DNA of 64,000 nucleotides, from positions 13,869,729 through 13,933,728 of the forward strand of contig CP136068.1 of the NCBI GenBank assembly GCA_032622095.1. The letters run 5' to 3'. The notes under the pieces are model-generated. The model had not been told where the DNA came from and made no database searches. It worked only from the letters and a program-made list of their open reading frames with translations. Below are positions 1 through 64,000 of the stretch, piece after piece. Numbering within the stretch: position 1 is the stretch's first letter; each line of letters begins with the position of its first letter. Source of the stretch: Siphonodentalium dalli. Lineage: Eukaryota > Mollusca > Scaphopoda > Gadilida > Siphonodentaliidae. The translations under genes were made by a program, and so were the position numbers.

Positions 1-403
1 TAATGACTGTTGGAGGACTATAGTAATGACTGTTGTCGGACTATAGTAATGACTGTTGTCGGACTATAGTAATGACTGTTGGAGGACTATAGTAATGACT
101 GTTGGAGGACTATAGTAATGACTGTTGGAGGACTATAGTAATGACTGTTGGAGGACTATAGTAATGACTGTTGTCGGACTATAGTAATGACTGTTGGAGG
201 ACTATAGTAATGACTGTTGGAGGACTATAGTAATGACTGTTGGAGGACTATAGTAATGACTGTTGTCGGACTATAGTAATGACTGTTGTCGGACTATAGT
301 AATGACTGTTGGAGGACTATAGTAATGACTGTTGGAGGACTATAGTAATGACTGTTGGAGGACTATAGTAATGACTGTTGGAGGACTATAGTAATGACTG
401 TCG
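1..403. repeat. 23-bp minisatellite
   Basis: About 17 head-to-tail copies of TAATGACTGTTGGAGGACTA plus TAG. Two unit versions, GTTGGAGG and GTTGTCGG, are intermixed. The array runs off the left edge. Confidence 0.95.
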
Positions 404-703
404 GTCCGTCTGGAACTTTGTCCGAGTCTGTATTCTGTCATTTTCCAGTCAATATTTTAAAAAACTTGGCACAGATGTGAACCAGCATTGGAACCTGCGA
501 TTTTGAGTTTGGTCAAACTCATTTTGGCAGTGTTATTGTCATTTTTCGACATAGATTCGTACATCCTGGGATGCATATTCTGTCTGAGACTGTATTCCTT
601 CATTTTCCAGACAATATTTAAAAAACTTGGCGCAGATGTCAATCTGCATGGGAAACTTGTGCAACTGAGTTATTGCTATTTTTTTCACATAGAAATGTTT
701 TAT
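404..703. repeat. Dispersed GTCCG-type repeat, two degenerate units
   Basis: Two related stretches share GTCTG..CTGTATTC..CATTTTCCAG..CAATATTT and AAAACTTGGC.CAGATGT. The same phrases recur near 22850, 45770 and 46750. Positions 704-1098 show nothing I recognise. Confidence 0.6.
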
Positions 704-1098
704 GTTTTTTATTTTGGAGATATTGACCTTGTATTAAGAAATTTTAATCATGCTTTGATTTAGGTCATGGATTTGTCATTTACAACACCTCTAAAGAAGT
801 AAATTCCCCCATGAAATATTTTGATATCTTTAGATATGGTAATCAGAATGAGATGACAGTTTGGGAAGATAAACTCTAATATATGACCAACATAATTGTA
901 ACCAACAATGTGGTTAGTGAGAGGCAACAAAAGGGGCAGATAACACTAAATCAAATAAGGAATTCAAAAATCATTTCTCCAGTTCAAGATGGCATATATT
1001 GGTAATATTTTGTGTGGATTATTGCCATGAACCATAGTTTCTAATTTGTTCATACTGTCATGGCTGAAAATAGCTAATCACTATTGCCAAGGTATGGG

Positions 1099-1549
1099 TT
1101 AACCCTTTCAGTGCCAGGTCCGATTTTTGTATCAACCCATATACCCTGTGCCAATGCATTCTCTTATATATGCGAGTCGACCATAGGTCGCCTCGCATAT
1201 ATAAGAGAATGCATTGGCCTAACAATTTTTCATCATTTGTTATTATTTTTTACAATTTTTTACTATTTTAATAATTTTTTCTTATATTCTTTAACAGACT
1301 TATTTGTAGGTTTAGTGCCAGGGAATTCTTACATTTTTCATGGGCATCAAAATTATTACTATGAATACTTGGTGATAGTTTTGAGTTATAACATGCCCCT
1401 AAGGTTTTATCCAGTTTGTTTTTAAATTCGCTATAGCATGCTTAAGCATACCAAAAAATAATTCAACCCAAAAAAAATCTAATTTTTTAGGGCCGATTTT
1501 ACCGTAAATTATGGCCGATGAGATCGGCCCCTGGCACTGAAAGGGTTAA
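1099..1549. mobile_element. piggyBac-like non-autonomous element with hairpin core
   Basis: Bounded by TTAA on both sides, with inverted ends CCCTTTCAGTGCCAGG and CCTGGCACTGAAAGGG. TTAA target sites with CCC-type ends are typical of piggyBac. Inside is a near-perfect 74-bp hairpin (1146-1219) built on TGCCAATGCATTCTC. No transposase is seen. Confidence 0.8.
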
Positions 1550-1666
1550 ACATCTGCTGATTGTGACTGTCCTCTCAATCTTTTCTTTGGCTTAGGAAAT
1601 TCTTAATTATTTGGTACCAAATTGGACTCTTGATCTTCAAGACACCTCTTATGTTTACCTTTTCAG

Positions 1667-1768
1667 GAATCCCAGCAAATCCAATTTACGTCAGCGCTGA
1701 TGATCCAGATGCCCAGCCTGAATCCTCTGTGATCTATGCAGAGGTAAAAAAGCCCGGCAAGACAAAAG
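1667..1768 (+). CDS. Exon A1: NPxY/YVSAD module of a putative signalling tail
   Basis: Internal 102-nt exon, phase 1 at both ends, with acceptor ATGTTTACCTTTTCAG and donor GTTGGT. The translation begins IPANPIYVSADDPD and ends YAEVKKPGKTKG. It holds an NPxY motif (NPIY), a second tyrosine (VIYAEV) and a basic C-terminal end. NPxY is known as a PTB-domain or endocytic-adaptor ligand in receptor tails; that this copy works so is inference. It closely resembles exon A3, including the VYAEVKKP end and the upstream ATGTTTACC tract, so the two are paralogous. The element at 1814-2030 starts 45 bp after its donor. Upstream exons of the gene lie left of the window. The borders are predicted by eye only. 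The exon call is good because five other exons have the same length, phase and motif order. Confidence 0.8.
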
Positions 1769-1813
1769 GTTGGTGTTTAAAGATTCCCTGTCTGATTGAA
1801 TATCCCTAAACTA

Positions 1814-2030
1814 TACAGTAATGCTCTAATTAATCGACTTCTTAACCACAGCAGAATTATGGGTAACTTTTCAGAATTTAGTTGGAAATATAGCTTGTTG
1901 GCATTCATCGGAAAGCTTTCGGGGAGAGCTTTCCGATGAATGGCAACAAGTCATATTTCCGACAAATTCCCGAAAAGATACCTATAATTCTGCTGTGGAT
2001 AAGAAGTCGATTAATTAGAGCATTAATGTA
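1814..2030. mobile_element. Palindromic MITE, family M copy 1
   Basis: A foldback whose two arms of about 105 bp are nearly perfect inverses. It starts TACAGTAATGC and ends GCATTAATGTA, with the centre at AAAGCTTTCGGGGAGAGCTTT. It lies 45 bp after exon A1. Confidence 0.85.
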
Positions 2031-2299
2031 ATTTCTTGGCTCCAGGGAGTACAAAATATTTTATTTGAGTCGGGAAATCCACATTTCAAAAACTCCATGC
2101 GCATAATTTGTCTTCAAACTTTTTGGCTATATTAAACTGCATAACCTTGAAGTGATGTGAAACACCTCACTGAGGCAAACAGCAAATAAACTTGCTCAAA
2201 GCAGGCATTTTAATTAATTTTGTCTCACAATTTCCAGCATACAACGTCATTCTATCACATAAATCAAATACAGTGACTCTCGTTTGTTTATCGGCGATT

Positions 2300-2707
2300 T
2301 ATTCAGGAACAATGCTGGCAAGCCTGAATTTAGTGGGCCTGTCATTTTCAGAATGACGTTCCCAGAGGGTGAATCTAGTTATGCTATCCCGCCAGCAGGC
2401 TAGCATCACCATATTCACCCTCTGGGGACCTCATTCTGCTTGGCCTCATCTGCTATGGGAAACATTGACTCAGATTGAAGCTCCCAAATAGTGAATATTG
2501 TGATTGACACCCATTGGGAGCCTTGATTATGCAATGTGTCATCTGCCAATTTGGGGATACCGAGAAACTAAACTAAAAAAGAAATAGAATCTATGTGAAG
2601 AAGTTCCTATAGATATTTGATGATAAAGAAACTTTCCAGAGAAGATGAGGCCTGAGAAGAATGAGGTCCCCAGAGGGTGAATTTAGTGATGCTAGCCCGC
2701 TAGATAT
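2300..2707. mobile_element. hAT-type foldback family C, copy 1
   Basis: Contains inverted GAGGGTGAAT and ATTCACCCTCTGG arms around GCTAGCATCAC, then a shared interior (CCCAATTTGGGGATA type) and a second GAGGTCCCCAGAGG arm. The family also occurs at 16.1-18.0, 21.4, 24.4, 32.3, 48.3, 57.0 and 59.4-60.3 kb. Confidence 0.7.
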
Positions 2708-2845
2708 TTCTTAATAATTTGAAGATAATTGTTGTTGTTGTTGCCCTTAATGTAACTTAAGTTTGCTGTGGAAAGTATTCTTAGTTCCGCTGGAACAGTC
2801 CCAACTCTAGTGTTTTCTAATATATTTTATTTATTTATCTGGCAG

Positions 2846-2920
2846 GATCTTCTGGTAAGAAGAAACAGGATGCCGCCCCGGAACCTTCACCATACGAGGA
2901 CATCGAGAGTCAGAGATCAG
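2846..2920 (+). CDS. Exon Y1: YEDI tyrosine module
   Basis: Internal 75-nt exon, phase 1-1, with acceptor TTATCTGGCAG and donor GTAATA. The translation reads SSGKKKQDAAPEPSPYEDIE and continues SQRS. The start is basic (GKKK), then comes a Pro/acidic linker and the motif YEDI. YEDI/YEEI is the classic SH2-ligand type for Src-family kinases once phosphorylated; use here is inferred. It is paralogous to exon Y2, which has GKKKKEVPPSTEYEEI in the same order. It follows A1 by about 1.1 kb, filled by a palindromic MITE and a hAT-type foldback. The symmetric phase means it could be skipped without a frameshift. Confidence 0.75.
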
Positions 2921-3171
2921 GTAATATATCAATATCAGAACGAGGAACACAATTTTTTATTAGAACCCTTTTATTAGTGAATGGACTCTTCCTCTCTATT
3001 ATCATATTACTAATAGGAATCTTCTATCATTCAATTTGAGGGGTTTTCTGATACAAAGTGTCTGTATATATTTACAGCAAGTAGGGCTGCTAAGATTCAT
3101 CGCGATTATGATGCATCACGTATTTAAGTTCACAATGCAATGCATCGTATTGGGAGGGTGTGATGTGATAC

Positions 3172-6100
3172 AAAAAGAGTTCATGTATGCAGAGTTATTA
3201 ATAGTCAAAGACAAAAAGAGTTCATGTATGTAGAGTTATTAATAGTCAAAGACAAAAAGAGTTCATGTATGCAGAGTTATTAATAGTCAAAGACAAAAAG
3301 AGTTCATATATGTAGAGTTATTAATAGTCAAAGACAAAAAGAGTTCATGTATGCAGAGTTATTAATAGTCAAAGACAAAAATAGTTCATATATGTAGAGT
3401 TATTAATAGTCAAAGACAAAAAGAGTTCATGTATGCAGAGTTATTAATAGTCAAAGACAAAAAGAGTTCATATATGTAGAGTTATTAATAGTCAAAGACA
3501 AAAAGAGTTCATGTATGCAGAGTTATTAATAGTCAAAGACAAAAAGAGTTCATGTATGTAGAGTTATTAATAGTCAAAGACAAAAAGAGTTCATGTATGC
3601 AGAGTTATTAATAGTCAAAGACAAAAAGAGTTCATATATGTAGAGTTATTAATAGTCAAAGACAAAAAGAGTTCATGTATGTAGAGTTATTAATAGTCAA
3701 AGACAAAAAGAGTTCATGTATGTAGAGTTATTAATAGTCAAAGACAAAAAGAGTTCATGTATGCAGAGTTATTAATAGTCAAAGACAAAAAGAGTTCATG
3801 TATGTAGAGTTATTAATAGTCAAAGACAAAAAGAGTTCATGTATGTAGAGTTATTAATAGTCAAAGACAAAAAGAGTTCATGTATGTAGAGTTATTAATA
3901 GTCAAAGACAAAAAGAGTTCATGTATGTAGAGTTATTAATAGTCAAAGACAAAAAGAGTTCATGTATGCAGAGTTATTAATAGTCAAAGACAAAAAGAGT
4001 TCATGTATGTAGAGTTATTAATAGTCAAAGACAAAAAGAGTTCATGTATGTAGAGTTATTAATAGTCAAAGACAAAAAGAGTTCATGTATGCAGAGTTAT
4101 TAATAGTCAAAGACAAAAAGAGTTCATGTATGCAGAGTTATTAATAGTCAAAGACAAAAAGAGTTCATGTATGCAGAGTTATTAATAGTCAAAGACAAAA
4201 AGAGTTCATGTATGTAGAGTTATTAATAGTCAAAGACAAAAAGAGTTCATGTATGTAGAGTTATTAATAGTCAAAGACAAAAAGAGTTCATGTATGTAGA
4301 GTTATTAATAGTCAAAGACAAAAAGAGTTCATGTATGTAGAGTTATTAATAGTCAAAGACAAAAAGAGTTCATGTATGTAGAGTTATTAATAGTCAAAGA
4401 CAAAAAGAGTTCATGTATGCAGAGTTATTAATAGTCAAAGACAAAAAGAGTTCATGTATGCAGAGTTATTAATAGTCAAAGACAAAAAGAGTTCATGTAT
4501 GCAGAGTTATTAATAGTCAAAGACAAAAAGAGTTCATGTATGTAGAGTTATTAATAGTCAAAGACAAAAAGAGTTCATGTATGTAGAGTTATTAATAGTC
4601 AAAGACAAAAAGAGTTCATGTATGCAGAGTTATTAATAGTCAAAGACAAAAAGAGTTCATGTATGCAGAGTTATTAATAGTCAAAGACAAAAAGAGTTCA
4701 TGTATGCAGAGTTATTAATAGTCAAAGACAAAAAGAGTTCATGTATGCAGAGTTATTAATAGTCAAAGACAAAAAGAGTTCATGTATGCAGAGTTATTAA
4801 TAGTCAAAGACAAAAAGAGTTCATGTATGCAGAGTTATTAATAGTCAAAGACAAAAAGAGTTCATGTATGTAGAGTTATTAATAGTCAAAGACAAAAAGA
4901 GTTCATGTATGTAGAGTTATTAATAGTCAAAGACAAAAAGAGTTCATGTATGCAGAGTTATTAATAGTCAAAGACAAAAAGAGTTCATGTATGTAGAGTT
5001 ATTAATAGTCAAAGACAAAAAGAGTTCATATATGTAGAGTTATTAATAGTCAAAGACAAAAAGAGTTCATGTATGCAGAGTTATTAATAGTCAAAGACAA
5101 AAAGAGTTCATGTATGTAGAGTTATTAATAGTCAAAGACAAAAAGAGTTCATGTATGTAGAGTTATTAAGAGTCAAAGACAAAAAGAGTTCATGTATGCA
5201 GAGTTATTAATAGTCAAAGACAAAAAGAGTTCATGTATGTAGAGTTATTAATAGTCAAAGACAAAAAGAGTTCATGTATGTAGAGTTATTAATAGTCAAA
5301 GACAAAAAGAGTTCATGTATGCAGAGTTATTAATAGTCAAAGACAAAAAGAGTTCATGTATGTAGAGTTATTAATAGTCAAAGACAAAAAGAGTTCATGT
5401 ATGTAGAGTTATTAATAGTCAAAGACAAAAAGAGTTCATGTATGTAGAGTTATTAATAGTCAAAGACAAAAAGAGTTCATGTATGTAGAGTTATTAATAG
5501 TCAAAGACAAAAAGAGTTCATGTATGTAGAGTTATTAATAGTCAAAGACAAAAAGAGTTCATGTATGTAGAGTTATTAATAGTCAAAGACAAAAAGAGTT
5601 CATGTATGTAGAGTTATTAATAGTCAAAGACAAAAAGAGTTCATGTATGCAGAGTTATTAATAGTCAAAGACAAAAAGAGTTCATGTATGCAGAGTTATT
5701 AATAGTCAAAGACAAAAAGAGTTCATGTATGCAGAGTTATTAATAGTCAAAGACAAAAAGAGTTCATGTATGTAGAGTTATTAATAGTCAAAGACAAAAA
5801 GAGTTCATGTATGCAGAGTTATTAATAGTCAAAGACAAAAAGAGTTCATGTATGCAGAGTTATTAATAGTCAAAGACAAAAAGAGTTCATGTATGTAGAG
5901 TTATTAATAGTCAAAGACAAAAAGAGTTCATGTATGTAGAGTTATTAAGAGTCAAAGACAAAAAGAGTTCATGTATGCAGAGTTATTAATAGTCAAAGAC
6001 AAAAAGAGTTCATGTATGTAGAGTTATTAATAGTCAAAGACAAAAAGAGTTCATGTATGTAGAGTTATTAATAGTCAAAGACAAAAAGAGTTCATGTATG

Positions 6101-8541
6101 CAGAGTTATTAATAGTCAAAGACAAAAAGAGTTCATGTATGTAGAGTTATTAATAGTCAAAGACAAAAAGAGTTCATGTATGTAGAGTTATTAATAGTCA
6201 AAGACAAAAAGAGTTCATGTATGTAGAGTTATTAATAGTCAAAGACAAAAAGAGTTCATGTATGTAGAGTTATTAATAGTCAAAGACAAAAAGAGTTCAT
6301 GTATGTAGAGTTATTAATAGTCAAAGACAAAAAGAGTTCATGTATGTAGAGTTATTAATAGTCAAAGACAAAAAGAGTTCATGTATGTAGAGTTATTAAT
6401 AGTCAAAGACAAAAAGAGTTCATGTATGCAGAGTTATTAATAGTCAAAGACAAAAAGAGTTCATGTATGCAGAGTTATTAATAGTCAAAGACAAAAAGAG
6501 TTCATGTATGCAGAGTTATTAATAGTCAAAGACAAAAAGAGTTCATGTATGTAGAGTTATTAATAGTCAAAGACAAAAAGAGTTCATGTATGCAGAGTTA
6601 TTAATAGTCAAAGACAAAAAGAGTTCATGTATGCAGAGTTATTAATAGTCAAAGACAAAAAGAGTTCATGTATGTAGAGTTATTAATAGTCAAAGACAAA
6701 AAGAGTTCATGTATGTAGAGTTATTAAGAGTCAAAGACAAAAAGAGTTCATGTATGCAGAGTTATTAATAGTCAAAGACAAAAAGAGTTCATGTATGTAG
6801 AGTTATTAATAGTCAAAGACAAAAAGAGTTCATGTATGTAGAGTTATTAATAGTCAAAGACAAAAAGAGTTCATGTATGCAGAGTTATTAATAGTCAAAG
6901 ACAAAAAGAGTTCATGTATGTAGAGTTATTAATAGTCAAAGACAAAAAGAGTTCATGTATGTAGAGTTATTAATAGTCAAAGACAAAAAGAGTTCATGTA
7001 TGTAGAGTTATTAATAGTCAAAGACAAAAAGAGTTCATGTATGCAGAGTTATTAATAGTCAAAGAAAAAAAGAGTTCATGTATGTAGAGTTATTAATAGT
7101 CAAAGACAAAAAGAGTTCATGTATGTAGAGTTATTAATAGTCAAAGACAAAAAGAGTTCATGTATGTAGAGTTATTAATAGTCAAAGACAAAAAGAGTTC
7201 ATGTATGCAGAGTTATTAATAGTCAAAGACAAAAAGAGTTCATGTATGCAGAGTTATTAATAGTCAAAGACAAAAAGAGTTCATGTATGCAGAGTTATTA
7301 ATAGTCAAAGACAAAAAGAGTTCATGTATGTAGAGTTATTAATAGTCAAAGACAAAAAGAGTTCATGTATGCAGAGTTATTAATAGTCAAAGACAAAAAG
7401 AGTTCATGTATGCAGAGTTATTAATAGTCAAAGACAAAAAGAGTTCATGTATGCAGAGTTATTAATAGTCAAAGACAAAAAGAGTTCATGTATGTAGAGT
7501 TATTAATAGTCAAAGACAAAAAGAGTTCATGTATGCAGAGTTATTAATAGTCAAAGACAAAAAGAGTTCATGTATGCAGAGTTATTAATAGTCAAAGACA
7601 AAAAGAGTTCATGTATGTAGAGTTATTAATAGTCAAAGACAAAAAGAGTTCATGTATGTAGAGTTATTAAGAGTCAAAGACAAAAAGAGTTCATGTATGC
7701 AGAGTTATTAATAGTCAAAGACAAAAAGAGTTCATGTATGTAGAGTTATTAATAGTCAAAGACAAAAAGAGTTCATGTATGTAGAGTTATTAATAGTCAA
7801 AGACAAAAAGAGTTCATGTATGCAGAGTTATTAATAGTCAAAGACAAAAAGAGTTCATGTATGTAGAGTTATTAATAGTCAAAGACAAAAAGAGTTCATG
7901 TATGTAGAGTTATTAATAGTCAAAGACAAAAAGAGTTCATGTATGTAGAGTTATTAATAGTCAAAGACAAAAAGAGTTCATGTATGTAGAGTTATTAATA
8001 GTCAAAGACAAAAAGAGTTCATGTATGTAGAGTTATTAATAGTCAAAGACAAAAAGAGTTCATGTATGTAGAGTTATTAATAGTCAAAGACAAAAAGAGT
8101 TCATGTATGTAGAGTTATTAATAGTCAAAGACAAAAAGAGTTCATGTATGCAGAGTTATTAATAGTCAAAGACAAAAAGAGTTCATGTATGCAGAGTTAT
8201 TAATAGTCAAAGACAAAAAGAGTTCATGTATGCAGAGTTATTAATAGTCAAAGACAAAAAGAGTTCATGTATGTAGAGTTATTAATAGTCAAAGACAAAA
8301 AGAGTTCATGTATGCAGAGTTATTAATAGTCAAAGACAAAAAGAGTTCATGTATGCAGAGTTATTAATAGTCAAAGACAAAAAGAGTTCATGTATGCAGA
8401 GTTATTAATAGTCAAAGACAAAAAGAGTTCATGTATGTAGAGTTATTAATAGTCAAAGACAAAAAGAGTTCATGTATGCAGAGTTATTAATAGTCAAAGA
8501 CAAAAAGAGTTCATGTATGCAGAGTTATTAATAGTCAAAGA
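3172..8541. repeat. 41-bp satellite array with higher-order structure
   Basis: About 131 copies of a 41-bp unit beginning AGAGTTATTAATAGTCAAAG and ending TTCATGTATGY. Most copies differ only in the last base (C or T). A rare variant, TTATTAAGAG, recurs at 5163, 5942 and 6721 (779 bp, exactly 19 units) and at 7664 (943 bp, 23 units). The array lies in the intron between Y1 and b1. Confidence 0.97.
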
Positions 8542-9112
8542 TCCAAACTTTTACACTCAAAACTTCCGATTTGGGTACTGTATGAGCTATTATAGTCTAC
8601 ATGTGATACCTGGTCATGCATTGTTTTCGTTTTTAGTTAGGTTTTGTAATTTACATACTAAAAATTATTAAGTGGTTCATCTAGTTTTCACAGATGTCAG
8701 TTTACAAAAATTTGTTTACACATCGCATCGTGGTAGTAGAATTGAGATTCACTGAGGATGCACTGGAACAGGGTCTTTAATGCTGCACCAGCGCAGCTCC
8801 CGTCATGAAAAGGTTAAAAGTGATTGAAGAACGATTTTTATATTTTACATCAAAATGTGTCCCCAGAAGCCAGAACCACAAATTAAGTGCCCACAATCTT
8901 ATGACTAGTATGTATTATATGTGTTTGTCAGGGAAGGATCCAGGCCTGTTTTGATACCTGTTACAGGTTAGGGCGCCCAAACTCTGGAGGCCTAAATGTC
9001 CCCAAATTGCAAGTGGATAGTTTTTATTAAAGCTGAATTTTCTATATTTTCAAGGAAATTTTCTATTATAATTCAACAACATGCAATGCAAATCATCAAT
9101 ATACAGTTGATA
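8542..9112. other. Intron sequence with one element fragment
   Basis: I see no gene here. Positions 8760-8817 match the right end of the TTAA-type hairpin elements (GCTGCACCAGCGCAGCTC..CATGAAAAGGTTAA). Confidence 0.5.
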
Positions 9113-9243
9113 TACAGTAATGCCCTAATTAATCGACTCCATAACCACAGCAGAATTATGGGTAACTTTATATAGGGACATTCTCAAAAGTTACCCATAA
9201 TTCTGCTGTGGTTATGGAGTCGATTAATTAGAGCATTACTGTA
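9113..9243. mobile_element. Palindromic MITE, family M copy 2 (deleted)
   Basis: Starts TACAGTAATGCCC and ends GAGCATTACTGTA. The middle of both arms is missing and is replaced by TATAGGGACATTCTC. Confidence 0.8.
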
Positions 9244-9287
9244 GACCCTCTATTTGCATAATCAAGTGTGCAGTGAGGAATATTTTA

Positions 9288-9583
9288 AACCTTTCATGAC
9301 TGGGGCTTCTTGAAATTTTTCAAAAATCCTGTGCCAATGCATTCTCTTATATATGCGAGTCTCCCATCTAAGGAGCCTCACATATATAAGAGAATACATT
9401 GGCCTTTTATCTTGACCTTGTAAGCCAGTGCATTTTCTTATGCGGGAGACTTGCATATATAAGTGAATGAAATGGCATAGGATCTAAATTAATGCTGCAC
9501 CAGTGCAGCTCTTGTCATAAAATGGTTAACAAAGATCTTTAATGTTGCGCCAGTGCAGCTCTTGTCATAAAATGGTTAACATT
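9288..9583. mobile_element. Hairpin-core TTAA-type element with duplicated right end
   Basis: Left end CCTTTCATGACTGGGGCTTC, an inner hairpin with TGCCAATGCATTCTC, and right end GTCATAAAATGGTTAAC. The last 50 bp are repeated once in tandem (about 9480-9530 and 9532-9583). Confidence 0.65.
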
Positions 9584-9854
9584 CCATTTTATATGGGGAC
9601 ATTCTCAAAAGCAGAACAGTTGTCCGCAAAAAATCTCTGGATTCTTCCCTGGTTTTGTGGGTGAAGGAATAAAGCTGATCATACCGCACAATATGTGTCA
9701 TCGATTTGAGAATCCAGGGGGTCTCTTGATAAATATTTTACTTGTTGATTGTGATTTCAGAAGGATAAGAATCCTTTCATACCATCCTTACAACATTGCA
9801 CTCATACCATTAACTGATGGTCAGGAACACACTAGGGTGGTTCTCTATATTTAA

Positions 9855-10290
9855 AGGTACTCAAAATGATTCGATTGTCCCCATATAATCAGATATCAAC
9901 AACAACAACATTTTTAGAAACGCCGCTTCAGTTATCAGTATCGATTAATTACCCAAAATAATGTTATCCACAGTCAAATATAGTATGAAATTGCCCGAAA
10001 CTTGTTATTTATCAACATGTTGTTCAATGAAATTTGGTCTTATTATCAACATAAAGTCTCTTGATTTTAGCGTTATCCATCTTCATCCGCAATTTGGTCC
10101 GAGACCGTCGGCTCGTTGACTTTTTACTGGGCCACTAATAAGACTTTATGGTGAAAAATTATAGATCTAAAAATTGATATCTAATAAATCTGAACTTTGA
10201 TAGGTTGGTTCCTCAACTCGAATCAAATAATTTATACCCCCGAATCCAAATAGTTATTAAGGGGTGCTCAATCGGATTATGCATCTTTAA
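9855..10290 (-). mobile_element. Dispersed element F, copy 1
   Basis: The reverse complement resembles 38645-39110, including the GATTCGAGT..GAGGAACC stretch, the CTTGTTATTTATCAACA stretch and termini of ACTCAATC type. No coding capacity is seen. It lies just left of microexon b1. Confidence 0.6.
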
Positions 10291-10330
10291 TATATAGTTA
10301 TTTTTAGCATTTTATTCTCTTTATTTTCAG

Positions 10331-10343
10331 GTTCCAAAGGGAT
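10331..10343 (+). CDS. Microexon b1 (13 nt, phase 1-2)
   Basis: A 13-nt candidate microexon between TTATTTTCAG and GTGAGT, encoding SKGM/I across its junctions. It starts in phase 1 and ends in phase 2, exactly as the longer B exons do, and the next candidate (c1) starts in phase 2. Joined, b1 and c1 make 36 nt and keep the frame. Such a short exon cannot be proven from sequence; support comes from consensus splice sites and from parallel phase with the B2/C2 and B3/C3 pairs. Its flanking introns are very long, about 7.4 kb to Y1 and 13.5 kb to c1. Confidence 0.45.
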
Positions 10344-11100
10344 GTGAGTATCAAGATAATATCAGAACAAATGTTGTTAAAATGATATAAGGTATTATGC
10401 ACAGTTGGTAAATGTGAACAAATTTTAAGTTTATATGACCATGTCACTGTCAACAAGAAGAACATGGACAAATAGATAGTCTTCTTTCTTATTTTTATTT
10501 ATGATAACTTTTCAATGACTAGACCTGATCATGTTAAAACCATTGTTATGCAAACATTACCGTTACAGTGCCAGTCATTTTATCAACAAACAGTTGAGCA
10601 AATGTGATTTTGATCTGCATGATCTGGTTGATAAACTAAAATTTTGGGGCCAACGTAGAAAAAATTTAGACTCAGTTGGTTTTTATGCTATTGTTAAGAG
10701 GAATATCTCATCTATAACATATCCAAAATCCGCTAAAATCAGTATTTGAGCATTTGTTGTAATCCAAGATGGCATCCACAATAGCAGTTGTTATCGAAAA
10801 ATTCTGAATTCTGTGGTAGGTACACCATCTAATACTAAATTAGTAATAAAATACAATACGCATAAACAATGCTTTGTCGTAAACCATATCGGTAGAATGT
10901 CTGTCCAAAATGGCTGCCAAATAGGACAAAATCTGATGAAAATTACAATTTGTGGAAAATTTAACAGCTAGTCCGATAAGAGTGAACACGCCCTTGAATT
11001 ATGCGAGGAAGAATGAATTCAGAGTTTATGGCTAACTTTTGATAAATAGATGTACGGAAATCTATCTAATGCACCTCGCCAGAGAACAAGCCAAATTGTA
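10344..11100. other. Intron sequence, no gene seen
   Basis: Positions 10676-10752 match 15045-15125 in inverse orientation (ATATCTCATCTATAACATAT versus its reverse), so part of this is another dispersed repeat. Confidence 0.4.
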
Positions 11101-11177
11101 ATTCAATTGAGTATTTGTCACTAAAATCAAGCATTCTGATTGGCCGAGAGCGGCTAACTTTCGTTTTCGATTCACCG

Positions 11178-11372
11178 ACATCGGCCGCTTCAGCGTGCAT
11201 CAAATCTGAATGTAGCACGGTCAAATGTAATCGGCGCAGAACGAGTAGCGAAACGAGCACACCCGCGCGTTGTTGTCTATAGATACCGTTCATCGGCCGC
11301 TTCAGCGTGCATCAAATCTGAATGTGGTACGGTACAATTTGATCAGCGCAGAACGGAGTAGCGAAACGAGCC
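11178..11372. repeat. Direct repeat of about 80 bp, 114 bp apart
   Basis: ATCGGCCGCTTCAGCGTGCA..AATCTGAATGT..ACGGT and GTAGCGAAACGAGC occur at 11178-11260 and again at 11292-11372. The stretch is richer in GC than its surroundings. I find no coding frame I can support. Confidence 0.6.
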
Positions 11373-11551
11373 AACCCGCCCCACAGGAAATGGTTACGGA
11401 GCAGTGTTCCGAGTAACGCAATGGACACACCCAATGATTTGTGCACGGTGACAACGGCGAAATGAAAGTCTCGATTCGTGTCATGAAAATGACTAAATGA
11501 TACTTTTTATACAGTTTTTTTGCAAATTCCTTGCTAGATTGAATTACAATG

Positions 11552-11698
11552 GAGATAAACGTACCCTGTTTCGTTGTACATTCTGGGATTCGAGCATGAA
11601 AACAGTTTGTGAACTCGCCGGCAAGCCGGCTCGTTCACAAACTGTTTTCATGCTCGAATCCCAGAATGTACAACTCAACAGGGTATGTTTATCTCCTA
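11552..11698. repeat. Long inverted repeat (hairpin)
   Basis: Arms of about 65 bp are nearly perfect inverses around CGCCGGCAAGCCGGC. The outer parts read GGAGATAAACGTACCCTGTT and AACAGGGTATGTTTATCTCC. Probably a foldback transposon remnant. Confidence 0.8.
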
Positions 11699-11921
11699 AA
11701 CAGAGTCTCAAACAGTTCACTCTGGACATCTGGCATCCAGAAACAGACAGATAATGCAGTTTTATCTGTACTGTTATCGCGAATCATCTGATATATTTGT
11801 AATTAAACAGTTAAATTAGATTTAATAGGGATATATTGATTCTAAGACCTTTTCTATAAACCAAAATATATGTACTCAGAGCAGTCCCACGCATGTGACA
11901 GATCATCATGATCATTTATGT

Positions 11922-12301
11922 TTAACCCTTTACCCAACAGAATGGCCCTGTGCCAATGCATTCTCTTATATATGCGAGTCGACCATAGGTCGCCTCGCAT
12001 ATATAAGAGAATGCATTGGCTTAACACATATTAAAAATGATAAAATTGTCAAAGAATGTAGATTTTTTTTTTTTTTTAGGCCAATGCATTCTCTTATATA
12101 TGCGAGGCGACCTATGGTCGACTCGCATATATAAGAGAATGCATTGGCACAGGGCATAACTGTAACCATCACAATGTGGTCAATGAACCGGTTCCAATGA
12201 TATCCATATTTGTATGGTGTTATTGAGACAGACCGAAGATATTTTAGGCTGTTGAAGCTTTATTTGGGCGTTTTTGGCCGTTTTGTTTGGTAAAGGGTTA
12301 A
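11922..12301. mobile_element. piggyBac-like element, TTTACCCAACA subfamily
   Basis: TTAA on both sides, with ends CCCTTTACCCAACAG and TTTGTTTGGTAAAGGG. Two hairpins with TGCCAATGCATTCTC face each other inside. Confidence 0.8.
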
Positions 12302-12667
12302 ATCTACAACATCTAACCTGTCAAAATTCACTACAAAAGAACAGTGTGTGAGCTATTCACGGAGTAGTTGGTAAAATGTGTAGATCCTATTGTCCATGTC
12401 TTGAAATAATAGTCATATTTGCCTCCGGTCAAGTGATGAAACATAAATATATCACTTTGATCAATTTAATGCATGGTGGTATACTATGAACTCAAATTAT
12501 AAAAATACAAGGGTGTAACATAGACTCTCTTCAATCAATTCTCAACTTAACCAAAATTGGCTTCATACTTTGTGGCAGAGACTGTCTTTATACCTGGAAA
12601 TTATGTGCACATAAATGCACTAATGCCACATATACAGGAAACATTATCTGCAACTGCATCACCGCAT

Positions 12668-13134
12668 TTAACCCGCCTCCCTAATGTTACTTATACCTAC
12701 TACAAATAAAACCATACATAGCATCATTGAGTGATGGTTACAGTTATGCCCTGTGCCAATGCATTCTCTTATATATGCGAGTCGACCATAGGTCGCCTCG
12801 CATATATAAGAGAATGCATTGGCTTAACACATTAAAAATTATAAAATTGTTAAAGAATGTAAGAAAAAAATGGTAAAAAGTGTTAAAACAAGATTTTTTT
12901 AGGCCAATGCATTCTCTTATATATGCGAGGCGACCTATGGTCGACTCGCATATATAAGAGAATGCATTGGCACAGGGCATAACTGTAACTATCACAATGT
13001 GGTCAAGGAGCCGGTTCCAATGATATCCATATTTGTATGGTTCTATTGAGACAGACCGAAGATATTTTAGGCTGTTGAAGCTTTATTTGGCCGGTTTTGG
13101 CCGGTTTGTTGGGTAAAGGGTTAAAACAACAAGA
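12668..13134. mobile_element. piggyBac-like element, TTTACCCAACA subfamily, left end decayed
   Basis: The right end GTTGGGTAAAGGGTTAA and two inward hairpins are intact. The left part is short and diverged but keeps AATAAAACCATAC, and a TTAA is at 12668. Confidence 0.65.
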
Positions 13135-13363
13135 TATTGAAAACTAATATTGTGCATTGCATTGAGCATATTTTCATTGTTAAGTGCCTACTGAAGCAAT
13201 TTAAAAATAAATTGTTTACTAAGACACGGTTTGGTAGCAGCATGAAAATTGGTCTTAAATAAAATGTACAATGTATTGTCTCTTCGATCTGGTGACATGG
13301 GGTGCTAATCTAATGAAGAGAGGAGTTTTTCTTTACAAAACAATCAACATTACGACATATATG

Positions 13364-14509
13364 CAGGCCTGGAAATCTCAAGGCGGGCTGGCGGGCTGCC
13401 CGCCTACAGCCCGCCTAGAATTTTCCAAGGCGGGCTTTTTATAGCCCGCCTCGTCTACGAATACTACGATAGGACATTTATTATTTAGTTATTTTATTGT
13501 GTTTAATGAGTAAAATACTGCATCGAAATCGTAATTATATTGTACAGTGTGGGGACTGTGCGCATGCGTGACCTGACGGTGATGTCAAATGGGAATTATA
13601 GCGGAATCAGTCAATTCCGGAACGAACTATTTCGTACATCTGATCTTTTGATCGATTCTCACACATTTTAGGACCAAAATAAATTATTTCTCTTCATAAG
13701 ATTGAGCTTACAATATATTTCACTGGATAAAATGAACACATGTTTGTGGATAGTGAGAACCAAATGTCACTGTCCCAATTAAGTTCCACCTTTCGTTCCG
13801 TTTCCGGTTCCTATCAGTGAAAATTGTATTTAGCTTGCAGCCGTCTTTTATCGCTTCGATTGACAATATTTTAATATAATTAGCTCAATGTATCCACGTA
13901 TTCTAGTTTACACAGTTATTCAATTATTAAAGTTCAGAAACTATTTTCTATGTCCCCAATTGCAAACACCCAGTAAATCTATAGATAGCGACTTGACTGC
14001 TGCTTGTCTGCGATCGGCAATGGAATTTACATTGAGAGAAAAAGCAGTCAATATTCAAGTGCAAATATACTGGATTTAATATAGTTCTTGATTGTGTATT
14101 TTATGTAAAATTACACTTTCATGGAGAATGCTTTTAACGTGGACAAACTCACCCAATTCCGTTGCATGGGTTGGACACTGACTGACAAATTGTTGAGTAC
14201 AAACACTCTTACATTTTGTTTCTTGTTCATATAATAATAAATTATCATCACATATAAAACATAGTTAAATATTCACCATACCATAATTACTGTGGGGGAT
14301 TTTGACATTCACAACTCTGTGGACACTTTGTTTCCACATAAATTTTTTTTATTTAGATGGAGTTATACATAATACAACATCAAAAATAGACAAACTAACG
14401 GCATTAGTAACTCAGATAAAATAAATCATTGAGGAGGGCTATAGCCCTCCTAGGCATATCTAGGAGGGCTATTAATAGCCCTCCTGGATTTTCTAGATCG
14501 CCAGCCCTG
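13364..14509. mobile_element. hAT-like non-autonomous element
   Basis: Ends CAGGCCTGGAAATCT and AGATCGCCAGCCCTG are imperfect inverses, with GGCGGGCT- and AGCCCTCCT-type hairpins just inside. TATATG flanks both ends, so the target duplication is imperfect. No transposase frame was found. Confidence 0.55.
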
Positions 14510-16115
14510 TATATGTATGGTTTATTATCAAGGAGAGTGTTGAAAATTTAGGAAATTTAAGTATTATTTACACCGCAAGAGTGTGCTCTTCATTTTCAGC
14601 GTTAAATTCAACAATTAATCACAAATCCAAACGAAACTACTCCGCACTGTGCGGGGAAACATCACTTTGTGTGTTGCATGCCTGCAATAAATTTTGTTCG
14701 ACCCGACTGTTGGATGGAATCTGTCATATGGATATGTGTTAATGATATGTGTACCTTTAAAGATATTTAACAACATACTTGTAAATTACCAATACATAAT
14801 TTCATTTCTAGGTGGTTATCCAATATGTTGCTTTCATCGTAGCATGGCTTGGAGTTTTTTGCAATTGTACTATTTTCTGTCCTTGTCACTCTATTTGCTC
14901 CCGTACTCTAATTTCACACACACGTGTATATATCAGATGGAGGAGTAAGGCGTGCTAGTGTCATCGATGAGGGATATATGTAGAAAACCCAACTTTACAA
15001 GGCCAGAAAAAATGGCATTTTTAAAACACTGCAAAATTAATTGCTCACATCAGATTTAAGCGGATTTTGGATATGTTATAGAGGATATATTCCTCTATAA
15101 AATTGAATAAAAACCAGCTTAGGCTAAATTATTTCTTGGTCAAACCTTTTGTCGACCAGACTATACAAAATATCATAACATTGAAAATATTCCAGAAGCA
15201 GATTTTTGACTATAAATAGTATATTTGATTTGATTTGCAACTGACGATGTTTGTTAAATATAAATAGATGATCTCAAATGAGTCACAATTCTATACAAAA
15301 TTTATTAACTGAGTGCAATAAGATAATAAAATATAGTCTATATTTACCAGTAATTCCTATCAAATATCCAATAAGAACCGAAACCTAATTAGAAACGTCC
15401 TGTATGTCAAGGTCGTTCATTGCCAGAGTATGTCCTCCTGACGAATCCATTAGCTAAGTTATTTATTTCTGATTCCCAACATTCTAAATACCTATTTTCG
15501 GCTTGCTCTTAGTAAACAATTTCCAAATTATATAATTTACGCGTCCTAATGTTATCAAGCTATGCTGACAATCAAACATAAATTATTATATTGTATACTG
15601 CACTGTAGCAGTTTACTGATTACAAACTATGTAGATACTAATAAAGAGCGTTAGTGATATTCAGTATGAATAAAATATTAAGTTGGGTATTCCGCTGCTA
15701 TGCCACTGATTCTCTTCTTTATAGTTGTTTGACATACATGTAGAGTCCTTATGACTTACTCCACAATATGTATCCAGGAAATGTCATTGTCTGAATGCAT
15801 ACCAGTGGTTTAGGACTTACCCTCATTCTAGCGGCTTTCCTAGCAACCCTTGAATAATTATACAACATGAGTCACAATTCTATACAAAATTTATTAACTG
15901 AGTGCAATAAATTGGATTCGAGCCAAGCTTTAGCGAGGTTAATAAATTTTTAATAGAATTACGACGAATTTGAGATTTATTTTATGACAAAATCACATTT
16001 GAGCAAGGGAAAAATATCTCTGAAACGGCTGGGGTTTAAAAAGATTAATATTGATTTCCTTAAAACAACAAAGAGGAAGTAAAGACACCTTAAAAAAAAT
16101 ATAGGTCCTTTCTCC
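14510..16115. other. Intron sequence with a 44-bp direct repeat
   Basis: Positions 15278-15321 and 15868-15911 are the same 44 bp (starts ATGAGTCACAATTCTATACA), 590 bp apart. Otherwise I recognise nothing here. Confidence 0.5.
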
Positions 16116-18047
16116 CTAATGCCGGGCTAGCATTATCAAATTCACCCTCTGGAGACCTCATTCTGCTTAGGTCTCATCTGCTATTGGAGGCATAGAATCA
16201 GATTAAGGTTCCCAAATGGTGAATATTGTGATGTACCAGGGTTTCCGTTAGTACGGCTCAGCGTCCGTAGGACGGCCTCATTCCCCTCGCATATTATCTG
16301 TTTGGTTCATACATATACCAAATGTCAGTTGCAATGTCGTAAACAATTCCGGTTACAACGGGAGTTCGGGTGTTAAATAGAATACTGGTGAAAAAGCGGG
16401 TCAAATAGCGACGTTAGATACAGCGTAATGCATGTCGCGGTAACATCAAAAAATGTCGGACTGCTGAATATGCATATTTTTGTGTACGGGATGAAACTAC
16501 TCATGCTCGAAAATCCCGTGATATCGTAGGATTACATAATTTGATCAAAGAACGCCGAATTTCTTAGTCGGGACATTTTTATGCACGGGATTTTCATGAA
16601 TGAAACTGCTCCTCTCCGAGATCCCGTGCTATCGTACGGTGGTACATAATAAATGGGTCCCCCTGCAGAGTCCATGAGGTATAGAACGGAGTTTTAGCCA
16701 ACGTGTTATAAAATATAATTTGGCGGGAGATGTGAACACGTGCGTCGTTGATTGTGCTTGGGGACAACGCAACTATTATTTACCGTCCTTTGACATTATC
16801 TCCATATTGGGGAGGGGGTACGTATGTGTTTGTCTTTATCACCCATGTATGTAATATGGTTCAAATGAATGGTGTTGTTAACTTGTCACTATGAATTCCC
16901 ACTATAAAGACTGATTTCGGGACAGGTTCCGTTTTACTGTGAAATAAATCACGTTGGGATTTTGTTGACTATGCGCATAATAAGCAATTGCGGTCGTCAG
17001 TTTATGGACTAATATATAGAGACTAGTGAACAAGCTACGCGTTCCGAGTGAAAGATGTCCCTACCCACAGGTATTAGGCACAATTTTTGTTTTTAAATTT
17101 AATAAAAATCTCTTTTTATTAATTTTTTTTGGTGCCAAATACCTGTGTCGCTACCATTCGTATTTTGCCGCTATAAATAGCTCCTGCAGTATGACGTCAC
17201 AGCGCACAAATAGTTTTACGATTGACAGCGTATATCATGTCAGTTTCATTTGCACAGAAGCTGCTTGCAATTCTAGGAAATACTTTATTCAATTCTCCTT
17301 GCTATCTATTATTGGTCAATGCATAGATGTTTTGTAGTGTTTAGATTCATCGGAATCTTATTGTATAAATTTGTAAACAATAACTAGTAGCTTGTTCATT
17401 TATATATAATCTTCAATCAGACGGCAGTCTTATGTGCGTAATTAGTTGATTGATTATCTGGATACCATCAACAGAATTAATGTACCCACGGAAATGATTG
17501 ACTTGCGTAATATATACGTAGCTTTGGTTGCTTTGTGAGACTCTTATGTGCAAGGAAATTGCTACTTTTCAGTGTCAAATAACAAAATTTTCGCCCGACG
17601 GGACGAACCATGGTCGTCCCGTCGCGTTATGTGTTTCCCCAATACGGACTCATTAATTTTCCCCTCGCGGAAACCCTGGATGTACACCCATTGGGAACCT
17701 CGATTATGCAATGTGTCGTCTGCCAATTTGGGGATATAGAGAAACTAAACTGAAAAATAAAAAGAATCTTGGTGAAGAAGCTTCTATAGAAATTTTATAA
17801 TAAAAGAAGATGAGGCCTAAGCAGAATGAGGTCCACAGGGGGGGGGGGGGATTTGATGATGCTAGCCCACTATTCGGGATAGCATCACTGAACTGAGCAC
17901 CCTCTGGGGACCTCATTCTGCAAATGACCGGCACACTATATATGAGCAGGCTAAACTAAAAAAGAAATAGAATCTTTGTGAAGAAGTTTCTAAATTTGAT
18001 AATAAAGAAAATTTCCAGAGAAGATGAGGCCTAAGCAGAATTTGGTA
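16116..18047. mobile_element. Family C foldback copy 2, interrupted by a transposon
   Basis: Family C sequence runs 16116-16236 and resumes at 17679 after an insertion. The resumed part has the CCCATTGGGAACCTCGAT interior, a poly-G disrupted arm at 17840 and a second arm near 17880-17935. Confidence 0.65.
16237..17678. mobile_element. DNA transposon with CAGGGTTTCCG ends
   Basis: Inverted ends CAGGGTTTCCG and CGGAAACCCTG, flanked by the direct repeat GATGTAC at 16230-16236 and 17679-17685. It sits inside a family C copy. The end type suggests hAT, whose usual duplication is 8 bp. No transposase was recognised. Confidence 0.7.
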
Positions 18048-18068
18048 ATTTTAGCCGGCTACAACTTT

Positions 18069-18175
18069 CTTTTTTTGTCATATCAGGCAATGCAATAAAA
18101 AAGCCTAACACAGCCATTTTTATTCAGTGCGACAAAGTCTGAGAACCAAAACCCTTTCTTTTTTTTTTTGGCCAA
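18069..18175. repeat. Dispersed repeat fragment, copy 1
   Basis: Matches 19677-19780 in the same orientation (TTTTTTTGTCAT..GCAATAAAAA..TTTTTATTCA..GTCTGAGAACCAAAA). A short inverse piece is at 19117-19145. Confidence 0.6.
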
Positions 18176-18238
18176 ACACCTGTTCTATTTTGTGTAGCTA
18201 AAATGTTCCCATATTTATTTTGTAAACCAACTGGCTTC

Positions 18239-18708
18239 TGACAGAGAGGATTGATCTTGTGACATTGTGACAGAGAGGATTGATCTTGTGACATTGTGAC
18301 AGAGAGGATTGATCTTGTGACATTGTGACAGAGAGGATTGATCTTGTGACATTGTGACAGAGAGGATTGATCTTGTGACATTGTGACAGCGAGGATTGAT
18401 CTTGTGACATTGTGACAGAGAGGATTGATCTTGTGACATTGTGACAGAGAGGATTGATCTTGTGACATTGTGACAGCGAGGATTGATCTTGTGACATTGT
18501 GACAGAGAGGATTGATCTTGTGACATTGTGACAGAGAGGATTGATCTTGTGACATTGTGACAGCGAGGATTGATCTTGTGACATTGTGACAGAGAGGATT
18601 GATCTTGTGACATTGTGACAGAGAGGATTTATCATGTGACATTGTGACAGAGAGGATTGATCTTGTGACATTGTGACAGAGAGGATTGATCTTGTGACAT
18701 TGTGACAT
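18239..18708. repeat. 29-bp minisatellite
   Basis: About 16 copies of TGACAGAGAGGATTGATCTT plus GTGACATTG, with an occasional GACAGCGAGG variant. Because 29 is not a multiple of 3 and the minus strand has no stop, three overlapping long minus-strand frames appear. They are not genes. Confidence 0.97.
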
Positions 18709-18709
18709 A

Positions 18710-20369
18710 TAATTTATATTGCATCCTGACAGGATATAATACTGAGCTGTGCTTCCGCTCTACAAGATTATTCTCAGTACAGTGTATATGTTAAAATTAT
18801 GATGTGTCTAACCCTCTATACACTAAATATTTATCGACAAGTAGTTTCCTTTATATAATAAACTAACTGATGTACATGTGCCAACTTCATAAGTGCTATT
18901 TAGGGATTTCTTTGTGATCGCCTCCGTCTCGGCAGAAATTGTTTTTATTGGTCCAGAAACATGCCTATATGAGCGAGGTCAAGGTCAAGGACATGGTCGC
19001 ACGTGAAATTGGACCTGCCCATATTGTTCCCGGAATCGAAGTAGGCCTACATACCAAATTTGGATCAGATCAGTCAAGCAGTTTTCATGAATCGACAAAG
19101 AAGACATACTTAGGCCAAAAAAAAAAATAGTTTTGGTTCTCGGACAATTGTTTTTTTCAAATCAATGAGGGAGGGAGAGTTTTATTTTTATTTTTTATTT
19201 TTTTTTGCACATAGTAAGCATGGACAAAGATACCTAAACTCTGTCTAGTAACCAGAAATGTAGAGGGGAGTTTATGCATATAAACTCATTTAATCTTACA
19301 TAAAAATGACATTGTACTACCAGTGTATGACTGGGATTACCTAACAATATATAATGCCCCTGACATTCACTATTGTTATTGTTTTCTAAAAACTGATACT
19401 TCCCATTCTAATATGTGAACCTGAATTTAATCCTGTGCCTTTCAATTGTATGGAGTTACAATTAGTGTAAGTTAGATCACAATGACTAATTGTAAGAAGA
19501 GCATGAGGATCAGCTAATCATTTTCTTAATTGTAGTCATCTACTTCATGTTGTAAGCCTGCAAGTCACTTTTTAGCACATTACATGTCAGAGCTCAATGC
19601 ACACTAATATTCAACACATATCTACAATGGACATGTTTATGAAATATAAATTTTGTTTTTTTTTGTTTTTTTTGTAAGTTTTTTTTGTCATAACATCAGT
19701 CATTGCAATAAAAAGCCCTAATGCGGCCCTTTTTATTCAATGCGGCGGGGTCTGAGAACCAAAACTTTTTTTTTTGGCCTTATGAACAAAGCAGACGATA
19801 CATTCAGGTTATTGCAAATTTGGTCGATGCGGAAGCTACATGATGACGTCGTTTGTCGAGTTTCATAGAAATCGACATGATGACATTTCATGAAATCGAC
19901 AAGCCTCTTCATATAGTACACATCTCAAGATGATTGTGCAGACAGCTTCAACAATTATAATAAATATAATGGTTAATTTCAGTAAAATACTCCCCTCTTG
20001 ACAACAATCAACAGCCTTGACTTTTGAATATTTTCAGTTTGATGTTGGGAGTTTATATTCTATAATAATTTGCACAAAAGGAATGGCTTAAAAATTTATA
20101 AGTTCTTAAGGTTTTAAGTCTGAAGTGGTGAGCTAGTAGTCTGTTCACATTGTGAATCTCTCATTTCTGGTATGCCTGATGTATGATTGACCTAATTTAT
20201 ACACAAAATTGCTAGATAGGACCCACTCTGTTGATGAACCCCTGTGCGTGTCTGGAGTGTTATTAATCATAATTACACCACGATATAAGGCCTAAGTGAA
20301 TCTTATTTGATGGGAACACATATCTATGAAGTAATTTTTATAATATAAAAAAAGGCCACAGATATATCC
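18710..20369. other. Intron sequence, one repeat fragment
   Basis: It holds the second copy of the 18069-type repeat (19677-19780) and AT-rich sequence. No exon was recognised. Confidence 0.45.
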
Positions 20370-20532
20370 TACAGTATTGCTCTAAGTAAATATGACATGT
20401 TGCCATTCATCGGAAAGCTCTCATTGAGAGCTTTCCGATGAATGGCAACAAGCCATATTTTCGACTAAATCCTGAAAAGTTACCCATAATTATGCTGTGG
20501 TTAAGTAGTTGATTAATTAGAGCATTACTGTA
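20370..20532. mobile_element. Palindromic MITE, family M copy 3
   Basis: Starts TACAGTATTGCTC and ends GAGCATTACTGTA. The left arm lacks an internal stretch while the right arm is full. Confidence 0.8.
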
Positions 20533-20900
20533 GCTTATGCGTGTGGTTTAATTGTGGTTCTTTAATTATGCTAGCATATAAACATATTAATATTATTATG
20601 TTACTTCAACATATTGTTGGGCAAATATGTTCATATTGGACCTAAATATTGACATTGGTTCATATTGGACTTATTTGGTTCTGATATAAGTCCATAGTGG
20701 AATTATACCAGTTATTATGTTGGATGGTACACTCCACAATGAAACCATATAAAGAGCATACATCTGGTGCTGATATAGGCCCATAGTGAGCGTATTTGTT
20801 TTTTTTATTTATTTAATTAAAATATTGTAAATCAAAATTTTGAAAAACAAACGCCGCTATTCCTCTGCCAGGGTACCCCGAGTTACCATACCAAATTTGG

Positions 20901-21266
20901 TTAACCCTTTACCTAACAAACCGGCCAAAAACGGCCAAATAAAGCTGCAACAACCTAAATTATCTTGGGTCTGTCTCAATAAAACCATACAAATATGGAT
21001 ATCATTGGAACTGGCTCATTGACCACATTGTGATGGTTACAGTTATGCCCTGTGCCAATGCATTCTCTTATATATATATATAAGATAATGCATTGGCCTA
21101 AAAAAAATCTTTTTTTACCATTTTTTCTTACATTCTTTAACAATTTTTATAATTTTTAATGTGTTAAGCCAATGCATTCTCTTATATATGCGAGGCGACC
21201 TATGGTCGACTCGCATATATAAGAGAATGCATTGGCACAGGGCCGTTATGTTGGGTAAAGGGTTAA
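20901..21266. mobile_element. piggyBac-like element, TTTACCCAACA subfamily
   Basis: TTAA on both sides, with ends CCCTTTACCTAACAA and TTGGGTAAAGGG. One inner hairpin is shortened (TATATATATATAAG) and the other is full. Confidence 0.8.
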
Positions 21267-21420
21267 AATCGAACAAGCAGGCTGGGAGAAAAATCCAGAC
21301 AAACAGATCCTACTCTTTTATATATATATATACATGAGAGAAACCATTTGGTATAGAAAGAGTTAACATTATGATCTACCAGGAAGTGAAAATTACGTCA
21401 AGTGCTGTATAACCAAGCCT

Positions 21421-21870
21421 GATTATAGTGTGCCGGTCATTTGCAGAATGAGGTCCCCAGAGGGTGCTCAGTTCAGTGATACTATCCCGAATAGTGGGCT
21501 AGCATCATCAAATCCCCCCCCTCCCGGGGACCTCATTCTGCTTAGGCCTCATCTTCTTTTATTATCAAATTTCTATAGAAGCTTCTTCACCAAGGTTCTG
21601 TTTATTTTTTAGTTTAGTTTCTCGGTATCCCCAAATTGGCAGATGACACATTGCATAATCAAGGTTCCCAATGGTGCACATCACAATATTCACCATTTGG
21701 GAACTTCAATCTGACTACATGTCCCCCATAGCAGATGAGGCCTAAGCAGAATGAGATCTCCAGAGGGTGAATTTTGTGATGCTAGCCCACTGTGTGGGAT
21801 AGCGTCACGAAATTCACCCTCTGGGGACCTTATTCTGCAAATGACAGACACACTAAATTCAGGCTTTGTC
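21421..21870. mobile_element. hAT-type foldback family C, copy 3
   Basis: Outer ends carry GTGTGCCGGTCATTTGCAG and GCAAATGACAGACACAC. It has two hairpin arms of GAGGTCCCCAGAGGGTG type and the CCCCAAATTGGCAGATGACA interior. Confidence 0.7.
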
Positions 21871-21943
21871 AAGTGCTATAGAACCTCTATTAATTATAGG
21901 GGCCTACCGGTACTCTTAGATCAGTCAAAGTACATTGTATATG

Positions 21944-22171
21944 ATTAACTCTTTATATTCTAAATGTATTCTCCCACTCAGTTATTAAATTATACATTGA
22001 AATGGTTATATTATTCATCTTGAGGGATATTATGGAAATATGGGCAGACAGGCAAAATAATACTATAAGTGCAGAAGGATTCCTTTTCATTTGTGGCAAT
22101 TGTTTAGATAATAAGCTCAATAAAAGATCGTTTATTTGACATCAATGATTATTTAGTAAAGAAATGGTTAA
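21944..22171. mobile_element. TTAA-type element, CTATACTAAAT subfamily
   Basis: TTAA at both ends, with CTCTTTATATTCTAAATG versus TATTTAGTAAAGAAATGG. Its interior (TATTATTCATCTTGAGGG) matches 52573-52813. Confidence 0.6.
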
Positions 22172-22326
22172 TATTACGAACTACCAGGAAGTTGAATTTA
22201 GGTCAAGTTCAATATAACTGCTGTCAACATTAACTCTACATGTACTCTTCTTGAGAAATCCTGAGTTCAAAATTAACCCTTTGAGCACTACATTTGTACC
22301 TTTTCTTATATTTTTTAAATATAACA

Positions 22327-22543
22327 TACAGTAATGCCCTACATAATCGACTCCTTAACAACAGCAGAATTATGGGTAATTTTTCAGGATTTAGTTGGAA
22401 ATATGGCTTGTTGCCATTCATCGGAAAGCTCTTGGTGAGAGCTTTCCGATGAATGGCAACAAGCCATATTTCTGACTAAATCCTGAAAAATTACCCATAA
22501 TTCTGCTGTGGTCAAGGAGTCGATTATTTAGGGCATTACTGTA
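22327..22543. mobile_element. Palindromic MITE, family M copy 4
   Basis: Full-length foldback from TACAGTAATGCCC to GGGCATTACTGTA, with arms nearly perfect inverses around CTCTTGGTGAGAG. Confidence 0.88.
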
Positions 22544-22689
22544 TACTGTGTGAAACTGTAGAAGTACATTCCATACCTTTGCTCAATAAATACAGATTTT
22601 TTAATTCCACAATATAGAGAGATTGACTTATTTTTGCAACTATCATCATGATGCAGATACAAAGCTTTTGAGGCAAGATGGACATTATG

Positions 22690-23345
22690 GCTTGGTTTGG
22701 TTTTATAATATCTCCCGCAACTGGAATCAGAATGTCCGTACGTCCGTCTTGCCACCCGTCGAACCCTCGAGCCGTCCATCTGTTGAGCCGTCTGTGGACG
22801 CAATTTTGTCCAACCATTTATTCCTACATTTTTTGGTTAATTTTTTTTAAACTTGGCACAGATAATTAGTACCATGGGAACCTGTGCACCTGAGATTATG
22901 AGGTCTGTCTGACTTTTTTTTTTTGTGGAGTTATCTCCATTTTTCCACTTTTTCAATACATGTGTATACCTTTGTTTGTCCGAGCTTTTATTCCTACATT
23001 TTTTGGTTTTTGGTCAATGGTTTGTAAACTTGGCCCAGACATTTAGTACCACTGGAACTTGTGAACCTGCAATTATGAGGTCTATCCGACTTTTGATTGT
23101 GGAGTTATATTTTTTTTGGGGGACTATTAAAATAGCCGATGTCTGTGCGTGCGTGCGTCCGAAAATGGTTTCCTGATGATAACTTCAGTTTCGGTTATTA
23201 GATTAAAAGCCAATTTCATAGGTGAGTTTATCAGACTAAAATGCAGATCAAGTTCGAATATGGGTTTGCTCTGCCCATTTTTGCGAGAGTTATGACCGTT
23301 TTTTTTACTTGCAATCTTGTAATTGGGGGGGGGTGGGGGGGGGGG
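22690..23345. repeat. Dispersed GTCCGTCC-type repeat D with poly-G
   Basis: Contains CCCGCAACTGGAATCAG, GTCCGTACGTCCGTC and two AAACTTGGC.CAGA units. It ends in a G-rich run near 23326-23347. Several short ORFs here are repeat sequence. Confidence 0.65.
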
Positions 23346-23818
23346 GGTTATAAACCTGGGACAGGCCCATCTCTAGTGATCTCTGAAAACATTTTTAGAA
23401 ATACAATTTACATCCTCCTCCATTAGGTTATATTGCTCTTAATAACCTATATCCTCCTTTAGGCAAAAAATATTATATCTTCGAAACAATCCACATACAG
23501 AAACTAGGGTCTTGCGAATATTCGAAATGATATTCAATTCGATCTGAGTGTTTATTGTCAGGATGATAACGTGATAAGTATTTGACATAATATTATAAAT
23601 CTTGGCATATGGTCTCACGATGAGAAAGTCCCGGTCTAATTCAAATAAGGAGTTATGACCCTTTTCAATTTTGTTGTCCACATGTTAACTTGAATAACAC
23701 TAAACAATACTCCCATTAAAATCGTTTTTATGATGTCAGATAAAATTAAGCGGTAAATCAGACAGCTGGTTTTCGTTGATACGCTCATAATTATAACTTG
23801 TACCTTTTTTTATTTCAG

Positions 23819-23841
23819 AAGTAACGATATCGACCTGAGCC
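23819..23841 (+). CDS. Microexon c1 (23 nt, phase 2-1)
   Basis: A 23-nt candidate exon with acceptor TTTTTTATTTCAG and donor GTAAGT. It reads (x)SNDIDLS plus the first base C of the next codon. The DIDLS end matches EPDIS in C2 and C3, and all three end with C before GTAAGT, so they look like paralogous C-type microexons. The final C would turn the first codon of a following A exon into CGT (Arg). A degenerate tandem repeat begins shortly after the donor. Confidence 0.6.
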
Positions 23842-23859
23842 GTAAGTTTCTCTTTACAT

Positions 23860-24300
23860 TTCTATCTGATACTCAGCCATTATTGTCTTGTGAATAGTTG
23901 AAATTTGATTTAATGTCGCTATTTCCTGTCGTGCTGGATTGAACGTACCTTTTCTATTTGATGGTCGGCTACTGGGGCCCTGTGAATAGTCGAGATTCGA
24001 TTTGATGTCGTTATCTTTGGTCGATGCTGAATCGAACCCTTTCAATCTGATACTCAGCCATTAATTATGGCCCTGTAAATATTCAATATCCGATTTTATG
24101 TCCGGTAAATGTTGAATCGAACCTTTTCAATCTGATGCTCGGCCATTAATTATGGCCCTGTAAATATTCAATATTCAATTTGATGTCATCATCTCCGGTC
24201 GATGCTGGATCGAACTGCATGATTAACTGGATCAAACTTTTTTATCATTGATGTCCCTATCTCTAGTCGACGTCAGATCGAACCTACATTTAATGTATTT
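23860..24300. repeat. Degenerate tandem repeat of about 86-98 bp
   Basis: GATACTCAGCCATTA-like starts recur near 23873, 23959, 24047 and 24145, with GATTTGATGTC..GGTCGATGCTG in between. Confidence 0.65.
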
Positions 24301-24377
24301 TCCAATATCTAATGTATCCAGATATTTGTCATGTTGTTGCGGTTCTCATGCAGAATGATGATGAAACGGGGTGATGC

Positions 24378-24920
24378 ATATCAAGTCTGCACAGCAGGCT
24401 AGCATCACCAAATTCACCCTCTGGGGACCTCATTCCGCTTACACCTCAGACAGACACACTATTTCAAGGCTTGGGTGATGCATATCAAGTCTGAATTTAG
24501 TGTGTCTGTCATTTGCAGAATGAGGTCCCCAGAGGGTGAACTTAGTGACGCTATCCCTCACAGTGGGCTAGCATCACCAAATTCACCCTCTGGGGACCTC
24601 ATTCTGCTTGGGCCCGAACTGCGCTCCGAGACCTATGATCAGATTGAAGTTCTCCAGTTGAAGTTGAGTTCACCCATTATTCACCTCCATTATGCATTTT
24701 ATCTTCTGCAAATTAGGGGAAATAGAAACTTCCCAGAAGGAAAAAAGTAACTAAAACAATGTTAGTTTTAGACTAGAAGATGAGTCTTTAGCAGAATGAG
24801 GTCCACAGAGGGTGAATTTGGTGATGCTATCCCACTGTACAGTGTAGCTTCACTAAATAACCCTCTGGTGACCTCATTTTGCAAACGTCAGACACGCTAA
24901 ATTCAGGTTTGATGCATATA
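24378..24920. mobile_element. Family C foldbacks, several joined copies
   Basis: Three sets of GAGGTCCCCAGAGGG / CCCTCTGGGGACCTC arms. GATGCATATCAAGTCTG occurs twice (near 24374 and 24477), suggesting insertion next to or within another copy. Positions 24921-25489 hold no feature I recognise. Confidence 0.6.
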
Positions 24921-25489
24921 CGTTATTTGCCGTAATGCACATATTGTGTTAAATTCACAGTGGGGAATCATGTAGTTTCGACTTGGTGAGTATCGCGCAT
25001 TCAAAATGGCCGAGGCAATCGAAAAAACGGTACAAGAAACGATGAAAAAGGCAATATAATGGGATATGACATATTACATAGTATTTTGGCAGATACGAGC
25101 ATATGCTATACTATTATTCAAACAAGCTGATACTTCATTTGTGTCCAAACTCACAGTTGTTTGCTCTAAAGTTGTCAGTTGAAGGATTCTGCTTGATGTA
25201 TGGACTGGTGTGTTCCACGAACCCCCGACTGGCAACTCTGGTCAGAATGTTATATAGAACTACTGAGTATTTCCGAACAAATAAGGTATCAACATGTTTA
25301 AAAAATAAACTAGCATATGCTTGTAACAGTCAAAATACTTTGTTTTGTGTCAGTTCCTCATATATTATGTCTCTGTGCATTTGTGCTCATCGCTTGGCCA
25401 TTTTGAATGAGTGATACTCACCAACCTCGAAACCACGTAATTCGATCCCCACCGTTAAATTACACAGGTTTATTCACTTATATGGTCAT

Positions 25490-26078
25490 TTTTATACCTC
25501 CACTTTTGAAGAAAATGGGGGGTATACTGGATTGACTGCATCTGTCCGTCCGTCACATTTTCTCCCTCCGTGTGTCTGTCCATCCGTCTGTCCATCCGAC
25601 CTCATAACTTGAACAACTATGAACTGATTTCAATAATTGTTTGTATGTAATCTCCTTAGGACCGCCTCTCTGCATGATGCTAATTGCGGTGCGGTCCGAC
25701 TTTCTTTTTTTAAGTTACGCCTTACTTTTCGACTTATTTTGACTTAGAAAATTCTGTCCTTAATAACTTTAACAAATATGAACCGATTTCAATAATTTTT
25801 GGTATACATGCTTCTCACAACACCCTTTGATGCGGCTCAGGGTTGGCTCGGACTGTTTTTCCTAACATTACACTTCATTTTTGACTTTTTATGACTTTTT
25901 TTTTGGTGGATGAACCAATTTGAATATTTTTTTCTGTACAAGCTTTTTGTGACATCGATATTATTAATCCAAATTTTTCTTTAAAGTTAAAAATCTTATT
26001 TGTCAGGTTTACGGATAATGCGGGTTGAATTTGCCACGGTGGGGGTATGCTAGCACGTGAGTGCACACCTCTTGTTAC
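25490..26078. repeat. Dispersed GTCCGTCC-type repeat D
   Basis: Starts TATACCTCCACTTTTG, carries GTCCGTCCGTC and repeated CATAACTTGAACAA / TTTCAATAATT phrases, and ends GCACACCTCTTGTT. It lies directly before exon A2. Confidence 0.65.
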
Positions 26079-26189
26079 TCATTTATCTGAACATATCCTA
26101 AGGGATAACTACCCGTCAATGAGTATTTATTGAAGAAAGGGTAAATGACCCTTATTTTGTGAACTAATTTGCGTTTCCATAATCCACAG

Positions 26190-26291
26190 GTATTCCTGCA
26201 AATCCACAGTATATCAGTGCTGACGAGGTTCATCTAGATGAGACAACCACGTCGAAGTCTGATCGCAAGAAGTCAGACAAAAAACTCAAAG
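26190..26291 (+). CDS. Exon A2: NPQYISADE module
   Basis: Internal 102-nt exon, phase 1-1, acceptor AATCCACAG, donor GTAAGG. The translation begins IPANPQYISADEVHLDETTT and ends in a Lys-rich stretch with RKKSDKKLKG. The NPxY motif, YISADE core and basic end follow the order of A1 and A4. It starts an A-B-C cassette: B2 follows after 266 bp and C2 after another 1.2 kb. The intron to B2 contains short irregular repeats of GACACATATTGACATATATT type. Confidence 0.82.
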
Positions 26292-26557
26292 GTAAGGCCA
26301 TCCAACGTTAATGTTAATTATTTATCAGACAATTTGTTTTTCAGAATTGTACATATTAAATGCCCTAATTGACATATATTGCTAAATGACACATATTGAC
26401 ATGTATTGCTTAATTAGTGACACATATTGACATATATTGCTAAGTGACACATATTGACATATTGCTTAGTGACACATATTGACATGTATTGCTTAATTAG
26501 TGACACATATTGACATATATTACCTAGTGACACATATTTTGTTACCTCTTCTTACAG

Positions 26558-26585
26558 AGAAAGAATCAAAGAAATCAAAATCAGA
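26558..26585 (+). CDS. Microexon B2 (28 nt, phase 1-2)
   Basis: A 28-nt exon with acceptor CTTCTTACAG and donor GTAAGT. Joined to A2 (ending in G) it reads EKESKKSKSE, a charged Lys/Glu/Ser linker. It ends in phase 2, so it is in frame only with a phase-2 exon such as C2. B3 is nearly the same (EKEAKNTKPE), which is strong evidence that both are real duplicated exons. Confidence 0.75.
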
Positions 26586-26874
26586 GTAAGTTATTATTCT
26601 TTATTTTACTATCTTATCGTCAACCTGGCGACAGGGGTGTGGCAACAATGATGGGAGTGGGGGGTGTTTAATCTCCACAATTTTGACAAGTCAATTTTCC
26701 GTTTCTCTGGTCAAAATATTTTTTAAATCATGCAAGCGCGCGGTTTTTAATATAATTGTTTATTTTTCTGGGCACATGCCAACGAAGCATTCCAGATCAG
26801 ATAGCGCTGGGTTTAATTTAATTTGTCAGTGGCCATTATTACCCCAACGTAATATGCTAATGGGTTTGTCGATA

Positions 26875-27089
26875 TACAGTAATGCCCTAAGTAATCAACT
26901 CCTTAAACACAGCAGAATTATGGGTAACTTTTCAGGATTTAGTCAGAAATATGGCTTGTTGCCATTCATCGGAAAGCTCTCAGAGAGCTTTCAGATGAAT
27001 GACATCAAGCCATATTTCCTACTAAATCCTGAAAAGTCACCCATAATTCTGCTGTGTTTAAGGAGTTGATTACTTAGGGCATTACTGTA
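26875..27089. mobile_element. Palindromic MITE, family M copy 5
   Basis: Full-length foldback from TACAGTAATGCCC to GGGCATTACTGTA, between B2 and C2. Confidence 0.88.
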
Positions 27090-27178
27090 GCACTTGTATC
27101 TTCGCTGAAGGATTGAACTTGAGGATGTGCCTCTACTTGTGCCATATCAACAAATCCATTAACTCATGCCATTCTGTG

Positions 27179-27685
27179 TATAGAGGATCTTCAACAAGTC
27201 CCCAGTTTATAGCAGAATTTACAAAACAAGTCTTGTAAATAAGGTCTGGACCGAGCCTTTGGCGATGTCCAGAACTAATTTACTGGACGAGTTGTAAATT
27301 CTATTTAATACATGATCCAAAACCTCAACAAAAACTGAAATAAACAAATCGGATGCGAAACTGACATCGGCTTCTAAATGGCTTGCGATGACGTTTCACG
27401 TATTATTAAACTAAGCACTGTTTCCCTGTGTAAAGAAATAGTCCCAGATAATTAAAAACTCTGTGGCGTATTTAAGGTCATAACTTTTCAAACTCTTCAT
27501 TCATTATAGTTTTTCGAAAAATATTGGAAGCCATAGTATTTTGAGACTAGCATACAGAATATAAACAGATGACAAACGGCAGTCAAATATTACCTGGTAC
27601 TATTTACTGTTATTAAACAAATGTTTAATATCACAGTTTATAGAATGGGTTTATTGCATGGAATAAGGTAGGATCATGTAATAAA
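27179..27685 (-). mobile_element. Dispersed element E, copy 1
   Basis: Inverse of 28943-29501 and 57451-57994. One end holds an inverted repeat around TCCCCAGTTTATAG..GAATTTACAAAAC. The other end is AGGATCATGTAATAAA. Confidence 0.75.
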
Positions 27686-27779
27686 TGTATTATAATAAAT
27701 ACTAAAAAAATATAATAATAAATAAAAGAAATAAAGAACAAAAATTTACTTATCCTATCCTATTCATCTTGTCTTTCAG

Positions 27780-27805
27780 AAAATCTCAAGAACCAGATAT
27801 AAGCC
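27780..27805 (+). CDS. Microexon C2 (26 nt, phase 2-1)
   Basis: A 26-nt exon with acceptor CTTGTCTTTCAG and donor GTAAGT. After B2 it reads EKSQEPDIS plus a trailing C. C3 shares EPDIS, the length, the phase and the donor. B2 and C2 total 54 nt, so the pair is frame-neutral when both are kept or both skipped. In between lies a 500-bp dispersed element (27179-27685) and a palindromic MITE. Confidence 0.75.
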
Positions 27806-28133
27806 GTAAGTAAATAACATAATTCCTAGTCTCTGTACACACAATATGGTTTTAATGCATTTCTCACATAATTAAGGTCAATTTTACTGCGTGTTGACAT
27901 GTAATGTAGATTATATGGGAACTGCCCCAGGTAAAACGTGCATTTCAGTGGTCATTTAAGTATTTGCCCCGACTTTTGCCATCAAATGAAGGTATACTTT
28001 GCTGAAATGTTAACAGTGTAAAAGAAATTCAGCACATGTCAATAGACATTACAAAATGCTTGATGTCCACGCAAATGCATCGGGACCAACTTTTTAAACT
28101 CGTGCAAGAAATAATTTTGCCATTATTCCTTCA

Positions 28134-28602
28134 TATATGTGACCCGCCATATCAAATCCAGTCGTAAGTCGGGTTTTTTTTTACCCTGTGCCAATGCATT
28201 CTCTTATATATGCGAGTCGACCATAGGTCGCCTCGCATATATAAGAGAATGCATTGGCCTAACAATTTTTTATCATGTTTTTTAAATAAATATTTCTTAC
28301 AATTTTTAGGACATAAAATAAAAAACATCCATTACCCTGCAGGGAGCCCCACACATATATAGAAGCATATAGAACAGTGTTGTCTGCTCATGTTTGTCTG
28401 GGGCTCTGTGTGGGTGAAATTATAAAATTGTTAAAGAATACCAAGAACAAATTATTAAAATTGTAAAAAATTGTTAGGCCAATGCATTCTCTTATATATG
28501 CGAGACGACCTATGGTCGACTCGCATATATAAGAGAATGCATTGGCACAGGGTAAAAAAAATCCCGACTTACGACTGGATTTGATATGGTGGGTCATATA
28601 TA
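28134..28602. mobile_element. Foldback with GTGACCCGCCATATC ends and hairpin core
   Basis: Outer arms of about 55 bp, TATGTGACCCGCCATATCAA and its inverse near 28600. They enclose the same TGCCAATGCATTCTC hairpins found in the TTAA-type elements. Confidence 0.75.
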
Positions 28603-28878
28603 ACATATAGCTTGGTCATCTTTACCTAGCCATATTCACTTGCCAAGAAAAATGTGAATTGTGATGCTAAACTTCACCCTGATATGTCGCATTGGGTGTC
28701 AAACTGTTCAGTTTACCTATTAACTTCAACAGAATGATTGTTGACTCAAAATTATGTTTGTGGCACAAGAAAACAACAATAATAGATGATTTTTCAAGTT
28801 TATTTTGCAAAAATACTAAAATTCTTTCAAAATTCCCAAGTTTAAAATCTTACTATTTTACTTCAATCTCTATTACAG

Positions 28879-28904
28879 GTATCTCAGCAAACCCTACATA
28901 CATA
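28879..28904 (+). pseudogene. Truncated A-type exon remnant
   Basis: After a good acceptor (ATCTCTATTACAG) the sequence reads ISANPTYI in phase 1, the start of an A exon with an NPTY motif. Homology to A exons stops after about 26 bp, the frame reaches a stop at 28951, and a dispersed element begins near 28943. It is probably a dead exon copy. If the acceptor were used it would give a short alternative C-terminus that keeps one NPxY motif. Confidence 0.55.
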
Positions 28905-28942
28905 ATATTAAGCCGGTATTCTACTTTGCTCACATTTCAATT

Positions 28943-29501
28943 TATTACATGATCCTACCCTTATTCCATTCAATAAACCCATTCTATAAATTGTGATATT
29001 AAACGTTCGTTTAATAACAGGAAATAGTGCCAGGTGACCTTTGTCTTCCGGTTTGTTACCTGTTTACATTCCATACGCTACATCTCAAAAATATACTATA
29101 GTTTCCAATATTTTTCCATCAAACTATAATGAATGAAGAGTTTGAAAAGTTATGCCATTAAATATACGCCAGTAAATACGACATAGAGTCTTTATTTATC
29201 TGGGACTATTTCTTTACGCGGGCAAACAACGTATAGTTAAGTGAAACTGAACGTCATCGCATGCCTTATAGAAGCTGATGTAAGTTTCTTATCCCATTTG
29301 TTGATTTAAGTATGTTTTGTCGAGGTTTTGGATCATGTAATAAATAGAATCTACAACTCGTCCCCAGTTTATAGGGGAATTTACAAAACTAGTCCAGTAA
29401 ATTAGGTCAGGACCTCGGCAAAGGCTCGGCCCAGACCTAATTTACTGTACTCGTTTTGTAAATTCCGCTATAAACTGGGGACTCGTTGTAGATCCTCTAT
29501 G
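28943..29501 (+). mobile_element. Dispersed element E, copy 2
   Basis: Starts TTACATGATCCTACCC and ends with an inverted-repeat end CCCCAGTTTATAG..CTATAAACTGGGG..GATCCTCTA. It begins about 40 bp after the broken A exon. Confidence 0.75.
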
Positions 29502-30257
29502 TATTTTGTTTTATCGCTTCGTATATATACGATTCATTATTTCGCTAAAACAAGAAACTACTCATGCTTCATCACATCTTACTCAATAAACACTTTAAAT
29601 ATAATAATTAATTAATTATTAAGTGATATTTATCACACTGCTTCATAAATATTCATGGATGTGTGAAAGGTTATAATATTCCTCGTATTCATATTTTGGA
29701 TTTTGTCAAACTTTGCAATTGTTTACCACATGTGGCGCAAATTGTTGTTTCAAGTCACTTTTAATTCCATTACTCACAATCCTCCTCATAGAGTCAAATG
29801 CACTATCCTTGTAAATCAAACTCGTCTTCATCACTAATTGGTTAACAAAAGTTGGCAATCATAAAATGTGTAAATATTCATATTTTAGTAGTTCGACTAT
29901 TTTTTTTTTTTTTTAACCAAAGTAAAATATTTTTGGCCAAATTCAAAAATAACTTGGCCATATTGAATCCTCATTTTCTGGGCAATTCACAATCAATGAC
30001 TAAAATATTTGTTTTAAACTTTCTTTCTCAGAATAAACACATAATTAAAACAACACAAAAAAAACTTTCAAGATATAATATTATACAAACATATAGGTAT
30101 GCGTTATGTCACACGTTAAAAACAGATCAATTCATGTAAGTCAATATTAATTATTGCAAAATACGATGAGATTTCATATACAAAAAGCATAAATGGTTGC
30201 GCCATCAATGCAAACAATGATACTAACATTCTATATAAAATAATCACATAAATCCTC
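29502..30257. other. AT-rich intron sequence, no feature seen
   Basis: Very AT-rich. A 95-codon frame here shows no recognisable protein and is likely chance. Confidence 0.4.
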
Positions 30258-30680
30258 TTAACCCTTTACCCAACAGAACGGCCCTGTGCATCGCATATAT
30301 AAGAGAATGCATTGGCTTAACACATATTGAAAATGATAAAATTGTCAAAGAATGTATAAAAATATTATAAAAATTGTTTAAAAATGTAAGAAAAAATTAT
30401 AAAATTGTTAAAGAATGTAAGAAAAAATGGTAAAAAGTGTTAAAAAAGATTTTTTTAGGCCAATGCATTCTCTTATATATGCGAGGCGACCTATGGTCGA
30501 CTCGCATATATAAGAGAATGCATTGGCACAGGGCATAACTGTAACCATCACAATGTGGTCAATGAACCGGTTCCAATGATATCCATATTTGTATGTTGTT
30601 ATTGAGACAGACCGAAGATATTTTAGGCTGTTGAAGCTTTATTTGGGCATTTTTGGCCGTTTTGTTAGGTAAAGTATTAA
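30258..30680. mobile_element. piggyBac-like element, TTTACCCAACA subfamily, left hairpin half lost
   Basis: TTAA on both sides, ends CCCTTTACCCAACAG and TTGTTAGGTAAAGTA. The left hairpin is cut to its second arm and the right hairpin is complete. Confidence 0.75.
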
Positions 30681-31777
30681 CCAAGTGCAATAACCATATG
30701 TCGCTGACACCTGATGTCGCCAACTAATAAAGTAATAAGCTGAGTTAAATGTCATCGCTATTTTTACGAGATATAAACAAATGTTGCTTATTAATATGAA
30801 GTGATAACTGTTGAATATTTATTGTATTCAAACCTTTTATGCTGTGAAGTTGATATTAAATGGGAGGCAGTTTATGACACATTATGTAACAGTCATGCTA
30901 TTGAATCAAGAACTGCTCACTTGTACATCCAATTATGGGACAATGTATTTACATATTTTATCTTACATATCAACAAATAATAACATAACCAGTGAATAGA
31001 TTAAGCAATTAGACGATTAGTGTTTTAACCCTTTCAGTGCCAAGTCCAGTTTTTGTATCAACCCATATTTCCTTGATAATTTTTCAAATTTATTGATTGC
31101 GAGTCTTGTTTCCTGCAGACTTGAACAGTTCGGCTCAGCACTCTGTGACTTTAACTGATTTCAGACTATTTATTACTCAACTTACTATCACCAGAAACTT
31201 AAAAATTGACACCTCCCCCCAGTACAAGACCACTCACCTTGCCAGGTTTATTTTCAATAATGGGGAGGGTCCAATTTTTCTATGCCTTCTTTAACTGCTT
31301 CAGCGACCAAGAATACAGATATTCAAAATAGTGGCCTAAATATCAGTCACATTCCGAACCGAATGATTTAATATTGATTTATTCCAAATTAAGTTGAACA
31401 GACATCATCATTTGAATGAGAACAATTTTGTTAACACTAACTGGTTGTATAGAAACACATTTCCACCTGGCTGTTTTGATCAGCAAACTGAATCGCCTAC
31501 CCCACACACTTGAGCAATTGGCCTCACAAGTCCGAAAAATATCAAACATGATTGATATGCGAGACCGATTGCTCGCGAGTCCAATTGCTCAGCAAAATCA
31601 TCTTGCAAACTTGAGCAATCAGACTCGCGGTCAATAGTGCTGAGCTCGATTTCTCAAGTGTGCGGGGGCCTTAAGAATGAGGTTGGTATGGTGAGCCTCA
31701 GCTCTCAGACTTACTATTGATCAGTTCATCCATCGGGGCGGCACTTTGCGACCAAATTCCCTGCGGGTGTAACCCAG

Positions 31778-31849
31778 ACATCACTGGAACGGGAGAACCA
31801 ATAAGTGCAGATGATATGACTGATATCTATTTCATGTTTACCGTTTCAG
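31778..31849 (+). repeat. Degraded first unit of the A3 array
   Basis: Reads EPISADDMTDIYFMFTVS. The exon start and its acceptor are lost, but the 3' part still supplies CTGAT, the pyrimidine tract and the acceptor for the first functional unit. Confidence 0.7.
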
Positions 31850-32239
31850 GTATCCCGGCAAACCCAGCATACATAAGTGCAGATCAAGTGACTGATTTCC
31901 ATCTCATGTTTACCGTTTCAGGTATCCCGGCAAACCCAGCATACATAAGTGCAGATCAAGTGACTGATTTCCATCTCATGTTTACCGTTTCAGGTATCCC
32001 GGCAAACCCAGCATACATAAGTGCAGATCAAGTGACTGATTTCTATCTCACGTTTACCGTTTCAGGTATCCCGGCAAACCCAGCATACATAAGTGCAGAT
32101 CAAGTGACTGATTTCTATCTCACGTTTACCGTTTCAGGTATCCCGGCAAACCCAGCATACATAAGTGCAGATGAAGTCACTGATATCCAGCCTGAATTTG
32201 CTGTGTATGCAGAGGTTAAAAAACCCCGAAAAACAAAAG
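31850..32239 (+). CDS. Exon A3 with five tandem in-frame acceptors (NPAYISAD repeats)
   Basis: The basic exon is 32138-32239: 102 nt, phase 1-1, donor GTTTGT. It begins IPANPAYISADEVTD and ends YAEVKKPRKTKG, the closest relative of A1. Upstream, a 72-bp unit is repeated in frame, with acceptors TTTACCGTTTCAG ending at 31849, 31921, 31993, 32065 and 32137. Each unit encodes GIPANPAYISADQVTD plus F[HY]L[MT]FTVS, where the last eight codons are also the pyrimidine tract and acceptor of the next unit. Choice of acceptor would give exons of 102, 174, 246, 318 or 390 nt with one to five NPAY motifs. A degraded unit without acceptor precedes them (31778-31849). Units 1 and 2 are identical, as are 3 and 4, so duplication is recent. 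The array lies inside a TTAA-bounded inverted-repeat element. Confidence 0.78.
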
Positions 32240-32275
32240 GTTTGTGGTTAATTCATGATTTAATGATATTCCATG

Positions 32276-32529
32276 CAAGCCTTGAAATAGTGTGTCTGTC
32301 ATTTGCAGAATGAGGTCCCCAGAGGGTGAATTTAGTGATGCTACCCCGCATAGCGGGCTAGCATCACCAAATTCACCCTCTGGGAACCTCATTCTGCTGA
32401 GGTGTAAGCAGAATGAGGATCCCAGAGGGTGAATTTGGTGATGCTAGCCCGCTATGCGGGGTAGCATCACTAAATTCACCATCTGGGGACCTCATTCTGC
32501 AAATGACAGACACACTATTTCAAGGCTTG
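32276..32529. mobile_element. hAT-type MITE, family C, with exact 8-bp duplication
   Basis: Inverted ends CAAGCCTTGAAATAG and CTATTTCAAGGCTTG, flanked by ATTCCATG at 32268-32275 and 32530-32537. This defines the full ends of family C and supports a hAT origin. Confidence 0.88.
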
Positions 32530-33154
32530 ATTCCATGGAAGTTTAGCGGTTAAAAGGCCGCAATCAAAAACTAAATATTGTTATTTTCACAACTTCTCTA
32601 CTTGATAATGAAGCCGAAATGTTTTTTTTTTCTAATTTGAATTTTGTTGCCTTTTTAAAACCGAAACTGACTAACAATTAGGAATGATATTATTACAGAT
32701 TACACGTTTCAGTAAACGTCAGACCCACATGGTATATACACAAAATGTCACAAGTGTGTTAATTGGTATGTTGATACCGTTTTGGGAGTTCTGCTAAGGG
32801 TTAAATAACGACACCATACCAGATTTGTCAAATGCTTCTATTAATTTCAAATCTGAAATGACAAACGAAAAGGTATATTAAATAATGTGAATGACCATTT
32901 GCATGTGAATACAATACAATCATGAAATATAACCCTACCAAGCGACCATTTACATGTGCATACAATTCAATGAAAGAAATAGAAATGAAAAAATACATAA
33001 AGAGCTCTTTTCATCAATGTATCACATTATTATAATCAATAAATTTGAAAAATGATCAAGGAAATATGGGTTGATACAAAAATTGGACTTGGCACTGAAA
33101 GGGTTAACTTTAACAAATGACTTCTACTCATGAATCTATTGTTTCATCTTCCAG

Positions 33155-33182
33155 AGAAAGAAGCAAAGAATACAAAACCAGA
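33155..33182 (+). CDS. Microexon B3 (28 nt, phase 1-2)
   Basis: A 28-nt exon with acceptor TTTCATCTTCCAG and donor GTAAGT, reading EKEAKNTKPE when joined to an exon ending in G. It is a paralogue of B2 with the same length and phase. Its acceptor lies only about 48 bp right of the TTAA end of the element carrying A3, so that element ends just short of this exon. Confidence 0.75.
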
Positions 33183-33209
33183 GTAAGTTATTTCATATAT
33201 TACTAGTGC

Positions 33210-33735
33210 CCTTCAAATCAATTTGATTCGATGTGATTCAAAATCGTTCGTCTAATTCAATTCGAAATCAGCAACCATGGTTCAGATTTCGTCGAATATT
33301 TGGCAACAGGTGCATTTCCATGCTTTCTACAGACCACATCCTATTACCGGAAGATAATTCACTATAATAATGGAGTAAATGGCTTAAACATATGCACAGA
33401 TCGTTATGTCCGATGGCATCACGCGGTATGCTTGTCCGCATTTACTTCAAAATTTGTTTTCTCATGCATGTATGCTCTTATTGGTATTCAACGATTGCTA
33501 ACGCACTGAAGATGCATAGAGGTATGTAGATAAGCACATTATCAGCGAATATTGCACCACATCGCCGATCACCACGCAGTTTTCGGCAGACAATTTTAGG
33601 TGTTTCTTCGAAGTTGTATGTATCTGAACTCGATTGGCTCAGCAACAATGAATCGAGATTTGATTCAATTTTAAATCGTTTGCCTGATTAGATTCGAGAT
33701 TTTATTTCGAAATGAAAACACCTGATTTTCAGGGC
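33210..33735. mobile_element. Possible hAT-like element with ATTCGA-rich ends
   Basis: The two ends are rich in inverted GATTCGA/AAATCG phrases, with CCCTTCAAATC versus GATTTTCAGGGCCC at the tips. The ends are weak and no clear duplication is seen. Confidence 0.35.
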
Positions 33736-34024
33736 CCTATATATTACATATCACTACAAATTTGTCACTTAATTGTGTCACATTGCCGCAACCAAAATAG
33801 GTAGAAATATACTATATATACCATGAAAGGACTTACTGTATTTAAATTTCCTCACATAATTGAGGTAAATGATCTTTATTGTCATCCATATAAGGAGAAG
33901 ACTAATATGGAATTCTTAGTGTTCCATGTGCACACATTTCTGGGTTAAAAAGGTGGATACATTCAAAGCTGAATTAAATTATTTCACTTTGCTTATAGTT
34001 AGTGAACACATATATTTGGTGGAA

Positions 34025-34234
34025 TATTAATGCCCTAAATAATCGACTCATTAACAACCACAGCAGAATTATGGGTAATTTTTCAGGATTTAGTCGGAAA
34101 TATGCCTTGTTGCCATTCATGGAAAGCTCTTGAGAGCTTTCCGATGAATGCAACAAGCCATATTTCAGACTAAATCCTAAAAAATTACCCATAATTCTGC
34201 TGTGGTGAATGAGTCGATTATTTTGGGAATTGCT
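34025..34234. mobile_element. Palindromic MITE, family M copy 6
   Basis: Foldback with decayed tips (ATTAATGCCC and GGGAATTGCTG) and good arms. Confidence 0.8.
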
Positions 34235-34319
34235 GCCGTTTTGACACTATTTTTTATGCAGTTCTTGAACAAAACTCGTAAAAGAAACTGTCAGGGACTC
34301 GGAACATTACATGACTGCC

Positions 34320-34519
34320 TTAACCCTTTGAGTGCCAAGTATGATTTTTGTATCAACCCATATACCCTGTGCCAATGCATTCTCTTATATATGCGAGTCC
34401 ACCATAGGTCGCCTCGCATATATAAGAGAATGCATTGGCCTAACAATTTTTCATCATTTCTTATTATTTTTTACAATTTTTTACAATTTTAATCATTTTT
34501 TCTTATATTCTTTAACAGA

Positions 34520-34558
<39 letters not shown>

Positions 34559-34621
34559 GGCCGATTTTACAGACTGTAAATTAGGGCCGATGAGATCGGC
34601 CCCTGGCACTGAAAGGGTTAA
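34320..34621. mobile_element. piggyBac-like element, CAGTGCCA subfamily
   Basis: TTAA on both sides, with ends CCCTTTGAGTGCCAAG and CCTGGCACTGAAAGGG. It has one hairpin core and a poly-T run near 34522-34556. Confidence 0.8.
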
Positions 34622-34661
34622 AGATAAAACATTTCTGTAAATAAAGTGATAGATGGTTCAT

Positions 34662-34930
34662 TTAACCCTTCCATGACTGGAGCTTCCTGACATTATGTGA
34701 AAACCCTGTGCCAATGCATTCTCTTATATATGCAAGTCTCCTATAGGGTGTCTCGCATATATAAGACAATGCATTGGCCTGACAATATTTATCTTGGCCT
34801 TGTATGCCATTGTATTAATACAGAGAGAATTCTCTTATATTGGCAAGCCTCCGAATGGGAGACTCGCATATATATAAGAGAATGCACTGGCACAGGATCT
34901 TTAGTGCAGCTCCTGACATGAAATGGTTAA
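34662..34930. mobile_element. TTAA-type element, CATGACTGGAGC subfamily
   Basis: TTAA on both sides, with ends CCCTTCCATGACTGGAGC and GCTCCTGACATGAAATGG. It has two hairpin cores of TGCCAATGCATTCTC type. Confidence 0.78.
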
Positions 34931-35003
34931 GACCTCTAAAGTGAAATAATCTTAATATTTTCAGCTTTATCACTGACTTTTCATTTCATTTCATTTCTTT
35001 CAG

Positions 35004-35029
35004 AACAATCAAAGAACCAGATATAAGTC
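35004..35029 (+). CDS. Microexon C3 (26 nt, phase 2-1)
   Basis: A 26-nt exon with acceptor TTCATTTCTTTCAG and donor GTAAGT. It reads ETIKEPDIS after B3, plus a trailing C. It is a paralogue of C2 and restores phase 1 after B3. A palindromic MITE starts only 30 bp beyond the donor (35060). The long intron from B3 contains two TTAA-flanked elements and another MITE. Confidence 0.75.
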
Positions 35030-35059
35030 GTAAGTAACTAACGTCACTATGAAACCTGG

Positions 35060-35277
35060 TACAGTAATGCCCTAATTAATCGACTCCATAACCACAGCAG
35101 AATTATGGGTAACTTTTCAGGATTTAGTCGGAAATATGGCTTGTTGCCATTCATCAGAAAGCTCTCGAGGAGAGCTTCTCCGATGAATGGCAACAAGCCA
35201 TATTTCCGACTAAATCCTGAAAAGTTACCCATAATTATGCCGTGGTTATGGAGTCGATTAATTAGGGCATTACTGTA
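35060..35277. mobile_element. Palindromic MITE, family M copy 7
   Basis: Full-length foldback from TACAGTAATGCCC to GGGCATTACTGTA, 30 bp after microexon C3. Confidence 0.88.
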
Positions 35278-35369
35278 TTTTGGTAAGCCCGGAATTATGA
35301 TACACATCACACAAAGGGAAGATAAACCTGCTCAGTGTGTCTGGGCAAGTGTCAGTAGACGCTCTAGCT

Positions 35370-36961
35370 GCTATGTTCACCATCATGAGAGACCAGTACA
35401 ACCCATAGAGAGCCCCAGATAGACTGGAGCAGATGACACTACATAGTGCATACTTCCATTTGTGTGAGGTTCCCTGTGGGTTACACTGGCTCTATGATGC
35501 TCCGATGCTCTGCTATGTTAGCCATCATGAGAGACCAGTACAACCCATAGAGAGCCCCAGATAGACTGGAGCAGATGACACTACGTAGTGCATGCTTCAA
35601 TCTGTGGGTCACACTGACACTATGATGCTCCGATGCTCTGCTATGTTAGCCATCATGAGATACCAGTACAACCCATAGAGAGCCCCAGATAGACTGGAGC
35701 AGATGACACTACGTAGTGCATACTTCCATTTGTGTGAGGTTCCCTGTGGGTCACACTGGCTCTATGATGCTCCGATGCTCTGCTATGTTAGCCATCATGA
35801 GAGACCAGTACAACCCATAGAGAGCCCCAGATAGACTGGAGCAGATGACACTACGTAGTGCATGCTTCAATCTGTGGGTCACACTGACACTATGATGCTC
35901 CGATGCTCTGCTATGTTAGCCATCATGAGATACCAGTACAACCCATAGAGAGCCCCAGATAGACTGGAGCAGATGACACTACGTAGTGCATACTTCCATT
36001 TGTGTGAGGTTCCCTGTGGGTTACACTGGCTCTATGATGCTCCGATGCTCTGCTATGTTAGCCATCATGAGAGACCAGTACAACCCATAGAGAGCCCCAG
36101 ATAGACTGGAGCAGATGACACTACATAGTGCATGCTTCAATCTGTGGGTCACACTGACACTATGATGCTCCGATGCTCTGCTATGTTAGCCATCATGAGA
36201 GACCAATACAACCCATAGAGAGCCCCAGATAGACTGGAGCAGATGACACTACGTAGTGCATACTTCCATTTGTGTGAGGTTCCCTGTGGGTTACACTGGC
36301 TCTATGACGCACTGATGCTCTGATGCTCTGCTATGTTAGCCACCATGAGAGACCAGTACAACCCATAGAGAGCCCCAGATAGACTGGAGCAGATGACACT
36401 ACGTAGTGCATACTTCCATTTGTGTGAGGTTCCCTGTGGGTTACACTGGCTCTATGACGCACTGATGCTCTGCTATGTTAGCCACCATGAGAGACCAGTA
36501 CAACCCATAGAGAGCCCCAGATAGACTGGAGCAGATGACACTACGTAGTGCATACTTCCATTTGTGTGAGGTTCCCTGTGGGTTACACTGGCTCTATGAC
36601 GCTCTGATGCTCTGCTATGTTAGCCACCATGAGAGACCAGTACAACCCATAGAGAGCCCCAGATAGACTGGAGCAGATGACACTACGTAGTGCATACTTC
36701 CATTTGTGTGAGGTTCCCTGTGGGTTACACTGGCTCTATGACGCACTGATGCTCTGCTATGTTAGCCACCATGAGAGACCAGTACAACCCATAGAAAGCC
36801 CCAGATAGACTGGAGCAGATGACACTACGTAGTGCATACTTCCATTTGTGTGAGGTTCCCTGTGGGTTACACTGGCTCTATGACGCACTGATGCTCTGAT
36901 GCTCTGCTATGTTAGCCACCATGAGAGACCAGTACAACCCATAGAAAGCCCCAGATAGACT
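35370..36961. repeat. Tandem array of 128/142/150-bp units
   Basis: The mark GTTAGCC[AG]... before ATGAGAGACCAGTACAACCC recurs with spacings 128, 142, 128, 142, 128, 150, 142, 142, 142 and 150 bp. The first half is thus a 270-bp dimer array and the second half a monomer array. It ends 132 bp before exon A4. Confidence 0.93.
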
Positions 36962-37093
36962 GGCCTTGAACTTTGTCGTAATGCGATTGGTCAGTTACCA
37001 CTCTCTGTCAATAATATGAGATTCGTCAATAGCACAAACTTTCTTACATAAATCTAAATTCTATTTTGCTCAACATTTCCTCTATGTATCCAG

Positions 37094-37195
37094 GTATTCC
37101 CATGAATCCTCAGTATATAAGCGCTGATGACCTCGAGAAAGAGGAAACTACTCCTACCAAGACCGCTGCCAAGAAACCGGACAAGAAAACCAAAG
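37094..37195 (+). CDS. Exon A4: NPQYISADD module
   Basis: Internal 102-nt exon, phase 1-1, acceptor CTATGTATCCAG, donor GTGAGA. The translation begins IPMNPQYISADDLEKEETTP and ends with a basic KKPDKKTKG stretch. NPxY, YISAD, acidic middle and Lys-rich tail are all present. It follows the large tandem array ending near 36961 by about 130 bp and precedes Y2 by 3.9 kb, giving a second A-then-Y order like A1-Y1. Confidence 0.82.
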
Positions 37196-37259
37196 GTGAG
37201 AGTACAATGTTGTACATTTGTACGCCTGCTAGCACACAACGTGATATTTTAGGTCTATA

Positions 37260-39190
37260 CCAGCCAAGAGGTTAAATTCGCTCAACTAACTGAGCAAATT
37301 CAAAACACCAATATTTTTGTAAAAGTATTGGATCTGATGACAGTTTCAGTTCTTTTGAACTTAAATTACCTTACTCGTATTTAAATTCGTGCAGTACTAA
37401 TTTTTACTCAGTTTTGAATTTGCGCACTTTAAATTCGCGCATCTATCTGCACGAATTCAACACTGACAAAAATATTGTCGTAAAAGTCTTGGATCTGATA
37501 ACAGTTTCAGTCGTTTCTGAAGATAAATGATGATGTATACTAAACACGATCCCAGTGGATTTACATCGTGTAAACACGATCACAGTGGATTTACATCGTG
37601 TAAACACGATCACAGTGGATTTACATCGTGTAAACATGACAATTTGTTGCGTTGATGGCTGTTTATATGCTCCAAATAGTGATTAAGATATTGAAATAGA
37701 TATGGACTGAACATCAGTGAATGCATTCGAAAACAGAAGTCCACAACTGCAAAGGCAACTAACTTTAGAAAAATCAACACCTGATTGCGGGTTGTGATGA
37801 CCTATGGACCTGGTGGTGAATGAGGGGGGCATGCTTTCATTTACATTCAATCTAGAATATGTGCATTTCTTACAAGTATTTCAGCATCATTACTGTGATT
37901 TGTACATCGCTTGGCATTGAGTAATGGTTTTGAATATTTGATATTGGTTGATCGAATGTAATCATAGGTCTACATGTATAGTCTTCATTGTCTATTCAGT
38001 GTCCAACATTGCGTAATGTATGTAACTCATCAATACGAATCTCTTGTGTTCTCTATGTAACTCATCAATACGAATCTCTTGTGTTCTCTATGTAACTCAT
38101 CAATACGAATCTCTTGTGTTCTCTATGTAACTCATCAATACGAATCTCTTGTGTTCTCTATGGTATAGTTTTAATTCAGAGTCCTAATATTTTTTGCTTA
38201 GTTATAAATTCGTGCACCGACGGGTGCCCAAAAAAAAGTTCTTCACCGCGTATATATGCATCTGTCTTATTGAAATAGTTATGGATATCATTGAAATGAA
38301 CGCGAAAGAAGTAAAACCACAATTGGCAGTTGTCTTGAGAAAAAAATCAACACATGTCTGGTGTTTGTGTTGAATAATTCAGGCTGTATGGTCAGTGAGT
38401 TTGTCACTTCAGGGTTGACCAGGGTCGTGCTTTCATGCACCTTCAGCTTGGATCATTTGTATTTCTTAAAAATTAAAAGTATTTCAGCATCGACAATATT
38501 ACCATGATTTGTCGCTTTACATTTGAGTATTGGTTTTGATGTTGGTTGCCTGTGTGTAAATATAGGCCTATTGTCTATTCAGTCTAACATTGCATAATGT
38601 TTGTAACTCATCAACATAGCCCTCTTCTTTTCCCTGTGGTTTGGTATAAACTCAATCCAATCAGATGCTCCTAAATTACTATTTCTTTGGCTTCGGGGGT
38701 AAAAAATATTTGATTCGAGTCGAGGAACCCACCCATCAAAGCTCAGAGTGATCAGATATCAATTTTTGAAGTTTGTTATTTCTCGAGATGTGTAATAATA
38801 TGTGGCCCAGAAACACATGGTCAAACAGAGGGTCTCAGACAAAATTGGGGATGAAGATGGATAACTCTAAAATCAAGTAGGAATACGGTCAAATTTTGTG
38901 ATACTTTTAGTGATAATACGGCCATATTTTGTTGAACAAAATGTTGATAAATAACAAGTTTTGGGAAATTTGATACCATAGTTGACAGTCGTTATTAGCA
39001 TTATTTTGTTGCAATAAATCGATTCTGATAACTAAAGTTTATTTTGAAGAAATGTTGTTCTTGTTGTATCTTGATGGTATGGGGACCGTATGATCGGATT
39101 GAGTTCCTTTAAATTTGCACATTGATGGGTGCTTAAACATTAGTCCTGCGCGAATTTAAATACGAATAAGGTAGTTCCATTAAAACAAAT
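37260..39190. repeat. Duplicated AT-rich block with small tandem arrays
   Basis: CTCGTATTTAAATTCGTGCA near 37375 recurs inverted near 39150. TTTCAGCATC..TACATCGCTTGG-type sequence at 37780-38010 recurs at 38400-38600. Within it are about 3 copies of a 30-bp unit (37541-37636, AAACACGATCACAGTGGATT) and 4 of a 35-bp unit (38020-38160, ATGTAACTCATCAATACGAA). Element F lies at 38645-39110. Confidence 0.6.
38645..39110 (+). mobile_element. Dispersed element F, copy 2
   Basis: Inverse of 9855-10290. Ends ACTCAATCCAATCAG and CGATCGGATTGAGT are imperfect inverses. No coding capacity is seen. Confidence 0.6.
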
Positions 39191-39846
39191 TTCTGAGGAG
39201 ATTTTATTATCTAAACATTGGCTACCAATTAATTAATAGGAATTCTTTTGCACTTGTATTAACTGTTTGCCTGTCTGTCATTTGCTCATATTTCCTAAAC
39301 ATCCCTCTCGTTGAAGAATATACCACTCCATTGTATACTTTTATAACTGAATGGGAGAATCTATTCAGTGAAGAAGGGGTCAATGATTTTTTTGAATTTC
39401 TCCAATGTCAGGTATCAGGTTTTACTGCAGAAAGTTATTTGATCCTTGTACAGCTTAGTCCTGAATTAATAACCGTTTCTACACTAAATACTTATCGATG
39501 ATTAGTTATACCGTAGGAAATGTTGTGATAAAAAGAACCTGTGTTTCCGGTGCGCTGCTCGCCCCTATGGTAGCAATACACAAGTTCATGGGTTTTAAGG
39601 ACATAAGGGCAAAAACTGTCAGTTTGGCCAATGTTATTCATGTGAGTAATGGTTTGATGGTTTAATTATTTTAAAAAGGTACCATAGTATACAAAATGGG
39701 ATGATGTTTGAATACGAAGTATGTTTTTGGAATATGCTGTGGGCCAGCTCTGAATGGCACGTACTCCACCAGAAAAGAGCCTGATTTATCTCCCTGGAAA
39801 TCAGTCATCTGCACTTCTGCAATTTCAAAATTTATAGGATAACCTT

Positions 39847-40393
39847 CAAGGCTTGAAATAAGTCACCAAAATGAATGACAGTCACCAAAACATCTTTGAC
39901 CGACACAATTTGCGTCTGGTCGGACATTTTGTCTGACAGCATATTTCTACTCCCATCAGATAAAATATAACTGGATAAGACATTTCTGTCAAGTTAATTT
40001 GCTTCTTTGCAAATCTGGATCGAACAAAACCATTAGATACGTGAAACAAGAAGGGCCCAGGGGGTTGTTACCCACTTTAAAATGCAAATACTGCATCTCC
40101 GAAGTCAAGGAAGTCGAAATTCGAAAGGACTTTAATAGATCTTGGGTTGATGGATCGACAAATTTCTATTAAACACAAAGCATGATGGTAGCAGTAGCAC
40201 TGAGGGTCACTTTTTAAGGTCACAGAAGATTATTTTACATGGTATTGCAGCATTATTTGTCGCATAAAAATAAGATATGAGAACAATTGACAGCACATAA
40301 TTTTGACAGACACCGCCCAGAAAATGACAGCCACCATCCATTTGGTGTCTGTCATTTTGACAGGCACCATGACAATAATTATTTCAAGGCTTG
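39847..40393. mobile_element. hAT-type element with exact 8-bp duplication
   Basis: Ends CAAGGCTTGAAATAA and TTATTTCAAGGCTTG, flanked by ATAACCTT at 39839-39846 and 40394-40401. Inner TGACAG.CACC phrases are also inverted. The ends resemble family C, so the two are probably related. Confidence 0.85.
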
Positions 40394-40860
40394 ATAACCT
40401 TTCTTTATTTGTTAATATATTCTTACATATATCTAGTTTCTATCAGCTCATAAGGTGGTTTTATAGACTAACATTCGCTATGGGGCCTTTAGACAGCCAA
40501 TTTCATCCAAAAAATGAAGATTCTGCACAGTCAGTCTAAGGGAGATAATTCTACTTGTGATGTGACAATTCAAAATACAGACAGATAATGCTCTGACCAT
40601 TTCTGTATCTTGTAACCAAGCTGTTTATCAATGACCATGGTGCAGCAGAAGGTTGTTGTAAAGTACCCACCTCAAAATGGTGAATATGGTCAGAAATCGT
40701 GCATTGCTACCTATACCAACCCCCCTGACCATTTTCGTTTTCTTGATTATGCAAAAAAATTCCCTGAAATAAATGTGACTCCTTTGTAGTTGTATTATCT
40801 GTCGTCTGCTTATTAAACCTGAAAACCCCTCCAGATGAGCAATAGACACCCCCAGTAGTT

Positions 40861-41050
40861 TACAGTAATGCCCTAAATGATCGACTCCACAGCAGAATTA
40901 TGGGTAATTTTTCGATCGGAAAGCTCTCAGTTTTTTCAGGATTTAGTCGGAAATATGGCTTGTTGACATTCATGGCAAAAAGCCATATTTCCGACTAAAT
41001 CCTGAAAAATTAACCATAATTCTGCTGTGGTTATTTTAGGAATTACTGTA
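40861..41050. mobile_element. Palindromic MITE, family M copy 8 (rearranged)
   Basis: Tips TACAGTAATGCCC and GGAATTACTGTA. The centre is rearranged (CGGAAAGCTCTCAG displaced). It ends about 50 bp before exon Y2. Confidence 0.8.
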
Positions 41051-41103
41051 GAAATGTTTAAAATTAAAAAAGACAGTCTGAACATGAATGTTTCATTTTC
41101 CAG

Positions 41104-41184
41104 GTGGGTTGTTTGGTAAGAAGAAAAAGGAGGTTCCTCCCTCCACTGAATATGAGGAGATCGGGAACATGAAAGATGAAAGTC
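41104..41184 (+). CDS. Exon Y2: YEEI tyrosine module
   Basis: Internal 81-nt exon, phase 1-1, acceptor TTTCATTTTCCAG, donor GTAAGT. It reads GLFGKKKKEVPPSTEYEEIG then NMKDES plus a trailing C. YEEI is the textbook high-affinity ligand type for Src-family SH2 domains when phosphorylated; that the protein is phosphorylated is inference. GKKKK and the Pro/acidic linker align with Y1. A palindromic MITE ends 50 bp before its acceptor region. Confidence 0.8.
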
Positions 41185-41302
41185 GTAAGTTACCTACAAT
41201 TCAGTCTCTTTAAAAAGGCGACGTTATCGTGCAAAAGTTATTTATACTTTTATCTACACATTGCCATTGATAGTTTTATATAAATATTGTGTTGTTTATC
41301 AA

Positions 41303-41523
41303 TTAACCCTTCCATGACTGGAGCTTCCTGTAATTTTGCGAAAACCTATGTCTCCAATAGGGAGCCTCGCATATGTTAGAGAATACATTGGCCTAACAAT
41401 ATTTACCTTGACCTTGTAAGCCAGTGCATTCTCTTATATATATGAGGCTCCCTATGGGAGACACACATATATAAGAGAATGCAGTGGAACATGATCTTTA
41501 ATGCTGCACCAGCACAGTGTTAA
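41303..41523. mobile_element. TTAA-type element, CATGACTGGAGC subfamily, right end cut
   Basis: Left end TTAACCCTTCCATGACTGG, decayed hairpins, and TTAA at 41520. The usual right-end inverse is missing. Confidence 0.6.
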
Positions 41524-41777
41524 CCATCTGCGCAATCTTTCATTCACCTGTCAAACTGACAATGTTGTGATATATATACCCCCAGTGACTGAAACTGCGA
41601 TAAACAAAACCAATCCGTTCGCAGATACAGTAATGCCCTAAATAATCAACTCCTTAACCACAGCAGAATTATTTGGTAACTGTTCAGTGAGAGCTTTCCG
41701 ATGAATGGCAACAAGCCATATTTCCGACTAAATCCTGAAAAGACTGTGAGCTTTCCGATGAATGGCAACAAGTCATA

Positions 41778-44700
41778 CAGTCAATTTCAGTTAATTGCAT
41801 ATCGTTTAAATGCATATTTCGGTCATTTGCATAAAATATGCATGCACCAAACCATTTTCTCATAAAAAGACTATTTTCTAATCGTTTATTTGCATAAGGG
41901 TCAGACTCTATTCCGTTTTTATGCATACGAAAATCGCCAAAAATGTTGATGAGAAGGGGTAAAAAGTCACCTCATGATGTCGAAATTATAGCAATTTGTA
42001 AAAATATTTACCTTGAAAAACGTATTTTATGGGAAAACTTAATACAAAGTTGTTGAAGATGACCATCGCGAGAGCGAAGACGGCAATTTTCAATTTCATA
42101 ACACACGTGGTTTTCTATCTCTTCTCAGTAACATGCTTCTGTTGACACACATTTCCTGTATGTTTCCATATTTATTTGTGAATTGCATGATTTATTAAAA
42201 TTTGTATATTTATTTGGTTGTTTGTTGAGTTTGTAAACGTTTGTAAACACCTGAAGTTCCAGTTGCAATTCTGAGAATTCAATGTGAAAGGAAGATTTCC
42301 GGGAATTCCCCAACAAGGAAGCCAACTAAACCGAAAGTGCTTTCTATTTCTTCTAACATGCTTCTGTTCACAAACATTTCCTGTATGCTTCCTTATTTCC
42401 TTTAAAAAACGTATGTAAACACATGCAGTTCCAGTTGCAATTCCAATAAGTGAAAGGAAGGAAGTTTCCGGGAATTCCATCAAAGAAGTATCAAGACGCT
42501 GACTAAACACATGGCGTTTGTAATCACCGGCGCAATTGATTCCTGAAATTTATGTCAGATTCAGATAATCCTATTGAAAAATCAAATAATATTTCCAGGA
42601 ATTCTATCAGATTAACAGAATCTGTTGAATTGTGTCAGCTTCAGAAAATGCAAGTTTGTAAACACCTGCGCAATTATTCCAGTTTCCCGGTCAGTTTGTG
42701 TTGAAACCGAAAGTGAAACTAAGATTTTCCACGAATGACATGGGTAGCTCTAATTACGCGAGGTTACGGAAAATAGTTCAGAAATAAATCATCAAATTAT
42801 TGTCTTCGCAACACAAAGTGATTTATTTTGTCTAAATTTAAATAACCCGTATTTAACAGGTCTTCAATATTTATTCATGCTCCAACTTCTTAGAAATCGC
42901 CGGCTTCTGGGAAACAAAACAGCTTCTGTGGCGATAACAAAAGATTAATCAAGTCGCTGCAAATATGCATGCATTGAGGTGTGAATTTGATCTAATTCCA
43001 TTAACTGCAGCCGCAGCACAAAATGAAATCATAGCAATGTCAATGAGGTGACTAAAGAAATGCTAGGAGCACGTGCTATCAAAACAATAACCTTTGTTGA
43101 ACTGTCATGTTGCTTGGAGTAGTGATGAGCCGATTGTCAAATAGAGCCTTGCGCCGATTGCCGATTATTTGAGATCACAATCGGCCGATTCAGGTGCCGA
43201 TTCCGATTATTGTAATAATTATACCAGAATATGTTATATGTGTTATATAATACTTAGAATTAGAAGCAAGCAACAACCGTAGTAATATGCCAGTACACAG
43301 TATACATAAGTATACGTTTGGGTAAGTATATAGGTAGGTATGGGCGGACTTGTGATCGAATACAGGCAAATGTCCTGCAGAGGCTGTGGTACGGGGCCTC
43401 GGTGTATTTATTGTAATGCATTGTATCGACGAATCGACGATGCAGTGCATTAACTTACCCATGTATTCTAGGCTATTCCACAACAAATAGTTTGAAAGTT
43501 TGATGTAGCCACGTGCATGACGACATATCCACGGCCCGTTTTTTATAACAGTTCATCAAACAGCATTTTTCTTTGATCCCAAATCAAAGACATCACATCA
43601 AAGGAAATGAGCCGACTGAACTAGTTGCAAGTTACACCATGTTCATGTCAATTTCGCAGACACGATTTGATTGTCGATTTCGGCATGGTCATCAAAATAA
43701 TCATTGGTGGTGACCAATACGTGACGTCACACGAGGCTGACTGGATGGAATGACATTGTCTTCGACTATTTAATCTTTAATGGAAAGTTGTGTTGGGTGA
43801 AAGACTTTGAAAAGATTAATTACAGATAGTAAAATTAATAAATAAATTTCTTTAATTCTTTTTAATATCTGACTATTAATGCTTGTACAGTTTTTATTCC
43901 TGCGTCCTGACAACTGATACACATGTTATAATATGCTCAATTCAATTGAACAAACAGTGAAGTCAGCTGCGCAATTAAATGTCACGTGACATGCACTTTC
44001 GGTTTCTACAGTTTATACCTGTTTTATGCTGTGTGTACTATATAGATAGATTTGTTGTGCTGCGTATGCATACATTTGATTTTTGATAGTCTGACATACA
44101 TAAATCAAAATGTCTACATGTTGACAAACAATAAAGTTACGTATCGGCGTAGATGAGTCCCGTGAGATGTAATTTGTGTACATCATCATATAATTTATGA
44201 TTACGCGCAATCACGGCGTCATCATCGCAGCCTGGCTCTAACCCAAAGTGTTACGTGCTTCCCGGCGATCCCCACTGTAATATATTGTTCAAACATAGAC
44301 CCAGGTACGGCTTGTGTATTGAAGAGGACATGGCTGTATATCAAGTTTGTGTTTGGTAAATCACTTTCCCCATGTTTACTGGTCATTTATTCAACAAAAC
44401 ATCGTCATATTTAAAACAGTTTATTGAAGAAACACAAGCACCTGATTTTGATTTAGACAATCGGAAATGCCGATGTTGAAACCCGAGTACCGATTGTCAT
44501 CCGATGGGCCACAATCGGCCGATTCCGATTGTCGTTCCCGATTATCGGCTCATCACTAGCTTGGAGTCATTTGTGAGCGTACCAATTAAAGAAGGTGTCA
44601 TACACTGTTGGGCTTCAGTGTTTAATTAAAACTATATTGGGGCTCAATTCAGCAAACATTTACGTTTGACAGTGGCTACTCAATTGTTTTGGTGTGATGT

Positions 44701-45510
44701 GCACTGATTAATTATCAGATCAGATTTTATTTAATTTTTGAAGACACTTTGTTTCCCAAAAATTAATGTTTCATTTAATGAATAGAGTTATGCCTCTTCC
44801 CATAGTTCAATATAGTTTCGTAAATTGCGCTCACAAATATGCATGATATATTGGGAAATCAATTTGATTTTTGTTAGTTTTTCCAGTTGGCTACATGGAT
44901 AGATGGTTCTTCATATACCTATTTATTTTGAAACAAACAAAATTACCGAAAATAAACGGCAACTACCGTACATAGAATTATCCCCCTTCTCATAACGTGA
45001 AACAAACAAAAATAGTATTTTTATAATTTTATCGGGAAACGTTGGCGTTTTTCTTACCAGTTCTTGGTGGCTATTAACTGATATTTGGTGGGTAGTTAAT
45101 GATTATTTGTTTAATATTACATGTGTGTAATGCATTTCTAACTGATTGATTGGATATATTCTAAATATAAACATGTATATAGTGAGTTTATTATCAATGG
45201 GGGTTGCCGTTCCTGACAAGAACATCGTTTTATTCTTGAACATTTTACAATCATAGATGATAATATAATATGGAATAACATTAAATTAATATAGATGAAG
45301 CTCTTTAGATATTATTTTTTTTAAACAAACTAAATTGATGATGAAATTGAATGAACGAAACATAAACAATTCACTGTATTTCTAGACTGATGCTGGTGAT
45401 ATAAAAATGGCTTATGCTTCTTTTTATCGTGATTTCGGCTTTATGCATATTCGGTTAACTGCATAAGAAAAGCCATGCACCGACGCTATGCAATAAAGCG
45501 AAATTGACTG
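41778..45510. mobile_element. Tc1/mariner-pogo (Tigger-like) non-autonomous element
   Basis: Inverted ends CAGTCAATTTC..TTAATTGCATA and TATGCAATAAAGC..GAAATTGACTG, with TA duplicated at 41776 and 45511. TA targets and CAGT starts fit pogo/Tigger-like families. The inside (minus a nested hAT) is about 2.3 kb with no recognisable transposase frame. Confidence 0.8.
43120..44558. mobile_element. hAT-type element nested in the Tigger-like element
   Basis: Ends TAGTGATGAGCCGATTGTC and ATCGGCTCATCACTA. Exact 8-bp duplication GCTTGGAG at 43112-43119 and 44559-44566. Subterminal CAATCGGCCGATT repeats. No transposase was recognised. Confidence 0.88.
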
Positions 45511-45597
45511 TATTTCCGACTAAATTCTGAAAAGTTACCCATAATTCTGCTGTGGTTAAGGAGGCGATTATTTAGGGCATTACTGTAAACCATTTCT

Positions 45598-46640
45598 ACC
45601 CACCTTATTATACCCCCCGCAACGAGTTGTGGGGGGGGGGGGGGGTATACTGGAATCAGCTTGTCCGTCCGTCTGTCTAGCCATCCGTCGCATGAGCCCT
45701 CCGTCCGTGGACACAATTTTGTCCTAGTTTTTCTCAGTCGTTTTTTGATCATTTTCTGTGAAAATTAGCACAGACATCAACCACCTTGGGAACCTGTGCA
45801 CCTGCGATTATGACATCTGTCGGACTTTTTTTGGTGGAGTTATCCCCCTTTTTTTCGACTTAGAAATTTTTTGCAACATGTATAATTTTGTCCGAGCTTT
45901 TATTCCTACATTTTTGGGTAATTTTTTTTATCCCCCGCCAAATTTAAAATTTGCGGGGGATATAGTAATGGGTTCTGTCCGTCCATCCGTCGAGCCGTCA
46001 GTCTGTCCGTCCATCCCGAATTTGTAAGATTCATAACTTGAACAAATGTAAATGGATTTCAAAGATTTGTGGTATATGAGTTCACCTGACCATTACCTAG
46101 AATGAGTTCGCAAGCCAGGTCTGGCCAGTTATTTTTACCGGAGTTATTGGACTTTGTTTATTATTTTTGTCGAATTTACCAAATAGCAAATAGACGACGT
46201 CCCAGGGCTCATTTCCACAAATCTCAACGGATTTCAAAGATATTTGGTATATGAGTTCACCTGACCATTACCTAGAATGAGTTCGCAAGCCAGGTCTGGC
46301 CAGATATTTTTACTGGAGTTATTGGACTTTGTTTATTATTTTTGTCAAATTTACCAAATGGCAAATAGACCACGTTCCAGGGCTCATTTCCACAAATGTC
46401 AACGGATTTAAAAGGTTTTTGGTATATGAGTTCACATGACCATTATCTAGAATGAGTTCGCAAGACAGGTCTGGCCGGATATTTTCAGCAGAGCTATTGG
46501 ACTTTGTTTATTTTTTTTGGTTCAAATGGACGACGTCACAGGGCTAATTTCCAAGAATGTCAACGGATTAAAAAGATTTTTGGTATATTCGTTCCCATGA
46601 CCAGTACCTAAAATGAGTTCGCAAGCCAGGCTTTTTGACA
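45598..46640. repeat. Dispersed repeat D with four ~170-180-bp tandem units
   Basis: Starts TATACCCCCCGCAACGAG, carries GTCCGTCCGTCTGTC, and includes a second start TATCCCCCGCCAAATTT. From about 46030 the unit GGTATATGAGTTCACCTGAC..GAGTTCGCAAGCCAGG recurs near 46070, 46250, 46420 and 46580. Confidence 0.7.
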
Positions 46641-46739
46641 AAATCCCACTTCTTGTTTAGCACATACTGAGAACGCAAACATTATTGAGAATGCACTTCC
46701 CCAACTGCACAATTCGGCGGGGATACCGCCATCTGCGAC

Positions 46740-47060
46740 TGCTTGTTAAAACTTGGCACAGATATTAGTACCATGGGAACCTGTGCACCTGCGATTATGA
46801 CGTCTGTCCGACATTTTTTTGTGGAGTTATTCCCCTTTTTCGACTTAGAATTTTTTTGCAACATGCATAATTTTCTCCAAGCTTTTATTCCTACATTTTT
46901 CAGTCAATAGGTTTAAGATTAGGGTTAGGGTTGTGCACCTGCAATGGGAACTGTTATTTTATTATTTTAACTAAATGTTTACTGACATGTGAAGCATCTT
47001 AGTATTTTAAAGACGCGGGGGGGGGGGGGGGGGGGGGGTATCCTTAGTCCCATTTGGACA
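46740..47060. repeat. Dispersed repeat D fragment with a long poly-G run
   Basis: AAACTTGGCACAGATATTAG and TTCGACTTAGAA match other D copies. A run of about 20 G follows near 47018-47038 and could form a quadruplex. Confidence 0.6.
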
Positions 47061-47264
47061 GTCACACCTCTAGTCACACCTGTGGGTTTGACAATTCGGT
47101 GGTTATTGGCCTGGGCAATGCCAGGAAGACGACCCGGGAGGCCATGGCATCGCCCAGTTAACACTTATTTATAACATGTATTCATTTATATTACACATGT
47201 GTATGTTTTATTTGTTATCCAATAAACAATTAGTTAGTTAGTTGGTTAGTTTGTTGTAGCATTC

Positions 47265-47310
47265 CAGATGAAACGTAACTACCTTGTTGCAGATGAATGG
47301 AAAAAAAATT
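47265..47310 (+). pseudogene. Decayed duplicate of exon A5 with lost acceptor
   Basis: The stretch reads FQMKRNYLVADEW, then Lys/Asn codons and a stop, closely matching LPMKRNYISADEF of exon A5 about 0.9 kb downstream. The intron sequence just before A5 (CCATCTCTACCCACTTTACAG) has a counterpart at 45592-45612 (ACCATTTCTACCCACCTTA). About 1.65 kb of dispersed repeat now separates that counterpart from the exon copy and removes its acceptor. I infer a duplicated exon killed by repeat insertion. Confidence 0.6.
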
Positions 47311-47327
47311 GACCTGAAAAAAAGTAA

Positions 47328-47705
47328 TTAAAGGCACAGATGGCCTTCACTGTGGGTATTCTGTTAAAACAGTCACTTCCGTTTAAACCGCCATAATCAG
47401 AAAGAATATTAAATTATAGACATACTTTATTCTTTTACCAATCATAAATATTGTGTAAATAGTATGTTATTTCAAGTTTTTATGCTTTTTTATGTTAACA
47501 AAAGCCATGTTCTGTAACATTTTTGGGTTTTGTTTACATAACAAAGCATACAAACTTGACAATAACATACCATTTACGTGATATTTATGATTTGCATAAG
47601 AACAAAGTCTGTCTATATTTTAATATTTTTTCTGATTATTGTGGTTTAAACAAAAGTGACTATTTTAAAAGCAATACCCACCACAAAGGCCATCTGTGTC
47701 TTTAA
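47328..47705. mobile_element. TTAA-flanked MITE with AGGCACAGATGGCC ends
   Basis: TTAA at both ends. Arms of about 75 bp (AGGCACAGATGGCCTTCACT and its imperfect inverse) surround an AT-rich middle. It begins right after the dead A5 copy. Confidence 0.78.
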
Positions 47706-47747
47706 CGGTGCATTCATTATACTAAGGGGTTGTACTGTGAAAATAAT

Positions 47748-48089
47748 TTAACCCTTTGGCGAGTAGGACGACATATATGTCGTTTATCGGTTGACGAGTA
47801 GAACGACATATATGTCATTTCAGGAAGTGTTATTTTATGTAGATATAACTTCAATAAATCATTTGATTTATAAATGATTTGTATAGGAGTTATTTTGATT
47901 AATATAATGTCCCAAATGTATAAGTGCAATCGATTATGATAACGCACGTTAACAAAAAATGCACATAAATTAAAACGAATTATTGGACTATTTTACCCGA
48001 ACTTGTTAATAATTATGGCTATGACGTAGAAGTTAAATTTACTCATGACGTCATGTATATGACGTTACAGATACTCGCCAAAGGGTTAA
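47748..48089. mobile_element. piggyBac-like MITE with CCCTTTGGCGAGTA ends
   Basis: TTAA on both sides, with ends CCCTTTGGCGAGTA and TACTCGCCAAAGGG. It contains two copies of CGACATATATGTCRTTT. It ends 67 bp before exon A5. Confidence 0.82.
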
Positions 48090-48156
48090 TGACCATTGCA
48101 TGAGCATTTAATCTGCCAATCATTTCTCAAATAAACCATCTCTACCCACTTTACAG

Positions 48157-48261
48157 AGTTGCCGATGAAACGTAACTACATTAGTGCAGATGAATTTCCA
48201 GCTGAAGAGACCGAGACGTCTCTTACAGTTAACAAACCAAAACCAAACAAGAAATCCAAAG
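48157..48261 (+). CDS. Exon A5: divergent YISADE module lacking NP
   Basis: Internal 105-nt exon, phase 1-1, acceptor CCCACTTTACAG, donor GTAAGA. It begins LPMKRNYISADEFPAEETET and ends KPNKKSKG. YISADE, the acidic middle and the Lys-rich end are kept, but the NPxY asparagine and proline are replaced (KRNY). It is one codon longer than the other A exons. A TTAA-flanked MITE ends 67 bp upstream and a truncated hAT-type foldback starts about 18 bp after its donor. It can join T (GCA, Ala) or K (GGC, Gly). Confidence 0.77.
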
Positions 48262-48278
48262 GTAAGATTGAGAGATTA

Positions 48279-48357
48279 CGCCTTGAAATAGTGTGTCTGT
48301 CATTTGCAGAATGAGGTCCCCAGAGGGTGAATTTAGTGATGCTACCCCACATAGCGT
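48279..48357. mobile_element. Family C fragment
   Basis: CCTTGAAATAGTGTGTCTGT through GATGCTACCCCACATAGC, then it breaks off at a TATGTTATACTATGCAT stretch like the minisatellite at 52.8 kb. Confidence 0.75.
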
Positions 48358-48491
48358 TATATGTTATACTATGCATGTTATACTGTACATCTGGTTTGGA
48401 GAGGTTTTAGGTTGATAGTGGGTCCCGTTTGGAATGGTTTTACTGTATGGAGAGGGATTTGGTTTATAGAGGGTCCCTTTTAAGATGTTTT

Positions 48492-49071
48492 ATTATGCCC
48501 CCGATCTCCGATGGAGATTTGGGGGTATATAGTGGAGCCCTCCGTCCGTCCGTCCGTCCGTCCGTCCTTCCGTACTTCCGTCCGTACGAACGTTTCAACT
48601 CATAACTTTGGTTTCGCTAACTCAATTCAGTTGATCTTTGGTATGCTAATAGACCAGCCGGGGGGGGACAAGATTTCCCCATAGCCATGGTTTCGTCCGC
48701 CCATTTTTTCCAGAGTTACGCCCCTTTTTTACTTAGAAAATTCAGTTTTCTGCTACTTTTTTTGGTTTCCAGATGATAACTTGATTTTGGATTGTTTATT
48801 TGCAAAACAATATCCAATATCCAATATCGCAATACAGGTCAAGGTAAAATTTCGGTTCAATCGGATAATTTTTGTGAGAGTTATGACCCTTTTTCGACTT
48901 AAAAAATTCAGTTTTTTTTTTAGAAAATTCAGTTTTCCTTCTATTTTTGTGGCACCAGACCAAATTTTAAGCTAATATAGAACAACATGTGGCATTTTTA
49001 TAGCGCTTAACCAGAAAGTTTCTCTGATTGTACAGTCGGGGGCGTTACCTCCGCCTAGCGGTGCACTTGTT
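48492..49071. repeat. Dispersed repeat D with hairpin start
   Basis: Starts GCCCCCGATCTCCGATGGAG (a hairpin with TTTGGGGG), then seven or more GTCCGTCC-type repeats, and ends GCGGTGCACTTGTT. Confidence 0.7.
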
Positions 49072-49195
49072 TACTGTATGGAGAGGGATTTGGTTTGTAT
49101 AGAGGGTCCCTTTTAAGATGTTTTATTTACTGTATGGAGAGGGATTTGGTTTGTAGAGGGTCCCTTTTAAGATGTTTTATTTACTGTATGGAGAG

Positions 49196-50567
49196 TAGTG
49201 ATGTAACGATACGGGGGTTATCGGTAAAAGCCGATAGCCGATATTTTCAGTAGAATTATCGGCCGATCCGATACAGATACCGATAAGTCTTGTACGTGAA
49301 CCAAACTCCATATCAATTTGTCTTTTAAATTACAAAATATTGTCGGCAAAGAACCGATATTGCGATAACCTCGTTGCAAAAAAGTTTAGTTTACGTTCCC
49401 CAAAAACCCTGGCAAAACGATTTAATATTTCGTTGCATTCATAAGATTTCCTCAATATTTTTTTATTCCGTTACCGTGCCTTACGGAATCAGTCCATACT
49501 AGTAATCCATTTGAGTCAATGACGGCAATTTCAATTTCAATTTGCCAAACTCAATCTTTTTCAGAAGTTGAACTTGCGTTTAATAACAGCTACATTGTCC
49601 CGCATAAATTGTTGACATTTTCTCTGCCCATGACAGCAGATACAAATCCCGCCCATAGAGCACTCTGATTGGTTCGGATGGTTCTATCAAACAAGTTAGT
49701 CACCTCCTCCATCTTCAGTCATCGTATACCAGAATGTCAGTCAATCAATTTGAATCAAACGCACTTTAAACACACACACACACACTTAACTGTTGTTAAC
49801 ACGTGATGTTTCTATATATTGAGGAATAGCGAGTCACGACTGCGGCGACTTTAATGCAAACTGGTCAAGTGTGACTCGTCTATTTATAAACACTGATTTT
49901 TAGTTTACTGTGTCATCTGTCAACACATGGCTTGTTAGTGATTCCTACTCGATGACATCAAATGCATGCAAATAATCGTTTGATCTTACCGCCCGGCATC
50001 CGCCTTGGGAAGATCATAACAATGTGACAACTTACTGTCGCACGTGGTGCATAATTAATTCCACACCCCCATGAATACATCACTAAATGATACCGGTACA
50101 TCAGTCTGATTCACTCACAGGAAGATTCCATTCTCACGCTAATGCCAGGGGCGTCAGTTATTCACTTTCAACATGTACTACTCGGCACTCACAAGTAATT
50201 TTAATTGTATACAGTTTATGTTTTAACTTTAATTATTGAGCGTACCGAACTACGGTACCTTTGAAAATGTTTATTTTGGGTCATGAGTGTACCAACAGTC
50301 TCATGTCGACGTTGTCATCATGATCATGGTTTATCACTGTATGTGATGGAGGGCTGACCAGTGCGTAAAATAGTCGCCATTTTTTCGGGAAATTCCCGTC
50401 ATTTATTTAATATTAAATAATTGGTGTAACAACGTTCACAAAGGACGCGACATGTATCGGTTAACGATATCGGTCGGGAGACTAAATTTTACCGATACCG
50501 ATATCTTGCTGATACCACATATATCGGCCCGATCCGTTAGCCGATACCGATAATCGGTACATCACTA
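49196..50567. mobile_element. hAT-type element with exact 8-bp duplication
   Basis: Ends TAGTGATGTAACGATAC and TAATCGGTACATCACTA. Duplication ATGGAGAG at 49188-49195 and 50568-50575. Subterminal ATCGG/CCGAT repeats. No transposase frame was recognised. Confidence 0.88.
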
Positions 50568-50832
50568 ATGGAGAGGGATTTGGTTTGTAGAGGGTCCCTT
50601 TTAAGATGTTTTATTTACTGTATGGAGAGGGTTTGGTTTATAGAGGGTCTGGTTTGATTGGTCCAGGGACACTCCTCTCCTATCACTAAGACTGTACGTA
50701 TGTTAGTTATATAATGCAGCATCTACAATTTATCTATTTTATGTTTTTTTTTTATACATTTTACATGCATGTTAATTATTTTGTGCCTCTTCTGAAAACT
50801 GTCTCTGCTTTCTCTCTTGGATAATTTCTTAG

Positions 50833-50945
50833 CAATGCTTCAAGAATTGACACATCGGACCAGGGACATTCATCTCTTCCCACCAAGGTTGTACATAATG
50901 AAGCATCTACCATCTCATCTGAATAGTGGATGTTGTAAAATATAG
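50833..50945 (+). pseudogene. Terminal-exon-like copy T' (possible alternative 3' exon)
   Basis: A polypyrimidine tract and acceptor ending TTTCTTAG precede a phase-1 reading AMLQELTHRTRDIHLFPP that stops at 50943-50945. The upstream intron (CTCTGCTTTCTCTCTT) and the CAATGCTT..AAGA start match the real terminal exon T at 53443, so this is a duplicate. After MLxE the protein diverges from T. It could be an alternative last exon or a dead copy. The antisense frame is also open, but it runs through the polypyrimidine tract. Confidence 0.4.
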
Positions 50946-51521
50946 AGATCCGGGGGGGCTGGGAACACCACAGAATACAAGGGTAAACCTGTCTTCGGTA
51001 ACATGGACAAAGGTGATCATTATCTAGGTACACATTCCGAAGCGCCACTTGGACAATTCCATAGTCAGTAAAATTAAAAACAGGAGCATAATAGAGGTAT
51101 GCCTGGTGTTTTGAAATTTGGAAAATATAGGTATACATATGACAGAGTATGCGTACCAGTATCGTAGAATCACGCACTATCATAAATGAACTAGTTATAC
51201 GTCGAGTATTAAAATATTCTTAAGTTTCATGATTGTCCCATACCGGTAGTTTCAGTAAAACATGGGAGCGTGGTACATAGTTAGGTGTTACAAATTTAGA
51301 AATTAGGAACGTAAGCATAGGCCGCGAGTTTTCGAAAGGGTTAATTTTGAAATTTATAGTTATGTACATGAGTAAGCAGTTGTGGAATGTAAGTGTAGGT
51401 GTAAGTCTGAAGTAAAATGCTAAATTTCACTGGAATCGTCGTCAGTTATGTACCTGGTGATGGAGTGTTTAAACAACAGACCACCGCTTTTCGACACTTT
51501 CTCTCTTGGATAATTTCTTAG

Positions 51522-51652
51522 CAATGCTTCAAGAATTGACACATCGGACCAGGGACATTCATCTCTTCCCACCAAGGTTGTACATAATGAAGCATCTACC
51601 ATCTCATCTTAATAGGGGAGACAATCCGTGCGACTGCGACATCCTCTTGTGA
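51522..51652 (+). pseudogene. Second terminal-exon-like copy T''
   Basis: Positions 51501-51610 repeat 50812-50920 with no difference that I can see, including the acceptor CTTAG and the start AMLQELTHRTRD. The copies diverge after CATCTCATCT, and this one stops at 51650-51652. A third, poorer fragment lies around 50664-50735 (GGTCCAGGGACAC). Together they show local duplication of the gene's 3' end. Confidence 0.4.
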
Positions 51653-52572
51653 TATACAGCAATCTTTAGGGTTAAATATTTTCCAGTTTTTTAATAAAAA
51701 TGGGACTGGGTATCTTGAGGGGTCTAAATCGGGAAATCGCCAGCTTTTTCTTCATTTCACATTCTCAACTCACCAGGGGGAAATTGCAAGTGTTACCACT
51801 GTACATATGCTACTGGAACCAGTCAATATGGGAGTTAAAAACTCACTAGTAACCTAGTGTCATTATTTTTATTAGTAGCATTGAAGATTTTTGTGGGAGG
51901 CATACAGATTCTTGTTTATATGAGTATGCTGCTAAATTATACAAGCATGTGTATTTTTACTTCTCATAGTGCCACTTTTCATTTATTCTTTCTAATACAA
52001 TTAAAATGATCACTCAAGAGAACAATTGTAGCAGTTGGTGATAATCCGGGAATCAGGAATTGGAAATTCAGTACTGAAACCAGGAAATCACGGACTTAAC
52101 TTCAACAGAAATCTTCATCTTTGTTATCTTTTATTGTCTTTGTTTGTAAATATAATTGTATGCATGCTGTTTCACCTTATATCAATCACTCAACAATTTT
52201 ACCTAAAAATGATTTACGTTTCTTATTCCACACCCATTGTTATAAAACAACAGCCATTGAATACATTTTATATGTATACCACAAGGTGAATACAATAATT
52301 TGGAAACCACAGCCAAGGATTGAACTTACCTGATACAAGGATTGAACTTACCTGATACAAGGATTGAACTTACCTGACACAAGGATGCGGAATAAATGCA
52401 GAACACAACCTGCATTATAGTCTCAAATATTGTATTGAATTTGTTGTGGATGATGCATAGTTACATATACATTTCACTTGAGTTTCACGCAGTCCGCAAC
52501 TCATTTGATAATTGAATCTCGATTAAGATACGCTTTATATGCTCTGTCTATATATATTGATTTGTGTCATTT
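51653..52572. other. Intron sequence with a small tandem repeat
   Basis: About three and a half copies of a 22-bp unit (CAAGGATTGAACTTACCTGA) lie at 52314-52385. It holds TTACCTGA, the reverse of a splice donor. Nothing else was recognised. Confidence 0.5.
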
Positions 52573-52813
52573 TTAACCCTTTCTATACTAAATGGATTTT
52601 CCCATTCAGTTATAAAAGTATAGATTGAAATGGTCTATTATTCATCTTGAGGGGTGTTCATGAAATATAAGCAGATGACAGATAATAAAAGTGCAGACGA
52701 AGTCCTATTTATTGCAGGGAAATGTTCAGATAATAAGTTCAACAAACAACCTCTCTGAACATTTTTTAAGGGATATCTACTATTCAATGAGTATTTAGTA
52801 CAGAAAGGGTTAC
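52573..52813. mobile_element. TTAA-type element, CTATACTAAAT subfamily
   Basis: Ends TTAACCCTTTCTATACTAAA and TTTAGTACAGAAAGGGTTA, imperfect inverses. It matches 21944-22171. Confidence 0.7.
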
Positions 52814-52819
52814 GGTAGC

Positions 52820-53410
52820 TGCATGTTATACTATGCATTTTATACTGTGTATGTTATACTATGCATGTTATACTATGCATGTTATACTGTGTATGTTATA
52901 CTATGCATTTTATACTGTGTATGTTATACTGTGTATGTTATACTATGCATGCTATACTATGCATGCTATACTGTGCATGTTATACTATATACTGTGCATG
53001 TTATACTATGCATGTTATACTAGGCATGTTATACTATGCATGCTATACTGTGAATGTTATACTATGCATGTTATACTATGCATGTTATACTATGCATGCT
53101 ATACTGTGAATGTTATACTATGCATGTTATACTGTGCATGTTATACTATGCATGTTATACTGTGTATGTTATACTATGCATGTTATACTGTGCATGTTAT
53201 ACTATGCATGTTATACTGTGCATGTTATACTATGCATGTTATACTATGCATGTTATACTATGCATGTTATACTATGCATGTTATACTGTGTATGTTATAC
53301 TATGCATGTTATACTGTGCATGTTATACTATGCATGTTATACTATGCATGTTATACTATGCATGTTATACTATGCATGTTTTTCTTTGCACGTTTTACTA
53401 TGCATGTTCT
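52820..53410. repeat. 14-bp minisatellite before exon T
   Basis: About 42 units of ATGCATGTTATACT with TGTG/TATG variants. Most frames stay open on the plus strand, producing long false ORFs of MHVILCMLYY type. It ends about 30 bp before the acceptor of T. Confidence 0.95.
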
Positions 53411-53442
53411 GAAACCATTCTCTGCTTTCTCTCTTTCCATAG

Positions 53443-53618
53443 CAATGCTTAAAGAGGTGGCAAAACAGAAGAAAAATTTACCTACTCCACCCCCGTCGCC
53501 AACAGAGACGTCTCTACCGATTCAAGAATCGACACAGATGTCTCCACCGATTCAAGAATCGGTGTCTCCAGCAGTAAATGGAGAATCACAAAACAGTAAT
53601 AATAATCAGCGATATTAA
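53443..53618 (+). CDS. Terminal exon T: Pro-rich C-terminus with stop
   Basis: A 176-nt last exon entering in phase 1 from acceptor CTCTCTTTCCATAG. It begins (A)MLKEVAKQKKNLPTPPPSPT, continues through two PIQES repeats and ends NNNQRY followed by TAA. The basic start is followed by a Pro-rich stretch (LPTPPPSP) of the kind that can bind SH3 domains, which is inference. An internal 30-bp duplication makes the PIQES repeat. The TAA stop overlaps a TTAA at 53615-53618 where a TTAA-type element begins. The upstream intron ends in a 14-bp minisatellite that stays open in this frame, but the coding start is the acceptor, not the repeat. A polyadenylation-like AATAAA is at 54154. Confidence 0.75.
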
Positions 53619-53990
53619 TCCTTTCATGAAGGGAACTGCGCTGGCGCAGCATTAAAAACCCTGTGTCAATGCATTCTCTTATATATGCGAGTTGACCATA
53701 GGGAGCCTCAAATATATAAGAGAATGCACTGGCTTAACAGTTTTATCAGTTTTTCTTACATTCTTTAAAAAAAATTATGCTTTTTTCTTAGTCTTTAACA
53801 ATTTTTATCATTTTTTATTACATTCTTTAACAATTTTTACAATTTTTTTCTTGTATTCTATAACATTTTTTATCATTATTTCTTAAATTCCTTAACAATT
53901 TTTTATCAGTTTTTTTATTTTTTCTAATACATTCTTTAACAATTATGAAAAATAAGATAAGATTTGTTTGGCCAATGCATGCTCTTATAT
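53615..53990. mobile_element. TTAA-type hairpin element starting at the stop codon of T
   Basis: TTAA at 53615-53618 is followed by TCCTTTCATGAAGGG and a TGTCAATGCATTCTC hairpin, then TTTTTCTTACATTCTTTAAC repeats. The right hairpin is cut near 53990 and the right end is missing. Confidence 0.65.
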
Positions 53991-54377
53991 GCTGGTAGTT
54001 ATCCGGAAAGACAAGAGACAGAGTTTAGTAAATCCGTGTATTCAATTATAATTCCCTCTATTGAGTATGGTACATGAATATAACCTATGTCTAGCACCAA
54101 TATATTTCGTTCCTCTGTCATATTCTCAGTAAAGAAGATCGAGTGTATAAAAAAATAAATAAGCGGATTACCAATAGAGGGGGCCAGTGTTTAATATGTG
54201 GCTCTTTGAACAACGATCATATCTTATTTATTTGACATTGTCATTCACGATAAACAGATAGTCGGTACAGTGAATCTGTGATTTGTTGCCATGGTTGTTA
54301 TTAAAGTACAATCACTGGAGTAAAATGTTTTATTGTTATCATGATAATTTCAACAGCAATGATATAACCGACATATT

Positions 54378-54829
54378 TTAACCATTTCATGATTGAGCTG
54401 AGCTGGCGCAACATTAAAGACCATGTGCCAATGCATTCTCTTGTATATGCGAGTCCACCATAGGAGAGCCTCATATATATAAGAGAATGCATTGGCATAA
54501 CAATTTATTATCATTTTTTATTACATTCTTTAACAATTTTTATCATTTTTTTCTCATATTCTTTCACAAATTTTATCATTTTTTTTATCATTTTTTTATA
54601 CGTTCTTTAAAAAAAATTATCATTTTTATAATTTTTTCTTACATTCTTCAACAATTTTTATTATTTCTTACATTCTTTTAACAATTATAAAAAATAATAT
54701 AAAAATTATTAGGTCAATGAATTCTCTTATATATGCAAGGCGACCTATGGTCGACTTGCATATATAAGAGAATGCATTGGCACAGGGTTTTCACAAAAAT
54801 TCAAGAAGCTCCCATCAAGAAAGGGTTAA
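54378..54829. mobile_element. TTAA-type hairpin element
   Basis: TTAA on both sides, with ends CCATTTCATGATTGAGC and CCCATCAAGAAAGGG. Two hairpin cores surround T-rich CATTCTTTAACAATTTTT repeats. Confidence 0.7.
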
Positions 54830-55337
54830 TAGATTGAGACTCAGAGTTGGTTAAAAAATAGCATAATATCAGATAATATATTATTAATTATATTATAAGC
54901 AATATCATTCTGCAGCTAATCAGCTGTCACCATGTGATGTCTCATCTTATCTAACATTTTGAATAATTAATTCACAAAGTTGGAGGTAAATGTTGTGTAT
55001 GGGTCATTAATTTCAAATTAGGTATCAGTTTATTCCCACAAGATTTGTGCAAAGGTAACAGGGGCGGGTCATTAAAATGAGTAAAATATTAATTTAAAAA
55101 ATTTCAATTTAAAACGAGCTTGCCATTTTAAAAAGCACTTCGCTATAGATATCATAGCAATAATTTGAAATTAGTTTTTCCATTGAAAATGAACTCAATG
55201 ACCTAAGTATACTGATCGTTGATTGGTTATACCGGCATCACACGTAATTTGTGTACTGCGAAGTCACTTCATAATTATCGTTAAATAATGGAAAAGAGTG
55301 GCGACTTGGATTCAAATTTGTGATTGATTTGGGCAGA
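54830..55337. other. AT-rich sequence, no feature seen
   Basis: No exon or repeat recognised. Confidence 0.4.
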
Positions 55338-55717
55338 TTAACCCTTTACCCAACAGAAGGGCCCTGTGCCAATGCATTCTATTATATATGCGAGTCGACC
55401 ATAGGTCGCCTCGCATATATAAGAGAATGCATTGGCTTAACACATTAAAAATTATAAAATTGTTAAAGAATGTAAGAAAAAATGGTAAAAAGAGATTTTT
55501 TTTAGGCCAATGCATTCTCTTATATATGCGAGGCGACCTATGGTCGACTCGCATATATAAGAGAATGCATTGGCACAGGGCATAACTGTAACTATCACAA
55601 TGTGGTCAAGGAGCCGGTTCCAATGATATCCATATTTGTATCGTTCTATTGAGACAGACCGAAGATATTTTAGGCTGTTGAAGCTTTATTTGGCCGGTTT
55701 GTTGGGTAAAGGGTTAA
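55338..55717. mobile_element. piggyBac-like element, TTTACCCAACA subfamily
   Basis: TTAA on both sides, ends CCCTTTACCCAACAG and GTTGGGTAAAGGG, with two inward hairpin cores. The interior is nearly that of 12668-13134. Confidence 0.82.
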
Positions 55718-56500
55718 AGACATATTATGGACTTGTTCGGGTGGATGAAATTGATAAGTTAGTACACAGCCACTACGCTAACCTGGGGATGTAGCATTCT
55801 ACTAACATCGCCGAAAATTTCAAAGAGATCGACCATACCACTCCATAGAAAACATCGTCCGAACTATGCTCAATTGTAAATATTTACATCTCGATTCGGG
55901 ACGTAACTATTGGTTATAAAGTAACACAAATGATTTTGCAATCGAGAGACAATGCATTTAATTAACATATAAGAACGGCGGTGTGCTTTGTCAATTTGGA
56001 TTAATATTCATAAAAAATAACTACTTTCAGCAAGATTATTCTCAATTTCTATTTGATCACCCTACCGTAGTGTTTCACATCACTTTAACATTAGTCGATC
56101 AGTCGATACATGATGACGTTTTGTATAAAAGGTTGGTTTTTATCGATAAATATTGAGTTTGAAATGGATGGTATATCATCTCCTGTGATAATGAGGTACC
56201 CAGCTGCCGGTGAATATTTTGTTCAGTGTCTGTTTTCGATGTTTTGGAACAGTTTATCCTATAATCGGTTCAGGGGTTTGTGAATTATGGTCATTATAAG
56301 TGAAGAGATTATTTTATTCTGTGACCTCACTTGTTACATATGATATCTGTAGTGAAGTTTTTTTTTAAATGGAGTGCTCGTTTTAAATTGAAATAATTTT
56401 AAATTTATATTTCACTCATTTTAACGACACAACCCTGTGATACAACGTGATTTGAAGTGATTTTGAAATGTACAGACTGCAGTAGACTTCCCAGTCTTCT
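55718..56500. other. Intron or 3' flanking sequence, no feature seen
   Basis: No exon recognised. The stretch is less repetitive than its neighbours. Confidence 0.4.
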
Positions 56501-56506
56501 TAGTCA

Positions 56507-56640
56507 CTCTAGTCTGGTGAGTGATTCAACAGTCATTGACTCTAGTCTGGTGAGTGATTCAATGGTCATTGACTCTAGTCTGGTGAGTGATTCAACAGTT
56601 ATTGACTCTAGTCTGGTGAGTGATTCAATGGTCATTGACT
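56507..56640. repeat. 33-bp minisatellite before exon K
   Basis: Four copies of TAGTCTGGTGAGTGATTCAA plus a 13-bp rest. Each copy holds CTGGTGAGTG, a donor-like sequence. It ends 16 bp before exon K. Confidence 0.9.
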
Positions 56641-56656
56641 GTCTTGTTATTTGCAG

Positions 56657-56710
56657 GCAAACCACCAACGCCAAAGAAGTTATCTGTAAAGAAATCCAAA
56701 AACAGTGATG
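56657..56710 (+). CDS. Exon K: basic Pro/Lys module downstream of T
   Basis: A 54-nt candidate exon, phase 1-1, acceptor TTGTTATTTGCAG, donor GTAAGA. It reads (G)KPPTPKKLSVKKSKNSD(G), Lys-rich like the ends of the A exons. Its place 3 kb beyond the stop-bearing exon T means that transcripts either end at T or skip T and go on through K to exons I could not find. A 33-bp minisatellite lies just before the acceptor. The last bases plus donor are duplicated at 56748-56770 with the donor GT changed to AT. Confidence 0.6.
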
Positions 56711-56739
56711 GTAAGACCTCTTTCATTCTTTTATACCCC

Positions 56740-56960
56740 CATACCCTAACAGTGATGATAAGACCTCTTTTGAAGAATGGGAGAAGGGAGGGGTCAGATA
56801 TATACTGAAATGACTGCATCTGTTCGTTTAGCTGTCCATCCGACTTGATAACTGGGAACAAATAGGAACCAATTTCAATAAATTTTTGTATACAAGTTGC
56901 ATGCCACAATATCTCAAATCAGTGAACAAATGGTATATTGCCTGAGCTATGTCTGACCTT
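56740..56960. repeat. Dispersed repeat D fragment
   Basis: ATACTGAAATGACTGCATCT, GTCCATCCGACTTGATAACT and AACCAATTTCAATAAATTTT match the copy at 25490. Confidence 0.55.
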
Positions 56961-57008
56961 TGTTTGTCAGTTTTACGTGATGTGTGCCCGTCCTGCATGA
57001 TAACTCAG

Positions 57009-57168
57009 GCAAGCCTTGAAATAGTGTGTCTGTCATTTGCAGAATGAGGTCCCCAGAGGGTGAATTTAGTGATGCTACCCCGCATAGCGGGCTAGCATCA
57101 CCAAATTCACCCTCTGGGAACCTCTAAGGTGTAAGCAGAATGAGGTCCCCAGAGGGTGAATTTGGTGA
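57009..57168. mobile_element. Family C fragment
   Basis: Starts CAAGCCTTGAAATAGTGTG and holds one complete hairpin and part of a second. Confidence 0.75.
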
Positions 57169-57241
57169 TAACTCATACTTTGTCCCATAGGTTACGTAAA
57201 AGCTTGCAAAAACTGCTTACTTGGTTATATTAGTGATGAAA

Positions 57242-57433
57242 TACAGTAATGCCCAAAGTAATTGACCACTTAACCACAGCAGAATTATGGGTAATTTTTC
57301 AGGATTTAGTCGGAAATATGGCTTGTTGCCATTTATCGGAAAGCACTCGGCAAGCCATATTTCCGACTAAATCCTGAAAAATTACCCATAATTCTGCTGT
57401 GGTTAGGTGGTCAATTACTTTGGGCATTACTGT
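57242..57433. mobile_element. Palindromic MITE, family M copy 10
   Basis: Tips TACAGTAATGCCC and GGGCATTACTGTA; short deletion at the centre. Confidence 0.85.
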
Positions 57434-57450
57434 ACAATGTGATATTGATC

Positions 57451-57994
57451 TTTATTACATGATCCTGCCCTTATTCCATTCAATAAGCCCATTCTATAAA
57501 TTGTGATATTAAACGTTTGTTTAATAACAGGAAATAGTGCCAGGTGACATTTGACTTCCGGTTTGTCGTCTGTTTACATTCTGTACGCTATATCTCAAAA
57601 TACTATGGCTTCCAATATTTTTCCAAAAAACTATAATGAAAGAAGAGTTTGAAAAGTTATGTCATTAAATATACGCCATTAAATACGTCAGAGAGTCTTT
57701 ATTTATCTGGGACTATTTATTTACATGGACAAACAATGCATAGTTACGTGAAACGTCTTCGCATGCCTTACTGAAGCCGATGTTAAGATTCGCGTCCAAT
57801 TTTTTTAATTAAGTATGTTTTGTCAAGGTTTTGGATAAATAGAATCTACAACTCGTCCCCAGTTTATAGTGGAATTTCCAAACACTCGTCCAGTAAATTA
57901 GGTATGGACATCGCCAAAGGCTCTGTCCAAACCTAATTTACTGGACTCGTTTTATAAATTCCGCTATAAACTGGAGACTCATAGGAGATCCTCT
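57451..57994 (+). mobile_element. Dispersed element E, copy 3
   Basis: Starts TTATTACATGATCCTGCCC and ends with the CCCCAGTTTATAG inverted-repeat end. Close to the copy at 28943. Confidence 0.75.
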
Positions 57995-59359
57995 ATTTAA
58001 TAATGATATTTCATAACTCCTGTCATTATTTTTCAAGCTCCCAATTTTCTTTAATTTCTTCAGCATGTTATTGCATCATAGCATGTTTAAATCATTCCAG
58101 TCTTTCACTTCTATTATTCACTAATACTGTGCAATGGTTATTCATTGAATATCATGGTTCGGTGCACTTGATTGGGTAATTATGGAGCTAATTAATCAGT
58201 GATAGCTAGACTTCCACAAAACTTCTAGGCAAACTGTTTTCAGGGTTTCGTGCTGCCGATCGCCAATTTAGCAAATTGCTATAAAAAAAAATGAAATGGC
58301 TCCAAAAAAATCCCGATTGGCTACAAAAATTGGCACCTAGTTTTTTGGCTTTTGGCGATTGATACCCTTCGGGCATATAATAAAACTTGCAGTCAATCAG
58401 TCGGAAACAAAACACACATTAATATCCGGTCACAACATAGCTAATCGGGTCCTAATTGAAAGCGTATAATAGATTCGCGGCTTATGTCAGATCGACTTAT
58501 TATATCGCTGCGGTGAATGGGTTTCGAATTTCTACTCGATTATAACACTGAGTACGGCTATTGACTCAAATTTGACAAACATTAGCCAAAACAAAGGGCT
58601 TCCTGAAGTCTACATCGTTAGGAAACTGTATTGATAGTATAAAATAATTAAGGTAAATTCTTGTTTGTTTATTTTGATTTTTGGAAAACCAAATTCAAAA
58701 GTGGCAACAAAAAATATTGGTCGGAAAAAAGTGGCAACAGAAAGTATAAAGTGGCTCTAAAAATAATGCAATTGGCAACAGTGTTGGCACCTGGGAATTT
58801 GGGCCAGCTGCCTGTTTTTTCGTCTGCGCAACCTGTTTTTCAATCATTGCATTTTCACTCTAGGTAACCTTCTGAATGGTCATTCGTCTCAAATCTGCAA
58901 GCCTGTATGTTCTAATCAGGTAGCATCTTTCAACGAAATCATATGGAGTTGAATTACAAAATAAATAAATATAATGCACATCGGGGTGTATAGTCGAATG
59001 TTAAACCGCTTTCTGTCGACCTACAAATCAGTTTCTATGTGTTGAAATTCTACTAATCACGCAGCGCCATGTATTTATATCTTATTGATCTCCAATGGAA
59101 CCTTCAGCGTTATTATCACCTGCAAACAAAATTTGGAGGGGGATATTGAAATAGGTCCCGGCATACGTCTGGCAAATCATCTGCATCTATCCATGATATT
59201 TTCACAAGAGAAATGATATTCACATGTAATGCCATCCATTTTTTGCAATTATGCCCAGTGTTCATGCTGTCGTTTACCAAATTTGCTGCAATTGCAAAAA
59301 ATACTTTCATTGGGCAAAAAAATAAATATTCACCGTAAGTGAATATTCATTGGTGGGAA
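57995..59359. other. Sequence with no clear gene
   Basis: Inverted phrases GGCAACA/ATTGCTATA and AGTGGC near 58240-58360 and 58700-58800 hint at a decayed hAT-like element starting CAGGGTTTCGTG at 58242, but I cannot place a right end. Confidence 0.35.
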
Positions 59360-59800
59360 ATGTTCCCCAGAGCGTCAATTTATTGACTCTATCTTGCATA
59401 GTGGGCTAGCATCACTAAATTCACCCTCTGGGGACCTCATTCTGCTTAGGCCTCATCTTTTCTGGAAAGTTTTTTTTATTATCAAATTTCTATAGAAACT
59501 TCTTCACATAGATTCTATTTCTTTTTTAGTTTTAATAGTTTCTCTATATCCCCAAATTGGCAGACGACACATTGCATAATCGAGGTTCCCAATGGGTGTA
59601 CATAACAATATTCACCATTTGGGAACTTCAATCTGAGTCTATGTCTCCCATAGCAGATGAGGCCATACAGAATGAGGTCCCCAGAGGGTGAATTTGGTGA
59701 TGCTAGTCCACTGTGCGGGATATCGTCGCTAAATTCACGCTCTGGGGACCTCATTTTGAAAATGACAGGCACACTAAACTCAGACTTGATTTAGTATAGA
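59360..59800. mobile_element. Family C foldback
   Basis: Two sets of CCCTCTGGGGACCTC arms and the CCCCAAATTGGCAGACGACA interior. The outer right end reads TGACAGGCACACTAAA. Confidence 0.7.
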
Positions 59801-59845
59801 AAGGGTTAAGCTAAGTTAATAAATGAATAAAGCTCAACGTAACCA

Positions 59846-60250
59846 AGTATGCAGTATGAGATCCCCAGAGGGTGAATTTAGTGATGATATCTCACATGTT
59901 GGGCTAGCATCACCAAATTCACCCTCTGGGAACCTTATTATTATAATGCCTCAACTGTTATGGGAGACCTTGGATCAGATTGAAGTTCCTCAGTTGAAGT
60001 TGGGGATGTTCACCCATTAGTCACCTCGATTATGCATTTTATCTTCTGCAAATAAGGGATATAGAAACTTCCCAGAAGGGTTTAAGTAATTAAAAACAAT
60101 GTTAATATGATAATTTGAGACTATAGATACTTCCCAGCAGAATGAGGTCCCCAGAGGGTGAATTTGGTGATGCTAGCCCGCTATGCGGGGTAGCATCACT
60201 AAATTCACCCTCTGGGGACCTCATTCTGCAAATGACAGACACACTATGTG
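59846..60250. mobile_element. Family C foldback, second copy in a row
   Basis: Arms GATCCCCAGAGGGTGAATTT and inverse, the interior TGAAGTTCCTCAGTTGAAGT shared with the 24.6-kb copy, and a right hairpin ending AAATGACAGACACACTA. Confidence 0.7.
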
Positions 60251-60299
60251 CAAGCTTTAACATAACGTACCCTTGTTGATTTATTTTATGTTGTGAGTA

Positions 60300-60600
60300 T
60301 ACAGTAATGCCCTAATTAATCGACTGCTTAACCACAGCAGAATTATGGGTAACTTTTCAGGATTTAGTCGGAAATATGCCTTGTTGCCATTCATCGGAAA
60401 GCTCTCCCTGCTTAACCACAGCAGAATTATGGGTAACTTTTCAGGATTTAGTCGGAAATATGCCTTGTTGCCATTCATCGGAAAGCTCTCCCTGAGAGCT
60501 TTCCGATGAATGGCAACAAGCCATATTTCCGACTAAATCCTGAAAAGTTACCCATAATTCTGCTGTGGTTAAGCAGTCGATTAATTAGGGCATTACTGTA
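60300..60600. mobile_element. Palindromic MITE, family M copy 11, left arm duplicated
   Basis: Tips TACAGTAATGCCC and GGGCATTACTGTA. The left-arm block from CTTAACCACAG to AAAGCTCTCCCTG occurs twice, about 100 bp apart. The right arm is single. Confidence 0.88.
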
Positions 60601-60737
60601 TTTGTGGCTTCGAGAAGATTCCTGGGGCTCATTGTTCGACAAATGGATAAAATATGGCAGCAAATATTTTGTTTTTATTTGTGTTTCTTTTGTTTAAAAA
60701 AAGCGTTTAGAAATTAGAGACCAAGTAATAGTTAGGA

Positions 60738-63700
60738 CCATGTCGATGATTTGTCTTGATCCGATCAGACCGATGATGCCATGTCGATGATTTGTCTTGA
60801 TCCGATGACACCATGTCGATGATTTGTCTTGATCCGATGACACCATGTCGATGATTTGTCTTGATCCGATGACACCATGTCTATGATTTGTCTTGATCCG
60901 ATCAGACCGATGATGCCATGTCGATGATTTGTCTTGATCCGATCAGACCGATGATGCCATGTCGATGATTTGTCTTGATCCGATCAGACCGATGATGCCA
61001 TGTCGATGATTTGTCTTGATCCGATCAGACCGATGATGCCATGTCGATGATTTGTCTTGATCCGATCAGACCGATGATGCCATGTCTATGATTTGTCTTG
61101 ATCCGATCAGACCGATGACACCATGTCGATGATTTGTCTTGATCCGATCAGACCGATGATGCCATGTCTATGATTTGTCTTGATCCGATCAGACCGATGA
61201 TGCCATGTCGATGATTTGTCTTGATCCGATCAGACCGATGATGCCATGTCTATGATTTGTCTTGATCCGATCAGACCGATGATGCCATGTCGATGATTTG
61301 TCTTGATCCGATGACACCATGTCTATGATTTGTCTTGATCCGATGACACCATGTCTATGATTTGTCTTGATCCGATGACACCATGTCGATGATTTGTCTT
61401 GATCCGATGACACCATGTCGATGATTTGTCTTGATCCGATGACACCATGTCGATGATTTGTCTTGATCCGATGACACCATGTCTATGATTTGTCTTGATC
61501 CGATGACACCATGTCTATGATTTGTCTTGATCCGATGACACCATGTCGATGATTTGTCTTGATCTGATCAGACCGATGACACCATGTCTATGATTTGTCT
61601 TGATCCGATGACACCATGTCTATGATTTGTCTTGATCCGATGACACCATGTCTATGATTTGTCTTGATCCGATGACACCATGTCTATGATTTGTCTTGAT
61701 CCGATGACACCATGTCGATGATTTGTCTTGATCCGATCAGACCGATGATGCCATGTCGATGATTTGTCTTGATCCGATGACACCATGTCTATGATTTGTC
61801 TTGATCCGATGACACCATGTCGATGATTTGTCTTGATCTGATCAGACCGATGACACCATGTCTATGATTTGTCTTGATCCGATGACACCATGTCTATGAT
61901 TTGTCTTGATCCGATGACACCATGTCTATGATTTGTCTTGATCCGATGACACCATGTCGATGATTTGTCTTGATCTGATCAGACCGATGACACCATGTCT
62001 ATGATTTGTCTTGATCCGATGACACCATGTCTATGATTTGTCTTGATCCGATGACACCATGTCTATGATTTGTCTTGATCCGATGACACCATGTCTATGA
62101 TTTGTCTTGATCCGATGACACCATGTCGATGATTTGTCTTGATCCGATGACACCATGTCTATGATTTGTCTTGATCCGATGACACCATGTCTATGATTTG
62201 TCTTGATCCGATGACACCATGTCGATGATTTGTCTTGATCCGATCAGACCGATGATGCCATGTCGATGATTTGTCTTGATCCGATGACACCATGTCTATG
62301 ATTTGTCTTGATCCGATGACACCATGTCGATGATTTGTCTTGATCTGATCAGACCGATGACACCATGTCTATGATTTGTCTTGATCCGATGACACCATGT
62401 CTATGATTTGTCTTGATCCGATGACACCATGTCTATGATTTGTCTTGATCCGATGACACCATGTCGATGATTTGTCTTGATCTGATCAGACCGATGACAC
62501 CATGTCTATGATTTGTCTTGATCCGATGACACCATGTCTATGATTTGTCTTGATCCGATGACACCATGTCGATGATTTGTCTTGATCTGATCAGACCGAT
62601 GACACCATGTCTATGATTTGTCTTGATCCGATGACACCATGTCTATGATTTGTCTTGATCCGATGACACCATGTCTATGATTTGTCTTGATCCGATGACA
62701 CCATGTCTATGATTTGTCTTGATCCGATGACACCATGTCGATGATTTGTCTTGATCCGATGACACCATGTCTATGATTTGTCTTGATCCGATGACACCAT
62801 GTCTATGATTTGTCTTGATCCGATGACACCATGTCGATGATTTGTCTTGATCCGATCAGACCGATGATGCCATGTCGATGATTTGTCTTGATCCGATGAC
62901 ACCATGTCTATGATTTGTCTTGATCCGATGACACCATGTCGATGATTTGTCTTGATCTGATCAGACCGATGACACCATGTCTATGATTTGTCTTGATCCG
63001 ATGACACCATGTCTATGATTTGTCTTGATCCGATGACACCATGTCTATGATTTGTCTTGATCCGATGACACCATGTCGATGATTTGTCTTGATCTGATCA
63101 GACCGATGACACCATGTCTATGATTTGTCTTGATCCGATGACACCATGTCTATGATTTGTCTTGATCCGATGACACCATGTCTATGATTTGTCTTGATCC
63201 GATGACACCATGTCTATGATTTGTCTTGATCCGATGACACCATGTCGATGATTTGTCTTGATCCGATGACACCATGTCTATGATTTGTCTTGATCCGATG
63301 ACACCATGTCTATGATTTGTCTTGATCCGATGACACCATGTCGATGATTTGTCTTGATCCGATCAGACCGATGATGCCATGTCGATGATTTGTCTTGATC
63401 CGATGACACCATGTCTATGATTTGTCTTGATCCGATGACACCATGTCGATGATTTGTCTTGATCTGATCAGACCGATGACACCATGTCTATGATTTGTCT
63501 TGATCCGATGACACCATGTCTATGATTTGTCTTGATCCGATGACACCATGTCTATGATTTGTCTTGATCCGATGACACCATGTCTATGATTTGTCTTGAT
63601 CCGATGACACCATGTCTATGATTTGTCTTGATCCGATGACACCATGTCTATGATTTGTCTTGATCCGATGACACCATGTCTATGATTTGTCTTGATCCGA

Positions 63701-64000
63701 TGACACCATGTCTATGATTTGTCTTGATCCGATGACACCATGTCTATGATTTGTCTTGATCCGATGACACCATGTCTATGATTTGTCTTGATCCGATGAC
63801 ACCATGTCTATGATTTGTCTTGATCCGATGACACCATGTCGATGATTTGTCTTGATCCGATGACACCATGTCGATGATTTGTCTTGATCCGATGACACCA
63901 TGTCTATGATTTGTCTTGATCCGATGACACCATGTCGATGATTTGTCTTGATCCGATGACACCATGTCGATGATTTGTCTTGATCCGATGACACCATGTC
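60738..64000. repeat. 32-bp satellite array with 42-bp variant units
   Basis: Unit ACCATGTCTATGATTTGTCT plus TGATCCGATGAC, 32 bp. A longer unit gains 10 bp (CAGACCGATG) to reach 42 bp. The variant GATCTGATCAG recurs at 61561, 61835, 61972, 62342, 62479, 62584, 62954, 63091 and 63461. The array runs off the right edge. Open frames on the minus strand (MVSSDQDKSSTW type) are repeat artefacts. Confidence 0.97.

Follow-up and report, generated by a model that had tools for sequence, protein, structure and literature searches.

A series of small exons encoding tyrosine-based motifs, repeated within 64,000 nucleotides of the Siphonodentalium dalli genome (hereafter the window), raises two questions: to what kind of protein do these exons belong, and are they chosen among or all used together? 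We propose that they very probably encode the cytoplasmic tail of a single-pass, multi-Ig transmembrane receptor, grown by tandem duplication of exon cassettes.

An extended series of frame-neutral exons

The exon order A-Y-bc-A-BC-A-BC-A-Y-A-T/K of the original prediction is borne out. We located 14 exons in the window, all 14 preceded by AG and followed by GT, including five full A exons (102 or 105 nt), two Y exons (75 and 81 nt), one b/c and two B/C microexon pairs, as had been proposed, and one T/K exon (54 nt). Splice sites were judged with a simple hand-made score rather than a trained model, and the exon calls also use homology, phase and the AG/GT letters. Six A exons or copies had been counted; five are complete, and the sixth, a decayed copy reading GISANPTY (28879..28902), retains its acceptor with no donor visible. 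The corrected exon ends confirm that A and Y exons are all phase 1-1 and that each microexon pair is frame-neutral (b+c is 13+23 nt, B+C is 28+26 nt). Total exon length is 867 nt, rising to 1155 nt when A3 takes its long form, against an expected figure of about 1 kb.

All features lie on the forward strand, and positions are those of the window. A1 (1667..1768, phase 1-1), which reads (G)IPANPIYVSADD...SVIYAEVKKPGKTK, combines an NPxY with the ITIM-like VIYAEV and has a weak donor, GTTGGT; it is followed by Y1 (2846..2920, phase 1-1; GSSGKKKQDAAPEPSPYEDIESQRS), the b microexon (10331..10343; 13 nt, phase 1 to 2) and the c microexon (23819..23841; 23 nt, phase 2 to 1, SNDIDLS), whose letters and splice sites are identical in an upstream copy. 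A2 (26190..26291, phase 1-1; NPQYISADE), B1 (26558..26585; 28 nt, phase 1 to 2) and C1 (27780..27805; 26 nt, phase 2 to 1) precede the decayed A copy. Beyond A3 lie B2 (33155..33182; 28 nt, phase 1 to 2), C2 (35004..35029; 26 nt, phase 2 to 1), A4 (37094..37195, phase 1-1; NPQYISADD), Y2 (41104..41184, phase 1-1; STEYEEIGNMKDES), A5 (48157..48261, phase 1-1; KRNYISADE, with the NPxY lost) and the T/K exon (56657..56710, phase 1-1), which is rich in lysine and without tyrosine. A3 itself (31850..32239) has a weak donor, GTTTGT, and five in-frame acceptors at 72 bp spacing (31849, 31921, 31993, 32065 and 32137), directly preceded by a more degenerate A copy without NPxY. Its shortest form is 32138-32239 and its longest is 390 nt with five NPAY motifs, so acceptor choice could give one to five NPAY.

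The series extends on both sides of the window, with A1', Y1', b', c' and A2' upstream and Y3 (64946-65053; YEDV) downstream. Together, 20 tail exons were recognised, from C8:13831017 on, and they form 16 frame-neutral blocks, each beginning and ending in phase 1. All 120 ordered joins of these blocks are free of frameshifts and junction stops, which upholds the claim that any subset can be joined; B or C alone shifts the frame, and each pair must therefore be spliced as a unit. With the short A3, the 16 blocks hold six NPxY and four YE[DE][IV] motifs. A search downstream for a terminal exon with a crude rule gave several candidates, none convincing, and the gene model, lacking both a first exon and a stop-bearing last exon, is incomplete.

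Exons for an Ig ectodomain and a transmembrane segment lie upstream

The ectodomain to which the original prediction pointed was found in part. At 46-95 kb upstream of the window, on the same strand, are a transmembrane exon and no fewer than four Ig exons; the order is Ig exons, transmembrane exon, tail, although the ectodomain is not complete. Two of the Ig exons start at C8:13777502 and 13794181, and joined they match Pfam Ig_3 at 41.3 bits (cut-off 30) and Ig_2 at 35 bits (cut-off 27); two further Ig-like exons were found by tblastn and reading, outside the Pfam scan. Matches of the Ig domains to PDB sequences include Contactin-5 (E 4.2e-5) and CD22 d6-d7 (E 3.5e-4), a weak likeness at the level of the Ig domain that carries no claim of orthology. 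The tail by itself matches no Pfam family. The transmembrane exon (C8:13823023-13823154, phase 1-1) encodes a long hydrophobic run and then KRHRNK; it was called by hydrophobic pattern rather than by a trained predictor, and is the pattern's only match in the scanned stretches. Searched against the genome, it has no second match below E 0.05, and seven matches are weaker than that. The rest of the gene, as far as its exons were readable (four Ig exons and the transmembrane exon), is likewise all phase 1-1. We infer that Ig, transmembrane and tail exons are spliced into one transcript, the transmembrane-to-Ig join being drawn from order and phase. The findings support the idea of a single gene whose tail is modular, frame-neutral and made of tyrosine-motif exons; its corollary of many different tails is permitted by frame but goes no further.

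The A exons are related, with a nonsynonymous deficit among A1-A4

The repetition exceeds chance. With A4 as a tblastn query, the 234-kb region returned A2 (E 2e-11), A5 (1e-6), A1 (2e-5) and A3 (3e-5). When the window tail was shuffled 20,000 times, its four NPxY and its five Y[IV]SAD were never reached and its two YE[DE][IV] were reached twice; this test assumes independent copies, an assumption that duplicates violate. The comparison of coding change covered A1-A4, A5 being of a different length, and the nonsynonymous proportion is below the synonymous in 6/6 pairs (pN 0.23-0.48; pS 0.69-0.82, near saturation). There is no clear constraint between B1C1 and B2C2 (pN 0.18, pS 0.20).

A genome search with A4 hit six places, none outside this gene, but its failure to find A3 shows that it is not exhaustive; Y2 matched itself only. 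The pattern NPxY[IV]xAD occurs 16 times in the whole genome, ten times in this gene (five are A3 copies and two are in the upstream copy), and because the reversed control gives 11 matches, the six elsewhere are at chance level in number. Five of these six were read by eye, the sixth (C5, minus strand) being outside that set, and four have no visible acceptor-donor pair. The fifth, at C7:59485744, is exon-like (42 nt, phase 1-1) and reads GVIENPGYVSADS; the surrounding 16 kb contain one further short YxxL exon, no hydrophobic run, and four loose Ig-pattern matches, none of them Ig-exon-like by eye. Given this exon-like match, the A motif may be shared with exons elsewhere in the genome.

Clustered relatives carry a different cassette

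Related Ig exons cluster on one chromosome, C8. A genome search with the second Ig exon listed 34 matches at E<=10, of which 33 are on C8, and the 19 with E<=3.1e-7 all fall within C8 7.5-26.0 Mb, two being in this gene. The relatives' tail exons gave 36 C8 matches at E<=10, which group into 11 clusters. The grouping rule is of our own choosing: it allows 100 kb from one tail match to the next and 200 kb from there to an Ig match, and it takes in matches as weak as E 10. Nine of the 11 have an Ig match within 200 kb upstream on the same strand and none has one on the opposite strand; two of the nine share the Ig match at 16196223 and may be one gene. The relatives' cassette, present in tandem arrays, is a 25-nt microexon plus an exon often encoding an ITAM-like YxxL-x10-YxxL, and is frame-neutral: the tail exons run from phase 2 to 1 in 15/15 measured, and 12 of the 15 have a 25-nt microexon of phase 1 to 2 ahead of them, with one more on further reading. 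An ITAM pattern is present in 11/15 tail exons of three related arrays versus 1.4% of shuffles, and the summed ITAM-like exons of two arrays show no clear constraint (pN 0.030, pS 0.032). We had considered that the relatives' ITAM-like exon also occurs in this gene, and dropped this, because nothing in the 234 kb scores as high as 20 bits. Since the relatives carry tandem arrays of another frame-neutral cassette, tyrosine-motif tails built from such cassettes are a recurrent trait here.

Predicted signalling by the tail

NPxY sites recruit PTB-domain or clathrin adaptors, and pYEDI and pYEEI bind Src-family-type SH2 domains. The ITIM pattern [ILVS]xYxx[ILV] occurs in the tail as VIYAEV (A1 and A1'), which we take to fit the ITIM consensus, and as SPYEDI (Y1 and Y1'); the pattern is short and its function here is predicted. 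The tail blocks of this gene, when joined, contain no match to the ITAM pattern YxxL/I-x6-12-YxxL/I. The tail is probably a multivalent phosphotyrosine scaffold, in which NPxY would engage PTB-domain or clathrin adaptors, pYEDI/pYEEI would engage Src-family-type SH2 domains, and signalling or endocytic strength would depend on how many sites are present. Cassettes with phase 1 outer boundaries, a phase common to the gene's other readable exons, would have been duplicated in tandem. With less confidence, we suggest that A1 and A3 (weak donors), A3 again (five acceptors) and the microexon pairs may be skipped or alternatively chosen, such that the tail would vary in site number, not all combinations being equally used.

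Alternative or constitutive inclusion

Combinatorial splicing of this kind is plausible, and is modestly favoured by the weak donors and the five tandem acceptors. We put at about even chances the original proposal that cassettes are alternatively spliced into functionally different tails: any of the 16 blocks could be omitted without harm to the frame, and there are precedents in Dscam tails, PECAM-1 and Botryllus FcoR, but symmetric phase is unspecific, and each microexon pair has to go as a unit. Frame-neutrality alone is no proof, because an exon duplicated inside any spliced gene needs it, and retained duplicates in a constitutive gene need it equally. A constitutive long tail, with every cassette always included and duplication having only raised the number of docking sites, is a somewhat less probable reading; most acceptors and donors are near consensus by look, the gene's other readable exons have the same phase, and the title of a report on COE factors describes mandatory inclusion of a duplicated exon (PMC2394523). 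It fits less well with the off-consensus donors of A1 and A3, and five near-identical in-frame A3 acceptors make use of a single one less expected.

Between the upstream copy (A1' to A2') and the window, 1.7% of aligned noncoding letters differ, gaps apart, as do 2/315 coding sites, both synonymous. Coding sites have not changed significantly less than noncoding ones (at the near-exon rate, P 0.20; by Fisher test, P 0.44 against near and 0.18 against all noncoding letters), and the absence of nonsynonymous changes has P 0.036; firm claims of selection from this copy were dropped. With so little noncoding divergence, the copy could be an uncollapsed haplotype. We consider it unlikely that some of the array is dead sequence or, in this way, an artefact of assembly, with some cassettes decaying: the large indels between the copies, the decayed A copy, the 5061-bp units (99.97% identical) adjoining the upstream copy and the similar twin arrays at 15.24 and 16.34 Mb speak for it, but the window series is independent of A1'-A2', and A1-A4 diverged long ago yet remain open with AG/GT.

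Returning to a spliced receptor tail, splicing that chooses cassettes would let one gene adjust its signalling output, or switch it, while the recognition domain stays the same. A broader and doubtful extension is that in the clustered family tandem frame-neutral cassettes form a phosphotyrosine code that splicing can tune, one locus giving many signalling tails, with relatives amplifying ITAM-like cassettes and this member NPxY and YEEI cassettes. If this were so, and the 16 blocks were independent of one another, as many as 65,536 tails could be made, A3 acceptors not counted.

Comparison with known systems

The best-known receptor diversity is in ectodomains, as in Dscam, protocadherins and antigen receptors. 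In this gene it is the signalling tail that is repeated, and the clustered relatives do likewise with other motif cassettes. We did not meet an earlier description of tail-cassette arrays in a limited search of open-licence literature.

Arthropod Dscam (Penaeus monodon, Daphnia) is likewise an Ig receptor whose tail is encoded by separate exons bearing SH2-binding or ITAM motifs, each of which may be retained or left out, seven tail exons being non-constitutive in P. monodon according to the available text (PMC6851185). However, that text does not present the tail exons as one repeated cassette and some skips shift the frame, whereas here the copies are in tandem and each block is frame-neutral. 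The cytoplasmic domain of the Ig receptor PECAM-1 (CD31) is also alternatively spliced, and variants lacking exon 14 are unable to bind SHP-2, although the accessible part of the source makes no mention of tandem NPxY cassettes (PMC5664058). Compared by description, Botryllus FcoR and Hydractinia Alr are families of receptors that map to allorecognition loci and carry ITIM or ITAM-like motifs, and FcoR loci can swap ITIM and hemITAM through splicing; unlike this gene, they are not described as having tandem tail-cassette arrays in the portion of that source at hand (PMC12065747). Also by description, and as far as the available excerpt goes, the CEACAM family resembles this one in comprising fast-changing Ig receptors, its paralogs being diversified by post-duplication alternative splicing (PMC5856374).

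A probable Ig-superfamily receptor with tandemly duplicated tail cassettes

We read the window (C8:13869729-13933728, plus strand; C8 is contig CP136068.1) together with its flanks (140 kb upstream, 30 kb downstream), in a genome of 2.23 Gb and nine contigs. Window position p corresponds to C8 position 13869728+p, and negative values lie upstream. The original prediction had sought an ectodomain and a family for the tail exons, and part of the ectodomain was found on the same strand upstream: four or more Ig exons, with starts at about -95165, -92226, -75547 and -68862 in window coordinates, and a transmembrane exon (C8:13823023-13823154), all on the plus strand and phase 1-1 by reading. The middle two Ig exons, when joined, score above the Pfam cut-offs for Ig_3 and Ig_2. 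The window gene is most probably an Ig-superfamily receptor, belonging to a clustered set of relatives. Its cytoplasmic tail grew by tandem duplication of frame-neutral cassettes, those multiplied being NPxY (A exons), YEDI/YEEI (Y exons) and lysine-rich microexons (B/C). NPxY motifs are bound by PTB domains or clathrin adaptors and pYEEI by Src-type SH2 domains; VIYAEV is ITIM-like.

All 14 exons predicted within the window are preceded by AG and followed by GT. A1, A2, A4 and the short form of A3 (an A exon with several tandem acceptors) are 102 nt each, A5 (an A exon without NPxY) is 105 nt, Y1 75 nt, Y2 81 nt and T/K 54 nt, all phase 1-1; the microexon pairs are b + c (13 + 23 nt), B1 + C1 (28 + 26 nt) and B2 + C2 (28 + 26 nt). 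Exon c was sought without the composition filter that hid it, and is the only one of four candidates returned that resembles C1 and C2 (SNDIDLS versus QEPDIS and KEPDIS); its splice score is strong. Another Y exon, Y3 (TEQLVPVYSAV...VYEDV, phase 1-1), lies downstream of the window at 64946-65053. The donors of A1 (GTTGGT) and A3 (GTTTGT) are off consensus, and the remainder start with GTAAG or GTGAG, except those of Y1 (GTAATA) and Y3 (GTAAAT). The proposed joining without frameshift holds, with no junction stops in 120 ordered joins of 16 blocks in and around the window; joining only one member of a B/C pair shifts the frame.

In 6/6 pairs among A1-A4 the proportion of nonsynonymous change is lower than that of synonymous change, which supports their being coding exons under constraint, whether alternative or not. 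Constraint of this kind was not seen between B1C1 and B2C2. The intron between Y1 and b contains 131 copies of a 41-bp unit (window 3170-8541), and in an upstream copy of this segment the corresponding site holds just about 150 unaligned bases. Further tandem-repeat arrays lie in introns and at the window end (18239-18707, 35368-36963, 52820-53408 and 60770-64000), with units of 29, 142 or 270, 14 and 32 bp respectively.

Potential for alternative tails

Frame-neutrality allows many tails and gives no argument for them, because every exon read in this receptor is phase 1-1 or half of a phase 1-1 pair, and because a frame-breaking duplicate would hardly be kept even under constant splicing. Among sequence features, A3 hints most strongly at length variation: a 72-bp unit spanning the end of the intron and the start of the exon is present five times head to tail, each time with TTTCAG/G retained, which gives acceptors at 31849, 31921, 31993, 32065 and 32137. 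Since 72 is a multiple of three, these acceptors could yield one to five NPAY motifs in the same frame. We judge the chances about even that at least some cassettes would be used alternatively.

An upstream copy of the first tail exons

A second set of A1, Y1, b, c and A2 starts at C8:13831017, inside a duplicated segment (window -45442 to -24285 versus -4520 to 26329). The copies differ at 1.7% of aligned noncoding letters (322/18,661, gaps and minisatellites excluded) and at 2/315 exon positions, both synonymous. The difference between coding and noncoding change is not significant alone (P 0.20 at the near-exon rate; Fisher tests 0.44 near exons and 0.18 for all), and the lack of nonsynonymous changes has P 0.036. 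Two haplotypes can diverge equally, which makes an assembly duplicate a possible explanation of the copy. A 5061-bp unit repeated head to tail about 3.4 times, with 99.97-100% identity between repeats and a longest stop-free frame of 104 codons, occupies window -23835 to -6539 (C8:13845893-13863189). Neither a first exon nor a convincing stop-bearing exon was identified from 140 kb upstream to 30 kb downstream.

Relatives with ITAM-like arrays

For the second Ig exon, 34 genome matches are listed at E<=10, of which 33 are on C8 and none on C2 or C3; the best 19 (E<=3.1e-7, two of them within the window gene) all fall within C8 7.5-26.0 Mb. NPxY[IV]xAD is concentrated in the window gene, with ten of its 16 exact genome matches there, and its reversed control has 11. 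One of the six others, at C7:59485744, looks like a 42-nt phase 1-1 exon, GVIENPGYVSADS; its splice sites score well, and 1.1 kb before it lies a 30-nt exon reading SQSYQSLQS. This is perhaps another gene with an NPxY cassette.

At C8:10.37-10.40 Mb, a relative has a transmembrane exon followed by six tandem copies of a different tail exon (PIDPSTYETLNNEQTNRDQQYCGLDG...), for which 55 genome matches are listed at E<=10 (36 on C8, 12 on C2 and 4 on C3, plus 3 weak matches on C9). The C8 matches form 11 clusters, nine with a same-strand Ig match upstream within 200 kb (two of the nine sharing one match) and none with an opposite-strand match. We read three arrays (C8 10.39, C8 10.89 and C3; 15 exons) in detail, with ends set by best-scoring splice sites. 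All 15 tail exons run from phase 2 to 1, and 12 are preceded by a 25-nt phase 1-to-2 microexon (xNRRGLPVT-like), although for one of these assignments three further, unlike candidates were also returned; a 13th was found in an additional stretch. Microexon and exon therefore make a frame-neutral cassette in the relatives too. One tail exon is preceded by a 28-nt exon near the transmembrane exon, and no microexon was found for another, which has just 1.3 kb of sequence between it and the end of the stretch read. YxxL/I-x6-12-YxxL/I occurs in 11/15 tail exons versus 1.4% of shuffles, the copies not being independent. When two very similar arrays were compared, their ITAM-like exons did not show constraint of the A1-A4 kind. 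Neither an Ig nor a transmembrane pattern was seen in the 10 kb preceding the C3 array. The relatives read in detail have multiplied ITAM-like cassettes, whereas the window gene multiplied NPxY, YEDI/YEEI and B/C cassettes.

Tandem arrays of ITAM-like tail exons are present at C8:10.39, 10.89, 11.35-11.41, 15.16-15.26 and 16.34-16.36 Mb, at C3:116.68-116.70 Mb and at several places on C2, and could be argued to be more striking than the window gene; where the exons were read in detail (three arrays), they are mostly paired with 25-nt microexons. Two of the C8 arrays (15236005-15259959 and 16340950-16365105), about 1.105 Mb apart, have near-equal spacing and equal scores, reflecting either a recent duplication or an uncollapsed haplotype.

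Comparison with known Ig-receptor tails

Alternative tails of Ig receptors are already known: in Penaeus Dscam, splicing can include or omit each of seven tail exons, and SH2-binding and ITAM motifs are present (PMC6851185), PECAM-1 lacking exon 14 loses SHP-2 binding (PMC5664058), and splicing at Botryllus FcoR loci exchanges ITIM and hemITAM (PMC12065747). The parts consulted of a review of invertebrate Ig proteins do not mention a tail-cassette array (PMC11999971), and we met no prior description in the open-licence literature searched of tandem tail-cassette arrays that differ among relatives. In contrast to Penaeus Dscam, PECAM-1 and Botryllus FcoR as described in those papers, the tail of the window gene consists of tandem cassette copies, and different relatives have expanded different cassettes.

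Follow-up and report, generated by a model that had tools for sequence, protein, structure and literature searches.

Five tandem in-frame candidate splice acceptors at the edge of a tail exon in a predicted Ig/FN3 receptor gene of Siphonodentalium dalli

Results

The stretch of DNA analysed here (the window; 64,000 nucleotides, C8:13869729-13933728) belongs to a 2.2-Gb genome assembly of nine contigs, of which approximately 194 kb around the window was read. On the plus strand, four Ig-like exons (near C8:13800860, 13808871, 13812222 and 13814870) and one FN3 exon (13817514) were identified before a transmembrane exon encoding GGVLLLIIIAVVVLILLKRHRNKG (near C8:13822993), and all of these lie upstream of a series of tail exons on the same strand. 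Pfam searches gave a match to fn3 at the FN3 exon (3e-9) and a sole Ig match above the cut-off (I-set, 8e-6), with Ig_2 (1.2e-5) and Ig_3 (0.003) falling below it and no Pfam match for the third of the four Ig-like exons. The order, strand and phase of these exons suggest that one gene encodes a receptor with several Ig domains, an FN3 domain, a transmembrane segment and a cytoplasmic tail assembled from cassettes.

Approximately 22 relatives of the FN3 exon were found in the genome at 41-84% identity, most of them on C8 (7.4-26 Mb) and others at C2:144.26-144.29 Mb; the receptor thus belongs to a large Ig/FN3 family whose members are mostly clustered. For two close paralogues, at C8:13115251 and C8:7520691, a search of the 40 kb that follow the FN3 exon gave no match to any of the tail cassettes described below, and a match to the transmembrane exon only at C8:13115251. 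Because their tails differ, these two paralogues give no ancestral state for the exon studied here. The paralogue at C8:13115251 (reverse strand) has a tail exon approximately 3.9 kb after its FN3 exon with the repeats HYEDLAS, HYDNLAS, HYDNIAS and HYDNLTN, suggesting that the number of tyrosine motifs in this receptor family also grows through plain repeats within an exon.

The tail cassettes are short exons that fall into types A, B, D, E and F, all of which agree in having phase 1 at both ends (Table 1). The exons A1, A2, A3, B1, B2 and B3 each measure exactly 102 nt from the acceptor, or from the last acceptor where there are several. The last exon, near window position 79806, encodes IYVTNL, DYETID and IYENAV followed by a stop and is ITIM-like; it is open in phase 0, so that at least one exon between F and this one must have escaped detection. 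A possible alternative last exon, which would shorten the tail, was noted just after B2 (window 26558-26588; acceptor CTTCTTACAG followed by EKESKKSKSE and a stop codon), and a further degenerate cassette copy, MKRNYLVADEW, lies 0.9 kb upstream of B4 (window 47268-47300).

Table 1. Tail cassettes and array elements in window coordinates (negative values lie upstream of the window)
Feature	Position	Strand	Remarks
Exon A1	starts -38711
Exon D1	starts -38062
Exon B1	starts -24424
Exon A2	1667..1768	+	NPIY and VIYAEV; 102 nt; single acceptor; near-identical to A1
Exon D2	2846..2920	+	SSGKKKQDAAPEPSPYEDIESQRS; phase 1/1
Exon B2	26190..26291	+	NPQY; 102 nt; strong donor
Degenerate A/B-like copy	28879..28952	+	Acceptor, then GISANPTYI; no matching donor found
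Relic, partial first copy	31801..31849	+	49 bp; ATAAGTGCAGATGATATGACTGATATC (27 bp, exon-like) followed by the polypyrimidine tract and the AG of acceptor 1
72-bp unit 1	31850..31921	+	IPANPAYISADQVTDFHLMFTVSG; acceptor 2 at its end
72-bp unit 2	31922..31993	+	Acceptor-to-acceptor protein as in unit 1; acceptor 3 at its end
72-bp unit 3	31994..32065	+	...DFYLTFTVSG; acceptor 4 at its end
72-bp unit 4	32066..32137	+	Same as unit 3; acceptor 5 at its end
Exon A3	32138..32239	+	102 nt, phase 1/1, the ancestral form; G/IPANPAYISADEVTDIQPEFAVYAEVKKPRKTK/G; donor AAG/gtttgt at 32240
Exon B3	37094..37195	+	IPMNPQYISADDLEKEETTPTKTAAKKPDKKTK; 102 nt; strong donor
Exon D3	41104..41184	+	GLFGKKKKEVPPSTEYEEIGNMKDES; phase 1/1
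Exon B4	48157..48261	+	LPMKRNYISADEFPAEETETSLTVNKPKPNKKSK; NPxY lost, YISADE kept (KRNYISADEF)
Exon E	56657..56710	+	KPPTPKKLSVKKSKNSD; phase 1/1
Exon F	starts 64946

A segmental duplication of approximately 97% identity gave rise to the sets A1/D1/B1 and A2/D2/B2, and A1/A2 and B1/B2 show zero nonsynonymous differences. The duplicated copies span C8:13824287-13845444 and C8:13865209-13896058, the second corresponding to window positions -4520 to 26329. Other repeats were recorded nearby. Between B1 and A2 there are about three and a half copies of a 5,061-bp tandem unit at 99.97% identity (C8:13845894-13863190; window -23835 to -6539), and the intron after D2 contains 131 copies of a 41-bp minisatellite at 98% (window 3170-8541). 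A mobile-element-like palindrome with ends CCTTGAAATAGTGTGTCTGTCATTTGCAG occurs at window 32280-32525, 48281 and 57014; the first of these starts approximately 40 bp downstream of the A3 donor and the second approximately 20 bp downstream of the B4 donor. The palindrome's end TCATTTGCAG resembles an acceptor. A strong hairpin formed by such palindromes near donors could affect splicing.

Across the A and B exons the residues P3, Y8, S10, A11 and D12 and a basic end are invariant. NPxY is found in A1-A3 and B1-B3, but B4 reads KRNY, and the N and P of NPxY are thus not invariant. The consensus bound by PTB domains is hydrophobic-x-N-P-x-Y, while the residue at -5 from the tyrosine is here an invariant proline (IPANPAY) and not a hydrophobic one. 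NPxY/PTB docking is thus a label and not a finding.

On present evidence, A3 is a real coding exon. It is homologous to A1 and A2 at 74% amino acid identity, and the A exons and B1-B4 share orientation and phase. Between A1 and A3, 24 of 32 aligned amino acids are identical despite 23 nucleotide differences, which are distributed 6/3/14 over the three codon positions (dN 0.16, dS 1.10, codon-aligned). With an equal number of random substitutions the mean identity was 17 amino acids and a stop was gained in 49% of trials (P ~0.0003). The intron flanks of A1 and A3 are unalignable downstream (31% over 100 nt), and the last 25 nt upstream are 68% identical. The A1-A3 comparison thus shows purifying selection on the A-type exon. 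Searches with the A3 protein found matches at its own locus only (E up to 10), and a query against the PDB found none. Since A1-A3 and B1-B3 uniformly measure 102 nt, the form of A3 that starts at its last acceptor is the ancestral one.

The 5′ edge of exon A3 forms part of a period-72 array (window 31801-32189) of 5.4 copies with 96% matches and no indels, as determined with Tandem Repeats Finder. The reading frame is free of stops across the whole array up to the donor at 32240, and the translation reads IPANPAYISADQVTDFHLMFTVSG twice, then IPANPAYISADQVTDFYLTFTVSG twice, then IPANPAYISADEVTDIQPEFAVYAEVKKPRKTK/G. Unit 1 is identical to unit 2 and unit 3 to unit 4, with 2 of 72 bases differing between the pairs, and the relic is distinct from all four. 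An assembly error may have affected the array, but the two-base differences that separate the unit pairs disfavor simple stutter. DNA and pattern searches found no other copies of the unit elsewhere in the genome.

The first-pass annotation of this DNA had proposed five in-frame acceptors, each within a stop-free 72-bp unit that carries CTGAT, a pyrimidine tract, an AG and codons for NPAY, and this description was borne out by the array, its open frame and the equality of the acceptor scores. The five AGs have their last bases at 31849, 31921, 31993, 32065 and 32137, and the core TTTACCGTTTCAG/GTATCC (slash, splice boundary) is common to all five, which share a single frame. The predicted exons, all ending at 32239, would be 390, 318, 246, 174 or 102 nt long with five, four, three, two or one NPAY motifs, respectively. 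A second motif, YAEV, is present in the last copy only and is not multiplied by the array. The last 13 nt are identical in all five acceptors and each scores 4.69, placing it in the top 0.8% of AGs in the 194-kb locus; this and the other splice scores derive from generic metazoan tables and not from tables trained on this species. Each acceptor has two yUnAy candidates for the branch point, CTGAT with its A at -27 and another with its A at -16. The CTGAT derives from the exon (in the last copy, GTC ACT GAT) and the tract from the intron: exon-derived ATAAGTGCAGATSAAGTSACTGAT supplies the branch-point candidate, and an intron-derived stretch ending in TTTACCGTTTCAG supplies the tract and AG. 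Acceptor 1 sits inside the relic, whose sequence provides its branch-point region. A pattern search of the 2.2-Gb genome allowing up to two mismatches returned five matches to the acceptor core, all of them here, and none outside the array.

The donor of A3 (AAG/gtttgt), which is the end that fits the homologous exons, scores weakly (0.61), and because of this weakness A3 may often be skipped. AG/GT also occurs at every unit boundary, as CAG/GTATCC at 31850, 31922, 31994, 32066 and 32138. As a donor this sequence scores 0.86, slightly above that of A3 but weak in absolute terms, being matched or exceeded by 7.5% of all GTs in the locus. Another candidate donor, CAA/GTGACT inside units 1-4 (score 1.11), was rejected, since it would give a 38-nt exon that shifts the frame. 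Five NPxY cassettes lie outside the array (A1, A2, B1, B2 and B3), and if all cassettes were included the tail would carry six NPxY motifs with the 102-nt form of A3 and ten with the 390-nt form.

Discussion

The array is recent, because its units are nearly identical (at most 2 of 72 bases different). It was initially attributed to one tandem duplication, an account that does not hold: the identity of units 1 and 2 and of units 3 and 4, the differences between these pairs and the relic of a further copy point to several rounds. The duplicated 72-bp segment would comprise approximately 22-45 bp of intron end and the first 27-50 bp of the exon, and would have carried along a full 3′ splice site (exon-derived branch point, intron-derived tract and AG) as well as the exon's opening codons. 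Every acceptor would be usable, since the unit has a length divisible by three and is free of stops. Tandem arrays with a period of at least 20 make up 9.7% of the locus, and with approximately 12 acceptors in the gene about one would therefore be expected to fall within an array by chance. When duplications of 45-120 bp were simulated over the other acceptors of the gene, 15% were in frame and free of stops, and 52% at a length of 72. Arrays that break the frame would tend to be purged by selection, which would raise the conditional chance further. The sequence repeat itself is certain, while its status as a selected device is not supported.

Several known systems resemble the array in part. 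NAGNAG and other tandem acceptors are in-frame 3′ splice sites that compete for one exon, usually 3 to some tens of nucleotides apart and with a common branch point, whereas the A3 acceptors are 72 nt apart and each has its own complete set of signals. When the literature was searched for natural VNTRs that cover splice acceptors, the closest system found was the human polyubiquitin gene UBC, in which tandem AGGT lies exactly at the boundaries of 228-nt units and stochastic choice among them produces an in-frame ladder by RT-PCR (Duan et al. 2024, PMC10809524). The first-pass annotation, which knew of no described system of this form, had overlooked UBC. No tissue regulation of UBC was found, and human tandem repeats show an 8.4-fold enrichment of introns that are a multiple of the repeat unit (PMC10809524). 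As in UBC, the A3 array has AG/GT at the edges of units that are a multiple of three, and its frame is open, so that removal of whole units would stay in frame. The two differ in that UBC units are complete 228-nt coding monomers, whereas the 72-nt unit is young, lies over an intron-exon junction and brings its own intron-derived tract; further, the UBC ladder has been seen in RNA and the A3 array is known here from genomic sequence.

In the potato RdRp gene, a tandem duplication likewise copied an intron-exon stretch with branch site, polypyrimidine tract and 3′ splice site together with the exon start (PMC4974935). That event gave rise to a single additional intron and exon and activated a new donor, whereas the A3 array has no new strong donor and its copies are contiguous, free of stops and in frame. 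In arthropods, Dscam (e.g. of P. monodon) is an IgSF receptor whose tail is likewise divided among many exons with tyrosine motifs that can be included or skipped; with its ten Ig domains, six FN3 domains and mutually exclusive Ig exon arrays it differs from the present gene as so far identified, and its tail exons do not form a duplicated NPxY series and are not known to carry a splice-site array (PMC6851185). Variation of repeat number through tandem AG/GT splicing is thus already known from UBC, and what differs here is the combination of five complete, translatable 3′ splice sites in a row that span an intron-exon junction in a receptor tail.

Because five equal sites precede a single weak donor, the simplest expectation is that a mixture of them is used. 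The spliceosome would pick among the equally strong acceptors stochastically, or would excise whole units between AG/GT boundaries, yielding mRNAs in 72-nt steps, whose proteins would carry IPANPAYISAD one to five times. We infer transcription, the use of several acceptors and any effect on signaling, and we lean toward appreciable stochastic use of at least two acceptors, including partial removal of units, as the probable behavior of this exon. Position effects may make the first or the last acceptor dominant, and a pattern in which one acceptor prevails (most likely the last, giving 102 nt, or the first, giving 390 nt) would leave the remaining array as a passive coding or intronic minisatellite. 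This outcome would agree with the other A and B exons, all of 102 nt with one acceptor, and with the expectation that a locus so rich in minisatellites would have about one acceptor in an array by chance. We nevertheless think it rather unlikely, as the five acceptors share their last 13 nt and their branch-point candidates and only position could favor one of them. The AG/GT boundaries raise another possibility, that the 72-nt units (GTATCC...TTTCAG) are efficiently excised as nascent introns under the tandem-duplication model of Rogers, so that the protein keeps one motif. The units do begin with GT and end with AG, their boundary donor outscores that of A3, and there are precedents in UBC, ATP2A1 and a 24-bp AGGT array in fission yeast (the latter two as cited in PMC4974935). 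A donor equaled by so many other GTs in the locus makes efficient excision highly improbable, and removal of units as introns would yield the same mature mRNAs as acceptor choice.

The first-pass annotation had viewed the array as a graded dial for docking sites. Its premise stands in so far as isoforms with one to five NPAY motifs are possible, given equal, frame-compatible acceptors in front of a real exon. The stronger version, in which cells or tissues choose acceptor ratios under selection to set the number of tyrosine docking motifs in the tail, could draw on the frame being intact in all five forms and on a receptor family that expands tyrosine motifs, as in the paralogue tail exon with four HYEDL/HYDNL/HYDNI repeats. 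We give it very little credence. The units are too young for a signal of selection, and an open, in-frame array is expected by chance at the simulated frequencies (15%, or 52% at 72 bp). If every cassette outside the array is included, the range would be six to ten and not one to five. The NP pair is not kept in all cassettes, the residue at -5 is proline, and the closest precedent, UBC, showed no tissue-specific regulation.

If stochastic use of the acceptors is true, A3 would be a natural experiment on 3′ splice-site choice, with five like acceptors in equal 72-nt steps before one donor. The number of units may also vary among individuals, which would allow the splicing of alleles to be compared directly. 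Were a regulated dial true, one receptor gene would set the number of docking motifs in its tail through acceptor choice. On the stochastic reading that we favor, the array would show a minisatellite turning intron sequence into protein and making the repeat number of a receptor tail variable, and it would extend the principle of UBC from coding repeats to an intron-exon junction.
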